NCBI RefSeq assembly: GCF_030435705.1 | Contig: NZ_CP129381.1 | Location: forward strand, 496,001 to 560,000 | Length of the DNA: 64,000 nucleotides | DNA from: Rhizobium sp. SSA_523 | Lineage (GTDB): Bacteria > Pseudomonadota > Alphaproteobacteria > Rhizobiales > Rhizobiaceae | Reading direction: 5' to 3' | Shown here: positions 1-64,000 of the stretch, piece by piece | Numbering within the stretch: position 1 is the stretch's first letter | How the letters are laid out: each line of letters starts with the position of its first letter | The notes under the pieces: model-generated | The model's input: the letters and a program-made list of their open reading frames with translations, nothing else | The model's database searches: none | What the model was told of the DNA's origin: nothing | Position numbers and translations under genes: made by a program

Positions 1-597
1 GCCATAGCGGTCACGCTGTCGAACTGCTTTTTCGACAGTCTGGTGGGCTATACGCTGGCAAAATTCCAGTTCCGCGGCCGCCAGTTCATCTTCATCGCCA
101 TTCTGTCGACACTGATGATCCCGACGGAAATGCTGGTCATTCCCTGGTATCTGATGTCGAGCCAGCTCGGCTGGCTGGATAGCTATTGGGGCATCATGTT
201 CCCGGGCATGATGACGGCCTTCGGCACCTTCCTGATGAAGCAGTTCTTCGAGACGGTACCCAACGACTTCATAGAGGCGGCGCGGGTCGATGGTCTGAAC
301 GAGTTCCAGATCTGGTGGAAGGTTGCCATGCCCCTGGTGACGCCCGCCCTCTCGGCACTTGCCATCTTCACCTTCCTCGGCAACTGGACCGCCTTCTTCT
401 GGCCGCTGATCGTGACGACAAGCAAGGAACTCTACACCCTGCCGGTCGGTCTCTCGAGCTTTGCCGTCGAACAGTCGATCCAGTGGGAAATGATCATGAC
501 CGGCGCTGCGATCGCCACCCTTCCGACACTTCTCGTTTTCCTCGTCTTGCAGCGCTACATCGTCCGCGGTGTCATGCTGGCGGGCCTGAAAGGATAA
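1..597 (+). CDS. Carbohydrate ABC transporter permease (MalG type), 5' end missing
   Basis: Inner-membrane permease of a binding-protein-dependent sugar importer. The open frame enters from the left edge, so the N-terminus lies outside the window and 198 codons remain. Several hydrophobic membrane segments are visible. The cytoplasmic EAA loop that docks on the ATPase reads EAARVDGLNEFQIWWKVAMP at about 282-341. The C-terminus ends in the basic tail usual for MalG-type subunits. The next gene starts 7 bases after the stop and the cognate ATPase is third in the row, so these form one transport operon. Sugar specificity cannot be read from the permease. Confidence 0.9.
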   Translation, partial: AIAVTLSNCFFDSLVGYTLAKFQFRGRQFIFIAILSTLMIPTEMLVIPWYLMSSQLGWLDSYWGIMFPGMMTAFGTFLMKQFFETVPNDFIEAARVDGLNEFQIWWKVAMPLVTPALSALAIFTFLGNWTAFFWPLIVTTSKELYTLPVGLSSFAVEQSIQWEMIMTGAAIATLPTLLVFLVLQRYIVRGVMLAGLKG

Positions 598-604
598 TCG
601 TCTC

Positions 605-2119
605 ATGGCCGATATGAGCCCCCGTCTTTCCGATACAAGCCGCTTTCCGGACCCCGTCTACAAGGAAACGGTTCTGCGGCCGCTGTTCGATGGCGCCAAG
701 AGCCACCACGTCGATGCCTTCCGACGCATCGACCGTGCGCATCTCGTCATGCTCCACGAGACAGGCATTCTCGATGCCGGGACGGCAGGCCGCATCGCCT
801 CTGCCCTGGAAGCCATCGATGCCGAGGTGGATCCCGCAACGCTTGTCTATACGGGCGAAGTCGAGGATTATTTCTTTCTGATCGAAAAGGAGTTGAAGGC
901 CCGGATCGGCGTCGACACCGCGGGACGCCTGCACACGGCCCGGTCGCGCAACGATATCGACCACACGCTCTTCAAGCTCGGTCTGAAGCACCGCATCGAC
1001 ATGCTGATGGAAAAGGCCCGCGGCTTGCTCGCCGCCATGATCGATGCCGCCGATCGCAACAAGGCGACCCTGATCGTCGCCTATACCCACGGACAGCCGG
1101 CACAGCCGACCACGTTCGGCCATTATCTGTCGGCCGCGATCGAAATCCTGATCCGCGATATCGAGCGTTTCGCGCAGGTGCGCCAGATCGTCGATCTGTC
1201 ATCCATGGGCGCCGCCGCCATCACCACGTCCGGCTTTCCCATCGACAGGGACAGGGTCGCGAAACTTCTCGGCTTCTCCGCGGCGCAACGCAATTCCTAT
1301 TCCTGTATTGCCGCGGTGGACTATACGACCTCGACCTATTCGGCAATCGAGCTGATGTTCCTGCATCTTGGCCGGTTGATCCAGGATTTCCAGTTCTGGA
1401 CGAGCTTCGAGGTGGGGCAGATCTACGTGCCGAATGCGCTTGTGCAGATCTCCTCCATCATGCCGCAGAAGCGCAACCCCGTGCCGATCGAACATTTGCG
1501 CCATCTGGCGAGCCAGACATTCGGCCGCGCCCGCACGGTGATCGACGTCATGCACAACACGCCCTTCACCGACATGAACGACAGCGAAGGCGAGACGCAA
1601 GGCATGGGCTATGAGGCTTTCGCCTCCGCCTTCCGGGTGCTCGACCTTCTTGCCGCACTGGTCCGGCAGATCAGCATCGATCCGGAGCGTGTCGATCACA
1701 ATATCAGACGCTCCTGCATCACGATCACGGAATTGGCCGATACCCTGGTGCGCGAGGAGGGTCTTTCCTTCCGCGAGGCGCATGAGATCGCCGCTTCCAC
1801 CGCCAGAAGCGTCGTTGCCGCGGGGGGCGATCTGCCCGGCAATGGCTTTGATCCCTTCGTCGCGGCCTTCAAAGGGTCGACGGGTCGAGCACCGTCCATG
1901 GATGCCGAACGCTTTCGCGCCACCGTCTCGCCCGAGCATTTCGTTGCCGTGCGGCAAAGGTTTGGCGGACCCGCGCCGGAACCGATGGAGGCCGCTCTCG
2001 CCAGCTACCGCGATAGGCTGGCGGATTTCGAAGCCAAAGCGCAACAGGCTGCGCAATACGAGGCGGCCGCGGCCGCAGAACTGCACGACAGGTTCACCGC
2101 ACTGATGGGAGCGCGCTGA
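605..2119 (+). CDS. Argininosuccinate lyase family protein inside a sugar ABC operon
   Basis: A 504-residue member of the fumarase/aspartase superfamily that looks most like argininosuccinate lyase (elimination of fumarate from argininosuccinate). Visible hallmarks are HTARSRND near residue 105, THGQPAQPT near 162 and the family signature [10 protein letters not shown] near 283-292. It is somewhat longer than the usual ArgH of about 460 residues because of a divergent alanine-rich C-terminus. It sits between a sugar permease and a sugar ATPase and its stop overlaps the ATPase start by one base (TGATG). This suggests a catabolic C-N lyase for an imported conjugate rather than the biosynthetic ArgH. 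The substrate is inferred, not shown. Confidence 0.8.
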
Positions 2120-3156
2120 TGGCGACGATCGAACTGACAAAGCTGGTCAAGCGCTACGGCAAGGTGGAAGCCGTCAAAGGCATTGATCTCTCCATCAGCG
2201 ACGGCGAATTCATCGTCTTCGTCGGACCCTCCGGCTGCGGAAAATCCACGACATTGCGGATGATCGCCGGTCTTGAAGAGATTTCGGCAGGTGAATTGCG
2301 GATCGGCGGCGAGATCGTCAACGAGCGGGAACCCAAACAGCGCAATATCGCCATGGTGTTCCAGAACTACGCGATCTACCCGCATATGACCGTCCGGCAG
2401 AATATCGGCTTCGGCTTGTACACCTCGGATCTCGACAAGGCGGAGAAGAACAAGCGGATCGAGGAGGCAAGCCGCATCCTTGGTCTCGATGCCTATCTCG
2501 ACCGTCGACCGGCAGCTCTGTCCGGCGGACAACGCCAGCGTGTCGCTATCGGCCGTGCCATGGTGCGCGATCCCTCGGCCTTCCTCTTCGACGAACCGCT
2601 ATCCAATCTCGATGCGCAATTGCGGGCCCAGATGCGGATCGAGATCAAGCGTCTGCACCAGCGGCTCGGAACCACGACGGTCTATGTGACGCATGACCAG
2701 GTCGAGGCAATGACCATGGCCGACCGTATCGTGGTGATGAAGGACGGCCGCATCCTGCAGGTGGGCACGCCGTCCGAACTCTATGAAAGCCCGGTCGACG
2801 TCTTCACCGCGCGCTTCATCGGCAGCCCGTCGATGAACCTCTTGCCGGGGCATCGCGGCGGCGGGATCGTCACGCCCGGCCCCGATGGCGATGTCATGAT
2901 CGGTATCCGCCCCCATGACCTCGTCGCCAGCCGCGATGGGTCCGGCGAAGGCACGAAGATCACCGGAACGGTGACGGCGGTCGAGCCGCTTGGCCCCGAG
3001 ACGCTGGTTCACCTGGATGTCGGCGGCGCGGAAGTGGTTGCAACCGCACGCGAGAAATTCGTTCCTGCCGTTGGCAGCCAATTGTCGTGCTATGCGCCTG
3101 CCGGCAGCCTCTACGTTTTCGATGGCCGGACCGAGGCCCTCCTGGAGCGGGCATGA
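2119..3156 (+). CDS. ABC transporter ATP-binding protein (MalK/UgpC family)
   Basis: Cytoplasmic ATPase of a carbohydrate importer, 345 residues. Walker [10 protein letters not shown] is near residue 36, the signature LSGGQRQRV near 133, Walker [12 protein letters not shown] near 154 and the switch histidine in YVTHDQVEA near 190. The C-terminal 110 residues form the TOBE/MalK regulatory domain. It starts on the last base of the upstream stop codon, so it is translationally coupled. It probably energises the permease at the left edge of the window; the binding protein and the second permease must lie upstream of the window. Confidence 0.93.
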
Positions 3157-4052
3157 CAATGCAGGCACCTATGCCCTCGGCCGTGCTCAGTATTGGCAGG
3201 CTCTACTGCGATCTGATCTTCACCGGGCTCGACAGCCTGCCGGTGCTCGGCCGCGAGGTGTTTTCCAGCGGAATGAAGCTTGCCGCCGGCGGCGGCGCCT
3301 ATATCGCGGCCGCGCATATCCATCACGTCGGCCGGCAGGTCGCGCTGGTTGCAAGACTGGGCTCTGATGCGCTCTCGCGGGAAGTCGCGACCGAACTCGC
3401 TTCCAGCGGCATAGATCTGCGCTTCGTCGAACATGCGGACGATGCAGGTCCGCAGGTCACCGTCGCAGCCGTCATGGGACATGACCGGGCCTTTTTGACG
3501 AAGCGCGCCGGCAGCGCCCGTCCGGCCACGTTGCCGGCGGCGCTGGACTGGTCGCTGGCGAAGCACCTGCATATTGCAGAATATGCCACGCTGCATGAAA
3601 TGCCGGACCTCGTTCGGGAGGCGAAGGCCAAAGGCCTCAGCGTTTCGCTGGATCCGAGCTGGGACAGCACGCTGATTTACGACAAGCATCTTCTGGAAGC
3701 CTGCGAGGGCGTCGATCTTTTCTTGCCCAACCGGGAAGAGGTGGAGGCAATCACCGGTCTCAAGGATCCTGAGGCAGCGCTTGACCGCCTTCTGGAGATC
3801 TTTCCGCATGTGGCGCTGAAGGATGGTGCATCAGGCGCCTGGGTGGCGGCCAAAGGATTCCGGCTTCACCACCCTGCCGAGCCCGTGCCGGTCATCGACA
3901 CCACCGGCGCCGGGGATGCCTTCAATGCCGGATTCCTCAATGCCTGGCTCGACGATACTCCCCTGGAAGACTGCCTGCATGCCGGCATTTCGGCGGGAAG
4001 TCTCGCCGTCCAGGCGGCCGGTGGCGCTTCGACTGTCCGGCCCGATCGCTAG
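3153..4052 (+). CDS. PfkB-family carbohydrate (ribokinase-like) kinase
   Basis: A 299-residue sugar kinase. The second PfkB signature, [13 protein letters not shown], begins near residue 249 and holds the catalytic aspartate. The N-terminal substrate side has [25 protein letters not shown], typical of the first signature region. I chose the ATG at 3153 because it makes an ATGA overlap with the ATPase stop; an upstream ATG at 3087 would run deep into that gene. The kinase probably phosphorylates the sugar delivered by the importer, or the sugar released by the neighbouring lyase or hydrolase. The exact sugar is unknown. Confidence 0.85.
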
Positions 4053-4168
4053 ACCATCGAGCCCGAGGGGCCGACGGTCCGTTTTCAACCTGCAGCGACA
4101 GACCTTTCTGAGGGTCTCGAGATCTGGCACAGTCATCTGCATCAGAAACGTCAGAGGCTTTGAACAGG

Positions 4169-5566
4169 ATGGATCGGCAGAATGTGATCGCGGCAGCCTC
4201 GGCCTATGCCACGAATGGAGGATTGGCGGCGGATCTCGCCGACCTTGTCTCGCAGCGCTCGATCAGTCAGTCGGAGGGGCGCCCGGAGGACCTGCTGGCC
4301 TATCTGACAGACAGCATGCGCCCCATGCTCGAGGCGCTCGGCTTCAGCTGCGTCATCGCCGACAATCCGCGGCCCGGCGGCGCTCCCTTTCTCATCGGAA
4401 GCCGCATCGAATCGCCGGACCTGCCGACCGTCTTGATCTACGGACACGGGGATGTCTGCAATGGCGAGGCGCATCGCTGGCGCAAGGATCTCGATCCGTT
4501 CACGCTGACGGTCGAAGGCGACAGGCTCTATGGTCGTGGGACGGCCGACAACAAGATCCAGCATCTCATCAACATCAAGGCGCTGGAGATGATGATCGCC
4601 GCACATGGCCGGCTCGGCTTCAATGCCAAGATCATCATCGAAATGGCCGAAGAGACAGGCTCCTTCGGCCTGCGCGAATTCTTCGAGGCGGAGCGGGACG
4701 CGCTCTCGGCGGATGTGCTGATCGCGTCGGACGGGCCGCGGCTTGCGGAGGACGTGCCGACCATGTTCATGGGGTCACGTGGCGGCCTATCCTTCGATCT
4801 GGTCGTCAACCTGCGCGATAGCGATCACCATTCCGGCAATTTCGGCGGCTTGCTGGCCGATCCGGTCATCATCCTCTCGCATGCAATCGCCGCCATTGTC
4901 GACCGGCGCGGGCAGATCAAGATTCCGGAATGGCGTCCCACCAGCCTCACGCCCGATATTCGTGCTGCTCTGAAGGATCTGCCGCCGCGCCGCCATGATG
5001 CCGATTGGGGCGAGGCGGATCTGACGCCGAGTGAACGCGTGTTAGGGTGGAATTCGCTAGCGGTTCTGGCGATTTCCGCCGGCAATATCGATGCGCCACA
5101 AAATGCCATAGCAGGGTCCGCCCGCGCGACCTGTCAGCTCCGCTTCGTCGTGGGGACCCCGATGGAGGATATCCTGCCGGCGCTCCGTCGCCATCTGGAT
5201 GCGCATGGATTCCAAGGCGTCGCGATCAGCCCGGCCAAGGGGGAGCCGTTCAAGGCCACCCGGTTTGCGCCCGATCATCCCTGGGTGCGCTTCGTCGAAT
5301 CCTCGATTGCCGCGGCCACGGGCAAGGCCCCGCATGTCCTGCCCAATCTGGCCGGCTCGCTGCCGAACGATGCTTTCACCGACATTCTCGGTCTGCCGAC
5401 CATTTGGATACCGCATTCGCACGCCGAATGCGGCCAGCACGGTCCCAATGAACATGCCCGCCTCTCGATCGCGGAGGAGGGAATGCGCATCATGACCGCG
5501 CTTTTTCTCGATATCGGCGAGAAAGCCGCCGATCTCGCGCAGCTTCGCACGAGATCATCTGTCTGA
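4169..5566 (+). CDS. M20-family metallohydrolase (ArgE/DapE/CNDP-like)
   Basis: A zinc-dependent aminoacylase or peptidase of about 465 residues. The metal-binding YGHGDV motif is near residue 90, the GRGTADNK segment near 120 and the catalytic EMAEETGS pair near 158; a dimerisation (lid) domain fills the middle. The ATG at 4169 follows an AGAGG at 4153-4157; an in-frame TTG at 4160 is an alternative start. It lies 116 bases after the PfkB kinase on the same strand, so it may belong to the same transcript. Together with the lyase and kinase it suggests that a sugar-linked or N-acylated amino acid is dismantled here. Substrate not determinable. Confidence 0.82.
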   Translation: MDRQNVIAAASAYATNGGLAADLADLVSQRSISQSEGRPEDLLAYLTDSMRPMLEALGFSCVIADNPRPGGAPFLIGSRIESPDLPTVLIYGHGDVCNGEAHRWRKDLDPFTLTVEGDRLYGRGTADNKIQHLINIKALEMMIAAHGRLGFNAKIIIEMAEETGSFGLREFFEAERDALSADVLIASDGPRLAEDVPTMFMGSRGGLSFDLVVNLRDSDHHSGNFGGLLADPVIILSHAIAAIVDRRGQIKIPEWRPTSLTPDIRAALKDLPPRRHDADWGEADLTPSERVLGWNSLAVLAISAGNIDAPQNAIAGSARATCQLRFVVGTPMEDILPALRRHLDAHGFQGVAISPAKGEPFKATRFAPDHPWVRFVESSIAAATGKAPHVLPNLAGSLPNDAFTDILGLPTIWIPHSHAECGQHGPNEHARLSIAEEGMRIMTALFLDIGEKAADLAQLRTRSSV

Positions 5567-5663
5567 GCAGAGCGAGGTCGGCAAGCCGAGGCAATATCTG
5601 CGCGGATCCGTCGATTTCCCTCGGCTCCGCTGCGAAAACCGCGGGACTTTCGAGCGCTCTCAG

Positions 5664-7853
5664 TTAGGCGGCCTGTTCCTTCGCGCGGCGTGAGAGATGC
5701 GCAACCACATTCTCGATCATGCGCATTCCGGCATCGCCGCCCAGCGTCATGATGCTCTCCGGATGGAACTGTACGGCTGCGACCGGTTCCCTTGCGTGTT
5801 CGATCCCCATGATTGTGCCGTCCTCGCTTTCGGCTGTGATGATGAAGTCCGGATGCAGCGTCTTCGGATCAGCGAAGATCGAATGATACCGGCCCACGGT
5901 CACCTCACGGCCGAGGCCGGAAAAGACGATCCCCGGCTCCAGAACACGAATACGCGACGGCTTGCCATGCATGGGAAGGGCCAGCTGGCGCAGTTCCCCA
6001 CCATAGGCTTCCGCCAAGGCCTGCAGTCCCAGGCACACGCCGAAGACCGGCAGACCGCGCGCCCTTGCGGTTCGGATCGTCGCCTTGCAGTCGAAGTCCT
6101 TGGGGTTGCCGGGCCCGGGCGACAGCACCACGAGATCGGGGTCGATCCGCTCGAAGATTTCCTCTGCAACCGGCGTGCGGACGGTGGAAACCTCGGCGCC
6201 CGTCTGTCTGAAATAATTGGCAAGCGTGTGAACGAAGCTATCCTCGTGATCGACGAGGAGAATGCGGATCCCCTTGCCGACCGGCGCGACGTCCCGCCCG
6301 AGTTTCGATGTATTGCCGCTGCGCGCATCGCGAATGGCGGCGATCATGGCCGAGGCCTTCAGCTCCGTTTCGGCCTCTTCCTCCTGCGGGTCGCTATCGT
6401 TGAGCAGTGTCGCGCCGGCGCGCACCTCCGCAATGCCGTCCTTGATGCGGATCGTGCGAAGCGTGAGGCCAGTATTCATGTCGCCGTTGAAGCCGACCAT
6501 GCCGATGGCGCCGCCATACCAGGCGCGCGGGCTGCGCTCGTGCTTTTCGATGAATCGCATTGCCCACAGCTTCGGCGCGCCGGTTACGGTGACTGCCCAG
6601 GCATGTGACAGGAAGCCGTCAAAGGCATCCATATCGGGCCTGAGGCGGCCCTCGATATGGTCGACGGTGTGGATCAGGCGCGAATACATTTCGATCTGGC
6701 GTCGGCCGATCACCTTGACCGAGCCCGGTTCGCACACGCGCGACTTGTCGTTGCGATCGACATCGGAGCACATGGTCAGTTCCGATTCGTCCTTTTTCGA
6801 ATTCAGCAGTTTCAGGATCTGCTCGGAATCGGAGATTGCATCCTCGCCGCGCCGGATCGTCCCGGAAATCGGGCAGGTCTCGATGCGCCGGCCGGAGACC
6901 CGCACAAACATTTCCGGCGAGGCGCCGACCAGATATTCCTGATGGCCGAGATTGATGAAGAAGGAATAGGGGGAGGGGTTGATCGCCTTAAGACGGTTCG
7001 AAATTTCCGAGGGCCGCGACTCGCAGCGCTCCATGAATTTCTGGCCGGGCACAACTTCGAAAAGATCGCCGCGGCGAAAGCTTTCTTTCGCCTTGACCAC
7101 AAGCTCTGCATACTCGCCGGGCCGGTGGTCGCCCTTGGGCGGGATCGTGTCCGTCTGCCGGAAAGGCTCCGGCGCGATGTCTTCCGAGCGGCCAACCGTG
7201 GTTCGTCCATCCTTGGCGAAGTCGTAGCGGTCCACCCAGGCCTTGGCGGAATAGTGATCAACCACCAGGATTTCGTCCGGCAGGAAAAGCACCATGTCGC
7301 GCTGATCGTCCGGCCGATCGAGGACCAGATCGATGGCATCGAACTGGAAGGCCAGATCATAGCCGAAGGCGCCGAACAGGCCAATCGAACTGTCGGCATC
7401 CGAATGGAAGAGATCGACGATGGCCCGCAGAACCGTGAAGACGGTCGGCATTTTCGAGCGCTCTTCCTCGGTAAACGCCCGGGACGGCGGATCGACGGTC
7501 AGATCGAGGCGGCGCGTCGTCCGCTGGCCGAGCGACAATTCGCCTTCACCGGCCAGACGCTCCGCGATGATTTCCAGCAGGACCTCGCCGCGGCCATTAT
7601 ACGCTTCGATCCATAGCTTGCGCCCGAAAGACGAGATCCCGAGCGGCGGATCGACGATTGCCGTATCCCAGCGGGTATAGCGACCCGGATATTCGTAATT
7701 GGAAGAGAAGACGGCTCCGCGCCGTTCATCCAGCTTGTCGACATAGCTCGACACGGCATCGGCATAGGGTGTCGCCCGGCGCTTGCGGCTGACGGTAATG
7801 CCCCCTCGCGTCTCATAGACTTCAGAGCCGTCGTCTTCGATGATCGTTACCAT
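5664..7853 (-). CDS. trpE: Anthranilate synthase, fused TrpE and TrpG
   Basis: First committed step of tryptophan synthesis (chorismate plus glutamine to anthranilate), cytoplasmic. The 729 residues carry both subunits: the chorismate-binding component in residues 1 to about 510 (motifs [32 protein letters not shown]) and a class I glutamine amidotransferase from about 530 (SPGPGNP, catalytic Cys607 in [15 protein letters not shown] near the end). The fusion, often written trpE(G), is characteristic of Rhizobiaceae. The start at 7853 has an AGAGG 6-10 bases upstream. Expression is expected to be controlled by the trpL attenuator immediately upstream, described separately. Confidence 0.97.
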
Positions 7854-7906
7854 GCTGACACCTCTTCCACTTTCCCATTGGCCCTGGCCTGGAGGAGGCT
7901 TGATAC

Positions 7907-7939
7907 AAAAAAGCCGCCTCGGTCGTTGCGGGCGGCTTT
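7907..7939 (-). terminator. trp attenuator terminator hairpin
   Basis: On the minus strand GCCGCC (7936-7931) pairs with GGCGGC (7918-7913) across a 12-base loop and is followed by six U residues (7912-7907). This is a canonical intrinsic terminator lying between trpL and trpE. The competing antiterminator is GGCGGC at 7973-7968, just after the trpL stop, which can pair with the same GCCGCC segment. The three segments therefore form a classical either/or attenuator. Confidence 0.93.
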
Positions 7940-7974
7940 GTCTTGTCGTTGGACGTGACTGATCGAGGCCGCCT

Positions 7975-8019
7975 TTAGCGTGCCCACCACCAATTAGCCA
8001 TGTTCATCGACGTTTTCAT
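7975..8019 (-). CDS. trpL: trp operon leader peptide TrpL
   Basis: A 14-residue peptide, [14 protein letters not shown], ending one base before the antiterminator segment. The three consecutive Trp codons (7984-7992) are the tryptophan sensor: a stalled ribosome frees the antiterminator and trpE is read. The length and the WWWAR ending equal those of the known S. meliloti leader peptide. There is no clear Shine-Dalgarno sequence, and the predicted transcription start coincides with the ATG at 8019, so translation is probably leaderless. In-frame ATGs at 8007 and 8001 are alternative starts. Confidence 0.9.
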
Positions 8020-8027
8020 GACTGATC

Positions 8028-8056
8028 TCATAGCGCGACTGCAGAAGTCTGGCAAG
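8028..8056 (-). promoter_or_regulatory. Promoter of trpL-trpE(G)
   Basis: On the minus strand a -35 box CTTGCC (8056-8051) and a -10 box CTATGA (8033-8028) are separated by exactly 17 bases. Only 8 bases separate the -10 box from the trpL ATG, which puts the transcription start at the start codon. CTTGAC/CTATAT-like boxes are usual for the rhizobial housekeeping sigma factor. Confidence 0.7.
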
Positions 8057-8137
8057 ATGGCTGTCGCACCCAGGTCGGCCGAAGCGTCTCTCACTCCTGC
8101 GGCGACCGGATCGACGCGGTGAAGGCGCCGGCAAGGC

Positions 8138-9190
8138 TCAGCGGCCCCAGGTCCGTTCGAGAAGCGCAATCCAGTTGCGGTGGCCGATTTTTTCCAGCGC
8201 GTCGTCATCATAGCCAGCCTGGCGCAGCGCATCGATCAGACGCGGCAGGCCTTCGGCACTGCCGATCTTTCGGGAGATCAGTGTGCCGTCGAAATCCGAG
8301 CCGAAGGCCACGTGGTCGATTCCCACCCGCTCCACAAGATAATCAATGTGGCGAACCATGACTGCAAGCTCCAGTTCGGCATCCATCACCCCTTGCGGAT
8401 GGAGAAAGCGGACGCCGAAGTTCAGGCCGATCAGGCCCTGCGTGTCCCGAATGGCATCGAGTTGCCGATCCGTGGCATTGCGGCTGTGGGGGCAGATGGC
8501 GAAGGCATTGGAATGCGAGGCCACCAGCGGCGCATCTGAAAGGCGCGCCACGTCCCAGAAGCCGGCATCATTCATGTGCGACAGGTCGATCATGATCTTC
8601 AGGCGGTTGCAGGCTCGTACCAGGTCGCGGCCGGCATTTGTCAGGCCCGGGCCAATATCCGGCGAATGACCGAAGCGGAAAGGAACGCCATGCGCGAAAA
8701 TGTTCGGCCGGCTCCAGACAGGCCCGAGGCTCGCCAGGCCAGCCGCGTGCAGGACTTCGAGCAGATCGAGGTCCGGTCCGGCCGCTTCGAAGCCTTCGAT
8801 GTGGAAAACCGCGGCGAATATGCCGGCCTCCAGGCAGTAACGGATCTCGGCCGCGGACCGGCAGATGCGCAATGCTGCGTCGGAGGCGGCCTCCAGGCGG
8901 CGCAGCAGTGCGGCTTGCGCAAGCGTCTGGTCCAGCGCCGAGGCCCGCTCCACCTGCGGCAGATCGCCGTTCTGGTCGGGATGACGGCCGGGGGAGGGCA
9001 CGTAGACGGCGCAAAGGCCTCCGGCGAGCCCGCCGGTGCGAGCGCGCGGCAGATCGATGTGGAGATGGGGATCGCCTTGCAGAAACCGCGCTTCCATGGG
9101 TGTCGGGTTCTTTCGACTCTCGCTCATCAGGCGCGACAGGATGTCGTTATGGCCATCAAAGACCAGTATCGGGGATTTGGTGTCGGGCAT
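8138..9190 (-). CDS. M19-family membrane-type dipeptidase
   Basis: A 350-residue zinc dipeptidase of the renal-dipeptidase family. The metal-binding FDGHNDI motif is at residues 11-17, the bridging glutamate in AVFHIEGFE near 131, histidines in DLSHMND near 210 and VASHSN near 230, and FGSDFDG near 300. No signal peptide is visible, so a cytoplasmic location is likely. Members of this family hydrolyse dipeptides including D-amino-acid-containing ones. It stands alone between the trp leader and the B12 operon on the same strand, so it is probably its own transcription unit. Confidence 0.9.
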   Translation of the reverse strand: MPDTKSPILVFDGHNDILSRLMSESRKNPTPMEARFLQGDPHLHIDLPRARTGGLAGGLCAVYVPSPGRHPDQNGDLPQVERASALDQTLAQAALLRRLEAASDAALRICRSAAEIRYCLEAGIFAAVFHIEGFEAAGPDLDLLEVLHAAGLASLGPVWSRPNIFAHGVPFRFGHSPDIGPGLTNAGRDLVRACNRLKIMIDLSHMNDAGFWDVARLSDAPLVASHSNAFAICPHSRNATDRQLDAIRDTQGLIGLNFGVRFLHPQGVMDAELELAVMVRHIDYLVERVGIDHVAFGSDFDGTLISRKIGSAEGLPRLIDALRQAGYDDDALEKIGHRNWIALLERTWGR

Positions 9191-9347
9191 GGATCATCCT
9201 GACCGGGCGCGTCGCGGGAATTAGGCCGCGCGACAGGCGCAGTGGTTTCGGGTGTGGTGAGCAAGGCTTACCACGAAAAGACAGAATAACACCCCAAACA
9301 TCTCTCTGCGGACGGCGCGGCGATTGGCATCGAACCGAGGCGGCTGT

Positions 9348-10178
9348 TCAAGGATCTTGCCGGACAGCCCGCTCACTCCCTTTCCTTTCATCACGGTCAT
9401 CCGGACGGATCGCGGTCAGGATGAAGCGGCGATAGAGAAAGGTGCGAAGACGGTTGCGGAGATCGGCTTTCTTCCTTTGGGCGGCGCGGATTGCGGCGCC
9501 ACTGTGGATCGAGGCAAAGCGAAAGCCGGCCGCACCCAACAAGGGTTCGATGCTTTCAGGCGTCAGGCCGCTGCCGAAGGGAAGGCGCTGCATGATTGCG
9601 GAATGAGCCTCGCTCATGGCGCCGTCATAATGCGGGTCGGGACCGATGACTGTCTCCAGAAGCCGGATGGCGAGGTTTGCCGCCCGGCCGAGCGGCGCAT
9701 GGCTTGCCCAGTTGCCGTCGAAGATCAGCAGCCGTCCCCCCGGCCGCAGCACGCGGAACCAGTCGGCAAAGGCCTGCTCGGGCCGCGTGAGCGTCCAGAC
9801 CAGATGGCGGCAGATAACGGCGTCGTAAGCGGCGTCCGGCTCCATCGTCTCTTCGGCATCGGCAAGGAGAAAGCGGGCACGCGGGTTCCCGGCGTGCTTG
9901 GCGCGCGCAACGGAGAGCATGGCCTCGGAAAAATCGAGCGCCGTCACGTCATGGCCAAGCGACAAAAGAACATTCGTGACTTCTCCCGTCCCGCATGCCA
10001 GCTCCAGGACCCGTTTCGGCTCCGCCCCGATCGCGGCCCTGACCGCGGCCGCCCAGGCATCCATTTCCGGACCGGGCGGAATGCGGTGGCCGAAGGCGAG
10101 GTCGAATGTTGCCGATCGGCGGGACCAGTAGTCCCGGATGTCTTCTTTCAGGTCGTGATTGGAGAGGGCCATGATCAT
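9348..10178 (-). CDS. Class I SAM-dependent methyltransferase, last gene of the B12 importer operon
   Basis: A 276-residue Rossmann-fold methyltransferase. Motif I VLELACGTGEVT is near residue 45, the acidic ribose-binding VTALDFSE near 65, and FRVLRPGGRLLIFDG near 125 marks the UbiE/UbiG-like class. The start at 10178 overlaps the ATPase stop in an ATGA; a second ATG at 10172 is possible. Co-translation with the cobalamin importer and the shared riboswitch point to a role linked to corrinoids, such as modification or salvage, or methylation of a metal chelator. The substrate is unknown and the link is by location only. Confidence 0.8.
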   Translation of the reverse strand: MIMALSNHDLKEDIRDYWSRRSATFDLAFGHRIPPGPEMDAWAAAVRAAIGAEPKRVLELACGTGEVTNVLLSLGHDVTALDFSEAMLSVARAKHAGNPRARFLLADAEETMEPDAAYDAVICRHLVWTLTRPEQAFADWFRVLRPGGRLLIFDGNWASHAPLGRAANLAIRLLETVIGPDPHYDGAMSEAHSAIMQRLPFGSGLTPESIEPLLGAAGFRFASIHSGAAIRAAQRKKADLRNRLRTFLYRRFILTAIRPDDRDERKGSERAVRQDP

Positions 10179-10999
10179 GCACCTGCAGCCGGCCGCAGGG
10201 GCGCCGGGGCCGATATCCGTGACGTCGCGCAAGCCACGCCGCGCGGAAGAAAGCGCAGGTGCAGGATGCCGTCGCGGTCGGGCTCGATCTCCGCCTCGAC
10301 GCCGAAAACCTCCCTGACGGTCTGAACCGTCAGAACCTCTTGGGGACGTCCCAACGCCACAAGGCGTCCGCCCTGCATCAAGGCGATGCGGTCGCAGAAA
10401 AGGGCAGCGTGGTTGAGGTCGTGTAGCGCCGCGACCACCGTCAGCCTCTGCTTCTTGACGAGATCCAGGAGCCCGATCTGGTGGCCTATGTCCAGGTGGT
10501 TGGTGGGTTCGTCGAGCAGCAGGATGTCCGGCTCCTGCGCCAGCGCGCGGGCGATATGCAGGCGCTGTCGCTCGCCGCCCGACAGGGTATGCCAGGCGCG
10601 GTTTGCAAGATGGGCCATGTCGACATTGTCGAGCGCGGCGTCGACGACGGCATCGTGATGCTGCGACCAGGGCGACAAAGGCGAAAGATAGGGCGTGCGG
10701 CCAAGCTCCACCGCCTGCCTGGCGGTGATCCTCTCGCCTGTCTCCGCCTGTTGCTCCACCAAAGCGAGGCGCTGCGCCACGGCGCGCCGGCCAAGGCTGC
10801 CGATCGGCTCGCCATCGAGCCGCATTTCGCCGGAGCTTGGTTTTCGCACGCCGGCCATCATCAACATCAGGCTCGTCTTGCCTGATCCGTTCGGCCCGAT
10901 AATGCCCAGGAATTCGCCGGACCGGACGCAGAGGGAGACGTCGCGAACGATTTCGGCATTCCCGCTCGACCACGATAAGCGATGTGCTTCGAGTGTCAT
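10175..10999 (-). CDS. btuD: Cobalamin-type ABC transporter ATPase (BtuD/FecE family)
   Basis: A 274-residue ATPase of the iron-siderophore/B12 importer family. Walker A GPNGSGKTS is near residue 36, signature LSGGERQRLH near 139, Walker B ILLLDEPTNHLD near 158 and switch histidine ALHDLNH near 190. The start at 10999 gives an ATGA overlap with the permease. The motifs alone do not separate B12 from haem or siderophore transport. The cobalamin riboswitch at the head of the operon makes B12 or another corrinoid (or cobalt) the best guess. Confidence 0.87.
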   Translation of the reverse strand: MTLEAHRLSWSSGNAEIVRDVSLCVRSGEFLGIIGPNGSGKTSLMLMMAGVRKPSSGEMRLDGEPIGSLGRRAVAQRLALVEQQAETGERITARQAVELGRTPYLSPLSPWSQHHDAVVDAALDNVDMAHLANRAWHTLSGGERQRLHIARALAQEPDILLLDEPTNHLDIGHQIGLLDLVKKQRLTVVAALHDLNHAALFCDRIALMQGGRLVALGRPQEVLTVQTVREVFGVEAEIEPDRDGILHLRFLPRGVACATSRISAPAPLRPAAGA

Positions 11000-12024
11000 G
11001 TGCGACCTCTCCTCTGAACCAGGATGATGGCGAAGGCCGGTGCGCCGAACAAGGCGGTGATGACGCCGATCGGCAGGACCTGGCCGGGAATGATGATCCG
11101 CGACAGGATATCGGCGACGATCATGAAGACGGCCCCGATGAGAGCCGTCGCCGGCAGGAGAACGCTGTGGCGCACCCCGACCAGAGCACGCGCCGCATGC
11201 GGGATGACAAGCCCGACAAAACCGATCGAGCCGACGATCGCCACCATGGTGGCGGTCATCATGGCCGAGACGCCGACCAGCGCCAGATAGGTGCGCCGGA
11301 CGGAGATGCCGAGCGATGCCGCCGATTCCGATCCGAAGGTGAAACCGTCGAGCGCGCGCGAGTGCCACAGGCAGACCAGCAGGCCGATGACGGCGGCAGG
11401 CACGGCAAGCCAGGCATCCGGCCAGCGAACGCCCGAGAGGTTGCCGAGCAGCCAGAACATGATGCCGCGTGCCTGTTCCGCGGTGGCCGCCTTGGTGACG
11501 ATGAAGGAGGTGAGGGCGTTGAAGAGCTGCGACCCGGCGACGCCCGCCAGAATGATGGATGCCGTGCCGCGCCCCGCCTTGACGGCGAGAAGGCTGATCA
11601 GCGCAAAGGCGAGGAGCGCGCCGAGAAACGCGCCGAGAGGCAAAGTCAGCAGGCCGGCCCCCAGGCCGAGAATGGCGACGCAGACCGCACCGGTCGACGC
11701 GCCGGCGGAAATGCCGAGAATATACGGATCCGCCAGCGGGTTGCGCAGCAGGGATTGCAGAACCGCCCCCGACAAGGCAAGGGCCGTTCCGCAGGATGCC
11801 GCCACGACGGCACGGCTGAGCCGATAGCTCCAGACAATGCCCTCGTCGATGGGCTCGAGAGGATAGCCGGCATTCCACAGACGATTGGCCACCGTCTGCG
11901 CGACCGTCGCGAAGGGGATGGAGGTTTCACCGATGGCAGCCCCCATCCACAGCGCCAGGAGCAGAAGGACGAGCGCGGCGAGTATCGCCACGCCGCGCCT
12001 GACCGGTCCCCGGATCCGGCTCAC
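10996..12024 (-). CDS. btuC: Cobalamin-type ABC transporter permease (BtuC/FecCD family)
   Basis: A 342-residue polytopic permease with about ten hydrophobic segments. It has the family's conserved stretches, such as LALSGAVLQSLLRNPLADPY near 81, LGISAGASTGAV near 102 and GFVGLVIPHAARALVG near 260. The start is a GTG at 12024, with GTGA overlapping the binding-protein stop. It forms the membrane channel of the importer with the neighbouring ATPase and binding protein. Confidence 0.9.
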   Translation of the reverse strand: MSRIRGPVRRGVAILAALVLLLLALWMGAAIGETSIPFATVAQTVANRLWNAGYPLEPIDEGIVWSYRLSRAVVAASCGTALALSGAVLQSLLRNPLADPYILGISAGASTGAVCVAILGLGAGLLTLPLGAFLGALLAFALISLLAVKAGRGTASIILAGVAGSQLFNALTSFIVTKAATAEQARGIMFWLLGNLSGVRWPDAWLAVPAAVIGLLVCLWHSRALDGFTFGSESAASLGISVRRTYLALVGVSAMMTATMVAIVGSIGFVGLVIPHAARALVGVRHSVLLPATALIGAVFMIVADILSRIIIPGQVLPIGVITALFGAPAFAIILVQRRGRT

Positions 12025-13067
12025 TGCGCAAGACCGGCGTGAGCGATGTCGTTTGCCAGCGCTTCAATGCCGTCGATCGTCCGGATCGTCGGGTTCATCG
12101 CCTGCGCATCCATGGAAAAGACATGGCCTTGCCTGACTGCCGGCATGAGGCTTGCCACCGGATCATTCTTGAGGAAGTCCAGTTTTGCCTGCAGGCTGTC
12201 GAGCGGATAGCGGCGACGATCCATGGCGCCCGCCACGATGATGGAGGGATCCGCCTTGGCGATCGTTTCCCATCCCACGGTCGGCCATTCGTCATCGGTC
12301 TTGATGATGTTGTCGATGCCGAGGGCGGACATGATATAGCCCGGCGCGCCATTCCGGCCGGCGACATAGGGATCGGCGCCGGCGGCGCTGGAGAACCAGA
12401 AAACGGCGGACAATTTGCCCTTGGCCGAAGCGATCTTGGCACGGGCAGCCGCCTCGCGGCGCTGCAGGTCCGCAACCAGTTCCTCGCCCTTGGCCTGGAC
12501 ATTGTAGATCATCGCCAGCTCGCGGATCTCCTTGTAAACCTGATCCATCGTGAAGGGCTGGTGGCGAACGCCGTCGCTGGCCGCCGAATTCTCCTTGTCC
12601 GCGCAATCGGAAGGAGAGGTATAAACCGGAATGTTCAGTTCCTCGAACTGCTCCGGCTTGGCAACGACCCCTTCCGGTCCCACCTGCCATTGAAATTGAA
12701 CCGTCACCAGATCGGGCTTCTTGGAAAGGACGCTCTCGAAGCTTGGATCATTATCCGCCAGCCGGTCGATCCCGGCATTGACGGCCTCGAACTGCTTCAG
12801 CACCGGGCTGACCCAGAGCGCCGTTCCCACCACCTTGTCCGAGAGGCCGAGCAGATAGAGGATCTCCGTGCTGCTCTGGCCGATCGACACCGTCCGCGTC
12901 GGCGCGCGTTGAACGACGATGGTGCGGCCGCAATTGCTGAGCGTCAGCGGATAGGTCGTCTCCACCGCTGCGGCTTGAGCCGGAGCAAGGACGAAGGCGG
13001 CCGCGCCAATCGCAAAGGACGAGAAGAACACGCCCGCGCGAAGCAGGTTTTGGATGAGCATTTTCAT
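12021..13067 (-). CDS. btuF: Cobalamin-type ABC transporter periplasmic binding protein (BtuF-like)
   Basis: A 348-residue periplasmic solute-binding protein of the helical-backbone (BtuF/FepB) class. A Sec signal peptide covers about residues 1-33 and ends at PAQAAA. STEILYLLGLSDKVVG and KPDLVTVQ are typical N-lobe segments. The ATG at 13067 is preceded by GGGGAAA, a good ribosome binding site; an ATG two codons later is also possible. It is first in the operon after the cobalamin riboswitch. Ligand assignment to corrinoid rests on the riboswitch. Confidence 0.86.
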   Translation of the reverse strand: MKMLIQNLLRAGVFFSSFAIGAAAFVLAPAQAAAVETTYPLTLSNCGRTIVVQRAPTRTVSIGQSSTEILYLLGLSDKVVGTALWVSPVLKQFEAVNAGIDRLADNDPSFESVLSKKPDLVTVQFQWQVGPEGVVAKPEQFEELNIPVYTSPSDCADKENSAASDGVRHQPFTMDQVYKEIRELAMIYNVQAKGEELVADLQRREAAARAKIASAKGKLSAVFWFSSAAGADPYVAGRNGAPGYIMSALGIDNIIKTDDEWPTVGWETIAKADPSIIVAGAMDRRRYPLDSLQAKLDFLKNDPVASLMPAVRQGHVFSMDAQAMNPTIRTIDGIEALANDIAHAGLAQ

Positions 13068-13084
13068 GATTTCCCCAGACAGGA

Positions 13085-13207
13085 TCAAAGGCCGCAAGAC
13101 GCGGCGGATACAGCGAAGTTGGCTCCGATCAGTCGCGTGACCGGACAGGGACTTGGATCTGGGAAAACCAGCATGATTCGGCGCCGGAGGGCGCTGGTGG
13201 TCAACAT
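13085..13207 (-). CDS. Putative 40-residue leader peptide between B12 riboswitch and btuF
   Basis: A short open frame of 40 codons plus stop starts at 13207 with a strong ribosome binding site (AGGAG ending 7 bases upstream of the ATG). It ends 17 bases before the btuF start. The product begins MLTTSALRRRIMLVF and carries two cysteines and several prolines; I do not recognise it. Its location between the aptamer and the first structural gene suggests that the riboswitch may act on its translation, with btuF coupled to it. It could also be a chance open frame. Confidence 0.4.
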   Translation of the reverse strand: MLTTSALRRRIMLVFPDPSPCPVTRLIGANFAVSAASCGL

Positions 13208-13257
13208 GGCATTACTCCTGCTCGGGCATCCCCGCCCGTGACGATGGATCAGTGTTT

Positions 13258-13455
13258 GACGGCAGGTCTCCTGGCTCACGAATATCCGCCGCTCATCTGC
13301 CTTCCCGTACAAATCTGTACAGTGGCATGGCGCAAGGCCACGAGGATGAACGACAATCCGCTTACAGTTGCGGGGGCAGCCACGGCATTGACCCGAAAAG
13401 GGGGTCTCACCGTGTTCCCTATTAATCCCCTTCGATACTGGATCGGGGAACCGTC
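13258..13455 (-). promoter_or_regulatory. Cobalamin (AdoCbl) riboswitch
   Basis: On the minus strand the region shows the class I cobalamin aptamer in order: CCCCGCAACTGTAAGCGG (13375-13358), CCACTG (13325-13320), GGGAAGGC (13306-13299) and the B12 box GCCAGGAGACCTGCC (13275-13261). The closing stem P1 pairs GACGG (13455-13451) with CCGTC (13262-13258). It lies 190 bases before btuF and is expected to shut the importer off when B12 is plentiful. No T-run terminator is evident, so control is probably at translation. Confidence 0.96.
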
Positions 13456-13461
13456 GCAGTG

Positions 13462-13490
13462 AGATAACGAGGTTCTCATCATCAGGTCAA
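13462..13490 (-). promoter_or_regulatory. Promoter for the riboswitch-btuFCD transcript
   Basis: On the minus strand TTGACC (13490-13485) and TTATCT (13467-13462) are spaced by exactly 17 bases. The expected start point, about 13455-13457, coincides with the 5' strand of riboswitch stem P1. This supports both the promoter and the riboswitch boundary. Confidence 0.65.
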
Positions 13491-13691
13491 GGCCTGTTGC
13501 GAGACGATCGGCAGGGTAGGGCTCCTGGCGATAGGCCAGTCGCGCGTTCCGGCGCCTCTTGTGCCATCATACTGTCCCATCCTCGCGTCTCTTTATCGTC
13601 CTGCCTGGCACGGCCGCAGGCGATGCCTTTGCTCGCCCTTCACCTGGCCCTGCTCGCCTCAATGGCGCCTTTGCGTCACGCGGAGACATAC

Positions 13692-13735
13692 GTAACACTA
13701 TAACATCCGTCAAGGGTTATTGTAATGTTATAACA
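13692..13735. promoter_or_regulatory. Two Zur-like boxes 30 bases apart
   Basis: GTAACACTATAACAT (13692-13706) and TGTAATGTTATAACA (13721-13735) share the pattern GTAAnnnTATAACA and begin exactly 30 bases apart. Each covers most of the alphaproteobacterial Zur palindrome as I remember it (TGTAATGTTATAACATTACA). The first box fills the spacer between a minus-strand TTGACG (13713-13708) and TATGTC (13690-13685), 17 bases apart, as a repressor site would. The regulated gene is unclear: reading left it would run into the riboswitch leader. Confidence 0.45.
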
Positions 13736-13839
13736 AAATCTCGCCTCTTTATGTTTTCTTGATGTCGTGGGCTCGCCTTCGCCATCGAAGCCTGACCGCA
13801 GGCCCGGATAAGTTTCCTGCCATCAACAGGAGAACACCC

Positions 13840-13923
13840 ATGCTTGACACCCTCTTCCTTCTGCTCGGCTGCGGCACGCTGCTCGCACTTGGCGCCTATG
13901 CCCTTGCCCTTGATCGTCTGTGA
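13840..13923 (+). CDS. 27-residue membrane peptide upstream of kdpF
   Basis: A very short frame, MLDTLFLLLGCGTLLALG followed by AYALALDRL, forms one transmembrane helix with a charged DRL end. It has a strong ribosome binding site (AGGAG, 13828-13832) and is followed 11 bases later by kdpF. Codon use and spacing fit a real gene, and small membrane peptides in this position are, to my knowledge, common in high-GC kdp operons but usually unannotated. A role as an extra Kdp accessory subunit is inference. Confidence 0.65.
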   Translation: MLDTLFLLLGCGTLLALGAYALALDRL

Positions 13924-13934
13924 GGCCGGCAATC

Positions 13935-14021
13935 ATGTTCGAAGCCCTTCTTGGTCTCGCCGTGGCAATCGGTCTCGGCATCTATCTCGTGGTCACGCTT
14001 CTGCGTCCCGAGCGCTTCTGA
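13935..14021 (+). CDS. kdpF: K+-transporting ATPase subunit KdpF
   Basis: A 28-residue single-helix peptide beginning [20 protein letters not shown] and ending LLRPERF; the (L)xPE(R/K)F ending is the recurrent KdpF tail. It lies 11 bases after the 27-residue frame and 19 bases before kdpA. In E. coli KdpF stabilises the KdpABC pump in the inner membrane. Confidence 0.88.
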
Positions 14022-14040
14022 TCCTCCAGGAGATTTCCTC

Positions 14041-15750
14041 ATGACTATTCTCGGGTGGCTGCAGATCGGCCTCCTCTTCCTCGCCGTGCTGATCGCCATC
14101 AAGCCGCTGGGCCTCTACATGGCCAAAGTGTTCGCCGGCGATCCGACGCTCCTCTCACCGGTCCTGCGGCCTTGCGAGCAGGCCCTCTACCGCATGTCCG
14201 GCATTCGTGCCGACAAGGAGCAGACCTGGCTTGGCTATACGCTGTCCATGCTGGTCTTCTCCCTCTGCGGCTTTCTCGGCCTTTACGCCATCCTGCGCCT
14301 GCAGGCCTATCTGCCGCTCAATCCGCAGGGTTTTGTCGGCGTGGCGCCCGATCTGTCGTTCAACACGGCGGTCTCCTTCGTCACCAATACCAACTGGCAG
14401 AATTATGCGGGTGAGACGACGCTCAGCCATTTCAGCCAAATGGCCGGGCTGACCGTCCAGAATTTCCTCTCGGCGGCAACCGGCATGGCCATGGCGATCG
14501 CCTTTACGCGCGCACTGGCCCGTTCGAAAGTCTCCACGCTCGGTCATTTCTGGGTGGATCTCACCCGTGCCACGCTTTACGTCCTGCTTCCCATCGCCTG
14601 CATTACGGCGATCGCCTTCGTGGCGATGGGCCTGCCGCAGACGCTGGAGGCGGCGGTGTCGGCGACCACGCTGGAAGGCCCGCAGCAGGTCATCTCGCTT
14701 GGCCCCGTGGCATCGCAGGAAGCCATCAAGCAATTGGGCACGAATGGCGGCGGCTTCTTCAATGCCAATGCGGCACATCCTTTCGAGAATCCGACGGCCT
14801 GGTCCAACTATCTGAACATTTTCGCAATGCTCTCGCTTTCGGCCGGCCTCGTCTTCACGTTCGGCGAAATGGTGGGAAATCGGCGGCAAGGCTGGGCCTT
14901 GATTGCGGCGATCGCGCTTCTCCTGATCCCGGCCGTCGCGGTCACCTATCATGCGGAGGCGCAGGGCAATACGATCCTGACGGCGCTCGGCGTCGATCCG
15001 GCACTCGGCAATATGGAAGGCAAGGAGCTGCGCTTCGGCCAGGCCATGACGGCCCTGTATGCCGCCGTCACCACCGGCCTTTCGGACGGCGGGGTCAACG
15101 GCATGCATGGCTCGTTTACCGGACTCGGCGGCCTTGTGCCGATGTTCCTGATCCAGCTTGGCGAGGTGCTGCCGGGCGGTGTGGGATCGGGGCTATACGG
15201 CCTTCTCGTCTTTGCGCTTCTGTCGGTGTTCGTTGCCGGTCTGATGGTCGGGCGGACGCCGGAATTTCTCGGCAAGAAGATCGAGGGCCGGGAGATGACA
15301 TTCGCCATGCTGGCAATCCTCATCCTGCCGCTCGCCATTCTCGGCTTCACCGCCGTCTCCGCCCTGCTTCCCATCGCCGTCTCCAGCATCGGGACCGCGG
15401 GCCCGCACGGGCTGTCGGAGATCCTCTACGCGTTCACCTCGGCAGCCGGCAATAACGGCTCCGCCTTTGGCGGGCTCTCCGGCAACACGCTCTGGTACAA
15501 CAGCACACTCGGCATTGCGATGCTCTTGGGCCGTTTCGCCTATGTCATCCCGGTCATGGCGATTGCCGGATCGCTTGCCGCGAAGGTCCGGGCACCGGCC
15601 TCCGCCGGCACCTTTCCCACCGACGGCCCCCTGTTTGTCGGCCTGCTGGTCGGCATCATCCTCATTCTCGGCGGTCTGCAATTCTTTCCGGCGCTGGCGC
15701 TGGGACCGATCGCTGAACATTTCGCCATGCTTGCCGGCCAGACTTTCTGA
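14041..15750 (+). CDS. kdpA: K+-transporting ATPase subunit KdpA
   Basis: The potassium-channel-like subunit of the high-affinity Kdp pump, 569 residues and about ten membrane segments. Selectivity-filter-like loops are visible, for example [18 protein letters not shown] near 109, [19 protein letters not shown] near 237 and [11 protein letters not shown] near 472. I chose the ATG at 14041 because AGGAG precedes it by 8 bases and it gives the family length. It binds and conducts K+ while KdpB hydrolyses ATP. First large gene of a complete kdpFABCDE operon. Confidence 0.97.
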
Positions 15751-15761
15751 AGGAAAATTCC

Positions 15762-17798
15762 ATGTCCAAGGACCATCATGCTCCTGGCTTCCTCGATCCC
15801 TCCATTCTCTTGCCGGCGCTGCGCGGCGCCGTGCTGAAGCTCGATCCGCGCCTGCTGCTACGCAATCCGGTGATCTTCGTGACCGAAATCGTCGCGGCGG
15901 TGGTGAGCCTCCTCTTTCTGCGCGATCTGCTTGTGCAGCCCGGTACGGCTGCCTTTTCCGGTCAGATCGCCGCCTGGCTGTGGTTCACGGTGCTGTTTGC
16001 GACCTTTGCCGAAGCGGTTGCCGAAGGTCGCGGCCGGGCGCAGGCCGACAGCCTCAAGCGCAGCAAGACGGACCTGACGGCGCGGCGGGTCGAGCCGGAT
16101 GGCCGGCTGGCAAGGATTGCCGCCACGGAGTTGAAGATCGGCGATATCGTTCTTGTCGAGGCGGGGGATCTGATCCCCGGCGACGGAGAAGTCATCGAGG
16201 GTGTCGCCTCGGTCAACGAAAGCGCCATCACCGGCGAATCCGCGCCAGTCATCCGCGAATCCGGCGGCGACCGCTCCGCCGTCACAGGGGGCACCCAGGT
16301 GCTCTCGGATGCGATCAGGGTCAAGATCACCGTGGCGCCTGGGTCCTCTTTCGTCGACCGCATGATCGCACTGATCGAGGGCGCGCAACGGCAGAAGACG
16401 CCGAACGAGATCGCCCTCTCCATTTTGCTCTCCGGTCTAACCCTGATCTTCCTGTTTGTCTGCGTGGCGATCTGGGGACTCGCCGGCTATTCCGGAACGC
16501 TGCTGTCGGTCACCGTGCTGGCGGCACTTCTCGTGACGCTGATCCCCACCACCATCGGTGGCCTGCTGTCGGCGATCGGCATTGCCGGCATGGACCGCCT
16601 CGTGCGCTTCAACGTCATCGCAACCTCCGGACGCGCCGTCGAGGCTGCCGGAGATGTCGACACGCTGCTTCTCGACAAGACCGGCACGATCACCTTCGGC
16701 AACCGCATGGCGAGCGATTTTTTGCCCGCGCCAGGCGTTACGGCCGCCGAACTGGCCGAGGCGGCGCTTCTCGCCAGCCTTGCAGACGAAACGCCGGAAG
16801 GCCGCTCCGTCATCGCGCTCGCCACCGGGACTTTCGGCATCGCCCCGCCGGCCGCCGCTTTCGACAAGGTGATCCACTTCACCGCCGAAACCCGGTTGTC
16901 AGGCGTGGACAAAGGCGAGCGGCGGCTGCGCAAGGGTGCGGTCGATTCCATTCTGCGCTTTGCCGGTCTGACGGAACAGGAGGCTCCGGCCGCCTTTCTC
17001 CGGGCTGTCGAACAGGTCGCCCGCAGCGGCGGCACGCCTCTCGGCGTCGTCGATGCGAACCGCCTGCTCGGCGTCATTCACCTGAAGGATGTCGTCAAGC
17101 CCGGAATCAAGGAGCGTTTTGCCGCCCTCCGCGCCATGGGGATCCGGACCGTCATGGTCACCGGCGACAATCCGGTCACCGCAGCGGCCATCGCCTCCGA
17201 GGCCGGGGTCGACGATTACCTTGCCCAGGCGACACCTGAAGACAAGCTCCAGTATATCCGGCGCGAGCAGCAGGGGGGCCGTCTGATCGCCATGTGCGGC
17301 GATGGCACCAATGATGCACCGGCGCTGGCCCAGGCGGATGTCGGGGTTGCGATGCAGACCGGCACCCAGGCCGCCCGCGAGGCCGCCAATATGGTGGACC
17401 TGGATTCCAGTCCGACAAAACTGATCGAGATCGTCGAGATCGGCAAACAGCTTCTGATGACCCGCGGCTCGCTGACCACGTTCTCGATCGCCAATGACGT
17501 TGCCAAATATTTCGCCATCATCCCGGCCCTGTTCGTGGCGACATACCCGGCGCTTGACGGCCTCAACATCATGCGCCTGGCCTCGCCGCAATCGGCCATC
17601 CTTTCGGCGGTCATCTTCAATGCTTTGATCATCATCGCCCTGATCCCGCTTGCGCTCAAGGGTGTTGCCTACCGGCCCGCCGGCGCCGCATCGCTGTTGC
17701 GCCGCAACCTCTTCGTCTACGGGCTTGGCGGGCTTCTCCTTCCCTTTGCCGGCATCAAGATCATCGACCTTGCCGTCAGCGCCCTCAATCTGGTGTAA
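15762..17798 (+). CDS. kdpB: K+-transporting ATPase subunit KdpB
   Basis: The P-type ATPase subunit, 678 residues. The phosphorylated Asp305 lies in DKTGTIT, the TGES actuator motif is near 163, [10 protein letters not shown] near 466 and [20 protein letters not shown] near 511. It is 11 bases downstream of kdpA and 2 bases upstream of kdpC. It couples ATP hydrolysis to K+ uptake through KdpA when external potassium is low. Confidence 0.98.
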
Positions 17799-17800
17799 CC

Positions 17801-18370
17801 ATGCTGAACCATGTCAGACCCGCATTCACGCTTTTCCTCGCCTTCACCGCAATCACCGGCCTTGCCTATCCGCTGGCAATCACCGGTCTGGCGCAGGCCG
17901 TCATGCCGGAGGCCGCGAATGGCAGCCTTGTCACCCGCAACAATACCGTCATCGGTTCGTCGCTGATCGGCCAGGCCTTCGCGAGCGATCGATACTTCTG
18001 GCCGCGTCCCTCCGCCACCAGCCCCTCGCCCTATGCCGCCAACGCCTCCTCCGGCTCCAATCTCGGCACGACCTCGGCGAAATTGCGCGACCGGGTCGCG
18101 CTCGACCTGGAACGGCTGCGCGCGGCGGGCTTGGCAACGCCTGTTCCGGCCGACGCGGTGAGCGCCTCCGGATCCGGCCTCGATCCCGATATTTCGCCCG
18201 ACTATGCGCGCGCGCAAGTCGCACGGGTTGCGGCGGCGCGCGGGCAGGACGAAAAGACGATCGGTCCGCTGGTCGATCGTCTGATCCGCAAACCGGATTT
18301 CGGCTTCATCGGCGAACCGCGTGTGAATGTGCTAGAGCTCAACCTGGCACTGGATGCCCTGAACGAATGA
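17801..18370 (+). CDS. kdpC: K+-transporting ATPase subunit KdpC
   Basis: A 189-residue protein with one N-terminal membrane helix and a periplasmic domain. GSSLIGQAF and [22 protein letters not shown], both diagnostic for KdpC, lie around residues 48-85. It acts as a chaperone-like or catalytic helper of the KdpAB complex. It sits in the expected place between kdpB and kdpD. Confidence 0.96.
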
Positions 18371-18378
18371 GAGACTGA

Positions 18379-21051
18379 ATGGCGGACGACGACCGCACTC
18401 ACACCGGCCGGCCGGATCCGGACGCCCTGCTTGCCCTGGCGAAACAGGATCGCCGGGGCAAGCTGACCGTTTTCCTGGGCATGGCTCCGGGAGTCGGCAA
18501 GACTTATGCTATGCTGTCGCGGGCGCGCCGGCTGCGGTCGGAGGGCGTGGATATCGTCGTCGGCCTGGTGGAAACCCATGGCCGGCAGGAGACGGCCGAA
18601 CTGATCGACCGGCTTGAGGTGCTGCCGCGCCGGCAAATTTCGCATCGCGGCGGGGCGCTGGCGGAGTTCGATCTCGATGCTGCCCTGCTGCGCCGGGCGC
18701 GCATCCTCATCGTCGATGAACTTGCCCATTCCAATCCGGAAGGCAGCCGTCATCCCAAGCGCTACCAGGATATCGAGGAATTGCTGGAAGCCGGCATCGA
18801 CGTCTGGACGGCGCTCAATATCCAGCACCTCGAAAGTCTCGGCGACCTCGTCGGCCAGATCACCGGCGTCACCGTTCGCGAACGGGTCCCGGATGTCGTG
18901 CTGAAGCGGGCGGATGAGGTTCTGCTCGTGGATCTGCCGCCGAGCGAGCTCATCGAGCGACTGAAGGAGGGAAAGGTCTATTTGGCCGACAATGCCGGCC
19001 GCGCCATGGATCGCTTCTTCCGTCTCGGCAATCTGACGGCCCTGCGGGATCTTGCGCTGCGCCGCGCCGCCGATCGTGTCGATGATCAGATGGTCGATTA
19101 CCTGAAGCAGAACGCCATCGAGGGGCCCTGGGCCACCGGGGAGCGTCTGATCGTCTGCGTCGGTTCTGATCCGCTGTCGGAAAAGGTCGTGCGGATCGCC
19201 GCACGGCTTGCCTCCGGCCTGAACGCGCCCTGGATCGTCGTTTCGATCGAAAGGGCGGATCAGGAGGTGGAAACGCCGGAGCGGCTGCAGGTGCTGGATT
19301 CGATCTTCCGGCTTGCAGAGCAGCTCGGGGCCGAAACCCGCCGGGTGATCGGTCATGATTTCGTCGACGAAATTCTGAAACTCGCGCGCCGGGAGCATGC
19401 CACGCAGATCGTGATCGGCGCGCGCCAGCGAGGCGTGCCGGCGCGGTTCTTCCAAAGGTCGCTGCCGGATGCGCTGGCCAGACGGGCATCCGGGCTTGGC
19501 ATTCATCTGGTGACCTCCGACACGCCGGAGATGCAGCGCCGACCGAGAAGAGCCCGCAGACTGGACGCGCCCGCGGCTTTGCGATCTACCCTGATCGCGC
19601 TCGGTCTGGTGATGCTGACAACCTTTGCGGGGCGGCTCTTCGAGACCATCATGCCCTTGCCGAACATCTCGCTGATCTTTCTTCTCGGCGTCCTCGGGGC
19701 GGCGGCACTCGATGGTTATGTCGGCGCGCTGCTTGCCGCCGCTTTCTCGACGCTTGCCTATAATTTCTTCTTTATCGATCCGCTCTACACCTTCACCATT
19801 GCCGCGCCGCACGAGGTCTTCGCCCTCTTCGTCTTCCTGGCCGTCGCCGTGGTGTCCGGAGGCTTCGCCTCACGGATCCGCCAGCAGGCGAGCGTGGCCG
19901 GCATGCGGGCCACGGCGCTCCAGTCGCTCTACGACTTTTCCCGCAAGCTCGCCGGTACGGCAAAGCGCGATGACGCGGTCTGGCTGGCTGTCTCGCAATT
20001 GCAGGTGAGCCTGAAGCGCTCCGTCGTCTTCCTCCTGCCGAGCGAGGGCGACCTGCAGATGGCCGCCGCCTGGCCGCCGGACACAGAGCTGGATGTGACC
20101 GACATGGCTGCGGCGCGATGGGCGCAGAGCCGGCGGGAGACTGCCGGTGCGGGCACAGGAACGTTGCCGAACAGCCGGTTTCAGTTTCGCCCGCTTCTGG
20201 GGCCGCATGACATTGTCGGCGTCTGCGGGATCGCCCACCTATCCCGCGACTTCGATCTCAACGAGGAGAGGGCGGTCGCCGCCGTTCTCGACCAGACGGC
20301 AATTGCGCTGGACCGCGCCCGGTTGGCCGACGAGACGCTCGCGCAAGCCGCCAAGCTCGAAGGCGAGCGCTATCGCGAGGCGCTTCTGTCGTCCATCTCC
20401 CATGATCTGCGCACGCCATTGGCAACGATCACCGGTGCGGCCACGAGCCTCAGCGCGCTCGGCGACCGCATGGATGCCGAAACTCGGCGGGATCTGCTGG
20501 CCTCGATCGAGGAGGAGAGCGGCCGTATGAGCCGCTTCGTAGCAAACCTCCTGGATATGACCCGCATCGAGGCCGGGACCCTGAAACCCAAGCAGGATTG
20601 GATCGATGTTTCGGATGTCGTTCAATCGGCGGTGGAGCGAATCCGCAAATATGTCCCGGACGGTCTCATCGAGACCGGCATTGCACCGGACCTGCCGCTC
20701 ATCCGCGGCGATAGCGTGCTGCTTGGCCAGGTGCTTTTCAACCTTCTCGACAATGCGGTCAAATATGCGGGGCACGATGCGATCAAGGTCTTTGCACGGC
20801 GCGATGGTGCGCAGGTCATCATCTCCGTCACCGATCTTGGCCGCGGCATTCCGCCGGAGGATCTGGACCGGATCTTTGAAAAATTCTATCGAAGAGGCAA
20901 GCCGGACGGCCGGGCACCCGGCACCGGTCTCGGTCTCTCGATTGCCCGCGGTTTTGTCGAGGCGATGGGGGGAACGATCCATGCCGAAAGCCCCGCCTTC
21001 AAGAAGAAGGGGACCCGCATCGTGCTGCGGTTTCCTGCCGCGGATGAATAA
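18379..21051 (+). CDS. kdpD: Sensor histidine kinase KdpD
   Basis: An 890-residue membrane sensor. In order: the N-terminal KdpD domain with Walker A GMAPGVGKT near residues 34-42, a universal-stress-protein-like domain around 250-365, four close membrane helices at about 395-500, a GAF-like region, then HisKA with phospho-acceptor His675 in SSISHDLRTP, and the ATPase motifs LLDNAVKYA, DLGRGIPPED and GTGLGLSIARG. It senses low potassium or turgor and phosphorylates KdpE. It follows kdpC by 8 bases, so pump and sensor are probably co-transcribed. Confidence 0.97.
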   Translation: MADDDRTHTGRPDPDALLALAKQDRRGKLTVFLGMAPGVGKTYAMLSRARRLRSEGVDIVVGLVETHGRQETAELIDRLEVLPRRQISHRGGALAEFDLDAALLRRARILIVDELAHSNPEGSRHPKRYQDIEELLEAGIDVWTALNIQHLESLGDLVGQITGVTVRERVPDVVLKRADEVLLVDLPPSELIERLKEGKVYLADNAGRAMDRFFRLGNLTALRDLALRRAADRVDDQMVDYLKQNAIEGPWATGERLIVCVGSDPLSEKVVRIAARLASGLNAPWIVVSIERADQEVETPERLQVLDSIFRLAEQLGAETRRVIGHDFVDEILKLARREHATQIVIGARQRGVPARFFQRSLPDALARRASGLGIHLVTSDTPEMQRRPRRARRLDAPAALRSTLIALGLVMLTTFAGRLFETIMPLPNISLIFLLGVLGAAALDGYVGALLAAAFSTLAYNFFFIDPLYTFTIAAPHEVFALFVFLAVAVVSGGFASRIRQQASVAGMRATALQSLYDFSRKLAGTAKRDDAVWLAVSQLQVSLKRSVVFLLPSEGDLQMAAAWPPDTELDVTDMAAARWAQSRRETAGAGTGTLPNSRFQFRPLLGPHDIVGVCGIAHLSRDFDLNEERAVAAVLDQTAIALDRARLADETLAQAAKLEGERYREALLSSISHDLRTPLATITGAATSLSALGDRMDAETRRDLLASIEEESGRMSRFVANLLDMTRIEAGTLKPKQDWIDVSDVVQSAVERIRKYVPDGLIETGIAPDLPLIRGDSVLLGQVLFNLLDNAVKYAGHDAIKVFARRDGAQVIISVTDLGRGIPPEDLDRIFEKFYRRGKPDGRAPGTGLGLSIARGFVEAMGGTIHAESPAFKKKGTRIVLRFPAADE

Positions 21052-21063
21052 CAAGGGATAGTC

Positions 21064-21759
21064 GTGGCGATGAGCCTGCCCCGCATTCTGGTCGTCGACG
21101 ACGAGCCGCAAATCCAGCGCTTCCTCAAACCCGCCCTGTCGGCTGCCGGCTATGAGGTGATCGAGGCCGGCACGGGCGGCGAGGCCTTGAAGGCCGTGGC
21201 AACCAGATCCCCGGATCTGGTCATCCTGGATCTCGGCCTGCCGGACATGGACGGCAAGGATGTCATTGCCAGCTTGCGCGGCTGGAGCAATGTGCCGATC
21301 ATCATATTGTCGGCGCGGGACCGCGAATCCGAGAAGGTCGATGCGCTGGATCTCGGCGCCGACGATTACATCGAAAAGCCTTTCGGCATCGGTGAACTCA
21401 CCGCGCGCATCCGCACGGCCCTGCGTCACGGCAATCGGCAGGATGCGATCCCCACCATCGTGGAGGCGGATGGTCTCACCATCGATCCCCTGCGGCGACG
21501 CGTGTCTCGGGCGGGCGGGCTCGTCCATCTCACGCCCAAGGAATATGATCTGCTATTGCTTCTGGCGCGGCATGCGGGTCGCGTCGTCACGCACAAGATG
21601 CTCCTGACCTCGGTCTGGGGACCGGCGCATGGCGACGACCTGCATTATCTGCGCGTCTTCATCGGGCAATTGCGACAGAAGATCGAGCGCAACCCGACCG
21701 AGCCTGCCATTGTCCGAACGGAACCGGGGGTCGGCTATCGCCTGATCAGCGACCAGTAG
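21064..21759 (+). CDS. kdpE: Response regulator KdpE
   Basis: An OmpR/PhoB-type regulator of 231 residues. The receiver has the acidic pair VVDDEPQ near residue 10, phospho-acceptor Asp56 in VILDLGLPD and K107-type lysine in YIEKPFG; a winged-helix DNA-binding domain follows (HLTPKEYDLLLLLARHAG). A GTG start at 21064 is preceded by AAGGGA; the ATG at 21070 is an alternative. It activates kdp transcription when phosphorylated by KdpD. Last gene of the operon. Confidence 0.95.
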   Translation: MAMSLPRILVVDDEPQIQRFLKPALSAAGYEVIEAGTGGEALKAVATRSPDLVILDLGLPDMDGKDVIASLRGWSNVPIIILSARDRESEKVDALDLGADDYIEKPFGIGELTARIRTALRHGNRQDAIPTIVEADGLTIDPLRRRVSRAGGLVHLTPKEYDLLLLLARHAGRVVTHKMLLTSVWGPAHGDDLHYLRVFIGQLRQKIERNPTEPAIVRTEPGVGYRLISDQ

Positions 21760-21803
21760 GACCAAGCGCGGCGGATACGCTATCTGGCCGAGCCTTTCCA
21801 GGC

Positions 21804-22799
21804 TCAGCCGGCTCGGATGGACGAGCGCCAGATCAGTTCGGCCCGAAGCTGGATGCGCTCCTCGCCTTCCTCCGCCTGCGATAGCCAGCCAACCGCCTGT
21901 CGGGCAATCTCCTCCACAGGCTGGGCGAAGGTCGTCAGATCATAGGAGGTCCAGGAGGCCTGTTCGATATCGTCGAACCCGGCCACGCAAAGCTGCTCGG
22001 GAATGCCGACGGCGAACTGCTGGCGGGCGGCATCCATGAAGCCGCAGGCGATCAAATCAGTGGCGCAGAAGACGCCGTCCGGTCGCTCCGGCAGCGTCAG
22101 CAGCCTTTGCGCGAGCACGCGGCCGGATTCATAGCCCGTATGGCCAAATCGTGCGACGGTCACTTCCATCCCCATGCTGCGCGCGGCGGCGACGAAGCCG
22201 ATTTCCCGCGCCACAAGGCTCGGCGTACCGGCCTGTGAATTGGCGAAGCCAAGCCTTCGGCAGCCGGCGCGGACAAAGGCCGTGACGATCCGCTGGGCGG
22301 CTTCGGCATCATTGAGGTTGATCCGCAGAGGGCCGGCCTGATCGTCGTCCCGATTGATGAGGACGAGCCTTTGCCCACTCTTGAGGCAGAGCTGGGTGAT
22401 CCGTTTGTCGGGCAGGCCGGACAGAATGATGGACGCATCGGCCCGGTAGCGGATCGCCTGGCGCAGGGCCAGATCCACGCTTCCGTCTGAGCGATCCGTA
22501 TTGATCAGCATGGCGATCTTGCCGGACAGCTGGAGTTGCTGAGTGATTGCCCGGATCAGGGCAGAGCGGTAGGGCGTGCCCATTTCCGAGACGATGAGGC
22601 ACACAATGCCGCTCTCATTGCGCATCAGGCCGCGCGCCAACTGGTTGACGTGATAGCCGAGCGCTTCTGCAGCCTCGAGCACCTTGCGCCGCGTCTCCGC
22701 CGAAACGCTGGCGCCTGGCGTGAAGGTTCGCGACACCGCTGAGCGGGACACGCCCGCACGCTCGGCGACCTCCTGTGCGCTAACGAAGACCCTGCTCAT
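21804..22799 (-). CDS. LacI-family transcriptional regulator
   Basis: A 331-residue repressor. The LacI helix-turn-helix (VSAQEVAERAGVSRSAVSRT, then GYHVNQLARGL) occupies residues 6-60 and a periplasmic-binding-protein-like sensor domain follows. I chose the ATG at 22799; an upstream in-frame ATG at 22850 would add 17 residues without an obvious ribosome binding site. It is divergent from the importer operon at 22997, and the two TTGCA-N6-TGCAA sites between them are its likely operators. The effector is presumably the imported ligand or its dephosphorylated product. Confidence 0.9.
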   Translation of the reverse strand: MSRVFVSAQEVAERAGVSRSAVSRTFTPGASVSAETRRKVLEAAEALGYHVNQLARGLMRNESGIVCLIVSEMGTPYRSALIRAITQQLQLSGKIAMLINTDRSDGSVDLALRQAIRYRADASIILSGLPDKRITQLCLKSGQRLVLINRDDDQAGPLRINLNDAEAAQRIVTAFVRAGCRRLGFANSQAGTPSLVAREIGFVAAARSMGMEVTVARFGHTGYESGRVLAQRLLTLPERPDGVFCATDLIACGFMDAARQQFAVGIPEQLCVAGFDDIEQASWTSYDLTTFAQPVEEIARQAVGWLSQAEEGEERIQLRAELIWRSSIRAG

Positions 22800-22843
22800 G
22801 TTCTTACCGACGGTTGTTTCCTGGGCGACATCTGTCGCACAGA

Positions 22844-22861
22844 CTTGCAATCTTGTGCAAG
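22844..22861. promoter_or_regulatory. Probable LacI-family operator, regulator-proximal
   Basis: CTTGCAATCTTGTGCAAG is an inverted repeat with perfect 6-base arms around a 6-base centre, 44 bases upstream of the lacI-type start. It shares the TTGCA-N6-TGCAA pattern with the site at 22931-22948. The centres are 87 bases apart, suitable for looping or autoregulation. Confidence 0.65.
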
Positions 22862-22930
22862 CGCGAGCTGATCAAGAACGCGACCGGTCTCAGCTTTTCG
22901 ATTGACAGCCGAGTTTCTCTCATGCGACCG

Positions 22931-22948
22931 TTTGCACACGCTTGCAAA
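22931..22948. promoter_or_regulatory. Probable LacI-family operator, importer-proximal
   Basis: TTTGCACACGCTTGCAAA has perfect 6-base arms and the central CG step common in LacI-family operators. It lies 48 bases before the binding-protein start and downstream of a -35-like TTGACA at 22902-22907, so binding would block the importer promoter. Confidence 0.72.
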
Positions 22949-22996
22949 AGGCGACGGCAGGAGGATGCCGGAAGATCGTATCTGGGAGGAGAACTC

Positions 22997-24025
22997 ATGA
23001 ACACGTCGAAATGGATGATTGGCGGGCTTGCCGTCGGCATGTCGCTCGTCGCCTATACGGCCAAGGCCGCAGGCGACCTCAACCTGATCTGCTCGGCAGA
23101 TGTCGTCATCTGCGAGCAGATGAAGAACGGCTTCGAAAAGGAGCACGACATCAAGGTCAACATGGTGCGTCTGTCCTCTGGCGAGACCTATGCCAAGATC
23201 CGCGCCGAGGCCCGCAATCCGAAGACGGATCTCTGGTGGGCCGGCACCGGCGATCCGCATCTCCAGGCCGCATCGGAAAACCTGACGCAGGAATACAAAT
23301 CGCCGATGCTGGCGGAGCTCAACGACTGGGCTGTCCGCCAGGCGGAGAGCTCGCAATACCGCACCGTCGGGGTGTATGCCGGTGCACTCGGCTGGGGCTA
23401 CAATAACGATCTCTTCAAGCAGAAGAAGCTGAAGGAGCCGAAATGCTGGGCCGATCTTCTGGATGCCTCGCTGAAGGGCGAGATCCAGATTGCCAATCCC
23501 AATTCCTCCGGCACGGCCTATACCGCGCTTGCGACGCTGGTGCAGATCATGGGGGAAGATAAGGCTTTCGACTATCTGAAGCAGCTCAACGGCAATATTT
23601 CGCAATATACGAAATCCGGTTCGGCTCCGGTGAAGGCGGCAGCGCGCGGCGAGACGGCGCTGGGCATCGTCTTCATGCATGATGCGGTTGCCCAGAAGGC
23701 GGAAGGCTTTCCCGTCACGGTCGGCGCTCCCTGCGAAGGAACGGGCTATGAGATCGGCTCCATGTCGATCGTGAAAGGTGCCAAGAACCTGGAGAATGCC
23801 AAGATCTGGTATGACTGGGCGCTGAAGGCCGAGGTCCAGTCGCGCATGAAGGATGCGAAATCCTTCCAGCTGCCCTCCAACAAGAATGCGGAAATTCCCA
23901 AGGAATCGCCGCGCTTCGAGGACATCAAGATGATCGACTACGACTTCAAGACCTATGGCGACCCGGACAAGCGCAAGGCGCTTCTGGAGCGGTGGGATCG
24001 AGAAGTGGGTGCTGTCGCCAACTGA
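22997..24025 (+). CDS. AfuA/FbpA-family periplasmic binding protein
   Basis: A 342-residue periplasmic solute-binding protein. A Sec signal peptide ends near residue 24 (AYTAKA). GDLNLICSADVVICEQMKNGF is the N-lobe start, and YNNDLFKQKKLKEPKCWADLLD and GSAPVKAAARGETALGI are typical of the Fe3+-type/AfuA class. The ATG at 22997 has a strong GGGAGGAG ribosome binding site. Family members bind ferric iron, putrescine-like compounds or, for Actinobacillus AfuA, hexose phosphates. LacI control and a downstream phosphatase-family gene favour a phosphorylated sugar or polyol here. Confidence 0.85.
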   Translation: MNTSKWMIGGLAVGMSLVAYTAKAAGDLNLICSADVVICEQMKNGFEKEHDIKVNMVRLSSGETYAKIRAEARNPKTDLWWAGTGDPHLQAASENLTQEYKSPMLAELNDWAVRQAESSQYRTVGVYAGALGWGYNNDLFKQKKLKEPKCWADLLDASLKGEIQIANPNSSGTAYTALATLVQIMGEDKAFDYLKQLNGNISQYTKSGSAPVKAAARGETALGIVFMHDAVAQKAEGFPVTVGAPCEGTGYEIGSMSIVKGAKNLENAKIWYDWALKAEVQSRMKDAKSFQLPSNKNAEIPKESPRFEDIKMIDYDFKTYGDPDKRKALLERWDREVGAVAN

Positions 24026-24046
24026 CCTTTCGGGTCGGGTTTCGAG

Positions 24047-24076
24047 ACGGGCAGGGTGCGCCTGCGCCGTGCCCGT
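24047..24076 (+). repeat. Intercistronic hairpin after the binding-protein gene
   Basis: ACGGGCA (24047-24053) and TGCCCGT (24070-24076) form a perfect 7-base stem around a GC-rich loop. No T-run follows. A hairpin just after the binding-protein gene of an ABC operon usually protects that mRNA segment and raises the binding protein over the permease. Confidence 0.55.
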
Positions 24077-24191
24077 ACCTGAACGATGAGATGCCGGCCT
24101 TGTGGTGCCCGACTGAACAGTCGGACCGCAGGTCTGCAACAGGTCGCGTCGCCGGCGCGGCCTCTCCCACACGGATCGATCGGATTTGGAC

Positions 24192-26426
24192 ATGGACAAC
24201 AGCAGACGACGGCTGTCGATCGTGCTTGCGCTCGGCCTGGCTGGCTTTCTCATTCTGCCATGGTATCGCATCGAAGGGGGTTTCTTTTCCTTCGGCTGGC
24301 TATCGGGCTTTCCCTTCGAAGCGTCGAGCGCGCCGGCGATCCTGCAGATTTTCGCCGAAGGCAGGATCTGGCTTGCGGTGATCGGCTTGCTGATGCTGGC
24401 CGCGATCGGCGTACGGCAGATGGAGGATGCCCATGCCCGCGGCGGCTGGCTGCGCAGCATCGGCGTGGCGGGCCTTGCCTTTCTTGTCCTGCAGGGTCTG
24501 GCGATCGGCTTTTCCGGTTGGACCTGGTCGATCAGCGAGACGATCTTCGGCGCCCTGTCGGACGGTCAGCCATCCATGGGGGCGGGTGCGGTCGTCAGCG
24601 GCTTCACCTTCGTCCTCCTCTTCGCTTTCGGTCTGGCCGATCGCGGCGTCATGCGCGGCGATGCCTTCGTCGTCGCCTCGATCTCTCTGCTGGTGTTCCT
24701 CGTCGCCATTTTCGTTTTCTATCCGATCGGCAGCATGTTCGTCGGGGCATTTCAGGATTTCGACGGCTCGTTCCGCGCCGACGGCTTCCTGCGCAATATC
24801 GTCGATCCTTCGATCTGGAGCCTCGATTGCGTCATTGGCGGCCCGCGTTGCGGGGTCGCATGGCGCACTCTGTTCCTCGCCATCATGACGGCAACGGGCT
24901 CAACCCTCATGGGCCTTGCCTTTGCCCTCGTTGCCACGCGCACGCGGTTTCGCTTCAAGAAGAGCTTGCGGCTGCTGACGGTGCTGCCGATCATCACGCC
25001 GCCCTTTGTCGTGGGCCTGGCGCTGATCCTGCTGTTCGGCCGCTCGGGTGTCGTCACCCAGACACTGGCTGATCTCTTCGGTGTCGAGCCCGGGCGCTGG
25101 CTCTATGGTCTGACCGGGATCTGGATCGCGCAGGTGCTGTCCTTCACGCCGATCTCCTTCCTCGTGCTGATCGGTGTGGTGGAAGGGGTGAGCCCCTCCA
25201 TGGAGGAGGCCTCGCAGACCCTGCGCGCCGACCGCTGGCGGACCTTCTGGCATGTTTCGCTGCCCTTGATGAAGCCGGGTCTCGCCAATGCCTTTCTGAT
25301 CGGTTTCATCGAGAGCATGGCGGATTTCGGCAATCCCATGGTCCTCGGCGGCAGTCATGGCGTGCTGTCAACAGACATATTCTTTGCTGTGGTGGGCTCG
25401 CAGAACGATCCGAGCCGTGCGGCCGTCCTCGCCATGATCCTGCTGGTCTTCACGCTCTCGGCCTTCCTGGCGCAGAGGCTCTGGCTCTCGGGCAAGAATT
25501 TCGCGACCGTCACCGGCAAGGGCGATAGCGGCCAGCATGCGGCCCTGCCGCGTTCCGTTTCGGTGGCCGTGCACGCTCTGGTCATTCCTTGGATGATCCT
25601 CACCGTTGTCGTCTATTGCATGATCCTGTTCGGCGGCTTCGTCAAAACCTGGGGTCTCGACCATTCCTTCACCGTGGAGCACTATTTCAAGGCCTTCTCC
25701 ATCCGGTTCGGCGAAAGCGGCATAGCCTGGACGGGGGTCGCCTGGAACTCCTTCTGGACGACGATGGAGATCGCGCTGATATCGGCTCCGCTGACCGCTG
25801 CCGTGGGCCTGCTGACGGCATATCTGATCGTGCGTCAGAGATTTGCGGGCCGCGAACTTTTCGAATTCGCCCTCATGATGAGCTTCGCCATTCCGGGAAC
25901 GGTCATCGGCATCAGCTACATCATGGCCTTCAATCTTCCGCCGCTGGAGATGACCGGCACTGCCGTCATCCTCGTCGCCTGCTTCGTCTTCCGCAACATG
26001 CCGGTGGGCGTGCGCGGCGGCGTTGCAGCCATGAGCCAGCTCGACAAGAGCCTGGACGAGGCCTCTCTGACGCTGAGGGCAGACAGTTTCCGCACCATTC
26101 GCAAGGTCATCCTGCCTTTGCTTCGGCCGGCGATCACTGCGGCACTGGTCTATTCCTTCGTGCGGGCCATTACCTCGATCAGCGCCGTCATCTTCCTGGT
26201 CAGCGCCCAATATAACATGGCCACATCCTACATTGTCGGCCTGGTCGAAAACGGCGAATACGGGGTGGCGATCGCCTACTCCTCGACATTGATCGTCGTC
26301 ATGGTCGTCATCATCCTCGGCTTCCAGCTTCTGGTGGGAGAACGGCGACTGAGACGGGAGAACCGCGTCGCAATGGCAGGAGCGCGACCGGTCGCGTCCC
26401 CGCTTGCCAAGGAGAAAACAGCATGA
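24192..26426 (+). CDS. Fused ABC transporter permease (AfuB/FbpB type)
   Basis: A 744-residue permease with two transport modules in one chain. EAA loops are visible at MEEASQTLRADRWRTFWHVSLPL near residue 337 and LDEASLTLRADSFRTIRKVILPL near 622. An extra N-terminal region of roughly 200 residues with five or six hydrophobic segments precedes the first module, as in long AfuB proteins. The ATG at 24192 is preferred; a TTG at 24186 is possible, and no strong ribosome binding site is seen. It forms the full membrane channel by itself. Confidence 0.88.
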   Translation: MDNSRRRLSIVLALGLAGFLILPWYRIEGGFFSFGWLSGFPFEASSAPAILQIFAEGRIWLAVIGLLMLAAIGVRQMEDAHARGGWLRSIGVAGLAFLVLQGLAIGFSGWTWSISETIFGALSDGQPSMGAGAVVSGFTFVLLFAFGLADRGVMRGDAFVVASISLLVFLVAIFVFYPIGSMFVGAFQDFDGSFRADGFLRNIVDPSIWSLDCVIGGPRCGVAWRTLFLAIMTATGSTLMGLAFALVATRTRFRFKKSLRLLTVLPIITPPFVVGLALILLFGRSGVVTQTLADLFGVEPGRWLYGLTGIWIAQVLSFTPISFLVLIGVVEGVSPSMEEASQTLRADRWRTFWHVSLPLMKPGLANAFLIGFIESMADFGNPMVLGGSHGVLSTDIFFAVVGSQNDPSRAAVLAMILLVFTLSAFLAQRLWLSGKNFATVTGKGDSGQHAALPRSVSVAVHALVIPWMILTVVVYCMILFGGFVKTWGLDHSFTVEHYFKAFSIRFGESGIAWTGVAWNSFWTTMEIALISAPLTAAVGLLTAYLIVRQRFAGRELFEFALMMSFAIPGTVIGISYIMAFNLPPLEMTGTAVILVACFVFRNMPVGVRGGVAAMSQLDKSLDEASLTLRADSFRTIRKVILPLLRPAITAALVYSFVRAITSISAVIFLVSAQYNMATSYIVGLVENGEYGVAIAYSSTLIVVMVVIILGFQLLVGERRLRRENRVAMAGARPVASPLAKEKTA

Positions 26427-27484
26427 AGACCATAAGAGCCGGCTCGGTCGTCTTTCAGAATGTCCGCAAGATATTTGGCAGCTTCACAGCGATCCCCGAT
26501 CTGTCGCTGACGATTGAACCGGGGGAACTGGTCACGCTGCTGGGCCCATCCGGCTGCGGCAAGACGACGACCCTGCGGATGCTGGCGGGCCTGGAGCATC
26601 CGACCAGCGGGCGCATCCTGATCGGCGGCAAGGATGTCACCATGCTGCCCGCCAACGAGCGCGACGTATCCATGGTCTTCCAGTCCTATGCGCTGTTTCC
26701 GCATATGAACGCCCTCGATAATGTCGCCTACGGGCTCCAGTCCTCGGGCATGAAGAAGGCCGAGGCGAGGGAAAGGGCGGAAGAGGGACTGGCTCTCGTG
26801 GGGCTTGCCGGTTTCGGGCAGCGGCTTCCTGCCGAACTGTCGGGCGGCCAGCAGCAGCGTGTGGCGGTGGCAAGGGCGCTCGCGCTCGAACCGCAGGTCC
26901 TGCTGCTCGATGAGCCTCTGTCGAATCTCGATGCGCGGCTGCGGCGGCGGGTGCGCACGGAAATCCGGGACCTGCAGCAAAGGCTGGGCTTCACCGCGGT
27001 CTATGTGACGCATGACCAGGATGAGGCGCTTGCCGTTTCCGACAGGGTGGTGATCATGAAGGATGGCGAGATCGCCCAGGCCGGATCCCCCCGCACTCTC
27101 TACGAGTCTCCGGCATCGGCCTTTATTGCCGATTTCATGGGCGAGGCGAATGTCATCGACTGCGAGATCGTCTCGACGCAGGCGGATATGGCCACTATTC
27201 GCATCGGCGGGCTGGAACAGCAGGTTCTCTCCAGAGGCTCCGTGCCCGGACCCGGTCGGCTTGCGGTCAGGCCGAACGCCATCGTTCTGGAGCCGGCCAG
27301 CGAGGCGGCCCTTCTCGGGACCATCCTGCATTCCGCCTATCTCGGCGACCATATCGAATACGAGGTCGAGACGGCGAGCGGCACTTTCTTCGTCGTCGAT
27401 CCTGCAGTAGACCGCTCCCTGGCGACATCGACCCAGGTGGCGATCGGCTTCAGGGACCGAGGCATCGCCCTGATTTCCCCCTGA
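26423..27484 (+). CDS. ABC transporter ATPase (AfuC/PotA type)
   Basis: A 353-residue ATPase with Walker A GPSGCGKTT near residue 39, signature [15 protein letters not shown] near 137, Walker [13 protein letters not shown] near 159, switch YVTHDQDEA near 194 and a C-terminal TOBE domain. The ATG at 26423 overlaps the permease stop by four bases. It drives the AfuA/AfuB-like importer encoded immediately upstream. Confidence 0.92.
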   Translation: MKTIRAGSVVFQNVRKIFGSFTAIPDLSLTIEPGELVTLLGPSGCGKTTTLRMLAGLEHPTSGRILIGGKDVTMLPANERDVSMVFQSYALFPHMNALDNVAYGLQSSGMKKAEARERAEEGLALVGLAGFGQRLPAELSGGQQQRVAVARALALEPQVLLLDEPLSNLDARLRRRVRTEIRDLQQRLGFTAVYVTHDQDEALAVSDRVVIMKDGEIAQAGSPRTLYESPASAFIADFMGEANVIDCEIVSTQADMATIRIGGLEQQVLSRGSVPGPGRLAVRPNAIVLEPASEAALLGTILHSAYLGDHIEYEVETASGTFFVVDPAVDRSLATSTQVAIGFRDRGIALISP

Positions 27485-27506
27485 CCAACCGAGGTTCAAC
27501 GCATTC

Positions 27507-28307
27507 ATGCCCCTTACCCTTCACGAGATGATCGACCTACGCTTCGGCTTTGCGCAGACCATGGCAAAGGAAGCCGCTGCACTCGCTCTCGATTACTTCA
27601 ACCGCCGCGAGACGCTGGTGATAGAACAGAAGCGCGATCCGCAGGATGTCGTGTCGATTGCCGATCGTGAAGTCGAGACCCTGATCCGCAAGCTCGTTGC
27701 GGACCGCTTTCCCGAAGATGGCTTTCTCGGCGAGGAATTCGGTCTGCAGGCCGGCACTTCCGGCTCGACATGGGTGGTCGACCCGATCGACGGTACCAGT
27801 CCTTTCGTGAACGGCATGCCGACCTGGTGCGTCTCCATTGCCCTCATCGTGGACGGGCAGCCGGTCATCGGGGTCATTGCAGCGCCCTGCCAGGACGAGC
27901 TCTATGCGGCGGCCACCGGCCATGGCGCTTTCCTGAACGGAAAGAAGCTGACGCTTGACGGCAGCCGCACCATCCGCAATGCCGTAACAGGCATCGGCGC
28001 CAATCATCACGTGACACCGAAGGCCGTCGCGACCATCGTCGACAATCTGCTGTCGGCGGGCGGAAACTTCATTCGCAACGGGTCAGGCGCGCTGATGCTG
28101 GCCTATGTCGCCGCTGGCCGCCTGGTCGGATACTACGAACCCTATATGCATGCCTGGGATTGTCTGGCAGGCTATTGCCTCGTTCAGGAAGCCGGCGGCT
28201 GGTATCTCGATTTCCCCACGGATGGCGACGGGCTGACCCGCGGCGCGCCGGTCCTCGCCGCAGCGCCCGGCGCCAGGGAAGACCTTCTGCGGATCGCCGG
28301 TCTCTGA
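27507..28307 (+). CDS. Inositol-monophosphatase-family phosphatase
   Basis: A 266-residue Mg2+-dependent phosphatase. Metal-binding motifs are EEFG near residue 74, DPIDGTSPF near 92-100 and WDCLAGYCLVQEAGG near 216-230. Family members dephosphorylate inositol phosphates, histidinol phosphate or related small phosphates. Its position 22 bases after an AfuABC-type importer suggests that it strips phosphate from the imported compound in the cytoplasm. Specificity cannot be set from sequence reading alone. Confidence 0.88.
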   Translation: MPLTLHEMIDLRFGFAQTMAKEAAALALDYFNRRETLVIEQKRDPQDVVSIADREVETLIRKLVADRFPEDGFLGEEFGLQAGTSGSTWVVDPIDGTSPFVNGMPTWCVSIALIVDGQPVIGVIAAPCQDELYAAATGHGAFLNGKKLTLDGSRTIRNAVTGIGANHHVTPKAVATIVDNLLSAGGNFIRNGSGALMLAYVAAGRLVGYYEPYMHAWDCLAGYCLVQEAGGWYLDFPTDGDGLTRGAPVLAAAPGAREDLLRIAGL

Positions 28308-28341
28308 CGATCGGCTTCCGGCGTGATCACACAGCAGTGGC

Positions 28342-28376
28342 CGCGGCCGCTCGGGAAAGCTGTCCCGGGGGCCGCG
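28342..28376. terminator. Possible bidirectional hairpin between convergent genes
   Basis: CGCGGCC (28342-28348) pairs with GGCCGCG (28370-28376), and an inner GGGA/TCCC can extend the fold. It lies between the convergent phosphatase and M24 genes. There is no T-run, so termination is only a suggestion. Confidence 0.35.
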
Positions 28377-28420
28377 CCTTCAGCGCCGTCTGACAGGACG
28401 CAAACCATGTCGGCAAAAAC

Positions 28421-29551
28421 CTATTTGACGAAAAGCTGCCGCTTGAAATTCGTCAGCCGTTCGAACCCCGTTTGCGTGATTGCAATGGTTTCCGACATGC
28501 CGAAGCCGCGGGCCAGGACATAGGTATGGAAAGTCTGCCCCGGCTCGAAGGTCCAGTCGCATCCCCTGGCGGCTTCGAGAGGTTCTCCGCCATTCGGCTG
28601 CAGCAGCAGGCCCACAGAATAGAAGGTCTTGTTGGTATAGGTCTCGCGCAGGCCGGCGGATAGAACGCCATCGCGATAAATGGCATCGGCCTCGCCGGCG
28701 GATACGCCCGGCTTCACCGCGCGCAGCGCCTCGTCCTGAATGGCGATGAGCGACTCGACAACCCGATGATCATCGTCGTGGACCGGGCCGATGCGGATTG
28801 GCCGCATGAACCTTGCGTGATAATGCCGGACATTCGGCGTGGTCTCGATCTGCACGATATCGCCCGGCTCCAGGATCCTGTCACTGTAGCCGCCGTGCAG
28901 ATGGAAGGCGCGCTCCCCAGAGGACATGACACCCGGGCCCGGAAGGTCGCTTCCGGCGCGGATCATGGCCGCGCAGACTTCGGCGGCCATTTCGCGCTCC
29001 GAGACGCCGGCGGCTGCCGTATCGATGGCGGCCTGCATGCCCGCTTCCGCGGCCTTGGCCGCGCGTCTCTGATAGGCGATTTCCGCCGGCGATTTGATCA
29101 GCCGCATGCGCGGCGTCAGATCGCTTTCATCCTGCCATTCAATGCCAGGAAGCGCCGTCTTCAGATAATCGTAGCGGCCCGCCGAGAGCGGCCAGGCAGA
29201 AAGCTCGATACCCACGCGCGCATGCCGGCCGAGCCGGCTTGCGATCGCATCGGCGGCCAGTTTCATCCGGTCATCGCTGTCGCTCCACATGACACGGTCG
29301 GGAAAGACGCAGGTGCTGTCGAGGTAATATTCCTCCACGTCGCGGCAGAACAGCGTCGGATCACCCTCCGCCGGAATGATGGCGAACTGCAATGTGCCGT
29401 AGGCGCGCGTGAAGTAGCCGGTGACCCAGGTCACGGTCTCGGGCAGGAAGGCGATCAGGCCGTCGAGCTGTCTGTCGCGCAGCGCTTGCTGAACGCGGGA
29501 GAGGCGAGCGAGATATTCCTCGCGATCAAACCAGTAGGCTGTCGTCACCAT
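28421..29551 (-). CDS. Creatinase-like M24-fold hydrolase
   Basis: A 376-residue protein with an N-terminal creatinase domain (LIAFLPETVTWVTGYFTRAYGT) and a C-terminal pita-bread fold. The positions that hold the metal ligands of true Xaa-Pro peptidases look different: the DxGxxxxxxxxD pair is replaced around IVQIETTPNVRHYHARFMR, and the HGIG histidine region reads FYSVGLLL. It therefore probably cleaves a C-N bond without metal, as creatinase and ectoine hydrolase do. It starts at the stop of the amidotransferase gene (TGATG), in one operon downstream of the 30303 operator. Confidence 0.8.
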   Translation of the reverse strand: MVTTAYWFDREEYLARLSRVQQALRDRQLDGLIAFLPETVTWVTGYFTRAYGTLQFAIIPAEGDPTLFCRDVEEYYLDSTCVFPDRVMWSDSDDRMKLAADAIASRLGRHARVGIELSAWPLSAGRYDYLKTALPGIEWQDESDLTPRMRLIKSPAEIAYQRRAAKAAEAGMQAAIDTAAAGVSEREMAAEVCAAMIRAGSDLPGPGVMSSGERAFHLHGGYSDRILEPGDIVQIETTPNVRHYHARFMRPIRIGPVHDDDHRVVESLIAIQDEALRAVKPGVSAGEADAIYRDGVLSAGLRETYTNKTFYSVGLLLQPNGGEPLEAARGCDWTFEPGQTFHTYVLARGFGMSETIAITQTGFERLTNFKRQLFVK

Positions 29552-30270
29552 CAGTGCATGTCCTTGCGATCGCCGTTCTGAACAAGTTCGGCAAAGCGTG
29601 TCAGCATGGTCTTTGCCTCGCCGGCTTCATGCGCCTCAGCCTTCAGGTGATCGATATCGGCGCCGTCGGCCTCCATGCGCTCGCGGTTTTCCTCGAACCA
29701 AGCAATGGCCTGTGCCTTGGTGACTTCCGGGTGACCCTGGATGCCCCAGACAGGACGGTCTCGATATCGCCAGATCTGGTTCGGGCAATCATCCGAAGAG
29801 GCCAATATCGTCATGTCGGCATGTCCGGCCCGGACTTCGTCATTGTGCCAGACAAACATATAGACGCTGTCCACCAGATCGCGTGCCAGCTGGTCGCTAC
29901 GCGCAGCCTCGGTGAGCGGCAGATGCTTGTAACCGATTTCGCAGCTGGTCCGCCGGAAGACCTGGTCGCGGCCGCAGAGCGCGGAGGCGAGGATCTGGCT
30001 GCCGAAGCAGATGCCGAGCATAGGAATGTCCAGCTCTGCCGCTTCCTGGATCAGCTCGTGCTCCTTCAGGATGAACGGGATATCCTCATAGGCGCCGTGC
30101 GGACTTCCGGAGAGGAATATGCCGTCATAGCCTTTCAGCGAAGCGGGAAACTGCCCGTCATAGGCCCAGTAACGATCCACATTGAGGCCCCAGGTTTCGA
30201 ACCTGTCATCCAGTTTGGCAACCGACTGAAACTTCCGCCCGTTGCCAAGATAAAGAAGGCGTCCTGCCAT
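29551..30270 (-). CDS. Class I glutamine amidotransferase-like protein
   Basis: A 239-residue stand-alone class I amidotransferase domain. The nucleophile cysteine is in MLGICFGSQILA near residue 92, and the His-Glu pair in GIQGHPEV near 184. The ATG at 30270 has a GGGGA ribosome binding site. There is no fused synthetase domain, so it could be a gamma-glutamyl hydrolase-like enzyme or the glutaminase half of an unidentified pair. It is first gene of a two-gene operon, divergent from pxpA across a GntR-type operator. Confidence 0.82.
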   Translation of the reverse strand: MAGRLLYLGNGRKFQSVAKLDDRFETWGLNVDRYWAYDGQFPASLKGYDGIFLSGSPHGAYEDIPFILKEHELIQEAAELDIPMLGICFGSQILASALCGRDQVFRRTSCEIGYKHLPLTEAARSDQLARDLVDSVYMFVWHNDEVRAGHADMTILASSDDCPNQIWRYRDRPVWGIQGHPEVTKAQAIAWFEENRERMEADGADIDHLKAEAHEAGEAKTMLTRFAELVQNGDRKDMH

Positions 30271-30302
30271 GATTATCCCCGCTTCACTAGTTTGCACACC
30301 GT

Positions 30303-30312
30303 TGGTATACCA
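30303..30312. promoter_or_regulatory. GntR/FCD-type operator between amidotransferase and pxpA
   Basis: TGGTATACCA is a perfect palindrome within the longer GTTGGTATACCATTGG. The same core lies in the regulator's own divergent promoter at 36014-36025. Its position 33 bases before the amidotransferase start and 83 bases before pxpA suggests joint control of both directions by the GntR protein at 35189-35848. Confidence 0.7.
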
Positions 30313-30394
30313 TTGGTCTTCAGCGTGCAACGGAGAATCTGTGACGGGCAGCCGACGGCCTGCTATTGGCAGAACAATCTTGTGAGGGAGCATC

Positions 30395-31177
30395 ATGCGG
30401 ATCGATCTCAATTCCGACCTCGGCGAAGGCTTCGGTCCCTGGAGCATGGGCGACGACGCCGCCATGCTCGACGTCGTGAGCACAGCCAATATCGCCTGCG
30501 GTTTCCACGCCGGAGATCCCGATACGATGCGCAGGACCCTGAAACTGGCAAAGGCGAGGGGCGTGGCGGTGGGCGCCCATCCGGGCTACCAGGATCTGAT
30601 CGGCTTTGGTCGCCGGCGTATCCCGGGACTGACGGAAACGGAGGTGGAATCGCTTGTGGCCTACCAGATCGGGGCGATGGCCGCCCTGTGTGCGCTTGAA
30701 GGTCATCCGATGACGCATGTGAAGACGCATGGCGCGCTCGGCAATGTCTGCGCCGACGATGACGCCATGGCGCTTGCGGTGGGGCGGGCCATCCGCGCCG
30801 TCGATCGCAACCTGGCATTCATGGTCATGCCGGGAACGGCCACAGCGCGCGCAGCCGACAGGCTCGGCCTGACGCCCATCAACGAGATCTATGCCGACCG
30901 TACCTATGCCGATACGTTCAACCTGTCGCCGCGAACCGAACCCGGCGCGGTCCTGCATGATGCGGATCTCGTTGTTGCGCGCGTCCTGACCATGGTGCGC
31001 GAAAACTGCCTCACCTCCACCAGCGGGCGGCGGCTTTCCGTGCCGATCGGATCGGTCTGCGTCCATGGCGATACGCCGGGCGCGGTGGCGATGGCTCGCC
31101 GCTTGCGGCAAGGGTTGGAGGCGTCCGGCTGGACAATCGGCTCGTCGGTCGTGCCCGGGCCCGAGCCGGGCCGGTGA
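30395..31177 (+). CDS. pxpA: 5-oxoprolinase subunit PxpA (LamB/YcsF family)
   Basis: A 260-residue protein opening MRIDLNSDLGEGFGPW, then IACGFHAGDPDTM near residue 32, VGAHPGYQD near 58 and HVKTHGAL near 108: the conserved stretches of the LamB/YcsF family. PxpA works with PxpB and PxpC to hydrolyse 5-oxoproline to glutamate with ATP. Here pxpA is convergent with pxpC and pxpB rather than in one operon with them, but all three are within 2.5 kb. Confidence 0.93.
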   Translation: MRIDLNSDLGEGFGPWSMGDDAAMLDVVSTANIACGFHAGDPDTMRRTLKLAKARGVAVGAHPGYQDLIGFGRRRIPGLTETEVESLVAYQIGAMAALCALEGHPMTHVKTHGALGNVCADDDAMALAVGRAIRAVDRNLAFMVMPGTATARAADRLGLTPINEIYADRTYADTFNLSPRTEPGAVLHDADLVVARVLTMVRENCLTSTSGRRLSVPIGSVCVHGDTPGAVAMARRLRQGLEASGWTIGSSVVPGPEPGR

Positions 31178-31190
31178 CACGGCCACCGCG

Positions 31191-32141
31191 TCACCCCGGA
31201 TCTCGCTCAATGGTATCGAGGACATCCGCCAGGCGATCTTGTGCATCCAGAAGAAGATCTTCGGCGGCATCGGCACTTATGCGCCGGAACCGGAATTTCT
31301 GTCCGTTGGGCATCTGCGCCAGGCGCAAGAGATCGGCCGAGGCAATGGTCGCAATCTTCGGATAGCCCCCGGTGGTCTGTCCGTCGGCCGTCAGTACGAT
31401 GGGTTTGCCGGAGCCGGGCACCTGGATGGATCCGGCGAGGGTCGCGTCCGATACGATGTCATGGCCCTTGAAGGCGCAGATCTGCGGTCCCTCCAAAACC
31501 ATGGCCATCCGGTCGCGCGCCGGTGTCGGGGAAAAGGGGCGGCTCAGCAGGCTGCTCCATGTCGATGCATCGAAATAATCGTCCTGTGGTCCGGCAATGA
31601 TGCGGATCGGCGCCTGGCTGCGAAGATACGGGCTGCCTAGTCGTTTCGGTGCCATATCCTTGCCGTGTCCGAGCGGAAGGAGGTCGCCTGCGGCCAGCAC
31701 GCGCCCGCCCAGCCCGCCGACGCCTGTGCGCAGATGGGTGGAGCGGCTGCCGAGCACGGGCTCGGTCACGATCCCTCCCGAGATTGCCAGATAGCCCCAG
31801 ACGGCGCCCTCAAGCGCGCCGACGGTCAGCGTCTCGCCGCGGCGCAGCACATGGCTTTCCCAACAGGTACGCGGTTGGCCGTCGATATCGATGGCACAGC
31901 GGCCTCCGGTCACGGCGAAGAGGCAATCCCGTTCGACCTTGAACACGCCGCCGACCAGCGCGAATTCCAGGCATGCGTCTGCCTCCCTATTGCCAACCAG
32001 CCGATTGGCGATCCTCTGGGAGTCGCGGTCAACAGGTCCGGATGGAGAGAGACCGAAGGATCGATAGCCGTGGCGTCCACCGTCCTGAATGGTTACCAGC
32101 GGGCCACAGCGCAGGATCGAGAGGCAATTTGCAGGCATCAT
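31191..32141 (-). CDS. pxpC: 5-oxoprolinase subunit PxpC (KipA, biotin-dependent carboxyltransferase family)
   Basis: A 316-residue protein with the family start CGPLVTIQDGGRHGYRSFGLSPSGPVDRDS and later SRSTHLRTGVGGLGGR. It pairs with PxpB as the KipAI complex, the catalytic partner of PxpA. The start at 32141 overlaps the pxpB stop by four bases (ATGA), so the two are co-translated. Confidence 0.93.
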   Translation of the reverse strand: MMPANCLSILRCGPLVTIQDGGRHGYRSFGLSPSGPVDRDSQRIANRLVGNREADACLEFALVGGVFKVERDCLFAVTGGRCAIDIDGQPRTCWESHVLRRGETLTVGALEGAVWGYLAISGGIVTEPVLGSRSTHLRTGVGGLGGRVLAAGDLLPLGHGKDMAPKRLGSPYLRSQAPIRIIAGPQDDYFDASTWSSLLSRPFSPTPARDRMAMVLEGPQICAFKGHDIVSDATLAGSIQVPGSGKPIVLTADGQTTGGYPKIATIASADLLRLAQMPNGQKFRFRRISADAAEDLLLDAQDRLADVLDTIERDPG

Positions 32142-32881
32142 GTGGCATCCCTGCCGGTCAGCGGCTCAAGCGTGAAATCGCTTGATCCGGCCGAGGCGTC
32201 CAGCGCGGCTGCCTCATCCGCCTCGATCGCGCGGAAGCGGATCCGGTCCCCGGCTTTCAGCAAGAACGGATCGCGCCGAAGCGGGTTGAAGAGCCTGTAG
32301 GGCGTGCGCCCGAGGAAGCGCCAGCCGCTGGGGCCGGGCACGGAATTGATGCTGGTCTGGCGGCCGCCAATGCCGATGGCGCCGGCCTCGATCCTCTGGC
32401 GCGGAACGGCCAGGCGCGGCGTGTGCAGTGTCTCGGCAAGACCGCCGAGATAGGCAAAGCCGGGCGCGAAGCCGATCATGTAGACACGATATTCCGCCGC
32501 GAGATGGAGATCGATGACCGCTTCCACGGAGAGCTGCTTCATCTCGGCAAGCTCCCGCAGGTCGGCCGCATGCGCGCCGCCATAATGAACCGGAAACGAG
32601 AACAGGCGACCGGGCGGTACGATGCCTGTCTCCTCCTGCTGAACGCGACGAAGGAGCTCGAGGCCGAGCGCGTTCCCGCGGATCTGCCGGGGATCGTAGA
32701 TGACGGTGAGGGAGCGATAGGTCGGGATCGTCTCGCAGGTGCCGGGTAAGGGAGCCTGGGCAAGCGATCGATCGAGGGCCAGAACCTGGCGGTTTGCCGC
32801 CTCGCTGACGGTATCGGAGAATTCGATTGCGAGGGCCTGGTCGCCGCTTCGGACGATGCGCGGATATATCGTCGTCGTCAC
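32138..32881 (-). CDS. pxpB: 5-oxoprolinase subunit PxpB (KipI family)
   Basis: A 247-residue protein carrying the diagnostic GFAPGFAYLGGL near residue 142, VPRQRIEAGAIGIGGRQTSI and GPSGWRFLGRTP near 190. The start is a GTG at 32881 with AGGA just upstream. It forms the PxpB-PxpC pair and lies 8 bases after a D-2-hydroxyacid dehydrogenase gene, in an operon that also includes an M20 amidohydrolase and the GntR regulator. Confidence 0.92.
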   Translation of the reverse strand: MTTTIYPRIVRSGDQALAIEFSDTVSEAANRQVLALDRSLAQAPLPGTCETIPTYRSLTVIYDPRQIRGNALGLELLRRVQQEETGIVPPGRLFSFPVHYGGAHAADLRELAEMKQLSVEAVIDLHLAAEYRVYMIGFAPGFAYLGGLAETLHTPRLAVPRQRIEAGAIGIGGRQTSINSVPGPSGWRFLGRTPYRLFNPLRRDPFLLKAGDRIRFRAIEADEAAALDASAGSSDFTLEPLTGRDAT

Positions 32882-32889
32882 GTCCTGAT

Positions 32890-33852
32890 CTAGTCCTTTC
32901 GCAGCGCGCCGGTCCGCTGCAATTGCGCCAGAACCTTGTCTGCCACGAGAAGCCCGGTCCGTTCCAGTGCCTCCTGCGTCGAGCCGCCAATATGCGGCGT
33001 CAGGATGAGGTTCGGGCAGGACAGCAGCGGATGGTCGCGGACGACAGGCTCGACGGCGAGAACGTCGAGCGCCGCACCGGCGATCACGCCGGCGGACAGC
33101 GCGTCGGCGAGCGCCGCCTCGTCCACAAGCGCGCCGCGCGCCGTATTGATGAGAAATCCGTCTGGCCCGAGCAAAGCGAGGCGGTGGCAATCGATCACCG
33201 GCAGCGTGTCGGGAATGCCGTGCAGCGACAGGATGTCGGACCAGCGGCACAGAGCGTCGATATCCGGCATGACGGTCAGTCCCGCCTGTTCCAGGCGATC
33301 CTTATCGGCGAAGCGGGAAAAGACGGCGACTTCCATGCCGATCGCCTGGGCGATTTGCGCGACGCGGCCGGATATATTGCCATAGCCGAGAAGCCCGAGC
33401 CGCCGCGCGGACAGCTCGACCGTTCGATGCTCCTGGCGAAAGCGGTCATTGCCACGGCGCGCCGCCCCGTCGGCCGCGATCAACCGGCGCGCGCAGCCGA
33501 GCATCAGGGCGATCGTCAGTTCTGCAACCGATTGGGCATTGGCGCCAGGCGTATTGACCAGCGCGATCTCGCGCTGTGCCAGCAATGGCTTGTCGACTTT
33601 CTCCGTGCCGGTCCCGTGGACGCCGACGACCGACAGATGTGGCGCGGCCTCGATCTCGCGGCCGGACAATCCATGATTTCGGGTGATCACGGCGCGAGCG
33701 AAGGCGAGGTGCGGGCGCAGCGTCTCGAAAGCCGTGTCCCTCGCGACATGGACGCGAAGACCGGCCTCGATCAGACGCGCGACGGCAACGTCCGCAATCG
33801 GCTGGATGATCAGGCAGTCACAGGGCTGATCCGTCATGAGATGCGGTTTCAC
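32890..33852 (-). CDS. D-2-hydroxyacid dehydrogenase family NAD-dependent oxidoreductase
   Basis: A 320-residue dehydrogenase. The Rossmann motif LGLLGYGNISGRVAQIAQAIG is near residue 150, the catalytic arginine region NTARGAL near 232, DVLAVEP near 258 and the proton-relay histidine in TPHIGGST near 285. A GTG start at 33852 overlaps the M20 stop (GTGA); an ATG at 33837 is an alternative. It reduces or oxidises a 2-keto/2-hydroxy acid, presumably an intermediate of the compound degraded by this cluster. Confidence 0.85.
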   Translation of the reverse strand: MKPHLMTDQPCDCLIIQPIADVAVARLIEAGLRVHVARDTAFETLRPHLAFARAVITRNHGLSGREIEAAPHLSVVGVHGTGTEKVDKPLLAQREIALVNTPGANAQSVAELTIALMLGCARRLIAADGAARRGNDRFRQEHRTVELSARRLGLLGYGNISGRVAQIAQAIGMEVAVFSRFADKDRLEQAGLTVMPDIDALCRWSDILSLHGIPDTLPVIDCHRLALLGPDGFLINTARGALVDEAALADALSAGVIAGAALDVLAVEPVVRDHPLLSCPNLILTPHIGGSTQEALERTGLLVADKVLAQLQRTGALRKD

Positions 33853-35192
33853 CCTCTGTCCGGAGGATCGAGGCAGAGGGCGGAAGCGAGCCTGGCGGCA
33901 TCGGCGAAATCCGACATATCCATATGCTCCTGCGGATTATGACTGCCATGGGCATTGCGAATGAAGATCATGCCGGTCGCGACGCCTTTGCCGGCGAAGA
34001 CGGCAGCGTCATGGCCTGCGCCGCAGGCCATCAACTGCGTGGGAATGCCAAGCCGCTCCGCATGCTCCGCCAGCGCCTGAACGAGACGAAGATCCATCTT
34101 TGCCGCTGTGCTCCCAGTCAGGCGGCCAAGCTCGAACCGAACCCGGTGATCGGCCTCGATGCGACGCACGGACCGGTCCAGGATGTCCTGCATCTGATCG
34201 AGCGTTTCCCGCTCCTGACTGCGAATGTCGACGGAAAAGTTCAGCCGTCCGGCAATCTTGCTGAACGCCGCCTCGGCGGGGTCGGTGGAGAATTGGCCGA
34301 AGGTGACGACGAGATCCTGTCCTTCCGCCTCCAGCCTGCTCCAGTGCTCGTCGAGATCGCTCACCAGGACGGCAGCGGCCCGCACGCAATCCTGCCGATA
34401 TTCACGCGGTGTTGCGCCCGAATGCGCATAAACGCCGAGGCACCGCGCCTCGCGATAACGGAACGAGCCGCGAATGCCGGTGACGATGCCGACTGGAAGC
34501 CCCCTTTCGATGAGGACCGGCCCCTGCTCGATGTGCGGTTCCAGGAAAAGCGCGATGCGGTCAGGATCAAGAAAGGCTTTGCCTGCCCGCAAGGCGGCCG
34601 TGTCACCGCCCGCCGCATCGATGGCCGCACCAAGCGAGACCTGATCGGAGGAGCGCTTGACGTGATCCAGTTCATCGGCGCCGAGCAGGCCGAAGGCGCC
34701 GCGGCTGCCGATATAGGAGGCGCCGAACCATGTGCTTTCTTCCGCTCGTATCACCATGACCGTCACATCGCGCAGCGGGCGAATGCCGGCCTTCACATAG
34801 CCTGCGACGACTGCAAGGCCCAGCAATACGCCTGCCGCGCCATCGAAATTTCCCCCGAGTGGCACTGAATCGATATGCGATCCGATGATCACCCCAGGCC
34901 CTTCCTCGCGGCCCTTCATGGTGAGGTAAAGATTGCAGGCCATGTCCATGGCAATGTCGAGGCCGAGCTTCTTGGCCTCGCGCCGCACCATGTCATGGGC
35001 GATCTGCTCTCCCAGACCGTAAGATGCCCGGGTAATGCCGCGATCTGTGCCAGTGCGCTGCCGCAATTCGGCGAACAGCCGTTCCGCAAGGGCGATGTCT
35101 GCCGGGGCTGGATCTGCGGCGGCAGGGTTTGCCGAAGCGGCCTCTGTCGAGGGAGCCTGATGCCCACGCATGCTTTTCGTTGCCATGCTCAT
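33849..35192 (-). CDS. M20-family N-carbamoylase/allantoate-amidohydrolase-type enzyme
   Basis: A 447-residue binuclear-metal amidohydrolase. IGSHIDSVPLGGNFDGAAGVL near residue 98-118 and IRAEESTWFGASYIGSRG near 150 are the signatures of the hydantoinase/carbamoylase branch of M20. Later stretches include EPHIEQGPVLIERGLPVGIVTGIRG and CGAGHDAAVFA. Members remove a carbamoyl or ureido group from N-carbamoyl amino acids, allantoate or ureidoglycine-type compounds. Its start overlaps the GntR stop by four bases, tying it to that regulator. Confidence 0.88.
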   Translation of the reverse strand: MSMATKSMRGHQAPSTEAASANPAAADPAPADIALAERLFAELRQRTGTDRGITRASYGLGEQIAHDMVRREAKKLGLDIAMDMACNLYLTMKGREEGPGVIIGSHIDSVPLGGNFDGAAGVLLGLAVVAGYVKAGIRPLRDVTVMVIRAEESTWFGASYIGSRGAFGLLGADELDHVKRSSDQVSLGAAIDAAGGDTAALRAGKAFLDPDRIALFLEPHIEQGPVLIERGLPVGIVTGIRGSFRYREARCLGVYAHSGATPREYRQDCVRAAAVLVSDLDEHWSRLEAEGQDLVVTFGQFSTDPAEAAFSKIAGRLNFSVDIRSQERETLDQMQDILDRSVRRIEADHRVRFELGRLTGSTAAKMDLRLVQALAEHAERLGIPTQLMACGAGHDAAVFAGKGVATGMIFIRNAHGSHNPQEHMDMSDFADAARLASALCLDPPDRG

Positions 35193-35848
35193 GCGCGCGT
35201 CAGCCTGCGGATGATGCTTTCGCGTACATTGTCGATATGTTGCCGCATCAGCTCGGCCGCCTCGTCCGACCGGCCGGTCCGCAGGGCCTCGACGATCGCC
35301 AAATGCTCCCGGCAGGTTGCCTCCTGCCGCTCCGGGACACTTCGAAGGTCGAAGATCTGTGTCTGACGGCGCAGGGTCCGGATGATCTGCGCCAATTGCG
35401 GATTGCCCGCCGCATCGCCGATGCCGTCATGCAGCTGGTCGTCGACGCCGCGCACGAGGCTGCGCTCGGGCTTGCGATCCCCGCTTCGGGCAAACTCGAT
35501 CAGGCTGTTCAGGTCCTGCGTCAGCCGGTCCAGAAGGTCTGGCGGCATGCGTCCGGCCGCAAGCCTTGCAGCTTCCGGCTCGAGCAGCTGGCGGATCTGC
35601 AGCGCATCCATGTAATCCTCGATCCGCATCTGCTTGACCTGCAGGCCGCGACTTCCCTGGCGGATGAGCAGGCCTTCCCCTTCGAGCATCAGCAGAGCAT
35701 CGCGGATCGGCGTCCGCGACATGCTCAAGGTTTCGGCGATGCGCCGCTCGGTGATCATCGCGCCAGGAGAGGCCTGTCCGGAAAGGATCAGGTTCAGGAT
35801 CTGCTCGTAGGCCTGCAGCGCCAGCCGCTTGTCGGTCTCAATCAGCAT
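35189..35848 (-). CDS. GntR/FCD-family transcriptional regulator
   Basis: A 219-residue regulator: a winged helix near residues 10-75 (ITERRIAETLSMSRTPIRDALLMLEGEGLL) and a helical FCD sensor domain with the usual DxxxH-type metal histidines (DQLHD, EHLAIVEAL). The ATG at 35848 follows GGAAC; a longer frame up to 35908 has no clear binding site. It heads the operon M20-dehydrogenase-pxpB-pxpC and is divergent from the M24-Dpp operon. The two TTGGTATACC palindromes at 30303 and 36014 are its probable operators. Confidence 0.9.
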   Translation of the reverse strand: MLIETDKRLALQAYEQILNLILSGQASPGAMITERRIAETLSMSRTPIRDALLMLEGEGLLIRQGSRGLQVKQMRIEDYMDALQIRQLLEPEAARLAAGRMPPDLLDRLTQDLNSLIEFARSGDRKPERSLVRGVDDQLHDGIGDAAGNPQLAQIIRTLRRQTQIFDLRSVPERQEATCREHLAIVEALRTGRSDEAAELMRQHIDNVRESIIRRLTRA

Positions 35849-36006
35849 AATAGTTCCGTTTTCCCTCCCGGTCTGGCGTCGCCGGCGGACAGAGTCGTTT
35901 GGTGCCACATGAGGCGCCGGTTGTCATCACAATGCGCATACCCGCGATGGTGCAGGGGCGTTGCAGGCATCGGACGAAGCATCACGAAATATTTGTATTC
36001 CGCTGG

Positions 36007-36035
36007 TTGACGGTTGGTATACCAATCCGTAGGGT
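36007..36035 (+). promoter_or_regulatory. Promoter of the M24-Dpp importer operon
   Basis: TTGACG (36007-36012) and TAGGGT (36030-36035) are 17 bases apart, and the TTGGTATACCAA palindrome fills the spacer. Transcription would start near 36042, about 40 bases before the first gene. Confidence 0.55.
36014..36025. promoter_or_regulatory. GntR/FCD-type operator in the divergent gntR/M24 promoter
   Basis: TTGGTATACCAA is a perfect 12-base palindrome, extended by flanking ACGG and CCGT arms. It overlaps the predicted plus-strand promoter spacer and shares its core with the 30303 site. Repression of the importer and autoregulation of gntR are the simplest reading. Confidence 0.72.
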
Positions 36036-36080
36036 GATGCAACACCAAGCTTGATCGCCACGACAGATGAGGACAAAGCA

Positions 36081-37259
36081 GTGACCATGATGTTCCAGCC
36101 GAACTTGCCTTTTACGCGGGAAGAGCATCTTGATCGCCAGCGCCGTCTCAGGGAGGAACTGGCCGCTCGCGGCGTCGATGCCATGCTGGTCTTTGCCCAG
36201 GAAAGCATGTATTGGCTGACCGGCTACGACACGGGCGGCTTTGTCTACTTCCAGTGCCTGGTCGTTCCCACGGATGGCCGCAAGCCCATTCTCCTCACAC
36301 GTCGTCCGGATCTGGTTCAGGCGAAGCAGACCAGCATCATCGAAGACATTCGCATCTGGTGGGATGCGGAGGATGCCAATCCGGCCGCAGATCTGAAGGT
36401 CATCCTGGAGGAACTCGGTCTCGGCGGCGCGCGCATTGCCATCGAACTCAACACGCACGGCCTCACCGGATGGAATCTTTACCGGACGCAGCAGACCATC
36501 GGGGACTGGTGCCGTCTGGAAGATGACAGGCACCTGATCCGCTGGCTGCGGCTCGTCAAATCGCCGGCGGAGATCGCCTATACCCGCAAGGCGGCGGATA
36601 TTCTCGATAGCTCGCTCGAAGCCGTCATCGCAGCCGCCAGACCCGGCGTGCTCGACAGCGATCTGAAGGCTGTGTATCTGACCTCGATCCTGGGGCAGGG
36701 CGCGGACATGCCGCCCAATGCGCCGCTCTTCAATTCCGGGCCTCGTGCCGTCTATGGCCGCGGCGTCTCCGATCCGCGCCGGCTGGAGGAGCAGGATCAG
36801 ATCCTCGTCGAATATCCCGTCGCCTACCGGCGCTACAATGTGAAGACGGAATGGACCATCCTGTTCGGCAAGGTCTCCGATGCGCACCGCAAGATGTATG
36901 ATGTGGGGCGCGAGGTCCTGCAGAAGATGACGGATATCGCTCGGCCCGGAACGACGCTGGGCGAGATCTTCGACGTCTACGCCGATGGTCTCGACAAAGC
37001 CGGCTACAAGCGCGCCCGCTACGGCGCCACCGGCTATTCCGTCGGCTGCACATTCGCGCCGACCAGCATGGATGTCCCGCCGATGATCTATTCCGGCAAT
37101 CCGACGCAGTGCCAGCCGGGAATGACGCTTTTCTACCACGTGATGAATGGTGACAGCGACACCGGGCTTGCCATGGGTGTCGGCCACACCCTGCTCGTCA
37201 CCGAGGGTGCGCCGGACGTGCTGACTGCCTTGCCCGAGGAGCTGACCGTGATCAGCTAG
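36081..37259 (+). CDS. Creatinase-like M24-fold hydrolase, first gene of the importer operon
   Basis: About 392 residues. The N-domain has MLVFAQESMYWLTGYDTGGFVYFQ, and the C-domain follows the pita-bread fold. Metal-ligand positions of Xaa-Pro peptidases are not kept: the aspartate pair region reads ILVEYPVAYRRYNVKTEWT and the HGIG region reads GYSVGCT. This points to a creatinase/ectoine-hydrolase-like C-N hydrolase. A GTG at 36081 with AGGA 8 bases upstream is preferred; ATGs at 36087 and 36090 are alternatives. It is closely similar in layout to the protein at 43582-44799. Confidence 0.8.
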   Translation: MTMMFQPNLPFTREEHLDRQRRLREELAARGVDAMLVFAQESMYWLTGYDTGGFVYFQCLVVPTDGRKPILLTRRPDLVQAKQTSIIEDIRIWWDAEDANPAADLKVILEELGLGGARIAIELNTHGLTGWNLYRTQQTIGDWCRLEDDRHLIRWLRLVKSPAEIAYTRKAADILDSSLEAVIAAARPGVLDSDLKAVYLTSILGQGADMPPNAPLFNSGPRAVYGRGVSDPRRLEEQDQILVEYPVAYRRYNVKTEWTILFGKVSDAHRKMYDVGREVLQKMTDIARPGTTLGEIFDVYADGLDKAGYKRARYGATGYSVGCTFAPTSMDVPPMIYSGNPTQCQPGMTLFYHVMNGDSDTGLAMGVGHTLLVTEGAPDVLTALPEELTVIS

Positions 37260-37274
37260 CAGGGCCCATAACCC

Positions 37275-37313
37275 GAACCTGGCGCATACAACAAAAAACC
37301 GCCACCCAGGTTC
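37275..37313 (+). repeat. Intercistronic inverted repeat before the Dpp-type binding protein
   Basis: GAACCTGG (37275-37282) and CCAGGTTC (37306-37313) are perfect 8-base arms around an A-rich 23-base loop. It lies between the M24 stop and the binding-protein start and may protect or limit that part of the mRNA. There is no T-run. Confidence 0.5.
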
Positions 37314-37344
37314 AAAGTCGAACCAGCCTTAGAGGGGCAACACA

Positions 37345-38910
37345 ATGACGACATTCATGATTTCCCGCCGTACCATGGTCCTGGGGCTGGCTTCGACAGC
37401 CCTTCTTCCGGGCATAGACATGCTGCCTGCCGACGGCAGTGCAGGAGCGCTGGCCGCGGAACCGAAATCGGGCGGCACGCTAAAGATCAGCCATTCGACG
37501 CGTATTGCGACCCTGAACGTGATGACGCTTTCGGGCCCGGCCGAATATCCGGTGATCGACATGATCTATTCGGGTCTCACCCGCATGGGGCCGGACAACC
37601 AGCCCAAGCCGGATCTGGCAGAGCGGTGGGAAGCCAGCGACGATGCCAAGACCTTCACCTTCTTCCTGCGTCCGGGCGTGACTTTCCACGATGGCGCAAG
37701 CTGCACGGCCGATGATGTGGTGGCCACATTCATGGCCATTCTCGATACCAACCGTCCCGCGGCCGCCCGCTCCGTGCTGAACATGATCGACACGGTCGAG
37801 GCGGTCGATCCGACGACGGTGAAATTCTCGTTGAAGGTTCCCTTCGCCGATCTGCCGATTTCCACCGCCCATGCCAATGCCCGCATCCTGTCGAAGGCCG
37901 CCATCGATGGCCCGAAGGAGAAACTGGATACGACGGCCAACGGCACCGGACCCTTTATGCTGGAAACCTATGACAGCGCGCGCATGGTCCGTCTCGTCAA
38001 AAACCCGAAATACTACATCGCAGGCAAGCCTTACCTCGATGCCATCGAAATGCATCTCTTCCCCGATCTGGCCGCGGAGAGCGCGAACTTCCTGTCGGGT
38101 GCGATGGATGTCATGCTGACCGTTCAGCAGGCGGATTTCGACCGGATCTCGAAAGCCACCGGCATCACGGCCAAGCGCGTACCCTCAGGCCGTTTCGTCA
38201 ATGTGACCATGCGCCAGGATCAGAAGCCCTTCGATGATGTGCGGGTGCGCAAGGCCCTCGCTATGGCCGTCGACCGGCCGATGCTGGTGGATCTCGTGCT
38301 GGAGGGACTGGGCCGGCCGGCTTATGACAATCTCATCTCGCCGGAATTCCCTTACGCGATCAAAACCCCGGAAATCGCCTACGATCCTGCCGCGGCCAAG
38401 CAGTTGCTGGCTGAGGCCGGCTATCCCGACGGCATCAAGATCACGCTCGTCGCCTCCAACCGGCCGGCCATTCGCGGGCAGGTCGCCATCGCTCTGAAGC
38501 AGATGGCGCTGCCGGCTGGTTTCGATATCACTGTCGAGAGCATGCCGCATGATACCTATCTCGCCAATGTGTGGATGAAGGGTCAGTTCTACATGGGATA
38601 TTGGGGCATGCAGCCAACGGAGGATGCGACGTTCAACCTCCTGCTCACCTCCAATGCCTCCTACGAGGATACGGCCTGGAAGAACGAGACCTTCGACAAG
38701 CTGATCGCCGATGCGCGGGCCACCACCGATACGGCCAAGCGCGCCGAACTCTACGCCAAGGCACAGGAACTCCAGCTGGCCGAGACGCCCTATATCGTGC
38801 CGATCTTCGAAGACGTTCTGACAGCCAGCGGCAAGGATGCGCAAGACTGGACCGTGGCGCCGCTGTCGCGCTACTTCTACGCCGAGAACGTCTGGCTCAA
38901 CAGGGCGTGA
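37345..38910 (+). CDS. Peptide/opine-type ABC transporter substrate-binding protein (SBP_bac_5)
   Basis: A 521-residue periplasmic binding protein of the DppA/OppA class. The N-terminus MTTFMISRRTMVLGLAS is a twin-arginine-like signal, cleaved near AGALAAEP, so Tat export is likely. Family landmarks include DMIYSGLTRMG, LAERWEASDDAKTFTFFLRPGVTFHDG near residue 93 and VRKALAMAVDRPMLVD near 305. GAGGGG precedes the ATG. It probably delivers a peptide-like or modified amino acid to the permeases that follow. Confidence 0.9.
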   Translation: MTTFMISRRTMVLGLASTALLPGIDMLPADGSAGALAAEPKSGGTLKISHSTRIATLNVMTLSGPAEYPVIDMIYSGLTRMGPDNQPKPDLAERWEASDDAKTFTFFLRPGVTFHDGASCTADDVVATFMAILDTNRPAAARSVLNMIDTVEAVDPTTVKFSLKVPFADLPISTAHANARILSKAAIDGPKEKLDTTANGTGPFMLETYDSARMVRLVKNPKYYIAGKPYLDAIEMHLFPDLAAESANFLSGAMDVMLTVQQADFDRISKATGITAKRVPSGRFVNVTMRQDQKPFDDVRVRKALAMAVDRPMLVDLVLEGLGRPAYDNLISPEFPYAIKTPEIAYDPAAAKQLLAEAGYPDGIKITLVASNRPAIRGQVAIALKQMALPAGFDITVESMPHDTYLANVWMKGQFYMGYWGMQPTEDATFNLLLTSNASYEDTAWKNETFDKLIADARATTDTAKRAELYAKAQELQLAETPYIVPIFEDVLTASGKDAQDWTVAPLSRYFYAENVWLNRA

Positions 38911-38914
38911 CGGG

Positions 38915-39865
38915 ATGAGCTGGGGCTATTTCATCCGCCGATTGTTCGCCGTCATTCTCGTGCTGGCAATCGTCACTTTCGCGGTCTTCGCCATTACGAC
39001 CATGCTGCCGGGCAATGCGGCGATCATGATCCTGGGGGAATATGCCACTCCGGATTCCATCGCTGCGCTCGAAAGGCAGTTGCGGCTGGATCAGCCCTGG
39101 CACGTCCAATATCTGACCTGGGTGACCGGGCTGTTGCACGGCGATTTCGGCACCTCGCTCAGATTGTCCCTGCCGGTGACGGAGGTCGTCGGCGAGGCTT
39201 TCCTCAATTCCGCAACACTTGCGGCGACAGCATTGGTCTCGGTGACTGTCATCGCCATCCCGCTTGGGGCGCTGGCCGCCATCAAGCGGGGAACGGCCTA
39301 TGATCTCCTTCTTGGCCTGTTCAGCTATATCGGCACCGCCCTGCCGGAATTCGTCACCGCGACGCTGCTTCTGGTGTTCCTGGCCGGACCGGACAATGGC
39401 CTGTTTCCCGCTGGCGGTTTTGTCGCCCCCTGGGAGAACCTGGCTGGCTTTGCCGCCCATGTCGCGCTGCCTGCCCTGACGCTTGGCCTGATCCTCATGG
39501 CGCATATCGCCCGTCAGGTCCGCTCCGAAATGTCGGAGGTCCTGGCCTCCGATTATATCCGCGCCGCGCGCCTCAAGGGCATCAGCGAAAGGCGGGTGAT
39601 CCGCCGGCACGCTCTGCCCAATTCGCTGGCGCCGGCGGTGGCCGTCATCTCGCTGGATATCGGCTATCTGCTGGGCGGCATCATCGTGGTGGAGGAAATC
39701 TTCGCCTGGCCGGGCCTTGGGCGATTGCTGATCTATGCGCTGGAAAATCGCGACCTGCCGGTCATCCAGGCCGTCACTCTGCTGCTCGCAGGCGTCTACG
39801 CGCTGTCCAATCTGTTGTCGGATATCGTGATCGCCATGCTCGACCCGAGGGTGCGCTATGCGTAA
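38915..39865 (+). CDS. Dpp-type ABC transporter permease (DppB-like)
   Basis: A 316-residue permease with the long first periplasmic loop of DppB proteins (TTMLPGNAAIMILGEYATPD, LRLDQPWHVQYLTWVTGLLHGDFGTS) and an EAA loop DYIRAARLKGISERRVIRRHALPN near residue 208. The ATG at 38915 is 4 bases after the binding-protein stop with GGGA before it. The gene overlaps the next permease by 8 bases. Confidence 0.92.
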   Translation: MSWGYFIRRLFAVILVLAIVTFAVFAITTMLPGNAAIMILGEYATPDSIAALERQLRLDQPWHVQYLTWVTGLLHGDFGTSLRLSLPVTEVVGEAFLNSATLAATALVSVTVIAIPLGALAAIKRGTAYDLLLGLFSYIGTALPEFVTATLLLVFLAGPDNGLFPAGGFVAPWENLAGFAAHVALPALTLGLILMAHIARQVRSEMSEVLASDYIRAARLKGISERRVIRRHALPNSLAPAVAVISLDIGYLLGGIIVVEEIFAWPGLGRLLIYALENRDLPVIQAVTLLLAGVYALSNLLSDIVIAMLDPRVRYA

Positions 39866-40676
39866 TGTCTTCACAACTCCCACCGCGGTCGTCGGCGCCG
39901 TTCTGCTGACGATCGTCTGCATCGCGGCGATCTTCGGCCCCTGGATCGCGCCTTACGACCCGCAGGCTTTCGACCCGCTCAACCGCCTGCAGGGTCCGTC
40001 CGCCGCCCACTGGTTCGGCACCGATCAGTTCGGCCGCGATCTTCTGTCCAGGGTCCTGAACGGCGCTCCGGCAACCGTCGCCTTCGGTGTCGGCGCAACC
40101 ATTCTGGGCGTAGGCATCGGCTCCGTCATCGGTGTCGTGGCGGGCGTGACCGGAGGCTGGGTGGATTCGACCATCATGCGGATCTTGGACGGCTTGCTGG
40201 CCGTGCCGGATCTGCTGTTCACCCTGCTGATCGTCACTATTCTCGGAGGCGGCATGGAACATGCCATGCTCGCCGTCGCAGTGGCCTTCGCGCCCGGAAT
40301 GGCCCGGATATCGAGAAGCGTCGTCCTTTCGGTGCGGACCCGCGATTATGTGCGTGCGGCCGTCGCACGCGGCGAATCCAGCCTCTACATCGTCGGCTGC
40401 GAAGTGCTTCCGAATGCATTGAGCCCCATCGTGGTGGAAGCGACCATCCGTGTCTCCTTTGCCATCATGATCGGCGCAACGCTCGGCTTCCTCGGGCTCG
40501 GAGCCCAGCCGCCGAGCACCGAATGGGGATTGATGGTGGCAGAGGCCCGGCAATTCATGTTCCGCAATCCCTGGTGCGTCGCCATTCCCGGCCTGTCCAT
40601 TGCCATGGCTGCGCTCGGCTTCAACCTCTTCGGCGACGCCCTCCGCGACAGCCTTGATCCGCGAAGGAGCCATTGA
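39858..40676 (+). CDS. Dpp-type ABC transporter permease (DppC-like)
   Basis: A 272-residue permease: PYDPQAFDPLNRLQGPSAAHWFGTDQFGRDLLSRVL is the diagnostic DppC N-terminal stretch, and the EAA-like loop DYVRAAVARGESSLYIVGCEVLPN is near residue 163. It overlaps the upstream permease by 8 bases and the ATPase by four, so all are translationally coupled. Confidence 0.92.
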   Translation: MRNVFTTPTAVVGAVLLTIVCIAAIFGPWIAPYDPQAFDPLNRLQGPSAAHWFGTDQFGRDLLSRVLNGAPATVAFGVGATILGVGIGSVIGVVAGVTGGWVDSTIMRILDGLLAVPDLLFTLLIVTILGGGMEHAMLAVAVAFAPGMARISRSVVLSVRTRDYVRAAVARGESSLYIVGCEVLPNALSPIVVEATIRVSFAIMIGATLGFLGLGAQPPSTEWGLMVAEARQFMFRNPWCVAIPGLSIAMAALGFNLFGDALRDSLDPRRSH

Positions 40677-42352
40677 TGACCATGCTCGCCCCCATAGAGA
40701 CGCGGTCGCTTTCGGATACGGCAGTGCCGGTTCTGTCTGTGCGCAATTACTCGCTTGGCTACCGAACGGCGCAGGGTCTTGTTCCGGCTCTGAAAGATAT
40801 CAATCTGACGATCGCCAAAGGTCAGACCATCGGCCTGGTGGGAGAATCCGGCTCCGGAAAATCGTCGCTTGCCTGGTCAATCATGCGCTATCTGCCGGAG
40901 AATGCGCAGGAGACAGGCGGCGCGATCCGCCTTTGCGGCGAAGAACTGCTCGATCATACACCCCGGCAGATGGCGGATCTGCGTGGCCGGCGGATGTCCA
41001 TGGTGTTCCAGGATCCGTCGACTGCGCTCAACCCGACGCTTCGCCTGGGCGAGCAGATTGCCGAAGTTCTGATCCGCCACCGCGGCCTGACGAAACAGCA
41101 GGCCTGGGCGGAGGCCGAGGCGGCGCTTGCGCGGACCGGCATAACCCGGCCGAAGGACATGCTGCAGCGCTTTCCGCATGAGGCGTCCGGCGGCGAAAAG
41201 CAGCGGGTGGTCATTGCGACCGCCTTTGCATGCGAGCCGGAACTCATCATCTTCGACGAGCCGACGACGGCGCTGGACATTCTGACGGCGCGCCAGATCC
41301 TGGATCTTTTCAACCGCTTGCGGGAAGAAACCGAAGTCTCGGCGCTTTATATTTCGCATGATCTCGGTCTCGTCGCGCGGGTAGTGGACGATGTGTCGGT
41401 GATCCACAAGGGTGTGATCGTGGAAACCGGCCCCGTGCGGCAGGTCTTTCGCAAGCCGACGGACCCTTATACGCGCCACCTCATAGGCGCCGTACCCAAT
41501 CCGGATCGCTGGATCGGCGTGACGCCGCCGGCCGAGCCGGAAAGCCTGGTGCGGCTGGAGAAGATATCGGTCCGCTACGACAGGCCCTCCTTCCTGCAGA
41601 AATTCCTGAAACGGGGGCAGGAAGATGCCTCTGCTCTCTGGGGCGCGCGCGATATCAGCTTCGATGTCCGCAAGGGCGAACTGCTCGGCATTGTCGGCGA
41701 GAGCGGATCGGGCAAATCGACCATTGCCAAGGTGCTTGCCGGCCTGCAGGATTTCGAGGGGACGCTCGATCTCGGCGAGCAACAGCTGACGGGCCGCCGG
41801 CAGATCGACAAGGCCTATCGCCGCAAGGTGCAGATCGTCTTCCAGCACCCGGATGCCTCCCTCAATCCCCGGCAGAAGATCGGCACGATCATCGCGCGCC
41901 CGCTCAAGCTTTACGGAATCGTTGAGAAGGACAGGATCAGGCAGCGCGTTGCCGAGCTGCTCGAAATGGTCCGGCTGCCCGCCGACTATGCGGGCCGCTT
42001 TCCGCACCAGCTCTCCGGCGGCGAGAAACAGCGCGTTGCCATTGCGCGGGCATTCGCGGCCGAACCATCCCTCGTCATCTGCGACGAGGTGACCGCGGCG
42101 CTGGATGTTTCCGTTCAGGCGGCGGTGGCCGAACTGCTGGTCAAGCTGCAGCACGACACGGGGACGGCCTGTGTCTTCATCACGCATGACCTGAACCTCA
42201 TCCGCCAGTTGGCGCACCGGATCGCCGTCATGCACCACGGCAGGCTGGTGGATTTCTGCGATCGTGACGAGGCCCGGTCGGAGGCGCGGGATGCCTATAC
42301 CAAGGCGCTGCTCGATGCCGTCCCCATCCACACCAGTGCAACCCCGGAATGA
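40673..42352 (+). CDS. Dpp-type ABC transporter ATPase with two fused nucleotide-binding domains
   Basis: A 559-residue protein that joins the DppD and DppF ATPases. Domain 1 has GESGSGKSS near residue 59, SGGEKQRVVIA near 172 and IIFDEPTTALD near 193. Domain 2 has GESGSGKST near 342, [14 protein letters not shown] near 448 and VICDEVTAALDVS near 470. In domain 2 the Walker B glutamate follows as DEVTAALD rather than DEPTSALD, a common variant. One protein supplies both ATPase halves of the importer. Confidence 0.92.
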   Translation: MMTMLAPIETRSLSDTAVPVLSVRNYSLGYRTAQGLVPALKDINLTIAKGQTIGLVGESGSGKSSLAWSIMRYLPENAQETGGAIRLCGEELLDHTPRQMADLRGRRMSMVFQDPSTALNPTLRLGEQIAEVLIRHRGLTKQQAWAEAEAALARTGITRPKDMLQRFPHEASGGEKQRVVIATAFACEPELIIFDEPTTALDILTARQILDLFNRLREETEVSALYISHDLGLVARVVDDVSVIHKGVIVETGPVRQVFRKPTDPYTRHLIGAVPNPDRWIGVTPPAEPESLVRLEKISVRYDRPSFLQKFLKRGQEDASALWGARDISFDVRKGELLGIVGESGSGKSTIAKVLAGLQDFEGTLDLGEQQLTGRRQIDKAYRRKVQIVFQHPDASLNPRQKIGTIIARPLKLYGIVEKDRIRQRVAELLEMVRLPADYAGRFPHQLSGGEKQRVAIARAFAAEPSLVICDEVTAALDVSVQAAVAELLVKLQHDTGTACVFITHDLNLIRQLAHRIAVMHHGRLVDFCDRDEARSEARDAYTKALLDAVPIHTSATPE

Positions 42353-42364
42353 ATGGAGGCTTTG

Positions 42365-43585
42365 ATGACAAAAGCGACTGAACTTGCCGCCGGCATAGAC
42401 CGCAAGGCCTGCCTCGATGTCCTTGCCGACATGGTGCGCCACAAGAGCTATTCCGAGACGCCGGGCGAGCGGGTTCTCGCCGAACATATGGCCGATGTCA
42501 TGCGCAAGCTCGGTCTCGAGGTCGAACTGCAGCCGGTCGTCGGCGAGCGCGTCAATGCCATTGGCATCTGGCGCGGCACTGGCGGCGGCAAGAGCCTGCT
42601 GTTCAACGGCCATCTCGACACCAATCCGGTCACGGAGGGATGGACGGTCGATCCTTGGGGCGGAATCGTGGACGAGGATTTCATCTACGGGATCGGCGTG
42701 TCGAATATGAAGGCCGGCGATGCGGCCTCGCTCTGTGCGGTCAAGACCCTGATCGATCGCGGCATCCGCCTGAAGGGCGATGTGGTGCTGACCTATGTGA
42801 TCGGCGAATTGCAGGGCGGTATCGGAACCTTGCAGGCGGTGCGCGCCGGAACAAGGGCGGATTACTTCATCAATTCGGAACCGTCCGACTTGCAGGCGAT
42901 CACCATGCATGCAGCGGCCTTCACGTTCATCATCGAGCTGGAAGGCATTACGCGGCATCTGTCGAAGCGGGAGGCGGCAGTCGACGCCATCCGGGCGGCC
43001 TGCGAGCTCATCCCGGAACTCAGCGAGATGACCTTTTCCGACGCGCCGAGCGCAGAGCATGCCAAGGTCAACCGTGTGCATGTGGGCGTCATTCACGGAG
43101 CGCTCGGACGGGACCTGCATGAGTGGCGCCCGCCGCAGGTGGCGGATTTCGTTCGGCTGAAAGGCTCCGGCCGCTATGGGCCGGGGCAGACACGGGATAA
43201 TGCGCTGAAGGACATGCAGAAGGTTCTGGACCGGCTGGCCGAGCGGCATCCCGGGTTGAAAGCACGGGTCTTTGCCGAGACGAAGGACGGCCAGCCGACA
43301 ATGCCGGCCTTCGAGGTCGCCAGGGATGCGCGTATCGTCAAGGCGCTGAACGCGGCCTATGAAGCGGTGCGTGGCGAGCCGCAACCGACCGGCGCCATTG
43401 CGCCGCCCGCCTATTTCGGCACGGATGCAGGCCATCTCTGGGCCGAAGGCGGGATGGAGGGCGTGGTCTGCGGTCCTGGCGGCCGATACAACACGATGCC
43501 GGACGAGCGCGTCGACATTGACGACTATCTCGACATGATCCGCATCTACCTCCTGACCATGACCGATATCTGCGAGTTTGCATGA
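42365..43585 (+). CDS. M20-family ArgE/DapE-type deacylase
   Basis: About 406 residues. FNGHLDTNPV near residue 79 carries the first metal ligands, ELQGGIGT near 145 the catalytic acidic region, and the lid domain follows. GGAGG lies 5 bases before the ATG at 42365, which I prefer over the ATG at 42353. It probably removes an acyl or similar group from the imported compound or a breakdown product; the M24 gene behind it starts inside its stop codon (ATGA). Substrate unknown. Confidence 0.86.
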   Translation: MTKATELAAGIDRKACLDVLADMVRHKSYSETPGERVLAEHMADVMRKLGLEVELQPVVGERVNAIGIWRGTGGGKSLLFNGHLDTNPVTEGWTVDPWGGIVDEDFIYGIGVSNMKAGDAASLCAVKTLIDRGIRLKGDVVLTYVIGELQGGIGTLQAVRAGTRADYFINSEPSDLQAITMHAAAFTFIIELEGITRHLSKREAAVDAIRAACELIPELSEMTFSDAPSAEHAKVNRVHVGVIHGALGRDLHEWRPPQVADFVRLKGSGRYGPGQTRDNALKDMQKVLDRLAERHPGLKARVFAETKDGQPTMPAFEVARDARIVKALNAAYEAVRGEPQPTGAIAPPAYFGTDAGHLWAEGGMEGVVCGPGGRYNTMPDERVDIDDYLDMIRIYLLTMTDICEFA

Positions 43586-44799
43586 CTTTCCCCTACGTTC
43601 CGCAGGAATTTGCAGCCCGCACGCCCGGCGGACGGGATGTGGCTCTGAAGTTCGCGCCCGAGGAGTTCGCCCGCCGCCTTGCCGCCACCCGCAAGCGCCT
43701 GCGCGAGCGCGGCCTCGACGCGCTGATCGTCTTCGCGCAGGAGAGCCATTATTGGCTGACCAGCTATGACACGGCCGGCTATGTCTTCTTCCAGGCCGGT
43801 CTCGTGCTGGCCGACGAGGACAGCGAGACCGTCCTTCTGACGCGGACGCCGGATCTGCGGCAGGCAAGCGTCGCCTCGCTCTACGATGACATCCGCGTCT
43901 GGCTGAACGCCGAACAGGCCAATCCGGCCGAGGACCTGCGGGCAATTCTCGCGGAAAAGGGACTTTCCGGCGGCAGGATCGGCATCGAATATGCGACTTA
44001 CGGCCTGACCGGTGCCAATGCCCGCCTCGTCGACAAGGCTCTGGAGGGATTTTGCCGGACCGAGGATGCGTCCGATATCGTGCGGACCGGGCGATTGGTG
44101 AAATCCGCAGCGGAACTGGAGCATGTCCGCGCAGCCGGCCGGCTGGCGGATGCCGCGGTAAGAGCTGCGATCGAGGCCACCCGACCGGGCATTCCCGACA
44201 CCGTGCTGAGCGGCGCAGCGCTGACGACCATGCTGGCGGGTGGCGGCGATATTCCTTCGGGCGGGCCGCTTGTAAATTCAGGCCCCCGCGCGCTTTACGG
44301 ACGCGGTATCGGTGGGCCGCGCCTGATCGAACCGCAGGATCAGATCCTCGTCGAACTTGCAGGTTCGCACTGCCGCTATCATGTGGTGGTCGAGCATACG
44401 CTGGTCACGGGCACGCCGGATCCGCGTCAGGTCGACATGCTCAATCTGGCGCGGGAGGCGCTGGAGCAGATCAAGGATGCCGCGCGAGCGGGACGCGAAC
44501 TCGGTACGCTGGACGATATTCACCGGGCGGTGCTGGATGGGGGAGGCTTTGCCAAGGCACGCTATGCCGCTTGCGGCTATGCGCTCGGCTGCACCTTCAA
44601 ACCCACCTGGATGGACGTGCCGCCGATGATCTATTCCGGAAACCCGCTGGTCATGCTTCCGGGAATGGTCTTCTTCGTGCACATCATGATCCCCGATGCC
44701 TCGACGGGGCTGACGGCAGGCGTGGGCCAGACCTTCGCCATCACGGAGGGGGCGCCGGAAGTCTTCAGCGACCTTCCGGTCGAACTCTACCGGTGCTAG
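43582..44799 (+). CDS. Creatinase-like M24-fold hydrolase, second in the importer operon
   Basis: A 405-residue paralogue of the protein at 36081-37259; shared landmarks are VFAQESHYWLTSYDTAGYVFFQAG, FNSGPRALYGRG-type VNSGPRALYGRGIGGPRLIEPQDQILVE, and TWMDVPPMIYSGNP. Metal-ligand positions of Xaa-Pro peptidases are again replaced (LVELAGSHCRYHVVVEHT; CGYALGCTF). Two similar enzymes in one operon suggest two related C-N bonds or a hetero-oligomer. The ATG at 43582 overlaps the M20 stop. Confidence 0.8.
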   Translation: MTFPYVPQEFAARTPGGRDVALKFAPEEFARRLAATRKRLRERGLDALIVFAQESHYWLTSYDTAGYVFFQAGLVLADEDSETVLLTRTPDLRQASVASLYDDIRVWLNAEQANPAEDLRAILAEKGLSGGRIGIEYATYGLTGANARLVDKALEGFCRTEDASDIVRTGRLVKSAAELEHVRAAGRLADAAVRAAIEATRPGIPDTVLSGAALTTMLAGGGDIPSGGPLVNSGPRALYGRGIGGPRLIEPQDQILVELAGSHCRYHVVVEHTLVTGTPDPRQVDMLNLAREALEQIKDAARAGRELGTLDDIHRAVLDGGGFAKARYAACGYALGCTFKPTWMDVPPMIYSGNPLVMLPGMVFFVHIMIPDASTGLTAGVGQTFAITEGAPEVFSDLPVELYRC

Positions 44800-44800
44800 G

Positions 44801-44847
44801 GCGCCGCAGTCGCCTCCTTCGACAGGAGAACGGCGCAGTGGCGGCGC
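44801..44847 (+). repeat. Nested intercistronic stem-loop before the DapA-like gene
   Basis: Outer arms GCGCCGC (44801-44807) and GCGGCGC (44841-44847), middle arms CGCC/GGCG (44811-44814 with 44832-44835) and an inner CTCCT/AGGAG can stack into one long RNA hairpin directly after the M24 stop codon. No T-run follows. The rest of the 44848-44984 gap shows nothing but an AAAGG ribosome binding site for the next gene. Confidence 0.5.
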
Positions 44848-44984
44848 GCGAACATTCGGCTGTCCTTGAAAGCGCCGGCCGTTGCTATATGACGGTAGCC
44901 AAAGGGAAAACCGGTGAGGGACAGGCCACGCCCGGCATCAGGTTCCAGACACGATGATCGTCAATGTGACATGAAAGGTATGCC

Positions 44985-45911
44985 ATGACATTCAGCTCGC
45001 AATCGAAAGGCGTTTATGCCATCGCCACCACGCCTTTCCTGGATGATGGCTCGATCGATTTCGACTCCGTCGACCGGTTGACGGATTTCTACCAGGATAG
45101 CGGCTGCAGCGGCATCACCATTCTGGGCATCATGGGCGAGGCACCGAAGCTGGAGCCGGAGGAAAGCCGCGCCATCGTGAAACGCGTCGTCGCGCGTGCG
45201 CGGGTTCCGGTCATCGTCGGCGTTTCGGCGCCCGGTTTCGCAGCCATGCGTTCCCTGGCGCGCAGTTCCATGGATATGGGCGCGGCCGGTGTCATGATCG
45301 CGCCTCCGCCGGCATTGCGCACCGACGACCAGATCGTCGGCTATTTCGGCCAGGCGGTCGAGGCCGTGGGCGAGGATGTTCCGTGGGTGCTGCAGGATTA
45401 TCCGCTGACGCTGACGGTCGTGATGTCGCCGGGAGTGATTGCCAAGATCATGTCCAATCATCCGTCCTGCCTGATGCTGAAGCATGAAGACTGGCCGGGT
45501 CTGGAAAAGATTTCCAAGTTGAGGGCGCTGCAAAAGTCCGGCGAGCTGCGCGAATTCTCCATTCTCTGCGGCAATGGCGGCATGTTCCTCGATTTCGAGC
45601 CGGAACGCGGCGCCGACGGGGCGATGACGGGCTATGGCTTCCCGGACATGCTGAACGAACTCGTGCAGCTGTTTGCCGATGGCAAGCGCGATGAGGCGCA
45701 TGACCTGTTCGACGCGCACCTGCCGCTCATCCGCTACGAGCAGCAGCTCGGCGTGGGACTGGCTGTGCGCAAGCATGTTCTCAAGCGCCGCGGCATCATC
45801 ACCACCGATGCGCAGCGCCGTCCGGCCCAGATGCTGACCCCAACGGCCAAGGCTGAAGTGGATTATCTGCTGGCGAGAATGGCGAAGAAAGACAAGCGCG
45901 CGGCCTTCTGA
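44985..45911 (+). CDS. DapA-superfamily lyase/aldolase
   Basis: A 308-residue (beta/alpha)8-barrel of the dihydrodipicolinate synthase/N-acetylneuraminate lyase family. The Schiff-base Lys166 is in LMLKHEDW, the catalytic tyrosine in VLQDYPLT near residue 138, and GITILGIMGEAPKLEPEE replaces the usual GTTGE motif with GIMGE, suggesting a non-DapA substrate. Such enzymes make or split keto acids such as pyruvate or 2-oxoglutarate adducts. It closes the importer operon and is followed by an intrinsic terminator, so it likely produces a central metabolite from the degraded compound. Confidence 0.87.
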   Translation: MTFSSQSKGVYAIATTPFLDDGSIDFDSVDRLTDFYQDSGCSGITILGIMGEAPKLEPEESRAIVKRVVARARVPVIVGVSAPGFAAMRSLARSSMDMGAAGVMIAPPPALRTDDQIVGYFGQAVEAVGEDVPWVLQDYPLTLTVVMSPGVIAKIMSNHPSCLMLKHEDWPGLEKISKLRALQKSGELREFSILCGNGGMFLDFEPERGADGAMTGYGFPDMLNELVQLFADGKRDEAHDLFDAHLPLIRYEQQLGVGLAVRKHVLKRRGIITTDAQRRPAQMLTPTAKAEVDYLLARMAKKDKRAAF

Positions 45912-45942
45912 GGCAGGCATCGCTCTCTGATCTCGTGCTCTG

Positions 45943-45974
45943 GCCGCGGCGCAGGACAATGTGCCGCGGCTTTT
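45943..45974 (+). terminator. Intrinsic terminator of the Dpp-DapA operon
   Basis: GCCGCGGC (45943-45950) and GCCGCGGC (45963-45970), a self-complementary octamer repeated, form an 8-base stem with a 12-base loop and are followed by TTTT. It lies 31 bases after the DapA-like stop and before the convergent MFS gene. Confidence 0.8.
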
Positions 45975-45997
45975 CGCATGGAGGATGGCGCTTGCCG

Positions 45998-47188
45998 TCA
46001 GTCGGGGGTCTTGAACTTTCGCAGCAGACCGGCAAGCGCTGAAAACAAAACGATCAAGGAGCCGTAGATCAGGGTGGTGGAGGTGAGCCCCAGCGTGCCG
46101 ATCGTCAGGCCAGCGATCAGCGTGGGCAGTCCGAAAGCGAGATAGCTCAGCGTGAACAGCGAGGCGAAGAGCTCGCCCCGCTCCTCGGCCCGGACAGTCG
46201 GCACGATGGAGCGCATGACGCCGTAGAAACAGGTTCCAAATCCTGTCCCGGCAATGGTCAATGCCACCAGATAGGCTGGAAGGGATTGCCACAGGATGGC
46301 AAACAGCGTGAGCGCAGTTCCCAGTGCAAGCGCCGAGGTGCCATACAGGGTGACGCTTCGGGAGGAGTGCTTCCGGGCCAGAAAGCAGGCACCGGCTCCG
46401 GCGCCGCACAAAAGAACGATGACGATTGCCTGCGTGGTGTGATCTTCGGCGCCGAAGACCTGGCGGATGATGGGTGCGCCGAGCGAGAGATACAGACCGC
46501 CGGTGGCCCAGCCCGCGATTACGGCGGGAGCGCTGCGCCAGAAGGCCTTTGCGGCGGAGGCGGGCAGGCCGATGCGCGGGCGAAGCGATGACCAGACGCC
46601 TTCGTGGCGAGGCGCGGTCTCGGGAATTGACCAGATGACGACGGCAAGCAGTGTGTAGGCGACGATCAGCAGGCCGAACACATCGGCCTCCGCCGTCACG
46701 GTGATGTCCATCAGCAGGCCCGCCCCCAGCGCGCCCAGCGCCAGGCCGCTGAGCGGGATGACGGAATTCCAGATGGAGGCGCTGCCGGGGCGATCCCTGG
46801 GCTCAAGATCGACAATGGCCGCCGAGAGGGCCGAGAGCAACAGGCCCGCGGCAATGCCCTGCAGGGTTCTGGCCAGCATCAGCTGCGGCACGTCAGTTGC
46901 CTGGTAAAACAGGAGGAGGCTGAGAGCCAGGAGGAGAAAGCCGAAGGAGATCACCGGCCGCCGGCCCAGATGATCCGACAGCGACCCCGTGACAAGAAGC
47001 GAGGCCAGCAGGGCAATCGTGTAGACGGCAAAGATGCCGGTCAGCATGGCCGGAGAAAAGCCGATGCTTTCCTGAAGCATGGGGTAGAAAGGCGAGGGCG
47101 CGCTTGCCCCGGCCATCATCACGGCCATGGCGGCGAGCGCCGTGCGGAAATCGGAGCGGCGGGGAATGGCAAGGGTCGATCGGGACAA
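45998..47188 (-). CDS. MFS transporter (probable exporter) under ArsR control
   Basis: A 396-residue major-facilitator protein with twelve hydrophobic segments. The loop 2-3 motif GSLSDHLGRRPV near residue 69 and LARTLQGIAAG in helix 4 are typical of drug-type exporters. I prefer a TTG start at 47188 with AGG upstream, because longer frames begin inside the operator. It is divergent from an ArsR repressor, with a perfect operator 13 bases upstream of the start. Substrate unknown. Confidence 0.85.
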   Translation of the reverse strand: MSRSTLAIPRRSDFRTALAAMAVMMAGASAPSPFYPMLQESIGFSPAMLTGIFAVYTIALLASLLVTGSLSDHLGRRPVISFGFLLLALSLLLFYQATDVPQLMLARTLQGIAAGLLLSALSAAIVDLEPRDRPGSASIWNSVIPLSGLALGALGAGLLMDITVTAEADVFGLLIVAYTLLAVVIWSIPETAPRHEGVWSSLRPRIGLPASAAKAFWRSAPAVIAGWATGGLYLSLGAPIIRQVFGAEDHTTQAIVIVLLCGAGAGACFLARKHSSRSVTLYGTSALALGTALTLFAILWQSLPAYLVALTIAGTGFGTCFYGVMRSIVPTVRAEERGELFASLFTLSYLAFGLPTLIAGLTIGTLGLTSTTLIYGSLIVLFSALAGLLRKFKTPD

Positions 47189-47200
47189 GGCGCACCTGAT

Positions 47201-47220
47201 GGTTCGATTTCTTTCGAACC
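47201..47220. promoter_or_regulatory. ArsR-type operator, MFS side
   Basis: GGTTCGATTTCTTTCGAACC has perfect 7-base arms around a 6-base centre. The site at 47245-47264 repeats the pattern with one mismatch; the centres are 44 bases apart, about four helical turns. It abuts the MFS start region and should repress the transporter. Confidence 0.8.
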
Positions 47221-47244
47221 AATCTCTACTGTTCTTTTGCCGAG

Positions 47245-47264
47245 GGTTCAATTAAAATCGAACC
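47245..47264. promoter_or_regulatory. ArsR-type operator, regulator side
   Basis: GGTTCAATTAAAATCGAACC repeats the 47201 operator with the same spacing. Its last base directly precedes the arsR start codon, so repressor binding would cover the arsR start and probably its -10 region (TAAAAT, 47253-47258). Confidence 0.78.
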
Positions 47265-47600
47265 ATGGCCCATGATATTGCAGATCTACCTCATCCCTCC
47301 TGCGAGCAGATGAAGCTCACGGATGTCCTCTTCGCCTTGAGCGATCCTGAACGGCTGGAGATTGTGCGGCAGGTTGCCGATGGTCCGATCGAAATGGCGC
47401 AGTGCCATCTCCTGGACCCGCGGACGCCCAAATCGACGAAATCACATCACATGAAGGTGCTGCGCGAGGCGGGCGTCCTGCGCAATGAGATCATGGGCCG
47501 GGGTCGCCGGCTGACCCTTCGCCGGGAGGATCTCGAGGCGAAATTTCCCGGCCTGATCCAGTCCGTTCTCTCCGCTGCGGTGCCTGTTTCTTCCGACTGA
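47265..47600 (+). CDS. ArsR-family winged-helix repressor
   Basis: A 111-residue winged-helix protein: ALSDPERLEIVRQVADGP is the ArsR dimer/helix start, and STKSHHMKVLREAGVLRNEIMGRGRRLTLRREDLE the recognition helix and wing. No cysteine pair of a metal sensor (ELCVCDL type) is visible, so the signal is probably organic or redox. There is no Shine-Dalgarno sequence before the ATG, which follows directly on the operator, hinting at a leaderless mRNA. It is expected to repress itself and the MFS gene. Confidence 0.88.
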   Translation: MAHDIADLPHPSCEQMKLTDVLFALSDPERLEIVRQVADGPIEMAQCHLLDPRTPKSTKSHHMKVLREAGVLRNEIMGRGRRLTLRREDLEAKFPGLIQSVLSAAVPVSSD

Positions 47601-47604
47601 ACCG

Positions 47605-48380
<776 letters not shown>

Positions 48381-48384
<4 letters not shown>

Positions 48385-49073
48385 CGCATGGGGATCCCTG
48401 CTTTGGGGAGCTTTTTCTGCAGGCGGTGAAGGCCGGCCGAGCAGATCAGCGTCAGGAGAAGGAAGATCACGCCAACCAGTGTCAGCGGAACGAGATATTC
48501 GAAGGTTCTTTCGCCGATCATGTTCGCAAGGCCCATCATCTCGAGCACAGTGACGACGGACAGAACCGGGGTTTCCTTGATCATCGCCACCAGGTAATTG
48601 CCCATGGCAGGGACGATGCGCGGGATCGCCTGCGGAATGATGATGTCCCGATAGGTCTGCATGCGCGTGAGGTTCAACGCGGTGGCAGCTTCCCACTGGC
48701 CGTAATGGACCGCTTCAATGCCGCCGCGATAGACTTCCGAGGTATAGGCTGCGTATTGCAGGCCGAGCGCCAGAGCCCCGGTCAGGAAAGCCGGCAGCAC
48801 GACGCCGAATTCAGGCAGCACGTAATAGAGGAAGAAGAGCTGCACAAGGAGCGGCGTATCCCGCAGGAACTCCACGATGATGGCGGTGGTCCAGGAGACG
48901 GATTTCAGGCGGCTTCGCCGCAGCAAGGCGAAGACAAGGCCGAGGACGAGCGCGATGGCGAAGCCGGCCGCCGCGGCTTTGAGCGTCACCGTCAGGCCGA
49001 TCAGAAGGATCGGGAGGATGGACAGGGCATAGGTGACCCAGCTCGTCGTATCCCATTCATAACCGTACATCAT
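48381..49073 (-). CDS. ehuD: Ectoine/hydroxyectoine ABC transporter permease EhuD
   Basis: A 230-residue His/Glu/Gln-type permease. [20 protein letters not shown] near residue 73 and [41 protein letters not shown] near 107-147 are the family's conserved stretches. GAGGAG lies 9 bases before the ATG at 49073. It pairs with EhuC to form the membrane channel. Confidence 0.86.
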
Positions 49074-49086
49074 GATGTGGATCTCC

Positions 49087-49752
49087 TCACGGCTGCGCCT
49101 CGCGGGGGAAGACATTGCCGCGCCGGACCAGACGCTCGATCACCTTGATCACCGCCATCAGCAGCAGGGACATGGCAAAATAGCCGACCAGGGTGACGGA
49201 ATAGATGCTTGCGCTGTCCAATGTCAGGTTGCGGATGGATTGTGCGGCGAAGGTCAGGTCGGCAATCGAGATCAGCGAGACCAGCGAGGAGAGTTTCAGC
49301 GTTTCGATTGCAAGATTGCCGAAGGCAGGCATCATCTCCACAATCGCCTGCGGCAGGGAAATGCGAAACAGCGTCTGAAAACGGCCGAAATTGAGCGCCC
49401 GGGCCGCCTCCAATTGCTGGACCGAAACCGATGCCAGGGCGCCGCGCACGATTTCTGCGCCATAACCGCCAGCATGGGCGGCCAGCACGAAGATGCCGGT
49501 GGTGATCGGGTCAAAGCTGAAGCCGATAAGCGGCAGTGCGTAGTAGAACCAGAAGAGCTGCACGAACAGCGACGTGCCGCGAAACACTTCCGTGTAGCAG
49601 AGCGCCACCTTTGACAGGATTGGCCCACCCTCGGCCCGCATGATGCCGAAGAAAAAGGCCAGACAGGCGCCAATGACGATGGCCGCCAGCGTGATCGACA
49701 TGGTCACGAGCGCGCCTTGCCACAGCATCGGCAGATAGGTTGCCCAGTTCAT
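49087..49752 (-). CDS. ehuC: Ectoine/hydroxyectoine ABC transporter permease EhuC
   Basis: A 221-residue permease with EVFRGTSLFVQLFWFYYALP near residue 54 and GAEIVRGALASVSVQQLEAARALNFGRFQTLFRISLPQAI near 99. It starts 60 bases after the ehuB stop and ends 13 bases before ehuD. Confidence 0.87.
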   Translation of the reverse strand: MNWATYLPMLWQGALVTMSITLAAIVIGACLAFFFGIMRAEGGPILSKVALCYTEVFRGTSLFVQLFWFYYALPLIGFSFDPITTGIFVLAAHAGGYGAEIVRGALASVSVQQLEAARALNFGRFQTLFRISLPQAIVEMMPAFGNLAIETLKLSSLVSLISIADLTFAAQSIRNLTLDSASIYSVTLVGYFAMSLLLMAVIKVIERLVRRGNVFPREAQP

Positions 49753-49812
49753 CGGGAAATCTCTCCAAAGCGTGTGGAGCGGCGCCTGATCCTTGCCAGG
49801 CGCCGCGCTCCG

Positions 49813-50664
49813 TTATTTGCCGGCGCAGAGATCGGCGACCGACTTCTCCGCAGCCGCGGCAATGCTCTGTTCGGAGAGACCATATTTCGTCAGGATCTGC
49901 TTGTATTCATCCGTCTTGCGGAATTCCACCAGAGCCGCATTGAAGGCATCGCGCAGGTCCTTATCTTCCGGGCGGAAGGCGAAGCCGCCATAATTGCGCA
50001 CCGGGGCGTCCTTCACGACGGGATCGGTGAATGGCTGGACCTGTTCGACATTCGTCTGGTCCTTGGCCAGTTCCGATACAGTTAGCTCGGTGGCGGCATA
50101 GGCGTCGACACGGCTCTGAACGGTGGGGATCGCATCCGCATTGGCCGGGATGAAGACGATCTGGTCATCCTTGACACCTACGGCGCGCAGGAAATCGACA
50201 TTGTTCGCGCCCGAGACCACAGCCACTTTCAAGGATGGATCCTTGGCAATATCGGCATAGGTGGTGAGGCCCTTGGGATTGCCCTTCTTGACGAGAAGTC
50301 CTTCGCCATATGAGGAATTCGGCTCGGTGAAGGCGACCTGCTTGCAGCGCTCGGGCGAAATATTCTGTTCTGCCGCGGCAAAATCGAAGCGCTTCGCCTT
50401 CAGTCCGGGGATCAGCGTTCCGAACGGCGTTACCGTCCAGTTGACCTCGTTGACGCCGATCGATTTCAGGACGGCGTTCGCAACGTCCGGGCCGATTCCT
50501 GCCGAAGTGCCGTCCGGCTGCATGTAGGAATAGGGAACCTCGTTGGCGGTGGCGGCCCGGATATAGCCCTGCTCCTTGACTTCATCGAGTGTGAGCGCGT
50601 TTGCCGCGCCGATGCCGATCGTGAGGGCAAGTGCGGAAATGCCGGCGAGTTTGGTGATATGCAT
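49813..50664 (-). CDS. ehuB: Ectoine/hydroxyectoine periplasmic binding protein EhuB
   Basis: A 283-residue extracellular solute-binding protein, family 3. The signal peptide ends near residue 23 (GAANA), followed by LTLDEVKEQGYIRAATANEVPYSYMQPDG, close to known EhuB starts; DVANAVLKSIG, FGTLIPGLKAKRFDF and two cysteines (SPERCKQ, ADLCAGK) are also visible. AGAGGAG precedes the ATG. It captures ectoine and hydroxyectoine in the periplasm for EhuACD. Confidence 0.88.
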   Translation of the reverse strand: MHITKLAGISALALTIGIGAANALTLDEVKEQGYIRAATANEVPYSYMQPDGTSAGIGPDVANAVLKSIGVNEVNWTVTPFGTLIPGLKAKRFDFAAAEQNISPERCKQVAFTEPNSSYGEGLLVKKGNPKGLTTYADIAKDPSLKVAVVSGANNVDFLRAVGVKDDQIVFIPANADAIPTVQSRVDAYAATELTVSELAKDQTNVEQVQPFTDPVVKDAPVRNYGGFAFRPEDKDLRDAFNAALVEFRKTDEYKQILTKYGLSEQSIAAAAEKSVADLCAGK

Positions 50665-50721
50665 GTCAATCTCCTCTGGTTGTGGTTCGCGGTCTGTTTT
50701 CAGATCTCGCTTTTTGCGGTT

Positions 50722-51738
50722 TCAGTCGGCTGTCTCCAGGACGGTGGCGACAACAGAAAGACAATCGCCGGCCTTGACGAGACCGGGGACGTGACGCGCG
50801 GCAAGCACGCCATCCATCGCGGCGCGATAGGTCACCGGTGCGAGACCCGTCTTGCCGATGGGGTAGACACAGGCAATGACCTCGCCTGCCTTGACGGCGT
50901 CGCCGAGATCGCGCGTAAAGGCGATCAGACCGGCATCTTCCGCGAATGTGAAACAGTCGCTGGAGGGCATGTCCAGCCAGCAGGTCGGCGCGCGCTCCGG
51001 CTCGCCCTCCAGTATCCTTGCGTGTCGCAGCAGGTTAAGGGCGCCTTTGCGAGCGATGCCGATGGTCCTGGCACTTGCCGTTCCTGCGCCGCCCAGTTCG
51101 GTCGTGACGAAGACCTTGCCCATCTCCTCGACAGTGGTGTCGAGCATTCCGACGGCATCGATCTCCAGCATTTTCATCGAGAAGGGGGCGTTGAAGGCAC
51201 CCACCGCATCGAAGCAGCGGGTCTCCTGATCCTTGTCGGCAAGCTCATGGGCCGCCGCATAGGGCAGGAAATCCAGCGTGCGTCCGCCGGAATGGAAGTC
51301 GAGGACAATATCGGCCATCGGCACCAGATGGCGCGTCACGTAATCGGCGATCTTCTCCGTGACGCTGCCATCCGGCCGGCCGGGAAAACTGCGGTTGAGA
51401 TTGCCGCGATCGATCGGCGAGGTCCTCGTTCCGGCACAGAAGGCGGGGTAATTGAGGGCAGGGACGATGATGATGCGGCCGCTGACCTCGGCAGGATCGA
51501 GCGTCTGCGCCAGTTCGAACAGGGCCGCCGGCCCCTCATATTCGTCGCCGTGATTGGCGCCCGTCAGAAGCGCTGTCTGCCCCTCGCCATTGGCAATGAC
51601 GCAGATCGGGATCATCACCGACCCCCAGGCGCTGTCATCCCGGCTGTAGGGCAGGCGCAAATGACCGTGCTGAACGCCTTTTCCATTGAAGTCGACGGTG
51701 GCGACGATGGGGGATGGTCGGGAGAGACTGGCAAGCAT
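50722..51738 (-). CDS. doeB: N-acetyl-diaminobutyrate deacetylase DoeB (EutE)
   Basis: A 338-residue zinc deacylase of the succinylglutamate-desuccinylase/aspartoacylase family. GANHGDEYEGP near residue 60 holds the H-x-x-E zinc ligands, NLNRSFPG near 112 binds substrate and VLDFHSGG near 145 supplies the third ligand. In ectoine breakdown it converts N-alpha-acetyl-2,4-diaminobutyrate to diaminobutyrate and acetate. It is 3 bases after the ectoine hydrolase gene. Confidence 0.9.
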   Translation of the reverse strand: MLASLSRPSPIVATVDFNGKGVQHGHLRLPYSRDDSAWGSVMIPICVIANGEGQTALLTGANHGDEYEGPAALFELAQTLDPAEVSGRIIIVPALNYPAFCAGTRTSPIDRGNLNRSFPGRPDGSVTEKIADYVTRHLVPMADIVLDFHSGGRTLDFLPYAAAHELADKDQETRCFDAVGAFNAPFSMKMLEIDAVGMLDTTVEEMGKVFVTTELGGAGTASARTIGIARKGALNLLRHARILEGEPERAPTCWLDMPSSDCFTFAEDAGLIAFTRDLGDAVKAGEVIACVYPIGKTGLAPVTYRAAMDGVLAARHVPGLVKAGDCLSVVATVLETAD

Positions 51739-51741
51739 CGT

Positions 51742-52920
51742 TTAATCCTTCACGAACAGCTTGCGCGGCGCGTTGGAGAGGCATTCGACACCGGTTTCGG
51801 TGATCGCGATGCTTTCGGTGATCTCCAGGCCCATATCGTCCAGCCACAGGCCGGTCATGAAATGGAAGGTCATTCCCGGCTTCAATTCCGTGCGATCCCC
51901 CGGCCGCAGACTCATGGTGCGCTCGCCCCAATCCGGCGGGTAGGACAGCCCGATCGGATAGCCGGTGCGGTTGTCCTTGACGATGCCGTACCTCTTCAGG
52001 ACGGCGAAGAAGGCATTGGCAATATCCTCGCAGGTATTGCCGGGTCGTGCCGCGGCAAGGCCGGCCTCCATACCTTCCAGCGTCGCCTTCTCCGCATCGA
52101 GAAAGGCCTGGGTGGGCTTGCCGAGAAAGACGGTGCGCGACAGGGGGCAGTGGTAGCGCTTGTAGGCGCCGGCGATCTCGAAGAAGGTGCCTTCTCCGAC
52201 ACGCATGGGCTTGTCGTCCCAGGTCAGGTGCGGGGCGGATGCGTCGGCGCCGGATGGCAGGAGCGGGACGATGGCGGGATAATCGCCGCCGAATTCCGGC
52301 GTGCCGCGAATGCCGGCATCATAAATTTCCGCAACCAAATCGCATTTGCGCATGCCGGGCTCGACCACGTCGACAATACGCTGATGCATGAGTTCGACGA
52401 TTTTGCCGGCCTTGCGCATGTAATCGAGTTCCGTCGGGCTCTTGACGGCGCGCTGCCAGTTAACGAGACCGGCGGCGTCCTTGAACCGCGCATTCGGAAG
52501 ATGGGCCTGCAGCGATGCAAAAGCCGCAGCCGAGAAATAGTAATTGTCCATCTCGACGCCGATCGACGTCGACGACCAGCCCCGCTCGCCGATGATCTGC
52601 GACAGGAGATCCATCGGATGGCGCTCGGTCGACTGCACGTAGTGATCGGGATAGCCGATGATATTGTCGTGGTCGAGATAGGCGGTCCGCTTGGCGCCAT
52701 TGCCATCCTGCTTGCGGCCGTACCAGACCGGCTCCCCTTCCGGGGGCACAAGCACGCATTGATGCACATAAAAAGACCATCCGTCATAGCCCGTCAGCCA
52801 GTGCATATTGGACGGGTCGGTGACGATCAAAAGGTCGATGCCAGCCTTCTCCATGGCGCGGCGCGTCTTGGCCAGCCGGTCCGCATATTCCTCGCGGGTA
52901 AAATTCAGCGTCAGGCTCAT
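51742..52920 (-). CDS. doeA: Ectoine hydrolase DoeA (EutD)
   Basis: A 392-residue M24-fold enzyme. MSLTLNFTREEYADRLAKTRRAM and LLIVTDPSNMHWLTGYDGWSFYVHQC are characteristic of ectoine hydrolase; it opens the ectoine ring to N-acetyl-diaminobutyrate, the inducer of the regulator EnuR. The metal ligands of true Xaa-Pro peptidases are not conserved (FFEIAGAYKRYHCPLSRT; GYPIGLSYPP). Its start overlaps the eutC stop by four bases. Confidence 0.92.
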   Translation of the reverse strand: MSLTLNFTREEYADRLAKTRRAMEKAGIDLLIVTDPSNMHWLTGYDGWSFYVHQCVLVPPEGEPVWYGRKQDGNGAKRTAYLDHDNIIGYPDHYVQSTERHPMDLLSQIIGERGWSSTSIGVEMDNYYFSAAAFASLQAHLPNARFKDAAGLVNWQRAVKSPTELDYMRKAGKIVELMHQRIVDVVEPGMRKCDLVAEIYDAGIRGTPEFGGDYPAIVPLLPSGADASAPHLTWDDKPMRVGEGTFFEIAGAYKRYHCPLSRTVFLGKPTQAFLDAEKATLEGMEAGLAAARPGNTCEDIANAFFAVLKRYGIVKDNRTGYPIGLSYPPDWGERTMSLRPGDRTELKPGMTFHFMTGLWLDDMGLEITESIAITETGVECLSNAPRKLFVKD

Positions 52921-53921
52921 GCTGCGCCTCCCCTGTTCCTATCGGTTGAAAACCTGTGGCCGCGGCCCGCCTCGTGAGCGCGCCGGAGCGCGAGATTGGC
53001 AATGGCCGTATCCTGGACGCCGGTTCCGGTAAGGTCGGCGAAAGTGATGTCCTCGTCGCCGCGCCTGCCTGTGGCTTTTTTGCAGATGACGGCGCCGAGT
53101 TCGGCGAAGCTCTGGTCCGCCGCAGCCGTCCCGGCCTCGATGGCGTGATGCAATTCCCCGAGAATGCGGGTCTGCGACAGGCGGTCCGCGATATAGATCG
53201 CGCGCCCGAAGAGCGCCGGATCCACCTCGTTCTTGTGTTCTGCATCCGAGCCCATCGCGGTGAGATGCTGGCCGTGCTCCAGCCAGTCGGCCGCGAGGAT
53301 CGGCGCCTGCGCCGGCGTGGTGGTAACGATGATATCGACACCCTGAACGGCATCGCGGGCAGTCTCGGCTGCCACGATCTCTATGCCGAATTCGTCTGCC
53401 GCCGCAGCGGCAAACTGCACCGCTTTGGCCGGATCCCGGGCCCAGACCCGCGCCGCGCGGATTGGCCGGACCAGCATCAGTGCAGCCAGTTGCTGGCGCG
53501 CCTGCGCGCCGGCACCAAGGATGGCGGCGGTCGATGCCTGCTGTCGGGAGAGGTGACGCGCGGCCACGGCGCCGGCCGCGGCGGTGCGAATATCCGTCAG
53601 ATAGCCATTGTCCAGAAGCAGGGCCTCGACGAGGCCGGTGCGCGCGTTGAACAGGATCATCAGCCCGTTCAGGCTCGGAAGGCCAAGCTTGGGATTGTCG
53701 AAGAAGCCGGGGCTGACTTTGATCGCGAACCCGTCCAGGCCCGGAACATAAGCGGTCTTGACGTCCACCTCACCGCGAAATTCCGGTATGTCCAGCCGCA
53801 GAATGGGCGGCATGGCCACTGGCTTGGTAGCCAGCGCGGCAAAGGCCTCCTCGATGCAATCCACCGCCGAAAGATCGAGCGGGACGAGGCTTTTGAGATC
53901 TTCTTCGCTGAGGATCAGCAT
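52917..53921 (-). CDS. eutC: EutC, ornithine-cyclodeaminase-family protein of hydroxyectoine use
   Basis: A 334-residue member of the ornithine cyclodeaminase/mu-crystallin family: the NAD-binding ILGAGAQARQQLAALMLVRPIRAARVWARD is near residue 133, and GLDGFAIKVSPGFFDNPKLGLPSLNG and AVDCIEEAFAAL are family landmarks. EutA, EutB and EutC together are proposed to turn hydroxyectoine into ectoine. Its first 7 bases overlap eutB. Confidence 0.88.
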   Translation of the reverse strand: MLILSEEDLKSLVPLDLSAVDCIEEAFAALATKPVAMPPILRLDIPEFRGEVDVKTAYVPGLDGFAIKVSPGFFDNPKLGLPSLNGLMILFNARTGLVEALLLDNGYLTDIRTAAAGAVAARHLSRQQASTAAILGAGAQARQQLAALMLVRPIRAARVWARDPAKAVQFAAAAADEFGIEIVAAETARDAVQGVDIIVTTTPAQAPILAADWLEHGQHLTAMGSDAEHKNEVDPALFGRAIYIADRLSQTRILGELHHAIEAGTAAADQSFAELGAVICKKATGRRGDEDITFADLTGTGVQDTAIANLALRRAHEAGRGHRFSTDRNRGGAA

Positions 53922-54937
53922 GTCCAGCGCCCCTGCAGAATTTGCCGGTGCAGCGCCGGATCGATATTGCCGCCGGATACGATCACGGCCGTGGGGCCGG
54001 ACACGGAGAGACGGTCGGCAAGAAGAGCAGCTATTCCGACAGCGCCGGCACCTTCGAGCGTGAGCGCGTCTTTGCTCGCCGCATGACGGATGCCTGCGGC
54101 AATCTCCTCCTCATTAAGAAGAATGACCTCATCAAGAAGGCTGCGGCAGAGTGCGAAGGTGACGGCATTGGCGTCGCCGATGCCGCCGCCCAGCGAATCC
54201 GCCAGGGTCTGTTCCTCGCGAATGGCGACCGGTCGTCCGGCGGCGATGGCGGCATGCATGGCCGCGCCGCGCTGCATCGAAATCCCGATGACGCGCGTCG
54301 ATGGCTTCAATGCCTTCACAGCAACGGCGATCCCGCCGGCAAGACCGCCGCCGGAGAGAGGCACGAGGATGGTTGCGACGTCCGGCAGGTCCTCAAGTAC
54401 TTCCAGGCCGATGGTTCCCTGTCCCGCGACGACCTGCACATGATCGAAGGGTGGAATGGCGATGAGGCCGTCTCTGGCTGCCAGTCGATCGACTTCTGCC
54501 TGCGCATCGTCCTGAGACATCCCGACGATTTTGACCTCGGCGCCGAGCGCCCGGATGGCTTCCACCTTGTTGGCCGGAACAAGCGCCGACATGCAAACCG
54601 TGGCCGGGAGACCCAGATGGCGGGCGGCAAAGGCGACGGCGCGACCATGATTGCCCGTCGAGGCCGTGACCAGGCCACAGCGGCGCTCCGCCTCGTCCAG
54701 CGACAGGATGGCATTCATCGCGCCGCGCAATTTAAAGGCACCGATGGGCTGCTCCGTCTCCAGTTTCAGCCAGACGGCGTGGCCGCAATGCCGCGAAAGA
54801 CTGTCCGACCGGATCAGCCGGGTGCGTGTGACGGCACCGGCGATCCGCGTTGCGGCCGCTTGCACGTCCGCCAGCCGGACCGGCGGGGGAGTGTTCAACG
54901 TCGCGTGATGGAGCTGTTCCCTCTTCATGATTGTCAT
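53915..54937 (-). CDS. eutB: EutB, threonine-dehydratase-like enzyme of hydroxyectoine use
   Basis: About 340 residues, PLP-dependent fold type II. Lys69 in PIGAFKLRGAMNA is the Schiff-base lysine; TASTGNHGRAVAFAARHLG near 101 and PLSGGGLAGGIA near 190 bind substrate and phosphate. The start is uncertain: ATGs at 54937 and 54928 are both possible and neither has a clear ribosome binding site. It is first in the long eutBCDE-ehuBCDA row. I see no eutA next to it. Confidence 0.87.
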   Translation of the reverse strand: MTIMKREQLHHATLNTPPPVRLADVQAAATRIAGAVTRTRLIRSDSLSRHCGHAVWLKLETEQPIGAFKLRGAMNAILSLDEAERRCGLVTASTGNHGRAVAFAARHLGLPATVCMSALVPANKVEAIRALGAEVKIVGMSQDDAQAEVDRLAARDGLIAIPPFDHVQVVAGQGTIGLEVLEDLPDVATILVPLSGGGLAGGIAVAVKALKPSTRVIGISMQRGAAMHAAIAAGRPVAIREEQTLADSLGGGIGDANAVTFALCRSLLDEVILLNEEEIAAGIRHAASKDALTLEGAGAVGIAALLADRLSVSGPTAVIVSGGNIDPALHRQILQGRWTC

Positions 54938-55000
54938 GTTGAGAGCGAAACAAAAACATGTCAATTATTATATTGTAATGATGCAATCATTCCGACAGGC
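54938..55000 (-). promoter_or_regulatory. AT-rich regulatory region before eutB
   Basis: This 63-base gap is far richer in A+T than its surroundings. It holds a perfect inverted repeat AATGATGCAATCATT (54977-54991) and a second one, CAAT-N6-ATTG, at 54963-54976. Both are good candidates for an EnuR operator or the promoter of the eut-ehu operon. The word ATGCAATC recurs in the doeC/doeX promoter region. Confidence 0.5.
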
Positions 55001-56446
55001 TCAGCTGAGCACGCCGATATCATAGACCGGCGGAAGCTGCTCGAATGTCTGGCGCACCACTGTCAGGGCCCGCACGAGGCCGGCATCGCTCAACCGCCCG
55101 CCGAGGCAGATGCGGATGCCACCCCCATGGCCGGCGCCGGCGATGAAAGGCTCCGACGGCGTAACGGCGACCTTTTGATGATTGAGCGCCCGGACAAGGC
55201 CATCCTCCGTCCAATGCGGTGGAACTTTCAGCCAGGCGCAGAGGGAAAGCGGATGGGTGGAGGCGATCTGGTCGTTCAATATGTCGGCGGCGATCTGCTG
55301 ACGGCGCCGCGCCTCTTCGCGTTGAACCGCCACCAATTGCGCGGCAATGCCGGTCTCGACCCATCGTGTGGCGATCTCTCCGGTCAGATAGGTGCCGCTC
55401 CAGCTCGAGACGCGCAAGATCGAGGCTGCCCGGATGGAATAGGCGGGAGGCACCACAAGATACCCGACGCGCAGACCCGTCATCACGGTCTTGGTAAAGC
55501 TGGTGATGAAGAAGCCGAGCTCGGGAAGCATGTCGGTGATCGACGGCAGGTCGTCGTCGAGCATGGGGCGATAGACCTCGTCTTCGACCACGAAAATCCC
55601 ATGCCGCGCGGCGATGGCGGCGATCGCCTGCCGGCGGCCCGGGCCCGAAACGTGACTGGTCGGATTGTTCAGGCTGGGAATGAGAACCAGGGCTCGCACG
55701 CCGCCAGCCGCACAAGCCGCCTCAAGGGCCTCCGGTATGATCCCCTCCTCATCCGTCGGCAGCCCCTTGATACCAAAGCCAAGCACGTTCGACAGGCCGA
55801 TCACGCCGTGATCGGTCAGGTTCTCGCAAAGCACCACGTCGCCTGGCCGCACGATGCAGCTCAGAGCCAGGAAGATGCCGTGGGCGGCGCCGTTGGTCAC
55901 CAGAATCCGGTCGATGCCCGCCGTCACGTTGAGCGATGCCAGCCAGACGCGGGCAGCGTCACGATGACGGTCGAGCCCGGCGATGGGACGACACGGGCGC
56001 ATGAAGGCCGCATTATCGCCCTCGGAGAGCGCATGCAGGATCTCGCGCGAGGCGGTCTCATGCGCATCGAGATAGACGCCGCGGATAATCGACAGGTCCA
56101 GCACCTCATCGGGGCTGTGGTCCAGCATCATTCGCCCGGCGCGCTCGGTGACACGGGCCCTGACAAAGGTTCCGCGGCCGATCTCCCCGCTGAGATAGCC
56201 GAGCCGCTCCGCCTCCTTGTAGGAAAGGCTGACTGTCTGCACCGATAATCCGAGGTCACGGGCAAGGTCGCGATGCGTTGGCATGCGATCCATCGGCTTC
56301 AGAACGCCGCTCTCGATATCGGCGATGATGCATGCGGTGAGAGCCGCGTGCTTCGTCTCGCCGCGCTGCTTGGCCAGGCTCGGCTTCCACGCGATCGGCT
56401 TGGCGAGCATGTCCGCCGGAACCGCAGGATTGGCTTGATAACGCAT
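55001..56446 (-). CDS. enuR: EnuR, MocR/PdxR-type GntR regulator of ectoine utilisation
   Basis: A 481-residue chimera of a winged-helix GntR domain (residues about 30-110: MDRMPTHRDLARDLGLSVQTVSLSYKEAERLGYL) and an aminotransferase-like sensor domain. Lys319 in SFTKT is the PLP-binding lysine. Known EnuR proteins repress ectoine-use genes until N-acetyl-diaminobutyrate reacts with the PLP. The gene lies between doeD and eutB on the same strand, 63 bases before eutB. Confidence 0.9.
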   Translation of the reverse strand: MRYQANPAVPADMLAKPIAWKPSLAKQRGETKHAALTACIIADIESGVLKPMDRMPTHRDLARDLGLSVQTVSLSYKEAERLGYLSGEIGRGTFVRARVTERAGRMMLDHSPDEVLDLSIIRGVYLDAHETASREILHALSEGDNAAFMRPCRPIAGLDRHRDAARVWLASLNVTAGIDRILVTNGAAHGIFLALSCIVRPGDVVLCENLTDHGVIGLSNVLGFGIKGLPTDEEGIIPEALEAACAAGGVRALVLIPSLNNPTSHVSGPGRRQAIAAIAARHGIFVVEDEVYRPMLDDDLPSITDMLPELGFFITSFTKTVMTGLRVGYLVVPPAYSIRAASILRVSSWSGTYLTGEIATRWVETGIAAQLVAVQREEARRRQQIAADILNDQIASTHPLSLCAWLKVPPHWTEDGLVRALNHQKVAVTPSEPFIAGAGHGGGIRICLGGRLSDAGLVRALTVVRQTFEQLPPVYDIGVLS

Positions 56447-56618
56447 GAAATTGTCTCGTTCGAATTGAGGCGCATTTCATGACATTATGCACGCTTTTGC
56501 GTAAAAGATAAGCAGGCGCGCGAAAATCAACCGGGACCGGCGACATATTTGCCGCTCCCGGTGACTGACCAGACAGAACCGACCCCGCCAAACAACAAGG
56601 GCCGAGCAGGCGAGGGGA

Positions 56619-58022
56619 TCAGGCTGTCGCGCGCTCCCGTGCCAGTTCATCCATGACGGAGCGCACGGCGGCTTCGGCAATGGCGACCATCTCGTCGACA
56701 TCGTCCTTGGTCGTGACGAGCGGCGGGGCAAAGCCGAGTATGTCGCCGTGCGGCATGGCGCGCGCGATGAGGCCGCGGCTGCGCGCCGCTTTCGATACGC
56801 GTGCGCCGACAGTGAGATTGGCGGCAAACCGCGTCTTCTTCTCCCGATCCGCAACGAATTCGACGGCCCCCATCAGGCCGACGCCGCGCACTTCTCCGAC
56901 GATCGGCAGTTGGGCGAAGGCGGCCTTCAGCCGTTCCTGGAAATAGGCCCCGACGGTGCGCGCATTGCCGGGCAGGTTCTCGCCCTCGACGATGTCGAGC
57001 ACGGCATTGGCCGCCGCCGCGCCGATTGGATGCCCAGAATAGGTATAGCCATGCGAGAATGCTCCAACCCGGTCGGCACCCTCTTCCAGAACCTTGTAGA
57101 CCTTCTCCCCGACAATGGCCGCAGAAAGCGGGAAATAGGCCGAGGTGAGGCCCTTGGCGACGGTGATAAGGTCAGGTTCGATCCCGTAATGCTCGGAACC
57201 GAACATGGAGCCCGTGCGACCGAAGCCGGTGATCACTTCATCGGCAATCAGCAGGATGTCGTACTTCTTCAGGACCTTTTGCACCTCTTCCCAATAGCCC
57301 TGCGGCGGCGGGGTGATACCGCCCGTTCCCAGAACCGGTTCGGCAATGAAGGCGCCGATCGTGTCGGGGTCTTCGCGCAGGATCATCGCTTCGAGCTCGG
57401 CGGCGCGACGCCTGGAGAAATCCGCTTCGGTCTCGCCAGCTTCGGCGCCCCAGTAATGATGCGGGGCTCCGGTGTGCAGGATACCGGCCCGCGGCAGATC
57501 CATGTGATCATGGTAAAAACTCATGCCGGTCATCGAACCGGAGACAACGCTGCAGCCATGATAGCCGCGCTCGCGCGAAATGATCTTCTTCTTGTTGGGC
57601 TTGCCGCGCAGGTTGCTGTAATACCAGACGAGCTTCGCCTGCGTCTCATTGGCGTCCGAACCGGACATGCCGTAGAAGACCTTGCTCATCTTGCCGGGCG
57701 CCATCTTCACCAGCCGGTCCGACAGGATGGCCAGCTCTTCCGTCGTGTGGGCGGCGTAGGTGTGGTAATAGGCGAGGCGGTGGGCCTGACGGGAAATGGC
57801 CTCGGCGACTTCGGTGCGTCCATAGCCGATATTGACGCAGTAGAGGCCGGCAAAGCCATCGATCAGCTGGTTTCCGTGAACATCCTGGATGCGGATGCCC
57901 TTGCCGGTTTCAACGATGGTCGGATCGCCCATCTTGCCGCTGGCAAAATCCTTGAGCTGCGTGAACGGGTGAAGAACCGCATTGCGGTCCATCTCTGCGA
58001 TCTGTTGGGGCGTGGCGGTCAT
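56619..58022 (-). CDS. doeD: Diaminobutyrate transaminase DoeD
   Basis: A 467-residue class III aminotransferase. Lys290 in TVAKGLTSAYFPLS binds PLP, IADEVITGFGRTGSMFG lies just before it, and YGMSGSDANETQAKL near 115 binds the cofactor phosphate. In ectoine breakdown it turns 2,4-diaminobutyrate into aspartate semialdehyde. AAAGG precedes the ATG at 58022, which lies 13 bases after the doeC stop, so doeC and doeD form one unit. Confidence 0.88.
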   Translation of the reverse strand: MTATPQQIAEMDRNAVLHPFTQLKDFASGKMGDPTIVETGKGIRIQDVHGNQLIDGFAGLYCVNIGYGRTEVAEAISRQAHRLAYYHTYAAHTTEELAILSDRLVKMAPGKMSKVFYGMSGSDANETQAKLVWYYSNLRGKPNKKKIISRERGYHGCSVVSGSMTGMSFYHDHMDLPRAGILHTGAPHHYWGAEAGETEADFSRRRAAELEAMILREDPDTIGAFIAEPVLGTGGITPPPQGYWEEVQKVLKKYDILLIADEVITGFGRTGSMFGSEHYGIEPDLITVAKGLTSAYFPLSAAIVGEKVYKVLEEGADRVGAFSHGYTYSGHPIGAAAANAVLDIVEGENLPGNARTVGAYFQERLKAAFAQLPIVGEVRGVGLMGAVEFVADREKKTRFAANLTVGARVSKAARSRGLIARAMPHGDILGFAPPLVTTKDDVDEMVAIAEAAVRSVMDELARERATA

Positions 58023-58035
58023 TCTTCTATTCCTT

Positions 58036-59514
58036 TCATGCAGCAAGATTGCCGAAGCAGACATATTTGGCTTCGAGATATTCGAGGATGCCGTGGCGCG
58101 ATCCCTCGCGGCCCAGGCCGGACTGCTTCCATCCGCCGAACGGAATGGGGGCTCCGGTAAATTTCGGCGTATTGACGGCGACCATGCCGTAGTCCAGCCG
58201 GTCGGTCAGGCGCATCGCGCGCGCAAGATCGTTGGTGTAGACATAGGCGGCCAGACCCATTTCGGTGGCATTGGCCCGCGCGAGAACCTCGTCTTCCGTG
58301 TCGAAGGGCAGGATCGCGGCGACAGGACCGAATGTCTCTTCCCGGGCAATCAGCATGTCGTCGGTGACATCGGCGAGCACCGTCGGCGCGACAAAATTGC
58401 CGCCGAGCGGGCTGTCCTGACCACCGCAGACGAGGCGCGCTCCGGCCGAGAGCGCCTCGGCAATCTGCTGCCGGCACTTCTGCGCGACGGAGGGTCTTGT
58501 CATGGGACCGATATCCGTTCCGGCTTGAAGGCCGTGGCCGACAGTCAGGCTTGCGGCAGCCTCCGCGAACTGCGTGACAAAGCGGTCGTAGACGCGGCGT
58601 TGGACATAGATCCTGTTCGCCGCAAGGCAGTCCTGGCCGGAGGTTGCGAATTTTGCGCCGAGGCAACCTTTGACGGCCTTTGGCAGATCCGCATCCTCGA
58701 AAAGAAGGAAGGGTGCATGGCCGCCAAGTTCCAGCGAGGCCTTCTTGATGGTCTGGGCCGATTGCGAGAGCAGAATGCGGCCAACCTCCGTCGAGCCGGT
58801 GAAGGAGAAGGCCCGTACGGCCGTGTGCTCCAGCAGACGGCGCGCAAGGGGTGCCGCTTCCCCCGTTATGACCTGGAAGACGCCGGCGGGGATGCCCGCT
58901 TCCTGCGCCAGTCTGGCAAGAGCCAGGGCCGAGAGCGGGGTCTCAGGGGCTGGCTTCACGATCATCGTGCAGCCCGCCGCCAGGGCGGCACCGGCCTTTC
59001 TCGTGATCATCGCGGACGGAAAATTCCACGGCGTGATGGCCACTGTCACGCCCAATGGCTGCATCTGCACAGAAAGCCGGCTGTCGGCCAGATGGCTCGG
59101 GATCGTCTCGCCATAGGCACGCTCCGCCTCTCCGGCGAACCAGTCCAGAAAGCTCGCGGCATATGCGATCTCGCCTTGCGATTCCGCCAGCGGCTTTCCC
59201 TGCTCAGCCGTCATGATGACCGACAGATCCTCGGCATTGTCCCGCATCAGGCGGCCCCATTCGCGCAGGATCCGGCCGCGCTCGGCTGGCCGCGTATCGC
59301 GCCATGTCAGGAAGGCCGCGCCTGCCGCCTCGACGGCGGTATCGACATCGGCTTGTGAACAGGCCGCGACACTGGCAATAAGCTCGCCGCTCGCCGGATC
59401 GACGATGCCGAGGGAATGGTCGCGTGCGATCCAATGACCGGCGAGAAAGGCGCGGTGTTCAACGAGATCGGGCCGCTTCAGCTCTTCAAGCGCTTTTTGT
59501 GCAATGCCATTCAT
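58036..59514 (-). CDS. doeC: Aspartate-semialdehyde dehydrogenase DoeC (succinate-semialdehyde dehydrogenase family)
   Basis: A 492-residue NAD(P)-dependent aldehyde dehydrogenase. Catalytic Cys296 lies in TSGQDCLAANR, the general-base glutamate in ASLELGGHAPF near 263 and the cofactor motif FTGSTEVGRILL near 240. In this setting it oxidises aspartate semialdehyde to aspartate, the last step of ectoine catabolism; by sequence it could also act on succinate semialdehyde. GGGAGAG precedes the ATG at 59514. It is divergent from the AsnC-type regulator. Confidence 0.87.
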   Translation of the reverse strand: MNGIAQKALEELKRPDLVEHRAFLAGHWIARDHSLGIVDPASGELIASVAACSQADVDTAVEAAGAAFLTWRDTRPAERGRILREWGRLMRDNAEDLSVIMTAEQGKPLAESQGEIAYAASFLDWFAGEAERAYGETIPSHLADSRLSVQMQPLGVTVAITPWNFPSAMITRKAGAALAAGCTMIVKPAPETPLSALALARLAQEAGIPAGVFQVITGEAAPLARRLLEHTAVRAFSFTGSTEVGRILLSQSAQTIKKASLELGGHAPFLLFEDADLPKAVKGCLGAKFATSGQDCLAANRIYVQRRVYDRFVTQFAEAAASLTVGHGLQAGTDIGPMTRPSVAQKCRQQIAEALSAGARLVCGGQDSPLGGNFVAPTVLADVTDDMLIAREETFGPVAAILPFDTEDEVLARANATEMGLAAYVYTNDLARAMRLTDRLDYGMVAVNTPKFTGAPIPFGGWKQSGLGREGSRHGILEYLEAKYVCFGNLAA

Positions 59515-59573
59515 GAAACTCTCCCAGCTGGCGACGGCGAAGAGTAACCTGTAGCTCGCGCCGTCAGACGGCG

Positions 59574-59602
59574 TTGACAGCTGAGCTTGCGCAGGATTTA
59601 TG
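59574..59602 (+). promoter_or_regulatory. Promoter of the AsnC-type regulator doeX
   Basis: TTGACA (59574-59579) and TTTATG (59597-59602) are 17 bases apart; transcription would start near 59609, 26 bases before the gene. The -10 box overlaps ATGCAATC (59600-59607), a word also found in the eutB promoter region. Confidence 0.65.
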
Positions 59603-59634
59603 CAATCTAATCGAGAAAAGCGGAGAATTTCTGC

Positions 59635-60102
59635 ATGGCGACACTGGACAGGGCGGATCGGGCATTGCTTGAGGCGGTGCAGGCGAACAACCGGCTGACA
59701 TCGGAGGAACTGGCGGCGATCGTCAATCTTTCTGCGACGGCATGCCAGCGGCGACTGAAGCGGCTGCGGGAAGAAGGGGTGATCGAGGCGGATGTGTCGA
59801 TCGTATCGCCCAAAGCGGTCGGCCGCGGTATCACCATGATCGTCACTGTTTCTCTGGAGCGCGAGCGTGCGGATATTGTCGACAGGTTCAAGGCGGCGAT
59901 CCGAGCGACGAAGGAGGTCATGATCGGCTTCTACGTTACCGGCGATGCGGACTTCATCCTGGTGATCACGGCAAAGGACATGGAGGATTACGAGGCCTTC
60001 ACGCGCCGCTTCTTCTATGAGAACCATGACATCAAGGGCTTCAAGACCATGGTCGTCATGGATCGGGTGAAAGCGGGCTTTGCATTTCCTATTCAAGACT
60101 GA
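59635..60102 (+). CDS. doeX: Lrp/AsnC-family regulator DoeX
   Basis: A 155-residue Lrp/AsnC protein: the N-terminal helix-turn-helix (NRLTSEELAAIVNLSATACQRRLKRLREEGVI) covers residues 19-50 and the ligand-binding RAM domain follows (VMIGFYVTGDADFILVITAKDMEDYEAF). It is divergent from doeC and fits the AsnC-type regulator regularly found in ectoine-use clusters. Confidence 0.88.
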   Translation: MATLDRADRALLEAVQANNRLTSEELAAIVNLSATACQRRLKRLREEGVIEADVSIVSPKAVGRGITMIVTVSLERERADIVDRFKAAIRATKEVMIGFYVTGDADFILVITAKDMEDYEAFTRRFFYENHDIKGFKTMVVMDRVKAGFAFPIQD

Positions 60103-60342
60103 GGAAATACAGAGGTGCGACAAGGTCCGGTTAGTCTTGCTGTGGCAGAGTTGAACCTTGTCGGGAAGAAACGGGGCTGCGCCGACAGCTTTAGATTGAC
60201 GCCTCGTGCCAAAGGTTCTACGCCTTCAAGCGCCGCCGCTGATCTGCGCGACCTGTTGGACCGACCCTCTTGGCTGATCCCAGGCGTTCAGGATCTGGAG
60301 GGCAGGCAAGGTGATATGTCGGACTTCGGTGGATAGAACGTG
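60103..60342. other. Intergenic region with no recognised content
   Basis: 240 bases between doeX and an ArsR-type gene. A 73-codon open frame is present but has no family features or ribosome binding site, and I see no convincing promoter, repeat or RNA. Confidence 0.5.
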
Positions 60343-60693
60343 ATGGTAGGCGACAACAGCGTTTCTGCAGAGCCATCGTTGGAGCAATTGCCAGACCTCC
60401 TGGATAGCCAGGCAAGGTTGCTGGTCGCCATGGCGAATGAGAAGCGTCTGCAGATCCTGAAGATCATTTCCGAAAAAGAGATGGGTGTAGGCGAACTGGC
60501 CATGCAGGTCGGCTTGAGCCAATCCGCTTTATCCCAGCATCTCGCCAAGCTTCGCGCGGATGCACTGGTGACGGCGCGGCGAGAATCGCAAACCATCTAT
60601 TATTCGACGCAGCATGTGGGCGTCCGCCGGATCCTGTCGACGCTGGAAGAACTGTATTCGAAAGCTGAACCAGGGACCGGGGTCGCCTCCTGA
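60343..60693 (+). CDS. ArsR-family regulator, NolR-like
   Basis: A 116-residue winged-helix regulator. AMANEKRLQILKIISEKEMGVGELAMQVGLSQSALSQHLAKLRADALVTARRESQTIYYS closely follows the pattern of rhizobial NolR (from memory, the same SQSALSQHL-KLR and RR-QTIYYS blocks). No metal-binding cysteines are present. A GTG at 60340 is an alternative start. It is convergent with a PAS-domain gene. Confidence 0.85.
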   Translation: MVGDNSVSAEPSLEQLPDLLDSQARLLVAMANEKRLQILKIISEKEMGVGELAMQVGLSQSALSQHLAKLRADALVTARRESQTIYYSTQHVGVRRILSTLEELYSKAEPGTGVAS

Positions 60694-60736
60694 CGGAAGC
60701 GAGCTTCCGCATGCCGCAGGGACACGGGCTTTCGCA

Positions 60737-61138
60737 TCAGAAAATCGACGGCGCACGGTCTCTTGCAACGGCAGCCGGCACGACAATGCCGGCATAGCGG
60801 ACCGGATCTCCGCTTCTGTTGCGGAAGACCCGCGCAAAACAGACGACATCCTTGTAGTAGCCGTCCAGTCCACACACCCGATAGGAGTCCTGCTGCGGTC
60901 TGTGCAGCACAATACAGTCCCGTATGGTCTTCGCCAGGCGTGGCCGGTCTATAGGGTGCACGCGTGAGAGATAGGTTTCGACGGGCAGGCCCTGCTCTGC
61001 CTGAAGCGCATCCAATCCGAACAGTTCTGCAAGCGCATGGTCGGCATACAGAATATTGTCGGGAATGTCCCAGGTGAACAGACCCGTTTCGGGAACCTCA
61101 AAATCCTGCGCCGCATAGACTGTCTCCGCGGGACACAT
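60737..61138 (-). CDS. Single PAS-domain protein
   Basis: A 133-residue protein made almost wholly of one PAS fold: GLFTWDIPDNILYADHALAELFGLD near residue 18, VHPIDRPRLAKTIRDCI near 60 and the C-terminal YAGIVVPAAVAR strand resembling a PAC segment. No output domain, membrane segment or kinase domain follows. AGGAG precedes the ATG at 61138. It may be a stand-alone sensor that acts on a partner; ligand unknown. Confidence 0.75.
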   Translation of the reverse strand: MCPAETVYAAQDFEVPETGLFTWDIPDNILYADHALAELFGLDALQAEQGLPVETYLSRVHPIDRPRLAKTIRDCIVLHRPQQDSYRVCGLDGYYKDVVCFARVFRNRSGDPVRYAGIVVPAAVARDRAPSIF

Positions 61139-61234
61139 GCGCTCTCCTCTTGCACCACTACCCACAAGTGTATTCTAGGGTTCCTGAAGGCAACTTCAAG
61201 GTAAGTGGCTTACCAAGGTAGGGTCTTGTTGCCG

Positions 61235-61756
61235 CTAACGAGCGGCGGTTGGTGCTTCCTGCCAGGTCATCAGCTTGGCCAGAATCCGATCGACGATCTC
61301 GGCCGCCGGTCGATCGATATCGACCTCCACCGCTTCGTCGGGGCCTGGAGTTTCGAGCGCCTGAAACTGGCTGTCCAGCAAGGACATCGGCATGAAATGG
61401 CCACTGCGGTGCGCCATGCGTGCGGCAATGACTTGCCGGCTTCCGGAAAGATGGACGAAAACGACCGCACCGCCGGCGCCGGACCTGATCCTGTCGCGAT
61501 AGACGCGTTTGAGAGCGGAACAGCCGATGATCAGCGGCGCGTCCCGGTTCAATGTCTGTGCGATCCGATCGAGCCAGGGCCATCGGTCCTCGTCCGTCAG
61601 CGGCGTGCCGAGACGCATTTTCTCGACGGATTGCGGCGAATGGAGATCGTCGCCATCCCGATACGGCATGCCGAGGCGCTGCGACAGCATGGCCCCGATG
61701 GTCGACTTGCCGCTGCCTGCAACGCCCATCACAACGATCCGTGAGGTCACAGGCAT
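61235..61756 (-). CDS. gntK: Gluconokinase
   Basis: A 173-residue P-loop kinase: GVAGSGKST at residues 11-19, YRDGDDLHSPQSVEKMRLGTPLTDEDRWPWLD near 34-65 and CSALKRVYRDRIR near 82 are diagnostic for gluconokinase. It phosphorylates gluconate to 6-phosphogluconate. The start overlaps the dehydrogenase gene by 10 bases, so both steps are co-expressed. Confidence 0.94.
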   Translation of the reverse strand: MPVTSRIVVMGVAGSGKSTIGAMLSQRLGMPYRDGDDLHSPQSVEKMRLGTPLTDEDRWPWLDRIAQTLNRDAPLIIGCSALKRVYRDRIRSGAGGAVVFVHLSGSRQVIAARMAHRSGHFMPMSLLDSQFQALETPGPDEAVEVDIDRPAAEIVDRILAKLMTWQEAPTAAR

Positions 61757-62520
61757 GCGGTTACTCCGCCATCGACATAGAGGATGTGGCCATTGACGAA
61801 GCTCGACGCGTCGGAGGCGAGGAAAATACAGGCGCCCTGCAACTCCTCGACTCTGCCCCAACGGCCGGCCGGCGTTCGCTTCTCGAGCCAGGCGGAAAAG
61901 GCGGGATCCGCGACCAAAGCGGCGTTGAGCGGCGTGTCGAAATAGCCGGGAGCGATGGCGTTGCAGTTGAGGCCATAGCGAGCCCAGTCGGTTGCCATGC
62001 CCTTGGTCAGGTTGGCAACGGCACCCTTCGTCGCCGTATAGGGCGCGATCGAAGGTCGCGCCAGGGCCGACTGAACACTGGCAATGTTGATGATCCTGCC
62101 CCGGCCTCGGCCGATCATATGGCGCGCGACCGCCTGGCCCACATGAAAGACGCTGGCAATATTGGTCTGGAGAAGGCGCTCGAAGGCATCGGCCGGGAAA
62201 TCCTCCAGCGGCGCCCGGTGCTGCATGCCGGCATTGTTGACCAGGATGTCGATGGACAGGCCCTTGGCTTCATGGTCGTCTATGGCTAGGCGGACTGCTT
62301 GATGATCCGTCGCGTCGAAAGAGAGCGTATCAGAGCCGTCGATCGTCGCTGCGGCCGCTTCCAGCCGGTCGCGGTTGCGGCCGTTCAGCACGACCTTGGC
62401 ACCGGCATTCGCCAGGCCCTGGGCCAGCGCAAAGCCGATCCCCTGCGAGGAGCCGGTGATCAGCGCCCGCTTGCCCTCCAGATTGAACAGGTTGATGGTC
62501 AAACTCTCGTCCTCTCCCAT
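61747..62520 (-). CDS. SDR-family gluconate 5-dehydrogenase-like enzyme (IdnO type)
   Basis: A short-chain dehydrogenase of about 257 residues. ALITGSSQGIGFALAQGLANAGAKVVLNGRN near 18 is the NAD(P)-binding start, NNAGMQHRAPLEDF near 93, and the catalytic YTATK near 162. The sequence pattern resembles IdnO, which interconverts 5-ketogluconate and gluconate. The start could be the ATG at 62520 or a TTG at 62502 preceded by GAGAGGA. Next to gluconokinase it forms a gluconate/idonate route. Confidence 0.88.
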   Translation of the reverse strand: MGEDESLTINLFNLEGKRALITGSSQGIGFALAQGLANAGAKVVLNGRNRDRLEAAAATIDGSDTLSFDATDHQAVRLAIDDHEAKGLSIDILVNNAGMQHRAPLEDFPADAFERLLQTNIASVFHVGQAVARHMIGRGRGRIINIASVQSALARPSIAPYTATKGAVANLTKGMATDWARYGLNCNAIAPGYFDTPLNAALVADPAFSAWLEKRTPAGRWGRVEELQGACIFLASDASSFVNGHILYVDGGVTACL

Positions 62521-62680
62521 GCCGAAAGATGCGCCGTCCGCCTCGGCGTTCGCCGCCACTGGATGATGGATCGCTGATCAATGTCAAGCGGCGAGTGCGG
62601 ACCCGTTACAGAGGCGCGGAACGGTCATAAAGCTCCGGTCCTTCCATCTGCCCGCTCTGCCCTGCCACCGATCAAGATGG

Positions 62681-63589
62681 CTACTCTGTTGGCCGCGAAC
62701 CTAGCCCTCTGACCTCGACTGCGAAGCGCGCTTCGATCCAGCGTCCGGGCGAAATCTCGGCGAGCCCCTCTTCCTCTTCCGTCAGGGAGGCTCGGTCGAG
62801 TGCGCCGGCCCGGTGGGAGACCGGCTCAAGGCAGAGATAGTCCGGCATTCGGTGGACAGCGAGATGCGGAAGCCCGAGCGCGTAGGTCATCTCCACCATA
62901 AAGCCGCGATCCCGGACGATCTGTGCTCGCGACCATGCCGCAAGATGGATCGTATAGCCTGCCACATCCGGCAGAAGATCCTTGCGGCGCAGTTCGGGTG
63001 CAGCGCCGTTCGGCAGGTTCTGGCCGTCGAGGGGATAGGTCAGCTTCGCATCGGTGGAGGCCCTGTCGAACAGCGCTGCATCGAAATAGGGATGCCAGCC
63101 GAGACCGCCCGGCATGACGTCGCGGCCGGTATTGATCAGCCGCAGAGCGACTGTCAGCCTGTCGCCATCGATTGCGAAATCCTGCTCCGCCCGGAAATCG
63201 AAGGGCCAATCCTCGTCGGCCGCATAGTCGAGGACCAGACCGATCGCGTTCCGATCCCGGTGGCTGACGGTCCAGACGCGCCGATGGGCTGGTCCGTGCA
63301 TGCCATCCGGCTTGAGCGCCGGATGCGGGGCGAGCCGGTAGCTCTTGCCGGCGTGCCGCAGCACACCGCCTCTCACCCGGTTGTGGAACGGAAACAACGG
63401 ATAGGCGCCCGCCTTCGGCCACTCGAAAGGCGCGAAGGGCTCGCTCGACATCGGCACCAGAATATCGCCCAGGTCACGGTGCCAGAGGCGGCTCATGCGG
63501 CCGCCGGCGGCCGGGCGAAAGGCGGCGCGCAGGGCGCTCTCGCCAATCGTGACGTCGCCTGCCGCGTTTCGGGCGTCAGGCGAAGGCAT
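62681..63589 (-). CDS. Aldose 1-epimerase family protein
   Basis: A 302-residue mutarotase-like protein. NRVRGGVLRHAGKSYRLAP, GMHGPAHRRVW near residue 93 with the catalytic histidine region, GWHPYFD near 167 and EPVSHRAGALDR near 260 fit the family. It interconverts the anomers of a sugar. It overlaps the upstream enolase-superfamily gene by 14 bases, so it serves the same sugar or sugar-acid pathway. Confidence 0.88.
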   Translation of the reverse strand: MPSPDARNAAGDVTIGESALRAAFRPAAGGRMSRLWHRDLGDILVPMSSEPFAPFEWPKAGAYPLFPFHNRVRGGVLRHAGKSYRLAPHPALKPDGMHGPAHRRVWTVSHRDRNAIGLVLDYAADEDWPFDFRAEQDFAIDGDRLTVALRLINTGRDVMPGGLGWHPYFDAALFDRASTDAKLTYPLDGQNLPNGAAPELRRKDLLPDVAGYTIHLAAWSRAQIVRDRGFMVEMTYALGLPHLAVHRMPDYLCLEPVSHRAGALDRASLTEEEEGLAEISPGRWIEARFAVEVRGLGSRPTE

Positions 63590-64000
63590 AGGAACCGTCG
63601 GGCCGTTTGGGGACGCGCCTTTGCCAATGGATGTATCCATCCTCCTGCATGGCCTTCTCATCCATCTCGACGCCCCAGCCGGGCCTGTCCGGCCTCAGTT
63701 CCAGATAGCCGTCCTTGGGCAGGTAGGGATCGACCACATAGCGCGTCTCGTCCTCCCGGCTCTCGATCTCCGTACCGCCATAGACATAGCACTGGCCTTT
63801 CGGCAGACGATATTCGAGGATGCGAAAGTTCTGCGTGGCCGCGGCGAAGTGAACATTGACCGCGGTCGCCAGGGGTCCCATGGGATTATGCGGCGCGATA
63901 CTGACGAAATGCGCTTCAGCCAGAACGGCAATCTTGCGCATTTCCGTGATCCCGCCCACCACGCAGATATCCGGCTGCACCCAGTCGGCGCCCTTCACCT
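63576..64000 (-). CDS. Enolase-superfamily sugar-acid dehydratase, C-terminal part only
   Basis: The last 141 codons of a mandelate racemase/muconate lactonizing enzyme-type protein; the gene continues past the right edge. WVQPDICVVGGITEMRKIAVLAEA and SIAPHNPMGPLATAVNVHFAAATQNFRILE match the barrel strands of galactonate/mannonate-type dehydratases that hold the catalytic histidine (APHNP). It would dehydrate a sugar acid to a 2-keto-3-deoxy acid. Exact substrate cannot be fixed from this fragment. Confidence 0.85.
   Translation of the reverse strand, partial: VKGADWVQPDICVVGGITEMRKIAVLAEAHFVSIAPHNPMGPLATAVNVHFAAATQNFRILEYRLPKGQCYVYGGTEIESREDETRYVVDPYLPKDGYLELRPDRPGWGVEMDEKAMQEDGYIHWQRRVPKRPDGSYAFA

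Follow-up and report, generated by a model that had tools for sequence, protein, structure and literature searches.

Profile searches with Pfam and NCBIfam models placed each gene that had been named in the original prediction at its expected position within 28421-45911 of the window, which is the whole stretch of 64,000 nucleotides that was analysed. The genes are collected in Table 1 together with two putative operators and the neighbouring ectoine locus, and are organised in four units: M24a with a stand-alone glutamine amidotransferase (GATase) on the minus strand; pxpA on the plus strand; the GntR gene with an M20 hydrolase, a dehydrogenase (HADH), pxpB and pxpC on the minus strand; and a plus-strand unit which begins with a third M24 gene (M24b), upstream of the binding protein, and extends to M24c or to the DapA-like gene. 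The GATase start was corrected from that of a longer ORF to the ATG at 30268-30270 (239 aa), and the GTG that ends at 32881 is the probable start of pxpB.

Table 1. Genes and putative sites of the cluster in window coordinates, with profile matches (bit scores) or location
Feature	Position	Strand	Profile match or location
M24a, creatinase/prolidase-fold, ectoine-hydrolase-type residues	28421..29551	-	PF00557 96 bits, PF01321
Stand-alone class-I GATase, gamma-glutamyl peptidase-like	29551..30270	-	PF00117
Putative operator 1, TGGTATACCA	30303..30312	.	GATase-pxpA divergent gap
pxpA (LamB/YcsF), 5-oxoprolinase subunit	30395..31177	+	PF03746 312.7 bits
pxpC (CT_A_B)	31191..32141	-	PF02626 279.5; TIGR00724 274.2, cut-off 230.2
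pxpB (CT_C_D), GTG start inferred	32138..32881	-	PF02682 219.3; TIGR00370 182.3, cut-off 145.55
D-2-hydroxyacid dehydrogenase (HADH)	32890..33852	-	PF02826 159.8, PF00389 65.5
M20 hydrolase, hydantoinase/carbamoylase family	33849..35192	-	TIGR01879 259.5, cut-off 204; NF009527 464.8, cut-off 461
GntR/FCD regulator, proposed to repress the set	35189..35908	-	PF00392, PF07729
Putative operator 2, TGGTATACCA	36015..36024	.	GntR-M24b gap, upstream of M24b
M24b, M24-fold, divergent active site	36087..37259 (start 36087 or 36090)	+	PF00557 94.6
Binding protein (SBP_bac_5)	37345..38910	+	PF00496 292 bits
Permease, DppB-like	38837..39865 (true start probably near 38915)	+	PF00528 134.6
Permease, DppC-like	39858..40676	+	PF00528 91.1
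Fused DppD-DppF ATPase	40673..42352	+	PF00005, two stretches
M20 hydrolase nearest ArgE/DapE models	42353..43585	+	PF01546, PF07687; TIGR01910 163.6, cut-off 217.6
M24c	43582..44799	+	PF00557 89.2
DapA-like lyase, without operator of its own	44985..45911	+	PF00701 77.3
Ectoine catabolism ehu/eut (doe) locus, next door	47605-56446		

For comparison, 62 related loci were fetched by M24b with flanks of 10 kb, and the 42 with more than 8 kb of sequence to either side of M24b were treated as full loci. Matches to the remaining cluster genes adjoin M24b in nearly all of the 62; at L107 the M24 protein is only 44% identical and no other cluster gene passes the thresholds. At least 15 of the 16 cluster genes are present in 22 of the 42 full loci and all 16 in ten, with a gene order that varies between lineages. 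Among 296 further genomes of the order, four encode a close M24c ortholog (70-73% identity), and in all four most of the set lies together; three are devoid of HADH, two of these also of pxpB and pxpC, and the fourth does not contain the ArgE-type M20 and DapA-like genes. Two of these four genomes are apparently the sources of L059 and L075 among the 62 loci. The co-occurrence of these families in other genomes was confirmed by the 62 loci, the full loci among them and the four ortholog-bearing genomes, which supports one co-inherited gene set around one GntR regulator. The genes pxpA, pxpB, pxpC, HADH, DapA-like and ArgE-type M20 may be optional members, because each is missing from 12 to 17 of the 42 full loci (pxpA from 12, pxpB from 13). 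The unmatched ORFs of 120 aa or longer, a good many of which are spurious, include none that recurs inside the cluster in three or more loci. At the cluster ends two genes recur, an SDR gene beside the DapA-like gene (seven loci) and a RidA-like (Ribonuc_L-PSP) gene (three loci); one member of each was checked with Pfam. The Terrarubrum copy adjoins AtzE, AtzF and HpxZ genes, and such Atz/Hpx neighbours were noticed in that one record. Environmental carriers of the cluster include Rhizobium smilacinae and Cohaesibacter marisflavi. In a search of plasmids for near DNA, the best 40 of 201 matches covered only the block of ABC and inositol phosphatase genes that flanks the cluster. No description of this gene set was found in the literature among the matches listed.

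The palindrome TGGTATACCA is proposed as a new putative operator of the cluster. Two exact copies lie in the window, one per divergent promoter gap, with no third copy there within one mismatch, and in the 5.48-Mb genome the word occurs at three places, the third being inside a 492-codon frame elsewhere. Sites within one mismatch were found in 23 of 26 GATase-pxpA-type gaps (window and 25 loci) and in 49 of 52 GntR-M24b gaps (window and 51 loci). Over the 62 loci, 80 of 88 near-exact copies are located at most 250 bp upstream of cluster genes, the chance expectation being about 3.5 copies in all. Of the 52 loci that contain the GntR gene 49 have the operator, and of the ten that do not contain it none has (table 49/3/0/10, Fisher 2.7e-9, kinship of loci not corrected for); the three exceptions have two-mismatch sites only, and some two-mismatch word near M24b is seen in four of the ten. 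In nine rearranged loci a second site lies next to pxpA, GATase or both at their new place, and it was not found in at least L056, L058, L068, L081, L082 and L102 despite the presence of pxpA or GATase. In four other genomes the exact site is absent from one and two of five sites fall outside the cluster; nine occurrences of the backwards control word were counted there. The literature search for the operator word together with "GntR" gave no match.

Operator 2 sits between TTGACG and TAGGGT, in a spacer of 17 bases; the two hexamers were assigned by eye and are read as the -35 and -10 of the M24b/importer promoter, on our own reading and because the pair is conserved between loci; a scan with consensus promoters and terminators returned fewer matches than shuffles and did not list this pair. 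The regulator carries both GntR and FCD domains. The operator distribution and its strong association with GntR support one regulon, and the whole set is probably switched by one GntR repressor through the matching DNA site. The regulon originally drawn around one GntR gene is thus probably right, the shared operator linking both divergent gaps; in front of the DapA-like gene an operator within one mismatch was found in none of 14 gaps.

Among the three M24 proteins, the ectoine-hydrolase-type His and Glu columns are kept only in M24a. The DoeA columns His231, Glu248, His257 and Glu369, whose His and Glu residues we take to be catalytic (residue roles in M24 enzymes are assumed throughout), are conserved there in 44 of 44 rows, and a fifth His column is aligned to Tyr beside a gap. 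In all 61 rows of M24b the His231 column shows Arg and the Glu369 column His. M24c, whose closest relative encoded in this genome is M24b (49% identity), has Arg at the first of these columns in all rows and Gln, His or Arg (once) at the second, and the Glu248 column is kept throughout both proteins. All three score under the cut-offs of the ectoine hydrolase models TIGR02993 (120-146 vs 613) and NF038259 (158-181 vs 575). Three of the five metal-ligand columns of prolidase were compared, and the Asp/Asp/His columns, presumably prolidase metal ligands, are occupied in M24a, M24b and M24c by Glu, by Arg, Lys, Val or Cys, and by Tyr. The creatinase-like C-N cutting first ascribed to all three is thus consistent with M24a but not simply transferable to M24b and M24c, because Arg replaces the first His and the last Glu is replaced. 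M24b and M24c may form a new class of M24-fold enzymes with changed metal-ligand columns, which would lengthen the list of peptidase-fold proteins beyond metal-dependent peptide cleavage.

The GATase has a class-I domain, all 43 rows showing the Cys-His-Glu triad, and its nearest solved chain is gamma-glutamyl peptidase 1 (9k7i, 7.8e-15), a plant enzyme; such kinship does not fix the substrate. PxpA exceeds the subfamily models NF003814 (347.4 vs 226) and NF003816 (247.1 vs 213) and remains under the equivalog models NF003815 (248.1/337), NF003813 (247.6/392) and NF003812 (213.5/378). PxpB exceeds TIGR00370, and PxpC exceeds the broader TIGR00724 and falls under the equivalog NF045499 (230.5 vs 500). 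ATP-dependent opening of 5-oxoproline is the predicted function of the cluster PxpABC. The carbamoylase-type M20 scores under the N-carbamyl-L-glutamate amidohydrolase ErtE model NF058540 (267.8 vs 520), and the ArgE-type M20 is nearest to ArgE/DapE models at scores under their cut-offs. For the DapA-like protein the nearest solved chain is 3dz1 (8.1e-135), and the Lys of the KHED motif is found in 28 of 28 rows.

The nearest solved chain to the binding protein is YliB (1uqw). Its best score is given by the GsiB model, far under the cut-off (189 vs 594), and DppA (165/1005) and NikA (155/393) are likewise under their equivalog cut-offs. Arg373 and Met422 are each kept in 54 of 55 rows. The Asp that DppA has at the Met422 column, which we assume to be its amine anchor along with the other residue roles of DppA, is absent in all 55 rows and Met (once Thr) stands instead. 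An N-blocked ligand is suggested because this anchor residue is missing, though Asp427, invariant in 55 of 55 rows and five residues past Met422, could hold a ligand amine in its place.

Arboricoccus (Geminicoccales) nests among Rhizobiaceae in the trees, and the tree positions indicate transfer of the cluster, which seems to spread between orders of bacteria as a block. In the PxpA tree the cluster label requires two changes, so that two separate entries of PxpA into the cluster are the simplest explanation; this genome encodes another pxpABC besides the cluster copy.

The locus is best read, with a probability of about 0.6, as a dedicated, horizontally mobile catabolic regulon for an N-blocked peptide-like compound, repressed by GntR via TGGTATACCA. 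The GntR/FCD repressor, encoded within the cluster, would bind this word in both divergent promoter gaps. Binding at 36015 would fill the -35/-10 spacer of the importer promoter, block polymerase and silence two operons, that of the importer and GntR-M20-HADH-pxpB-pxpC; GATase-M24a and pxpA would be shut by binding at 30303. The imported compound or an intermediate would release the repressor. A conjugate that is N-blocked, carboxylate-bearing and peptide-like, most likely based on glutamate, glutamine or 5-oxoproline, would be taken up by the Dpp-type importer. M24a would then cleave a C-N bond as ectoine hydrolase does, the GATase would split a gamma-glutamyl or glutamine amide, and both M20 enzymes would take off acyl or carbamoyl groups, while PxpABC would convert 5-oxoproline or a similar lactam to glutamate; the leftover hydroxy- or keto-acid part would fall to the dehydrogenase and the DapA-like lyase. 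The original idea that one pathway imports a compound, opens its ring, strips substituents and ends in keto acids is carried by co-occurrence and the shared operator as far as one gene set and probably one regulon, the compound, the sequence of chemical steps and the keto-acid products being predicted ones. It is tentatively suggested that the set is an undescribed, widely transferred pathway by which soil and marine alphaproteobacteria break down a common natural product of N-blocked glutamyl or pyroglutamyl type (e.g. a glutamine-based osmolyte), with a new M24-fold class and the GATase acting as a free-standing amide hydrolase.

Other readings have to be weighed against this one. Breakdown of hydantoins or cyclic amidines, with PxpABC or M24a opening the ring and the carbamoylase-type M20 freeing the amino acid as in creatinine and hydantoin degradation, is considered rather unlikely: the M20 exceeds the hydantoinase/carbamoylase cut-off, M24a keeps the ectoine-hydrolase columns and the Terrarubrum copy adjoins AtzE/AtzF/HpxZ genes, but those neighbours belong to a single record, no cyclic-amidohydrolase domain was found among the cluster proteins scanned, and full loci without pxpA or pxpB are common enough (12 and 13 of 42) to count against it. 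A scavenging pathway for glutathione and further gamma-glutamyl peptides or conjugates would require the GATase as peptidase, an M20 dipeptidase, PxpABC clearing 5-oxoproline and a glutathione-type importer. The structural relatives of the GATase (gamma-glutamyl peptidase 1) and of the binding protein (GsiB as best model, YliB as nearest solved) and the double entry of PxpA agree with this unlikely explanation; however, the GsiB score of 189 is far from 594, three M24 proteins, the carbamoylase-type M20, HADH and the DapA-like lyase would be superfluous, and gamma-glutamyl peptides have a free amine, for which none of the 55 rows has the DppA-type anchor, unless Asp427 substitutes.

Breakdown of glutamine-based osmolytes (N-acetylglutaminylglutamine amide, N-carbamoyl-glutamine amide) is improbable as well. 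The M20 enzymes would remove acetyl or carbamoyl and the GATase the side-chain amide, and the N-terminal glutamine would cyclise to 5-oxoproline for PxpABC. An N-blocked dipeptide suits a Dpp-type importer devoid of the amine anchor, no catabolic route for such osmolytes stood out in the literature among the matches listed, and the genome encodes an amidotransferase matching TIGR03104 (989 bits, cut-off 570; none of 14 control genomes over cut-off), which we take, like the osmolyte structures, to belong to synthesis of N-acetylglutaminylglutamine amide-type osmolytes. Nevertheless HADH and the DapA-like lyase are left without a role, and these osmolytes offer no carboxylate for Arg373, the retained residue expected to hold one. 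That unrelated catabolic operons lie together loosely or by chance, which would suit several genes being optional, is scarcely credible and was rejected: clustering is conserved in other loci through rearrangement and transfer, and operators are shared, with 80 of 88 sites upstream of cluster genes.

The preferred reading, an N-blocked compound handled by one regulon, describes a bounded unit that comprises a single repressor, operator word and importer with about ten genes for enzymes, and the binding protein and the repressor offer two direct handles on the compound. Among known systems, the adjacent ectoine locus is alike in combining an importer, an M24-fold hydrolase and a deacylase, M24a keeping the DoeA His/Glu columns; it differs in importer type, in deacylase family and in its regulator, the MocR-like EhuR in place of GntR/FCD. 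Flanks of 10 kb would miss ectoine genes even in the window, hence the genomes of 25 of the 62 loci were searched separately with the ectoine deacetylase of the window. No match at 1e-60 was obtained in 19 and only a 38% relative in two, so that a gene of at least 70% identity is absent from 21 of the 25; four encode one at 70-85% identity, each on another contig than the cluster. The parallel with ectoine catabolism that was first drawn holds for gene families but not for linkage, and a link to the ectoine locus was rejected, as the two are not adjacent in the 25 carrier genomes checked.

The glutathione (Gsi) and dipeptide (Dpp) importers share the binding-protein and permease family, whereas the cluster importer scores under their equivalog cut-offs, has Met (once Thr) for the amine-anchoring Asp and has fused ATPase subunits. 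Gamma-glutamyl peptidase 1, of class-I GATase fold, is the nearest solved relation of the GATase with its intact triad, but a distant one (58.5 bits). In Corynebacterium, pxpTABC similarly joins pxp genes to a divergent GntR-type repressor, PxpR, which has its site in the divergent gap and binds 5-oxoproline (PMC13274462). That system is described there as a secondary transporter and four genes for free 5-oxoproline (PMC13274462), whereas the present cluster combines a Dpp importer and a second operator with three M24 and two M20 proteins, a GATase, a dehydrogenase and a lyase.

The cluster at 28421-45911 is real and probably forms a single, mobile regulon built from known enzyme families, and the main rival explanations disagree on its substrate, not on the existence of the unit. 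All genes named in the original prediction were borne out by Pfam and NCBIfam scans, and within the units most adjacent frames overlap or almost abut; between M24b and the binding protein there is a gap of 85 bases. The DapA-like lyase lies about 185 bases past the M24c unit on the same strand. The amidotransferase GATase (239 aa) starts with the ATG at 30268-30270, and the start of pxpB is probably the GTG ending at 32881. The importer block in front of the cluster is conserved on rhizobial plasmids, with DNA identity of about 77-79% among the matches listed.

Units of the cluster and neighbouring features in the window (M24a, M24b, M24c, M24-fold proteins; GATase, stand-alone class-I glutamine amidotransferase; M20carb, hydantoinase/carbamoylase-family M20; M20arg, M20 nearest ArgE/DapE models; HADH, D-2-hydroxyacid dehydrogenase; SBP, binding protein; DppB, DppC, permeases; DppDF, fused ATPase)
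Feature	Coordinates	Strand	Content	Basis
Sensor and regulator	18379-21759	+	KdpD-type sensor kinase, response regulator	
Importer block	24186-28307	+	ABC importer (permease, ATPase), inositol monophosphatase-like gene	
Unit		-	M24a-GATase	Pfam + NCBIfam
Unit		+	pxpA	Pfam + NCBIfam
Unit		-	GntR-M20carb-HADH-pxpB-pxpC	Pfam + NCBIfam
Unit		+	M24b-SBP-DppB-DppC-DppDF-M20arg-M24c	Pfam + NCBIfam
Ectoine locus	47605-56446	-	EhuA, EhuB, EhuC, EhuD, EutB, EutC, EutD, EutE, regulator EhuR	NCBIfam cut-offs

The families had been expected to occur together in other genomes, and the set is indeed clustered in four genomes of the order and at most loci carrying M24b. Among the order's 296 other genomes (297 counting the window's own), 4 have a close M24c ortholog (70-73% identity), and all four hold most of the set at one place in a different gene order. 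HADH is absent from the fetched stretch in three of them, two of which are also without pxpB and pxpC; the fourth is without M20arg and the DapA-like gene. Named genomes were scanned using five M24b orthologs as queries, which gave 62 loci; M24b, being the selection criterion, has a count of its own without meaning. Gene counts were restricted to the 42 loci with more than 8 kb on each side of M24b, with hand-set identity thresholds for each gene: SBP and every Dpp gene 40, GATase and GntR 38, M24a, M20carb and M24c 37, pxpA 30, pxpB and pxpC 29, M20arg 28, HADH 27, DapA-like 25. All 16 genes are found in 10 of these loci and at least 15 in 22; at one, where M24 is only 44% identical, none of the remaining genes passes the thresholds. 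The GATase family is sparse in species genomes (match at 1e-40 in 2/385 of the class and 1/398 of the phylum, own included) and in plasmids (1/72,556 records at 1e-30); in metagenomes, with 730 proteins at 1e-25, it is not a rare family. A short-chain dehydrogenase gene, Pfam-confirmed in one member, recurrently adjoins DapA-like (L047, L050-L052, L054, L058, L069), and on the Terrarubrum flagellatum plasmid (L109) the cluster adjoins AtzE, AtzF, HpxZ and isochorismatase-family genes.

Smaller versions also occur. On a Roseomonas plasmid, in Acetobacter garciniae (L095) and in genome G600, GATase and M24a adjoin a different ABC importer, whose permease and ATPase match the type at 24186-27484 of the window; the binding proteins of the latter two are SBP_bac_8, a DapA-like gene accompanies them in G600, and M24b with an M20arg-like gene in L095. 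At three distant loci (L098-L100) the genes present are M24b, SBP, Dpp genes, GATase and M20arg, joined in L099 by M24a.

Common control is suggested by a putative operator. The GntR-M24b and GATase-pxpA gaps were compared for perfect palindromes (half-sites 5 to 7 bases long), and those common to both gap types in more than one locus each were TGGTATACCA and its extensions. The window holds two exact copies and no further one within one mismatch (dinucleotide shuffles: mean 0.22, two reached in 4/100); the whole genome has three versus one for the backwards word, the third falling within a reading frame of 492 codons that is not part of the cluster. With one mismatch allowed, the word occurs in 49/52 GntR-M24b gaps (window and 51 loci; single-base shuffles 0.6%), in 23/26 GATase-pxpA gaps (window and 25 loci; 0.4%) and in 0/14 M24c-DapA gaps. 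The 62 loci (1.12 Mb) together contain 88 such words, of which 80 precede a cluster gene by no more than 250 bp, 6 are inside genes and 2 are elsewhere, the chance level being 3.5 on average (ten first-order Markov strings). Rearranged loci L059, L060, L072, L074, L075, L090, L094, L101 and L104 have a second site beside pxpA, GATase or both; it is missing despite pxpA or GATase in at least L056, L058, L068, L081, L082 and L102. The upstream site accompanies a GntR gene (at least 38% identity) in 49/52 loci versus 0/10 without one, some of these ten being short contigs (Fisher 2.7e-9, which overstates independence since the loci are related). The three exceptions have two-mismatch words that retain a GGTATAC core and follow a TTGA-type hexamer. 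When two mismatches are allowed, 4/10 GntR-less loci have a word near M24b, the core being absent in the three whose context was inspected. An exact search of four further genomes found none in one; of the five sites in all, two were away from the cluster, and the control word read backwards occurred nine times. The word at 36015 occupies the 17-base spacer between TTGACG and TAGGGT, a position from which GntR would act as a polymerase-blocking repressor. In a Roseicyclus MAG (L106, position 1231) another M24-like gene has an extra exact copy upstream.

As to the history of the cluster, a PxpA tree of 62 sequences (the window, 33 cluster loci and 28 of the 30 outside copies fetched) needs two changes of the cluster label, and two are forced by well supported branches; on the simplest reading, PxpA would have entered the cluster twice, the second time in Rhizobium lusitanum and Cohaesibacter. 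The window's genome has a second pxpABC elsewhere, at G000:C4:3256000-3272000 (L121), adjoined by a GntR-like gene and Dpp-type importer genes. Arboricoccus pini (Geminicoccales) is nested in a well supported group whose other members are Rhizobiaceae and one unclassified Rhizobiales, a placement repeated in a quick M24b and SBP tree with one kind of support, and this nesting indicates transfer. Judged by these trees, the window's own genome would belong to the Rhizobiaceae.

With respect to the substrate, the residues of the binding protein are suggestive. Asp408 of DppA holds the free amine of the dipeptide, and its column in SBP is Met in 54/55 rows and Thr once, while the Arg355 column is Arg in 54/55 and Lys once. 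The ligand may thus be N-blocked, which is put conditionally because an Asp five residues beyond the Asp408 column is invariant (55/55) and could take over the amine-holding role. Among the M24 proteins (columns in the numbering of the window's EutD), the ectoine-hydrolase columns His231, Glu248, His257 and Glu369 are conserved in 44/44 rows of M24a. In M24b (61 rows) and M24c (43 rows) the first Glu is conserved but His231 is replaced by Arg; at the Glu369 column M24b has His, and M24c has Gln in 41 rows, His in 1 and Arg in 1. All three are unlike prolidase at three of its metal-ligand columns, and a further DoeA His column aligns with Tyr in M24a, next to an alignment gap. The GATase triad is intact in 43/43 rows, gamma-glutamyl peptidase 1 being the closest solved chain, and DapA-like has the expected Schiff-base Lys in 28/28, and a second position in it is split between Tyr (15) and Phe (13).

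Tested for membership as ectoine hydrolase, GsiB or ErtE, the cluster proteins scored below the cut-offs of these families. An ectoine/hydroxyectoine import and catabolic locus with nine genes over cut-offs stands next door; in 25 carrier genomes searched for the ectoine deacetylase gene, none was found at 70% identity in 21, and in the other 4 it is on a different contig from the cluster. Ectoine catabolism (PMC5924519) is the closest parallel for M24a. The authors of PMC13274462 consider that to their knowledge the regulation of bacterial 5-oxoproline metabolism was previously unstudied; their pxpTABC operon of C. glutamicum, under the GntR-type PxpR which binds 5-oxoproline, is the closest described regulon found.
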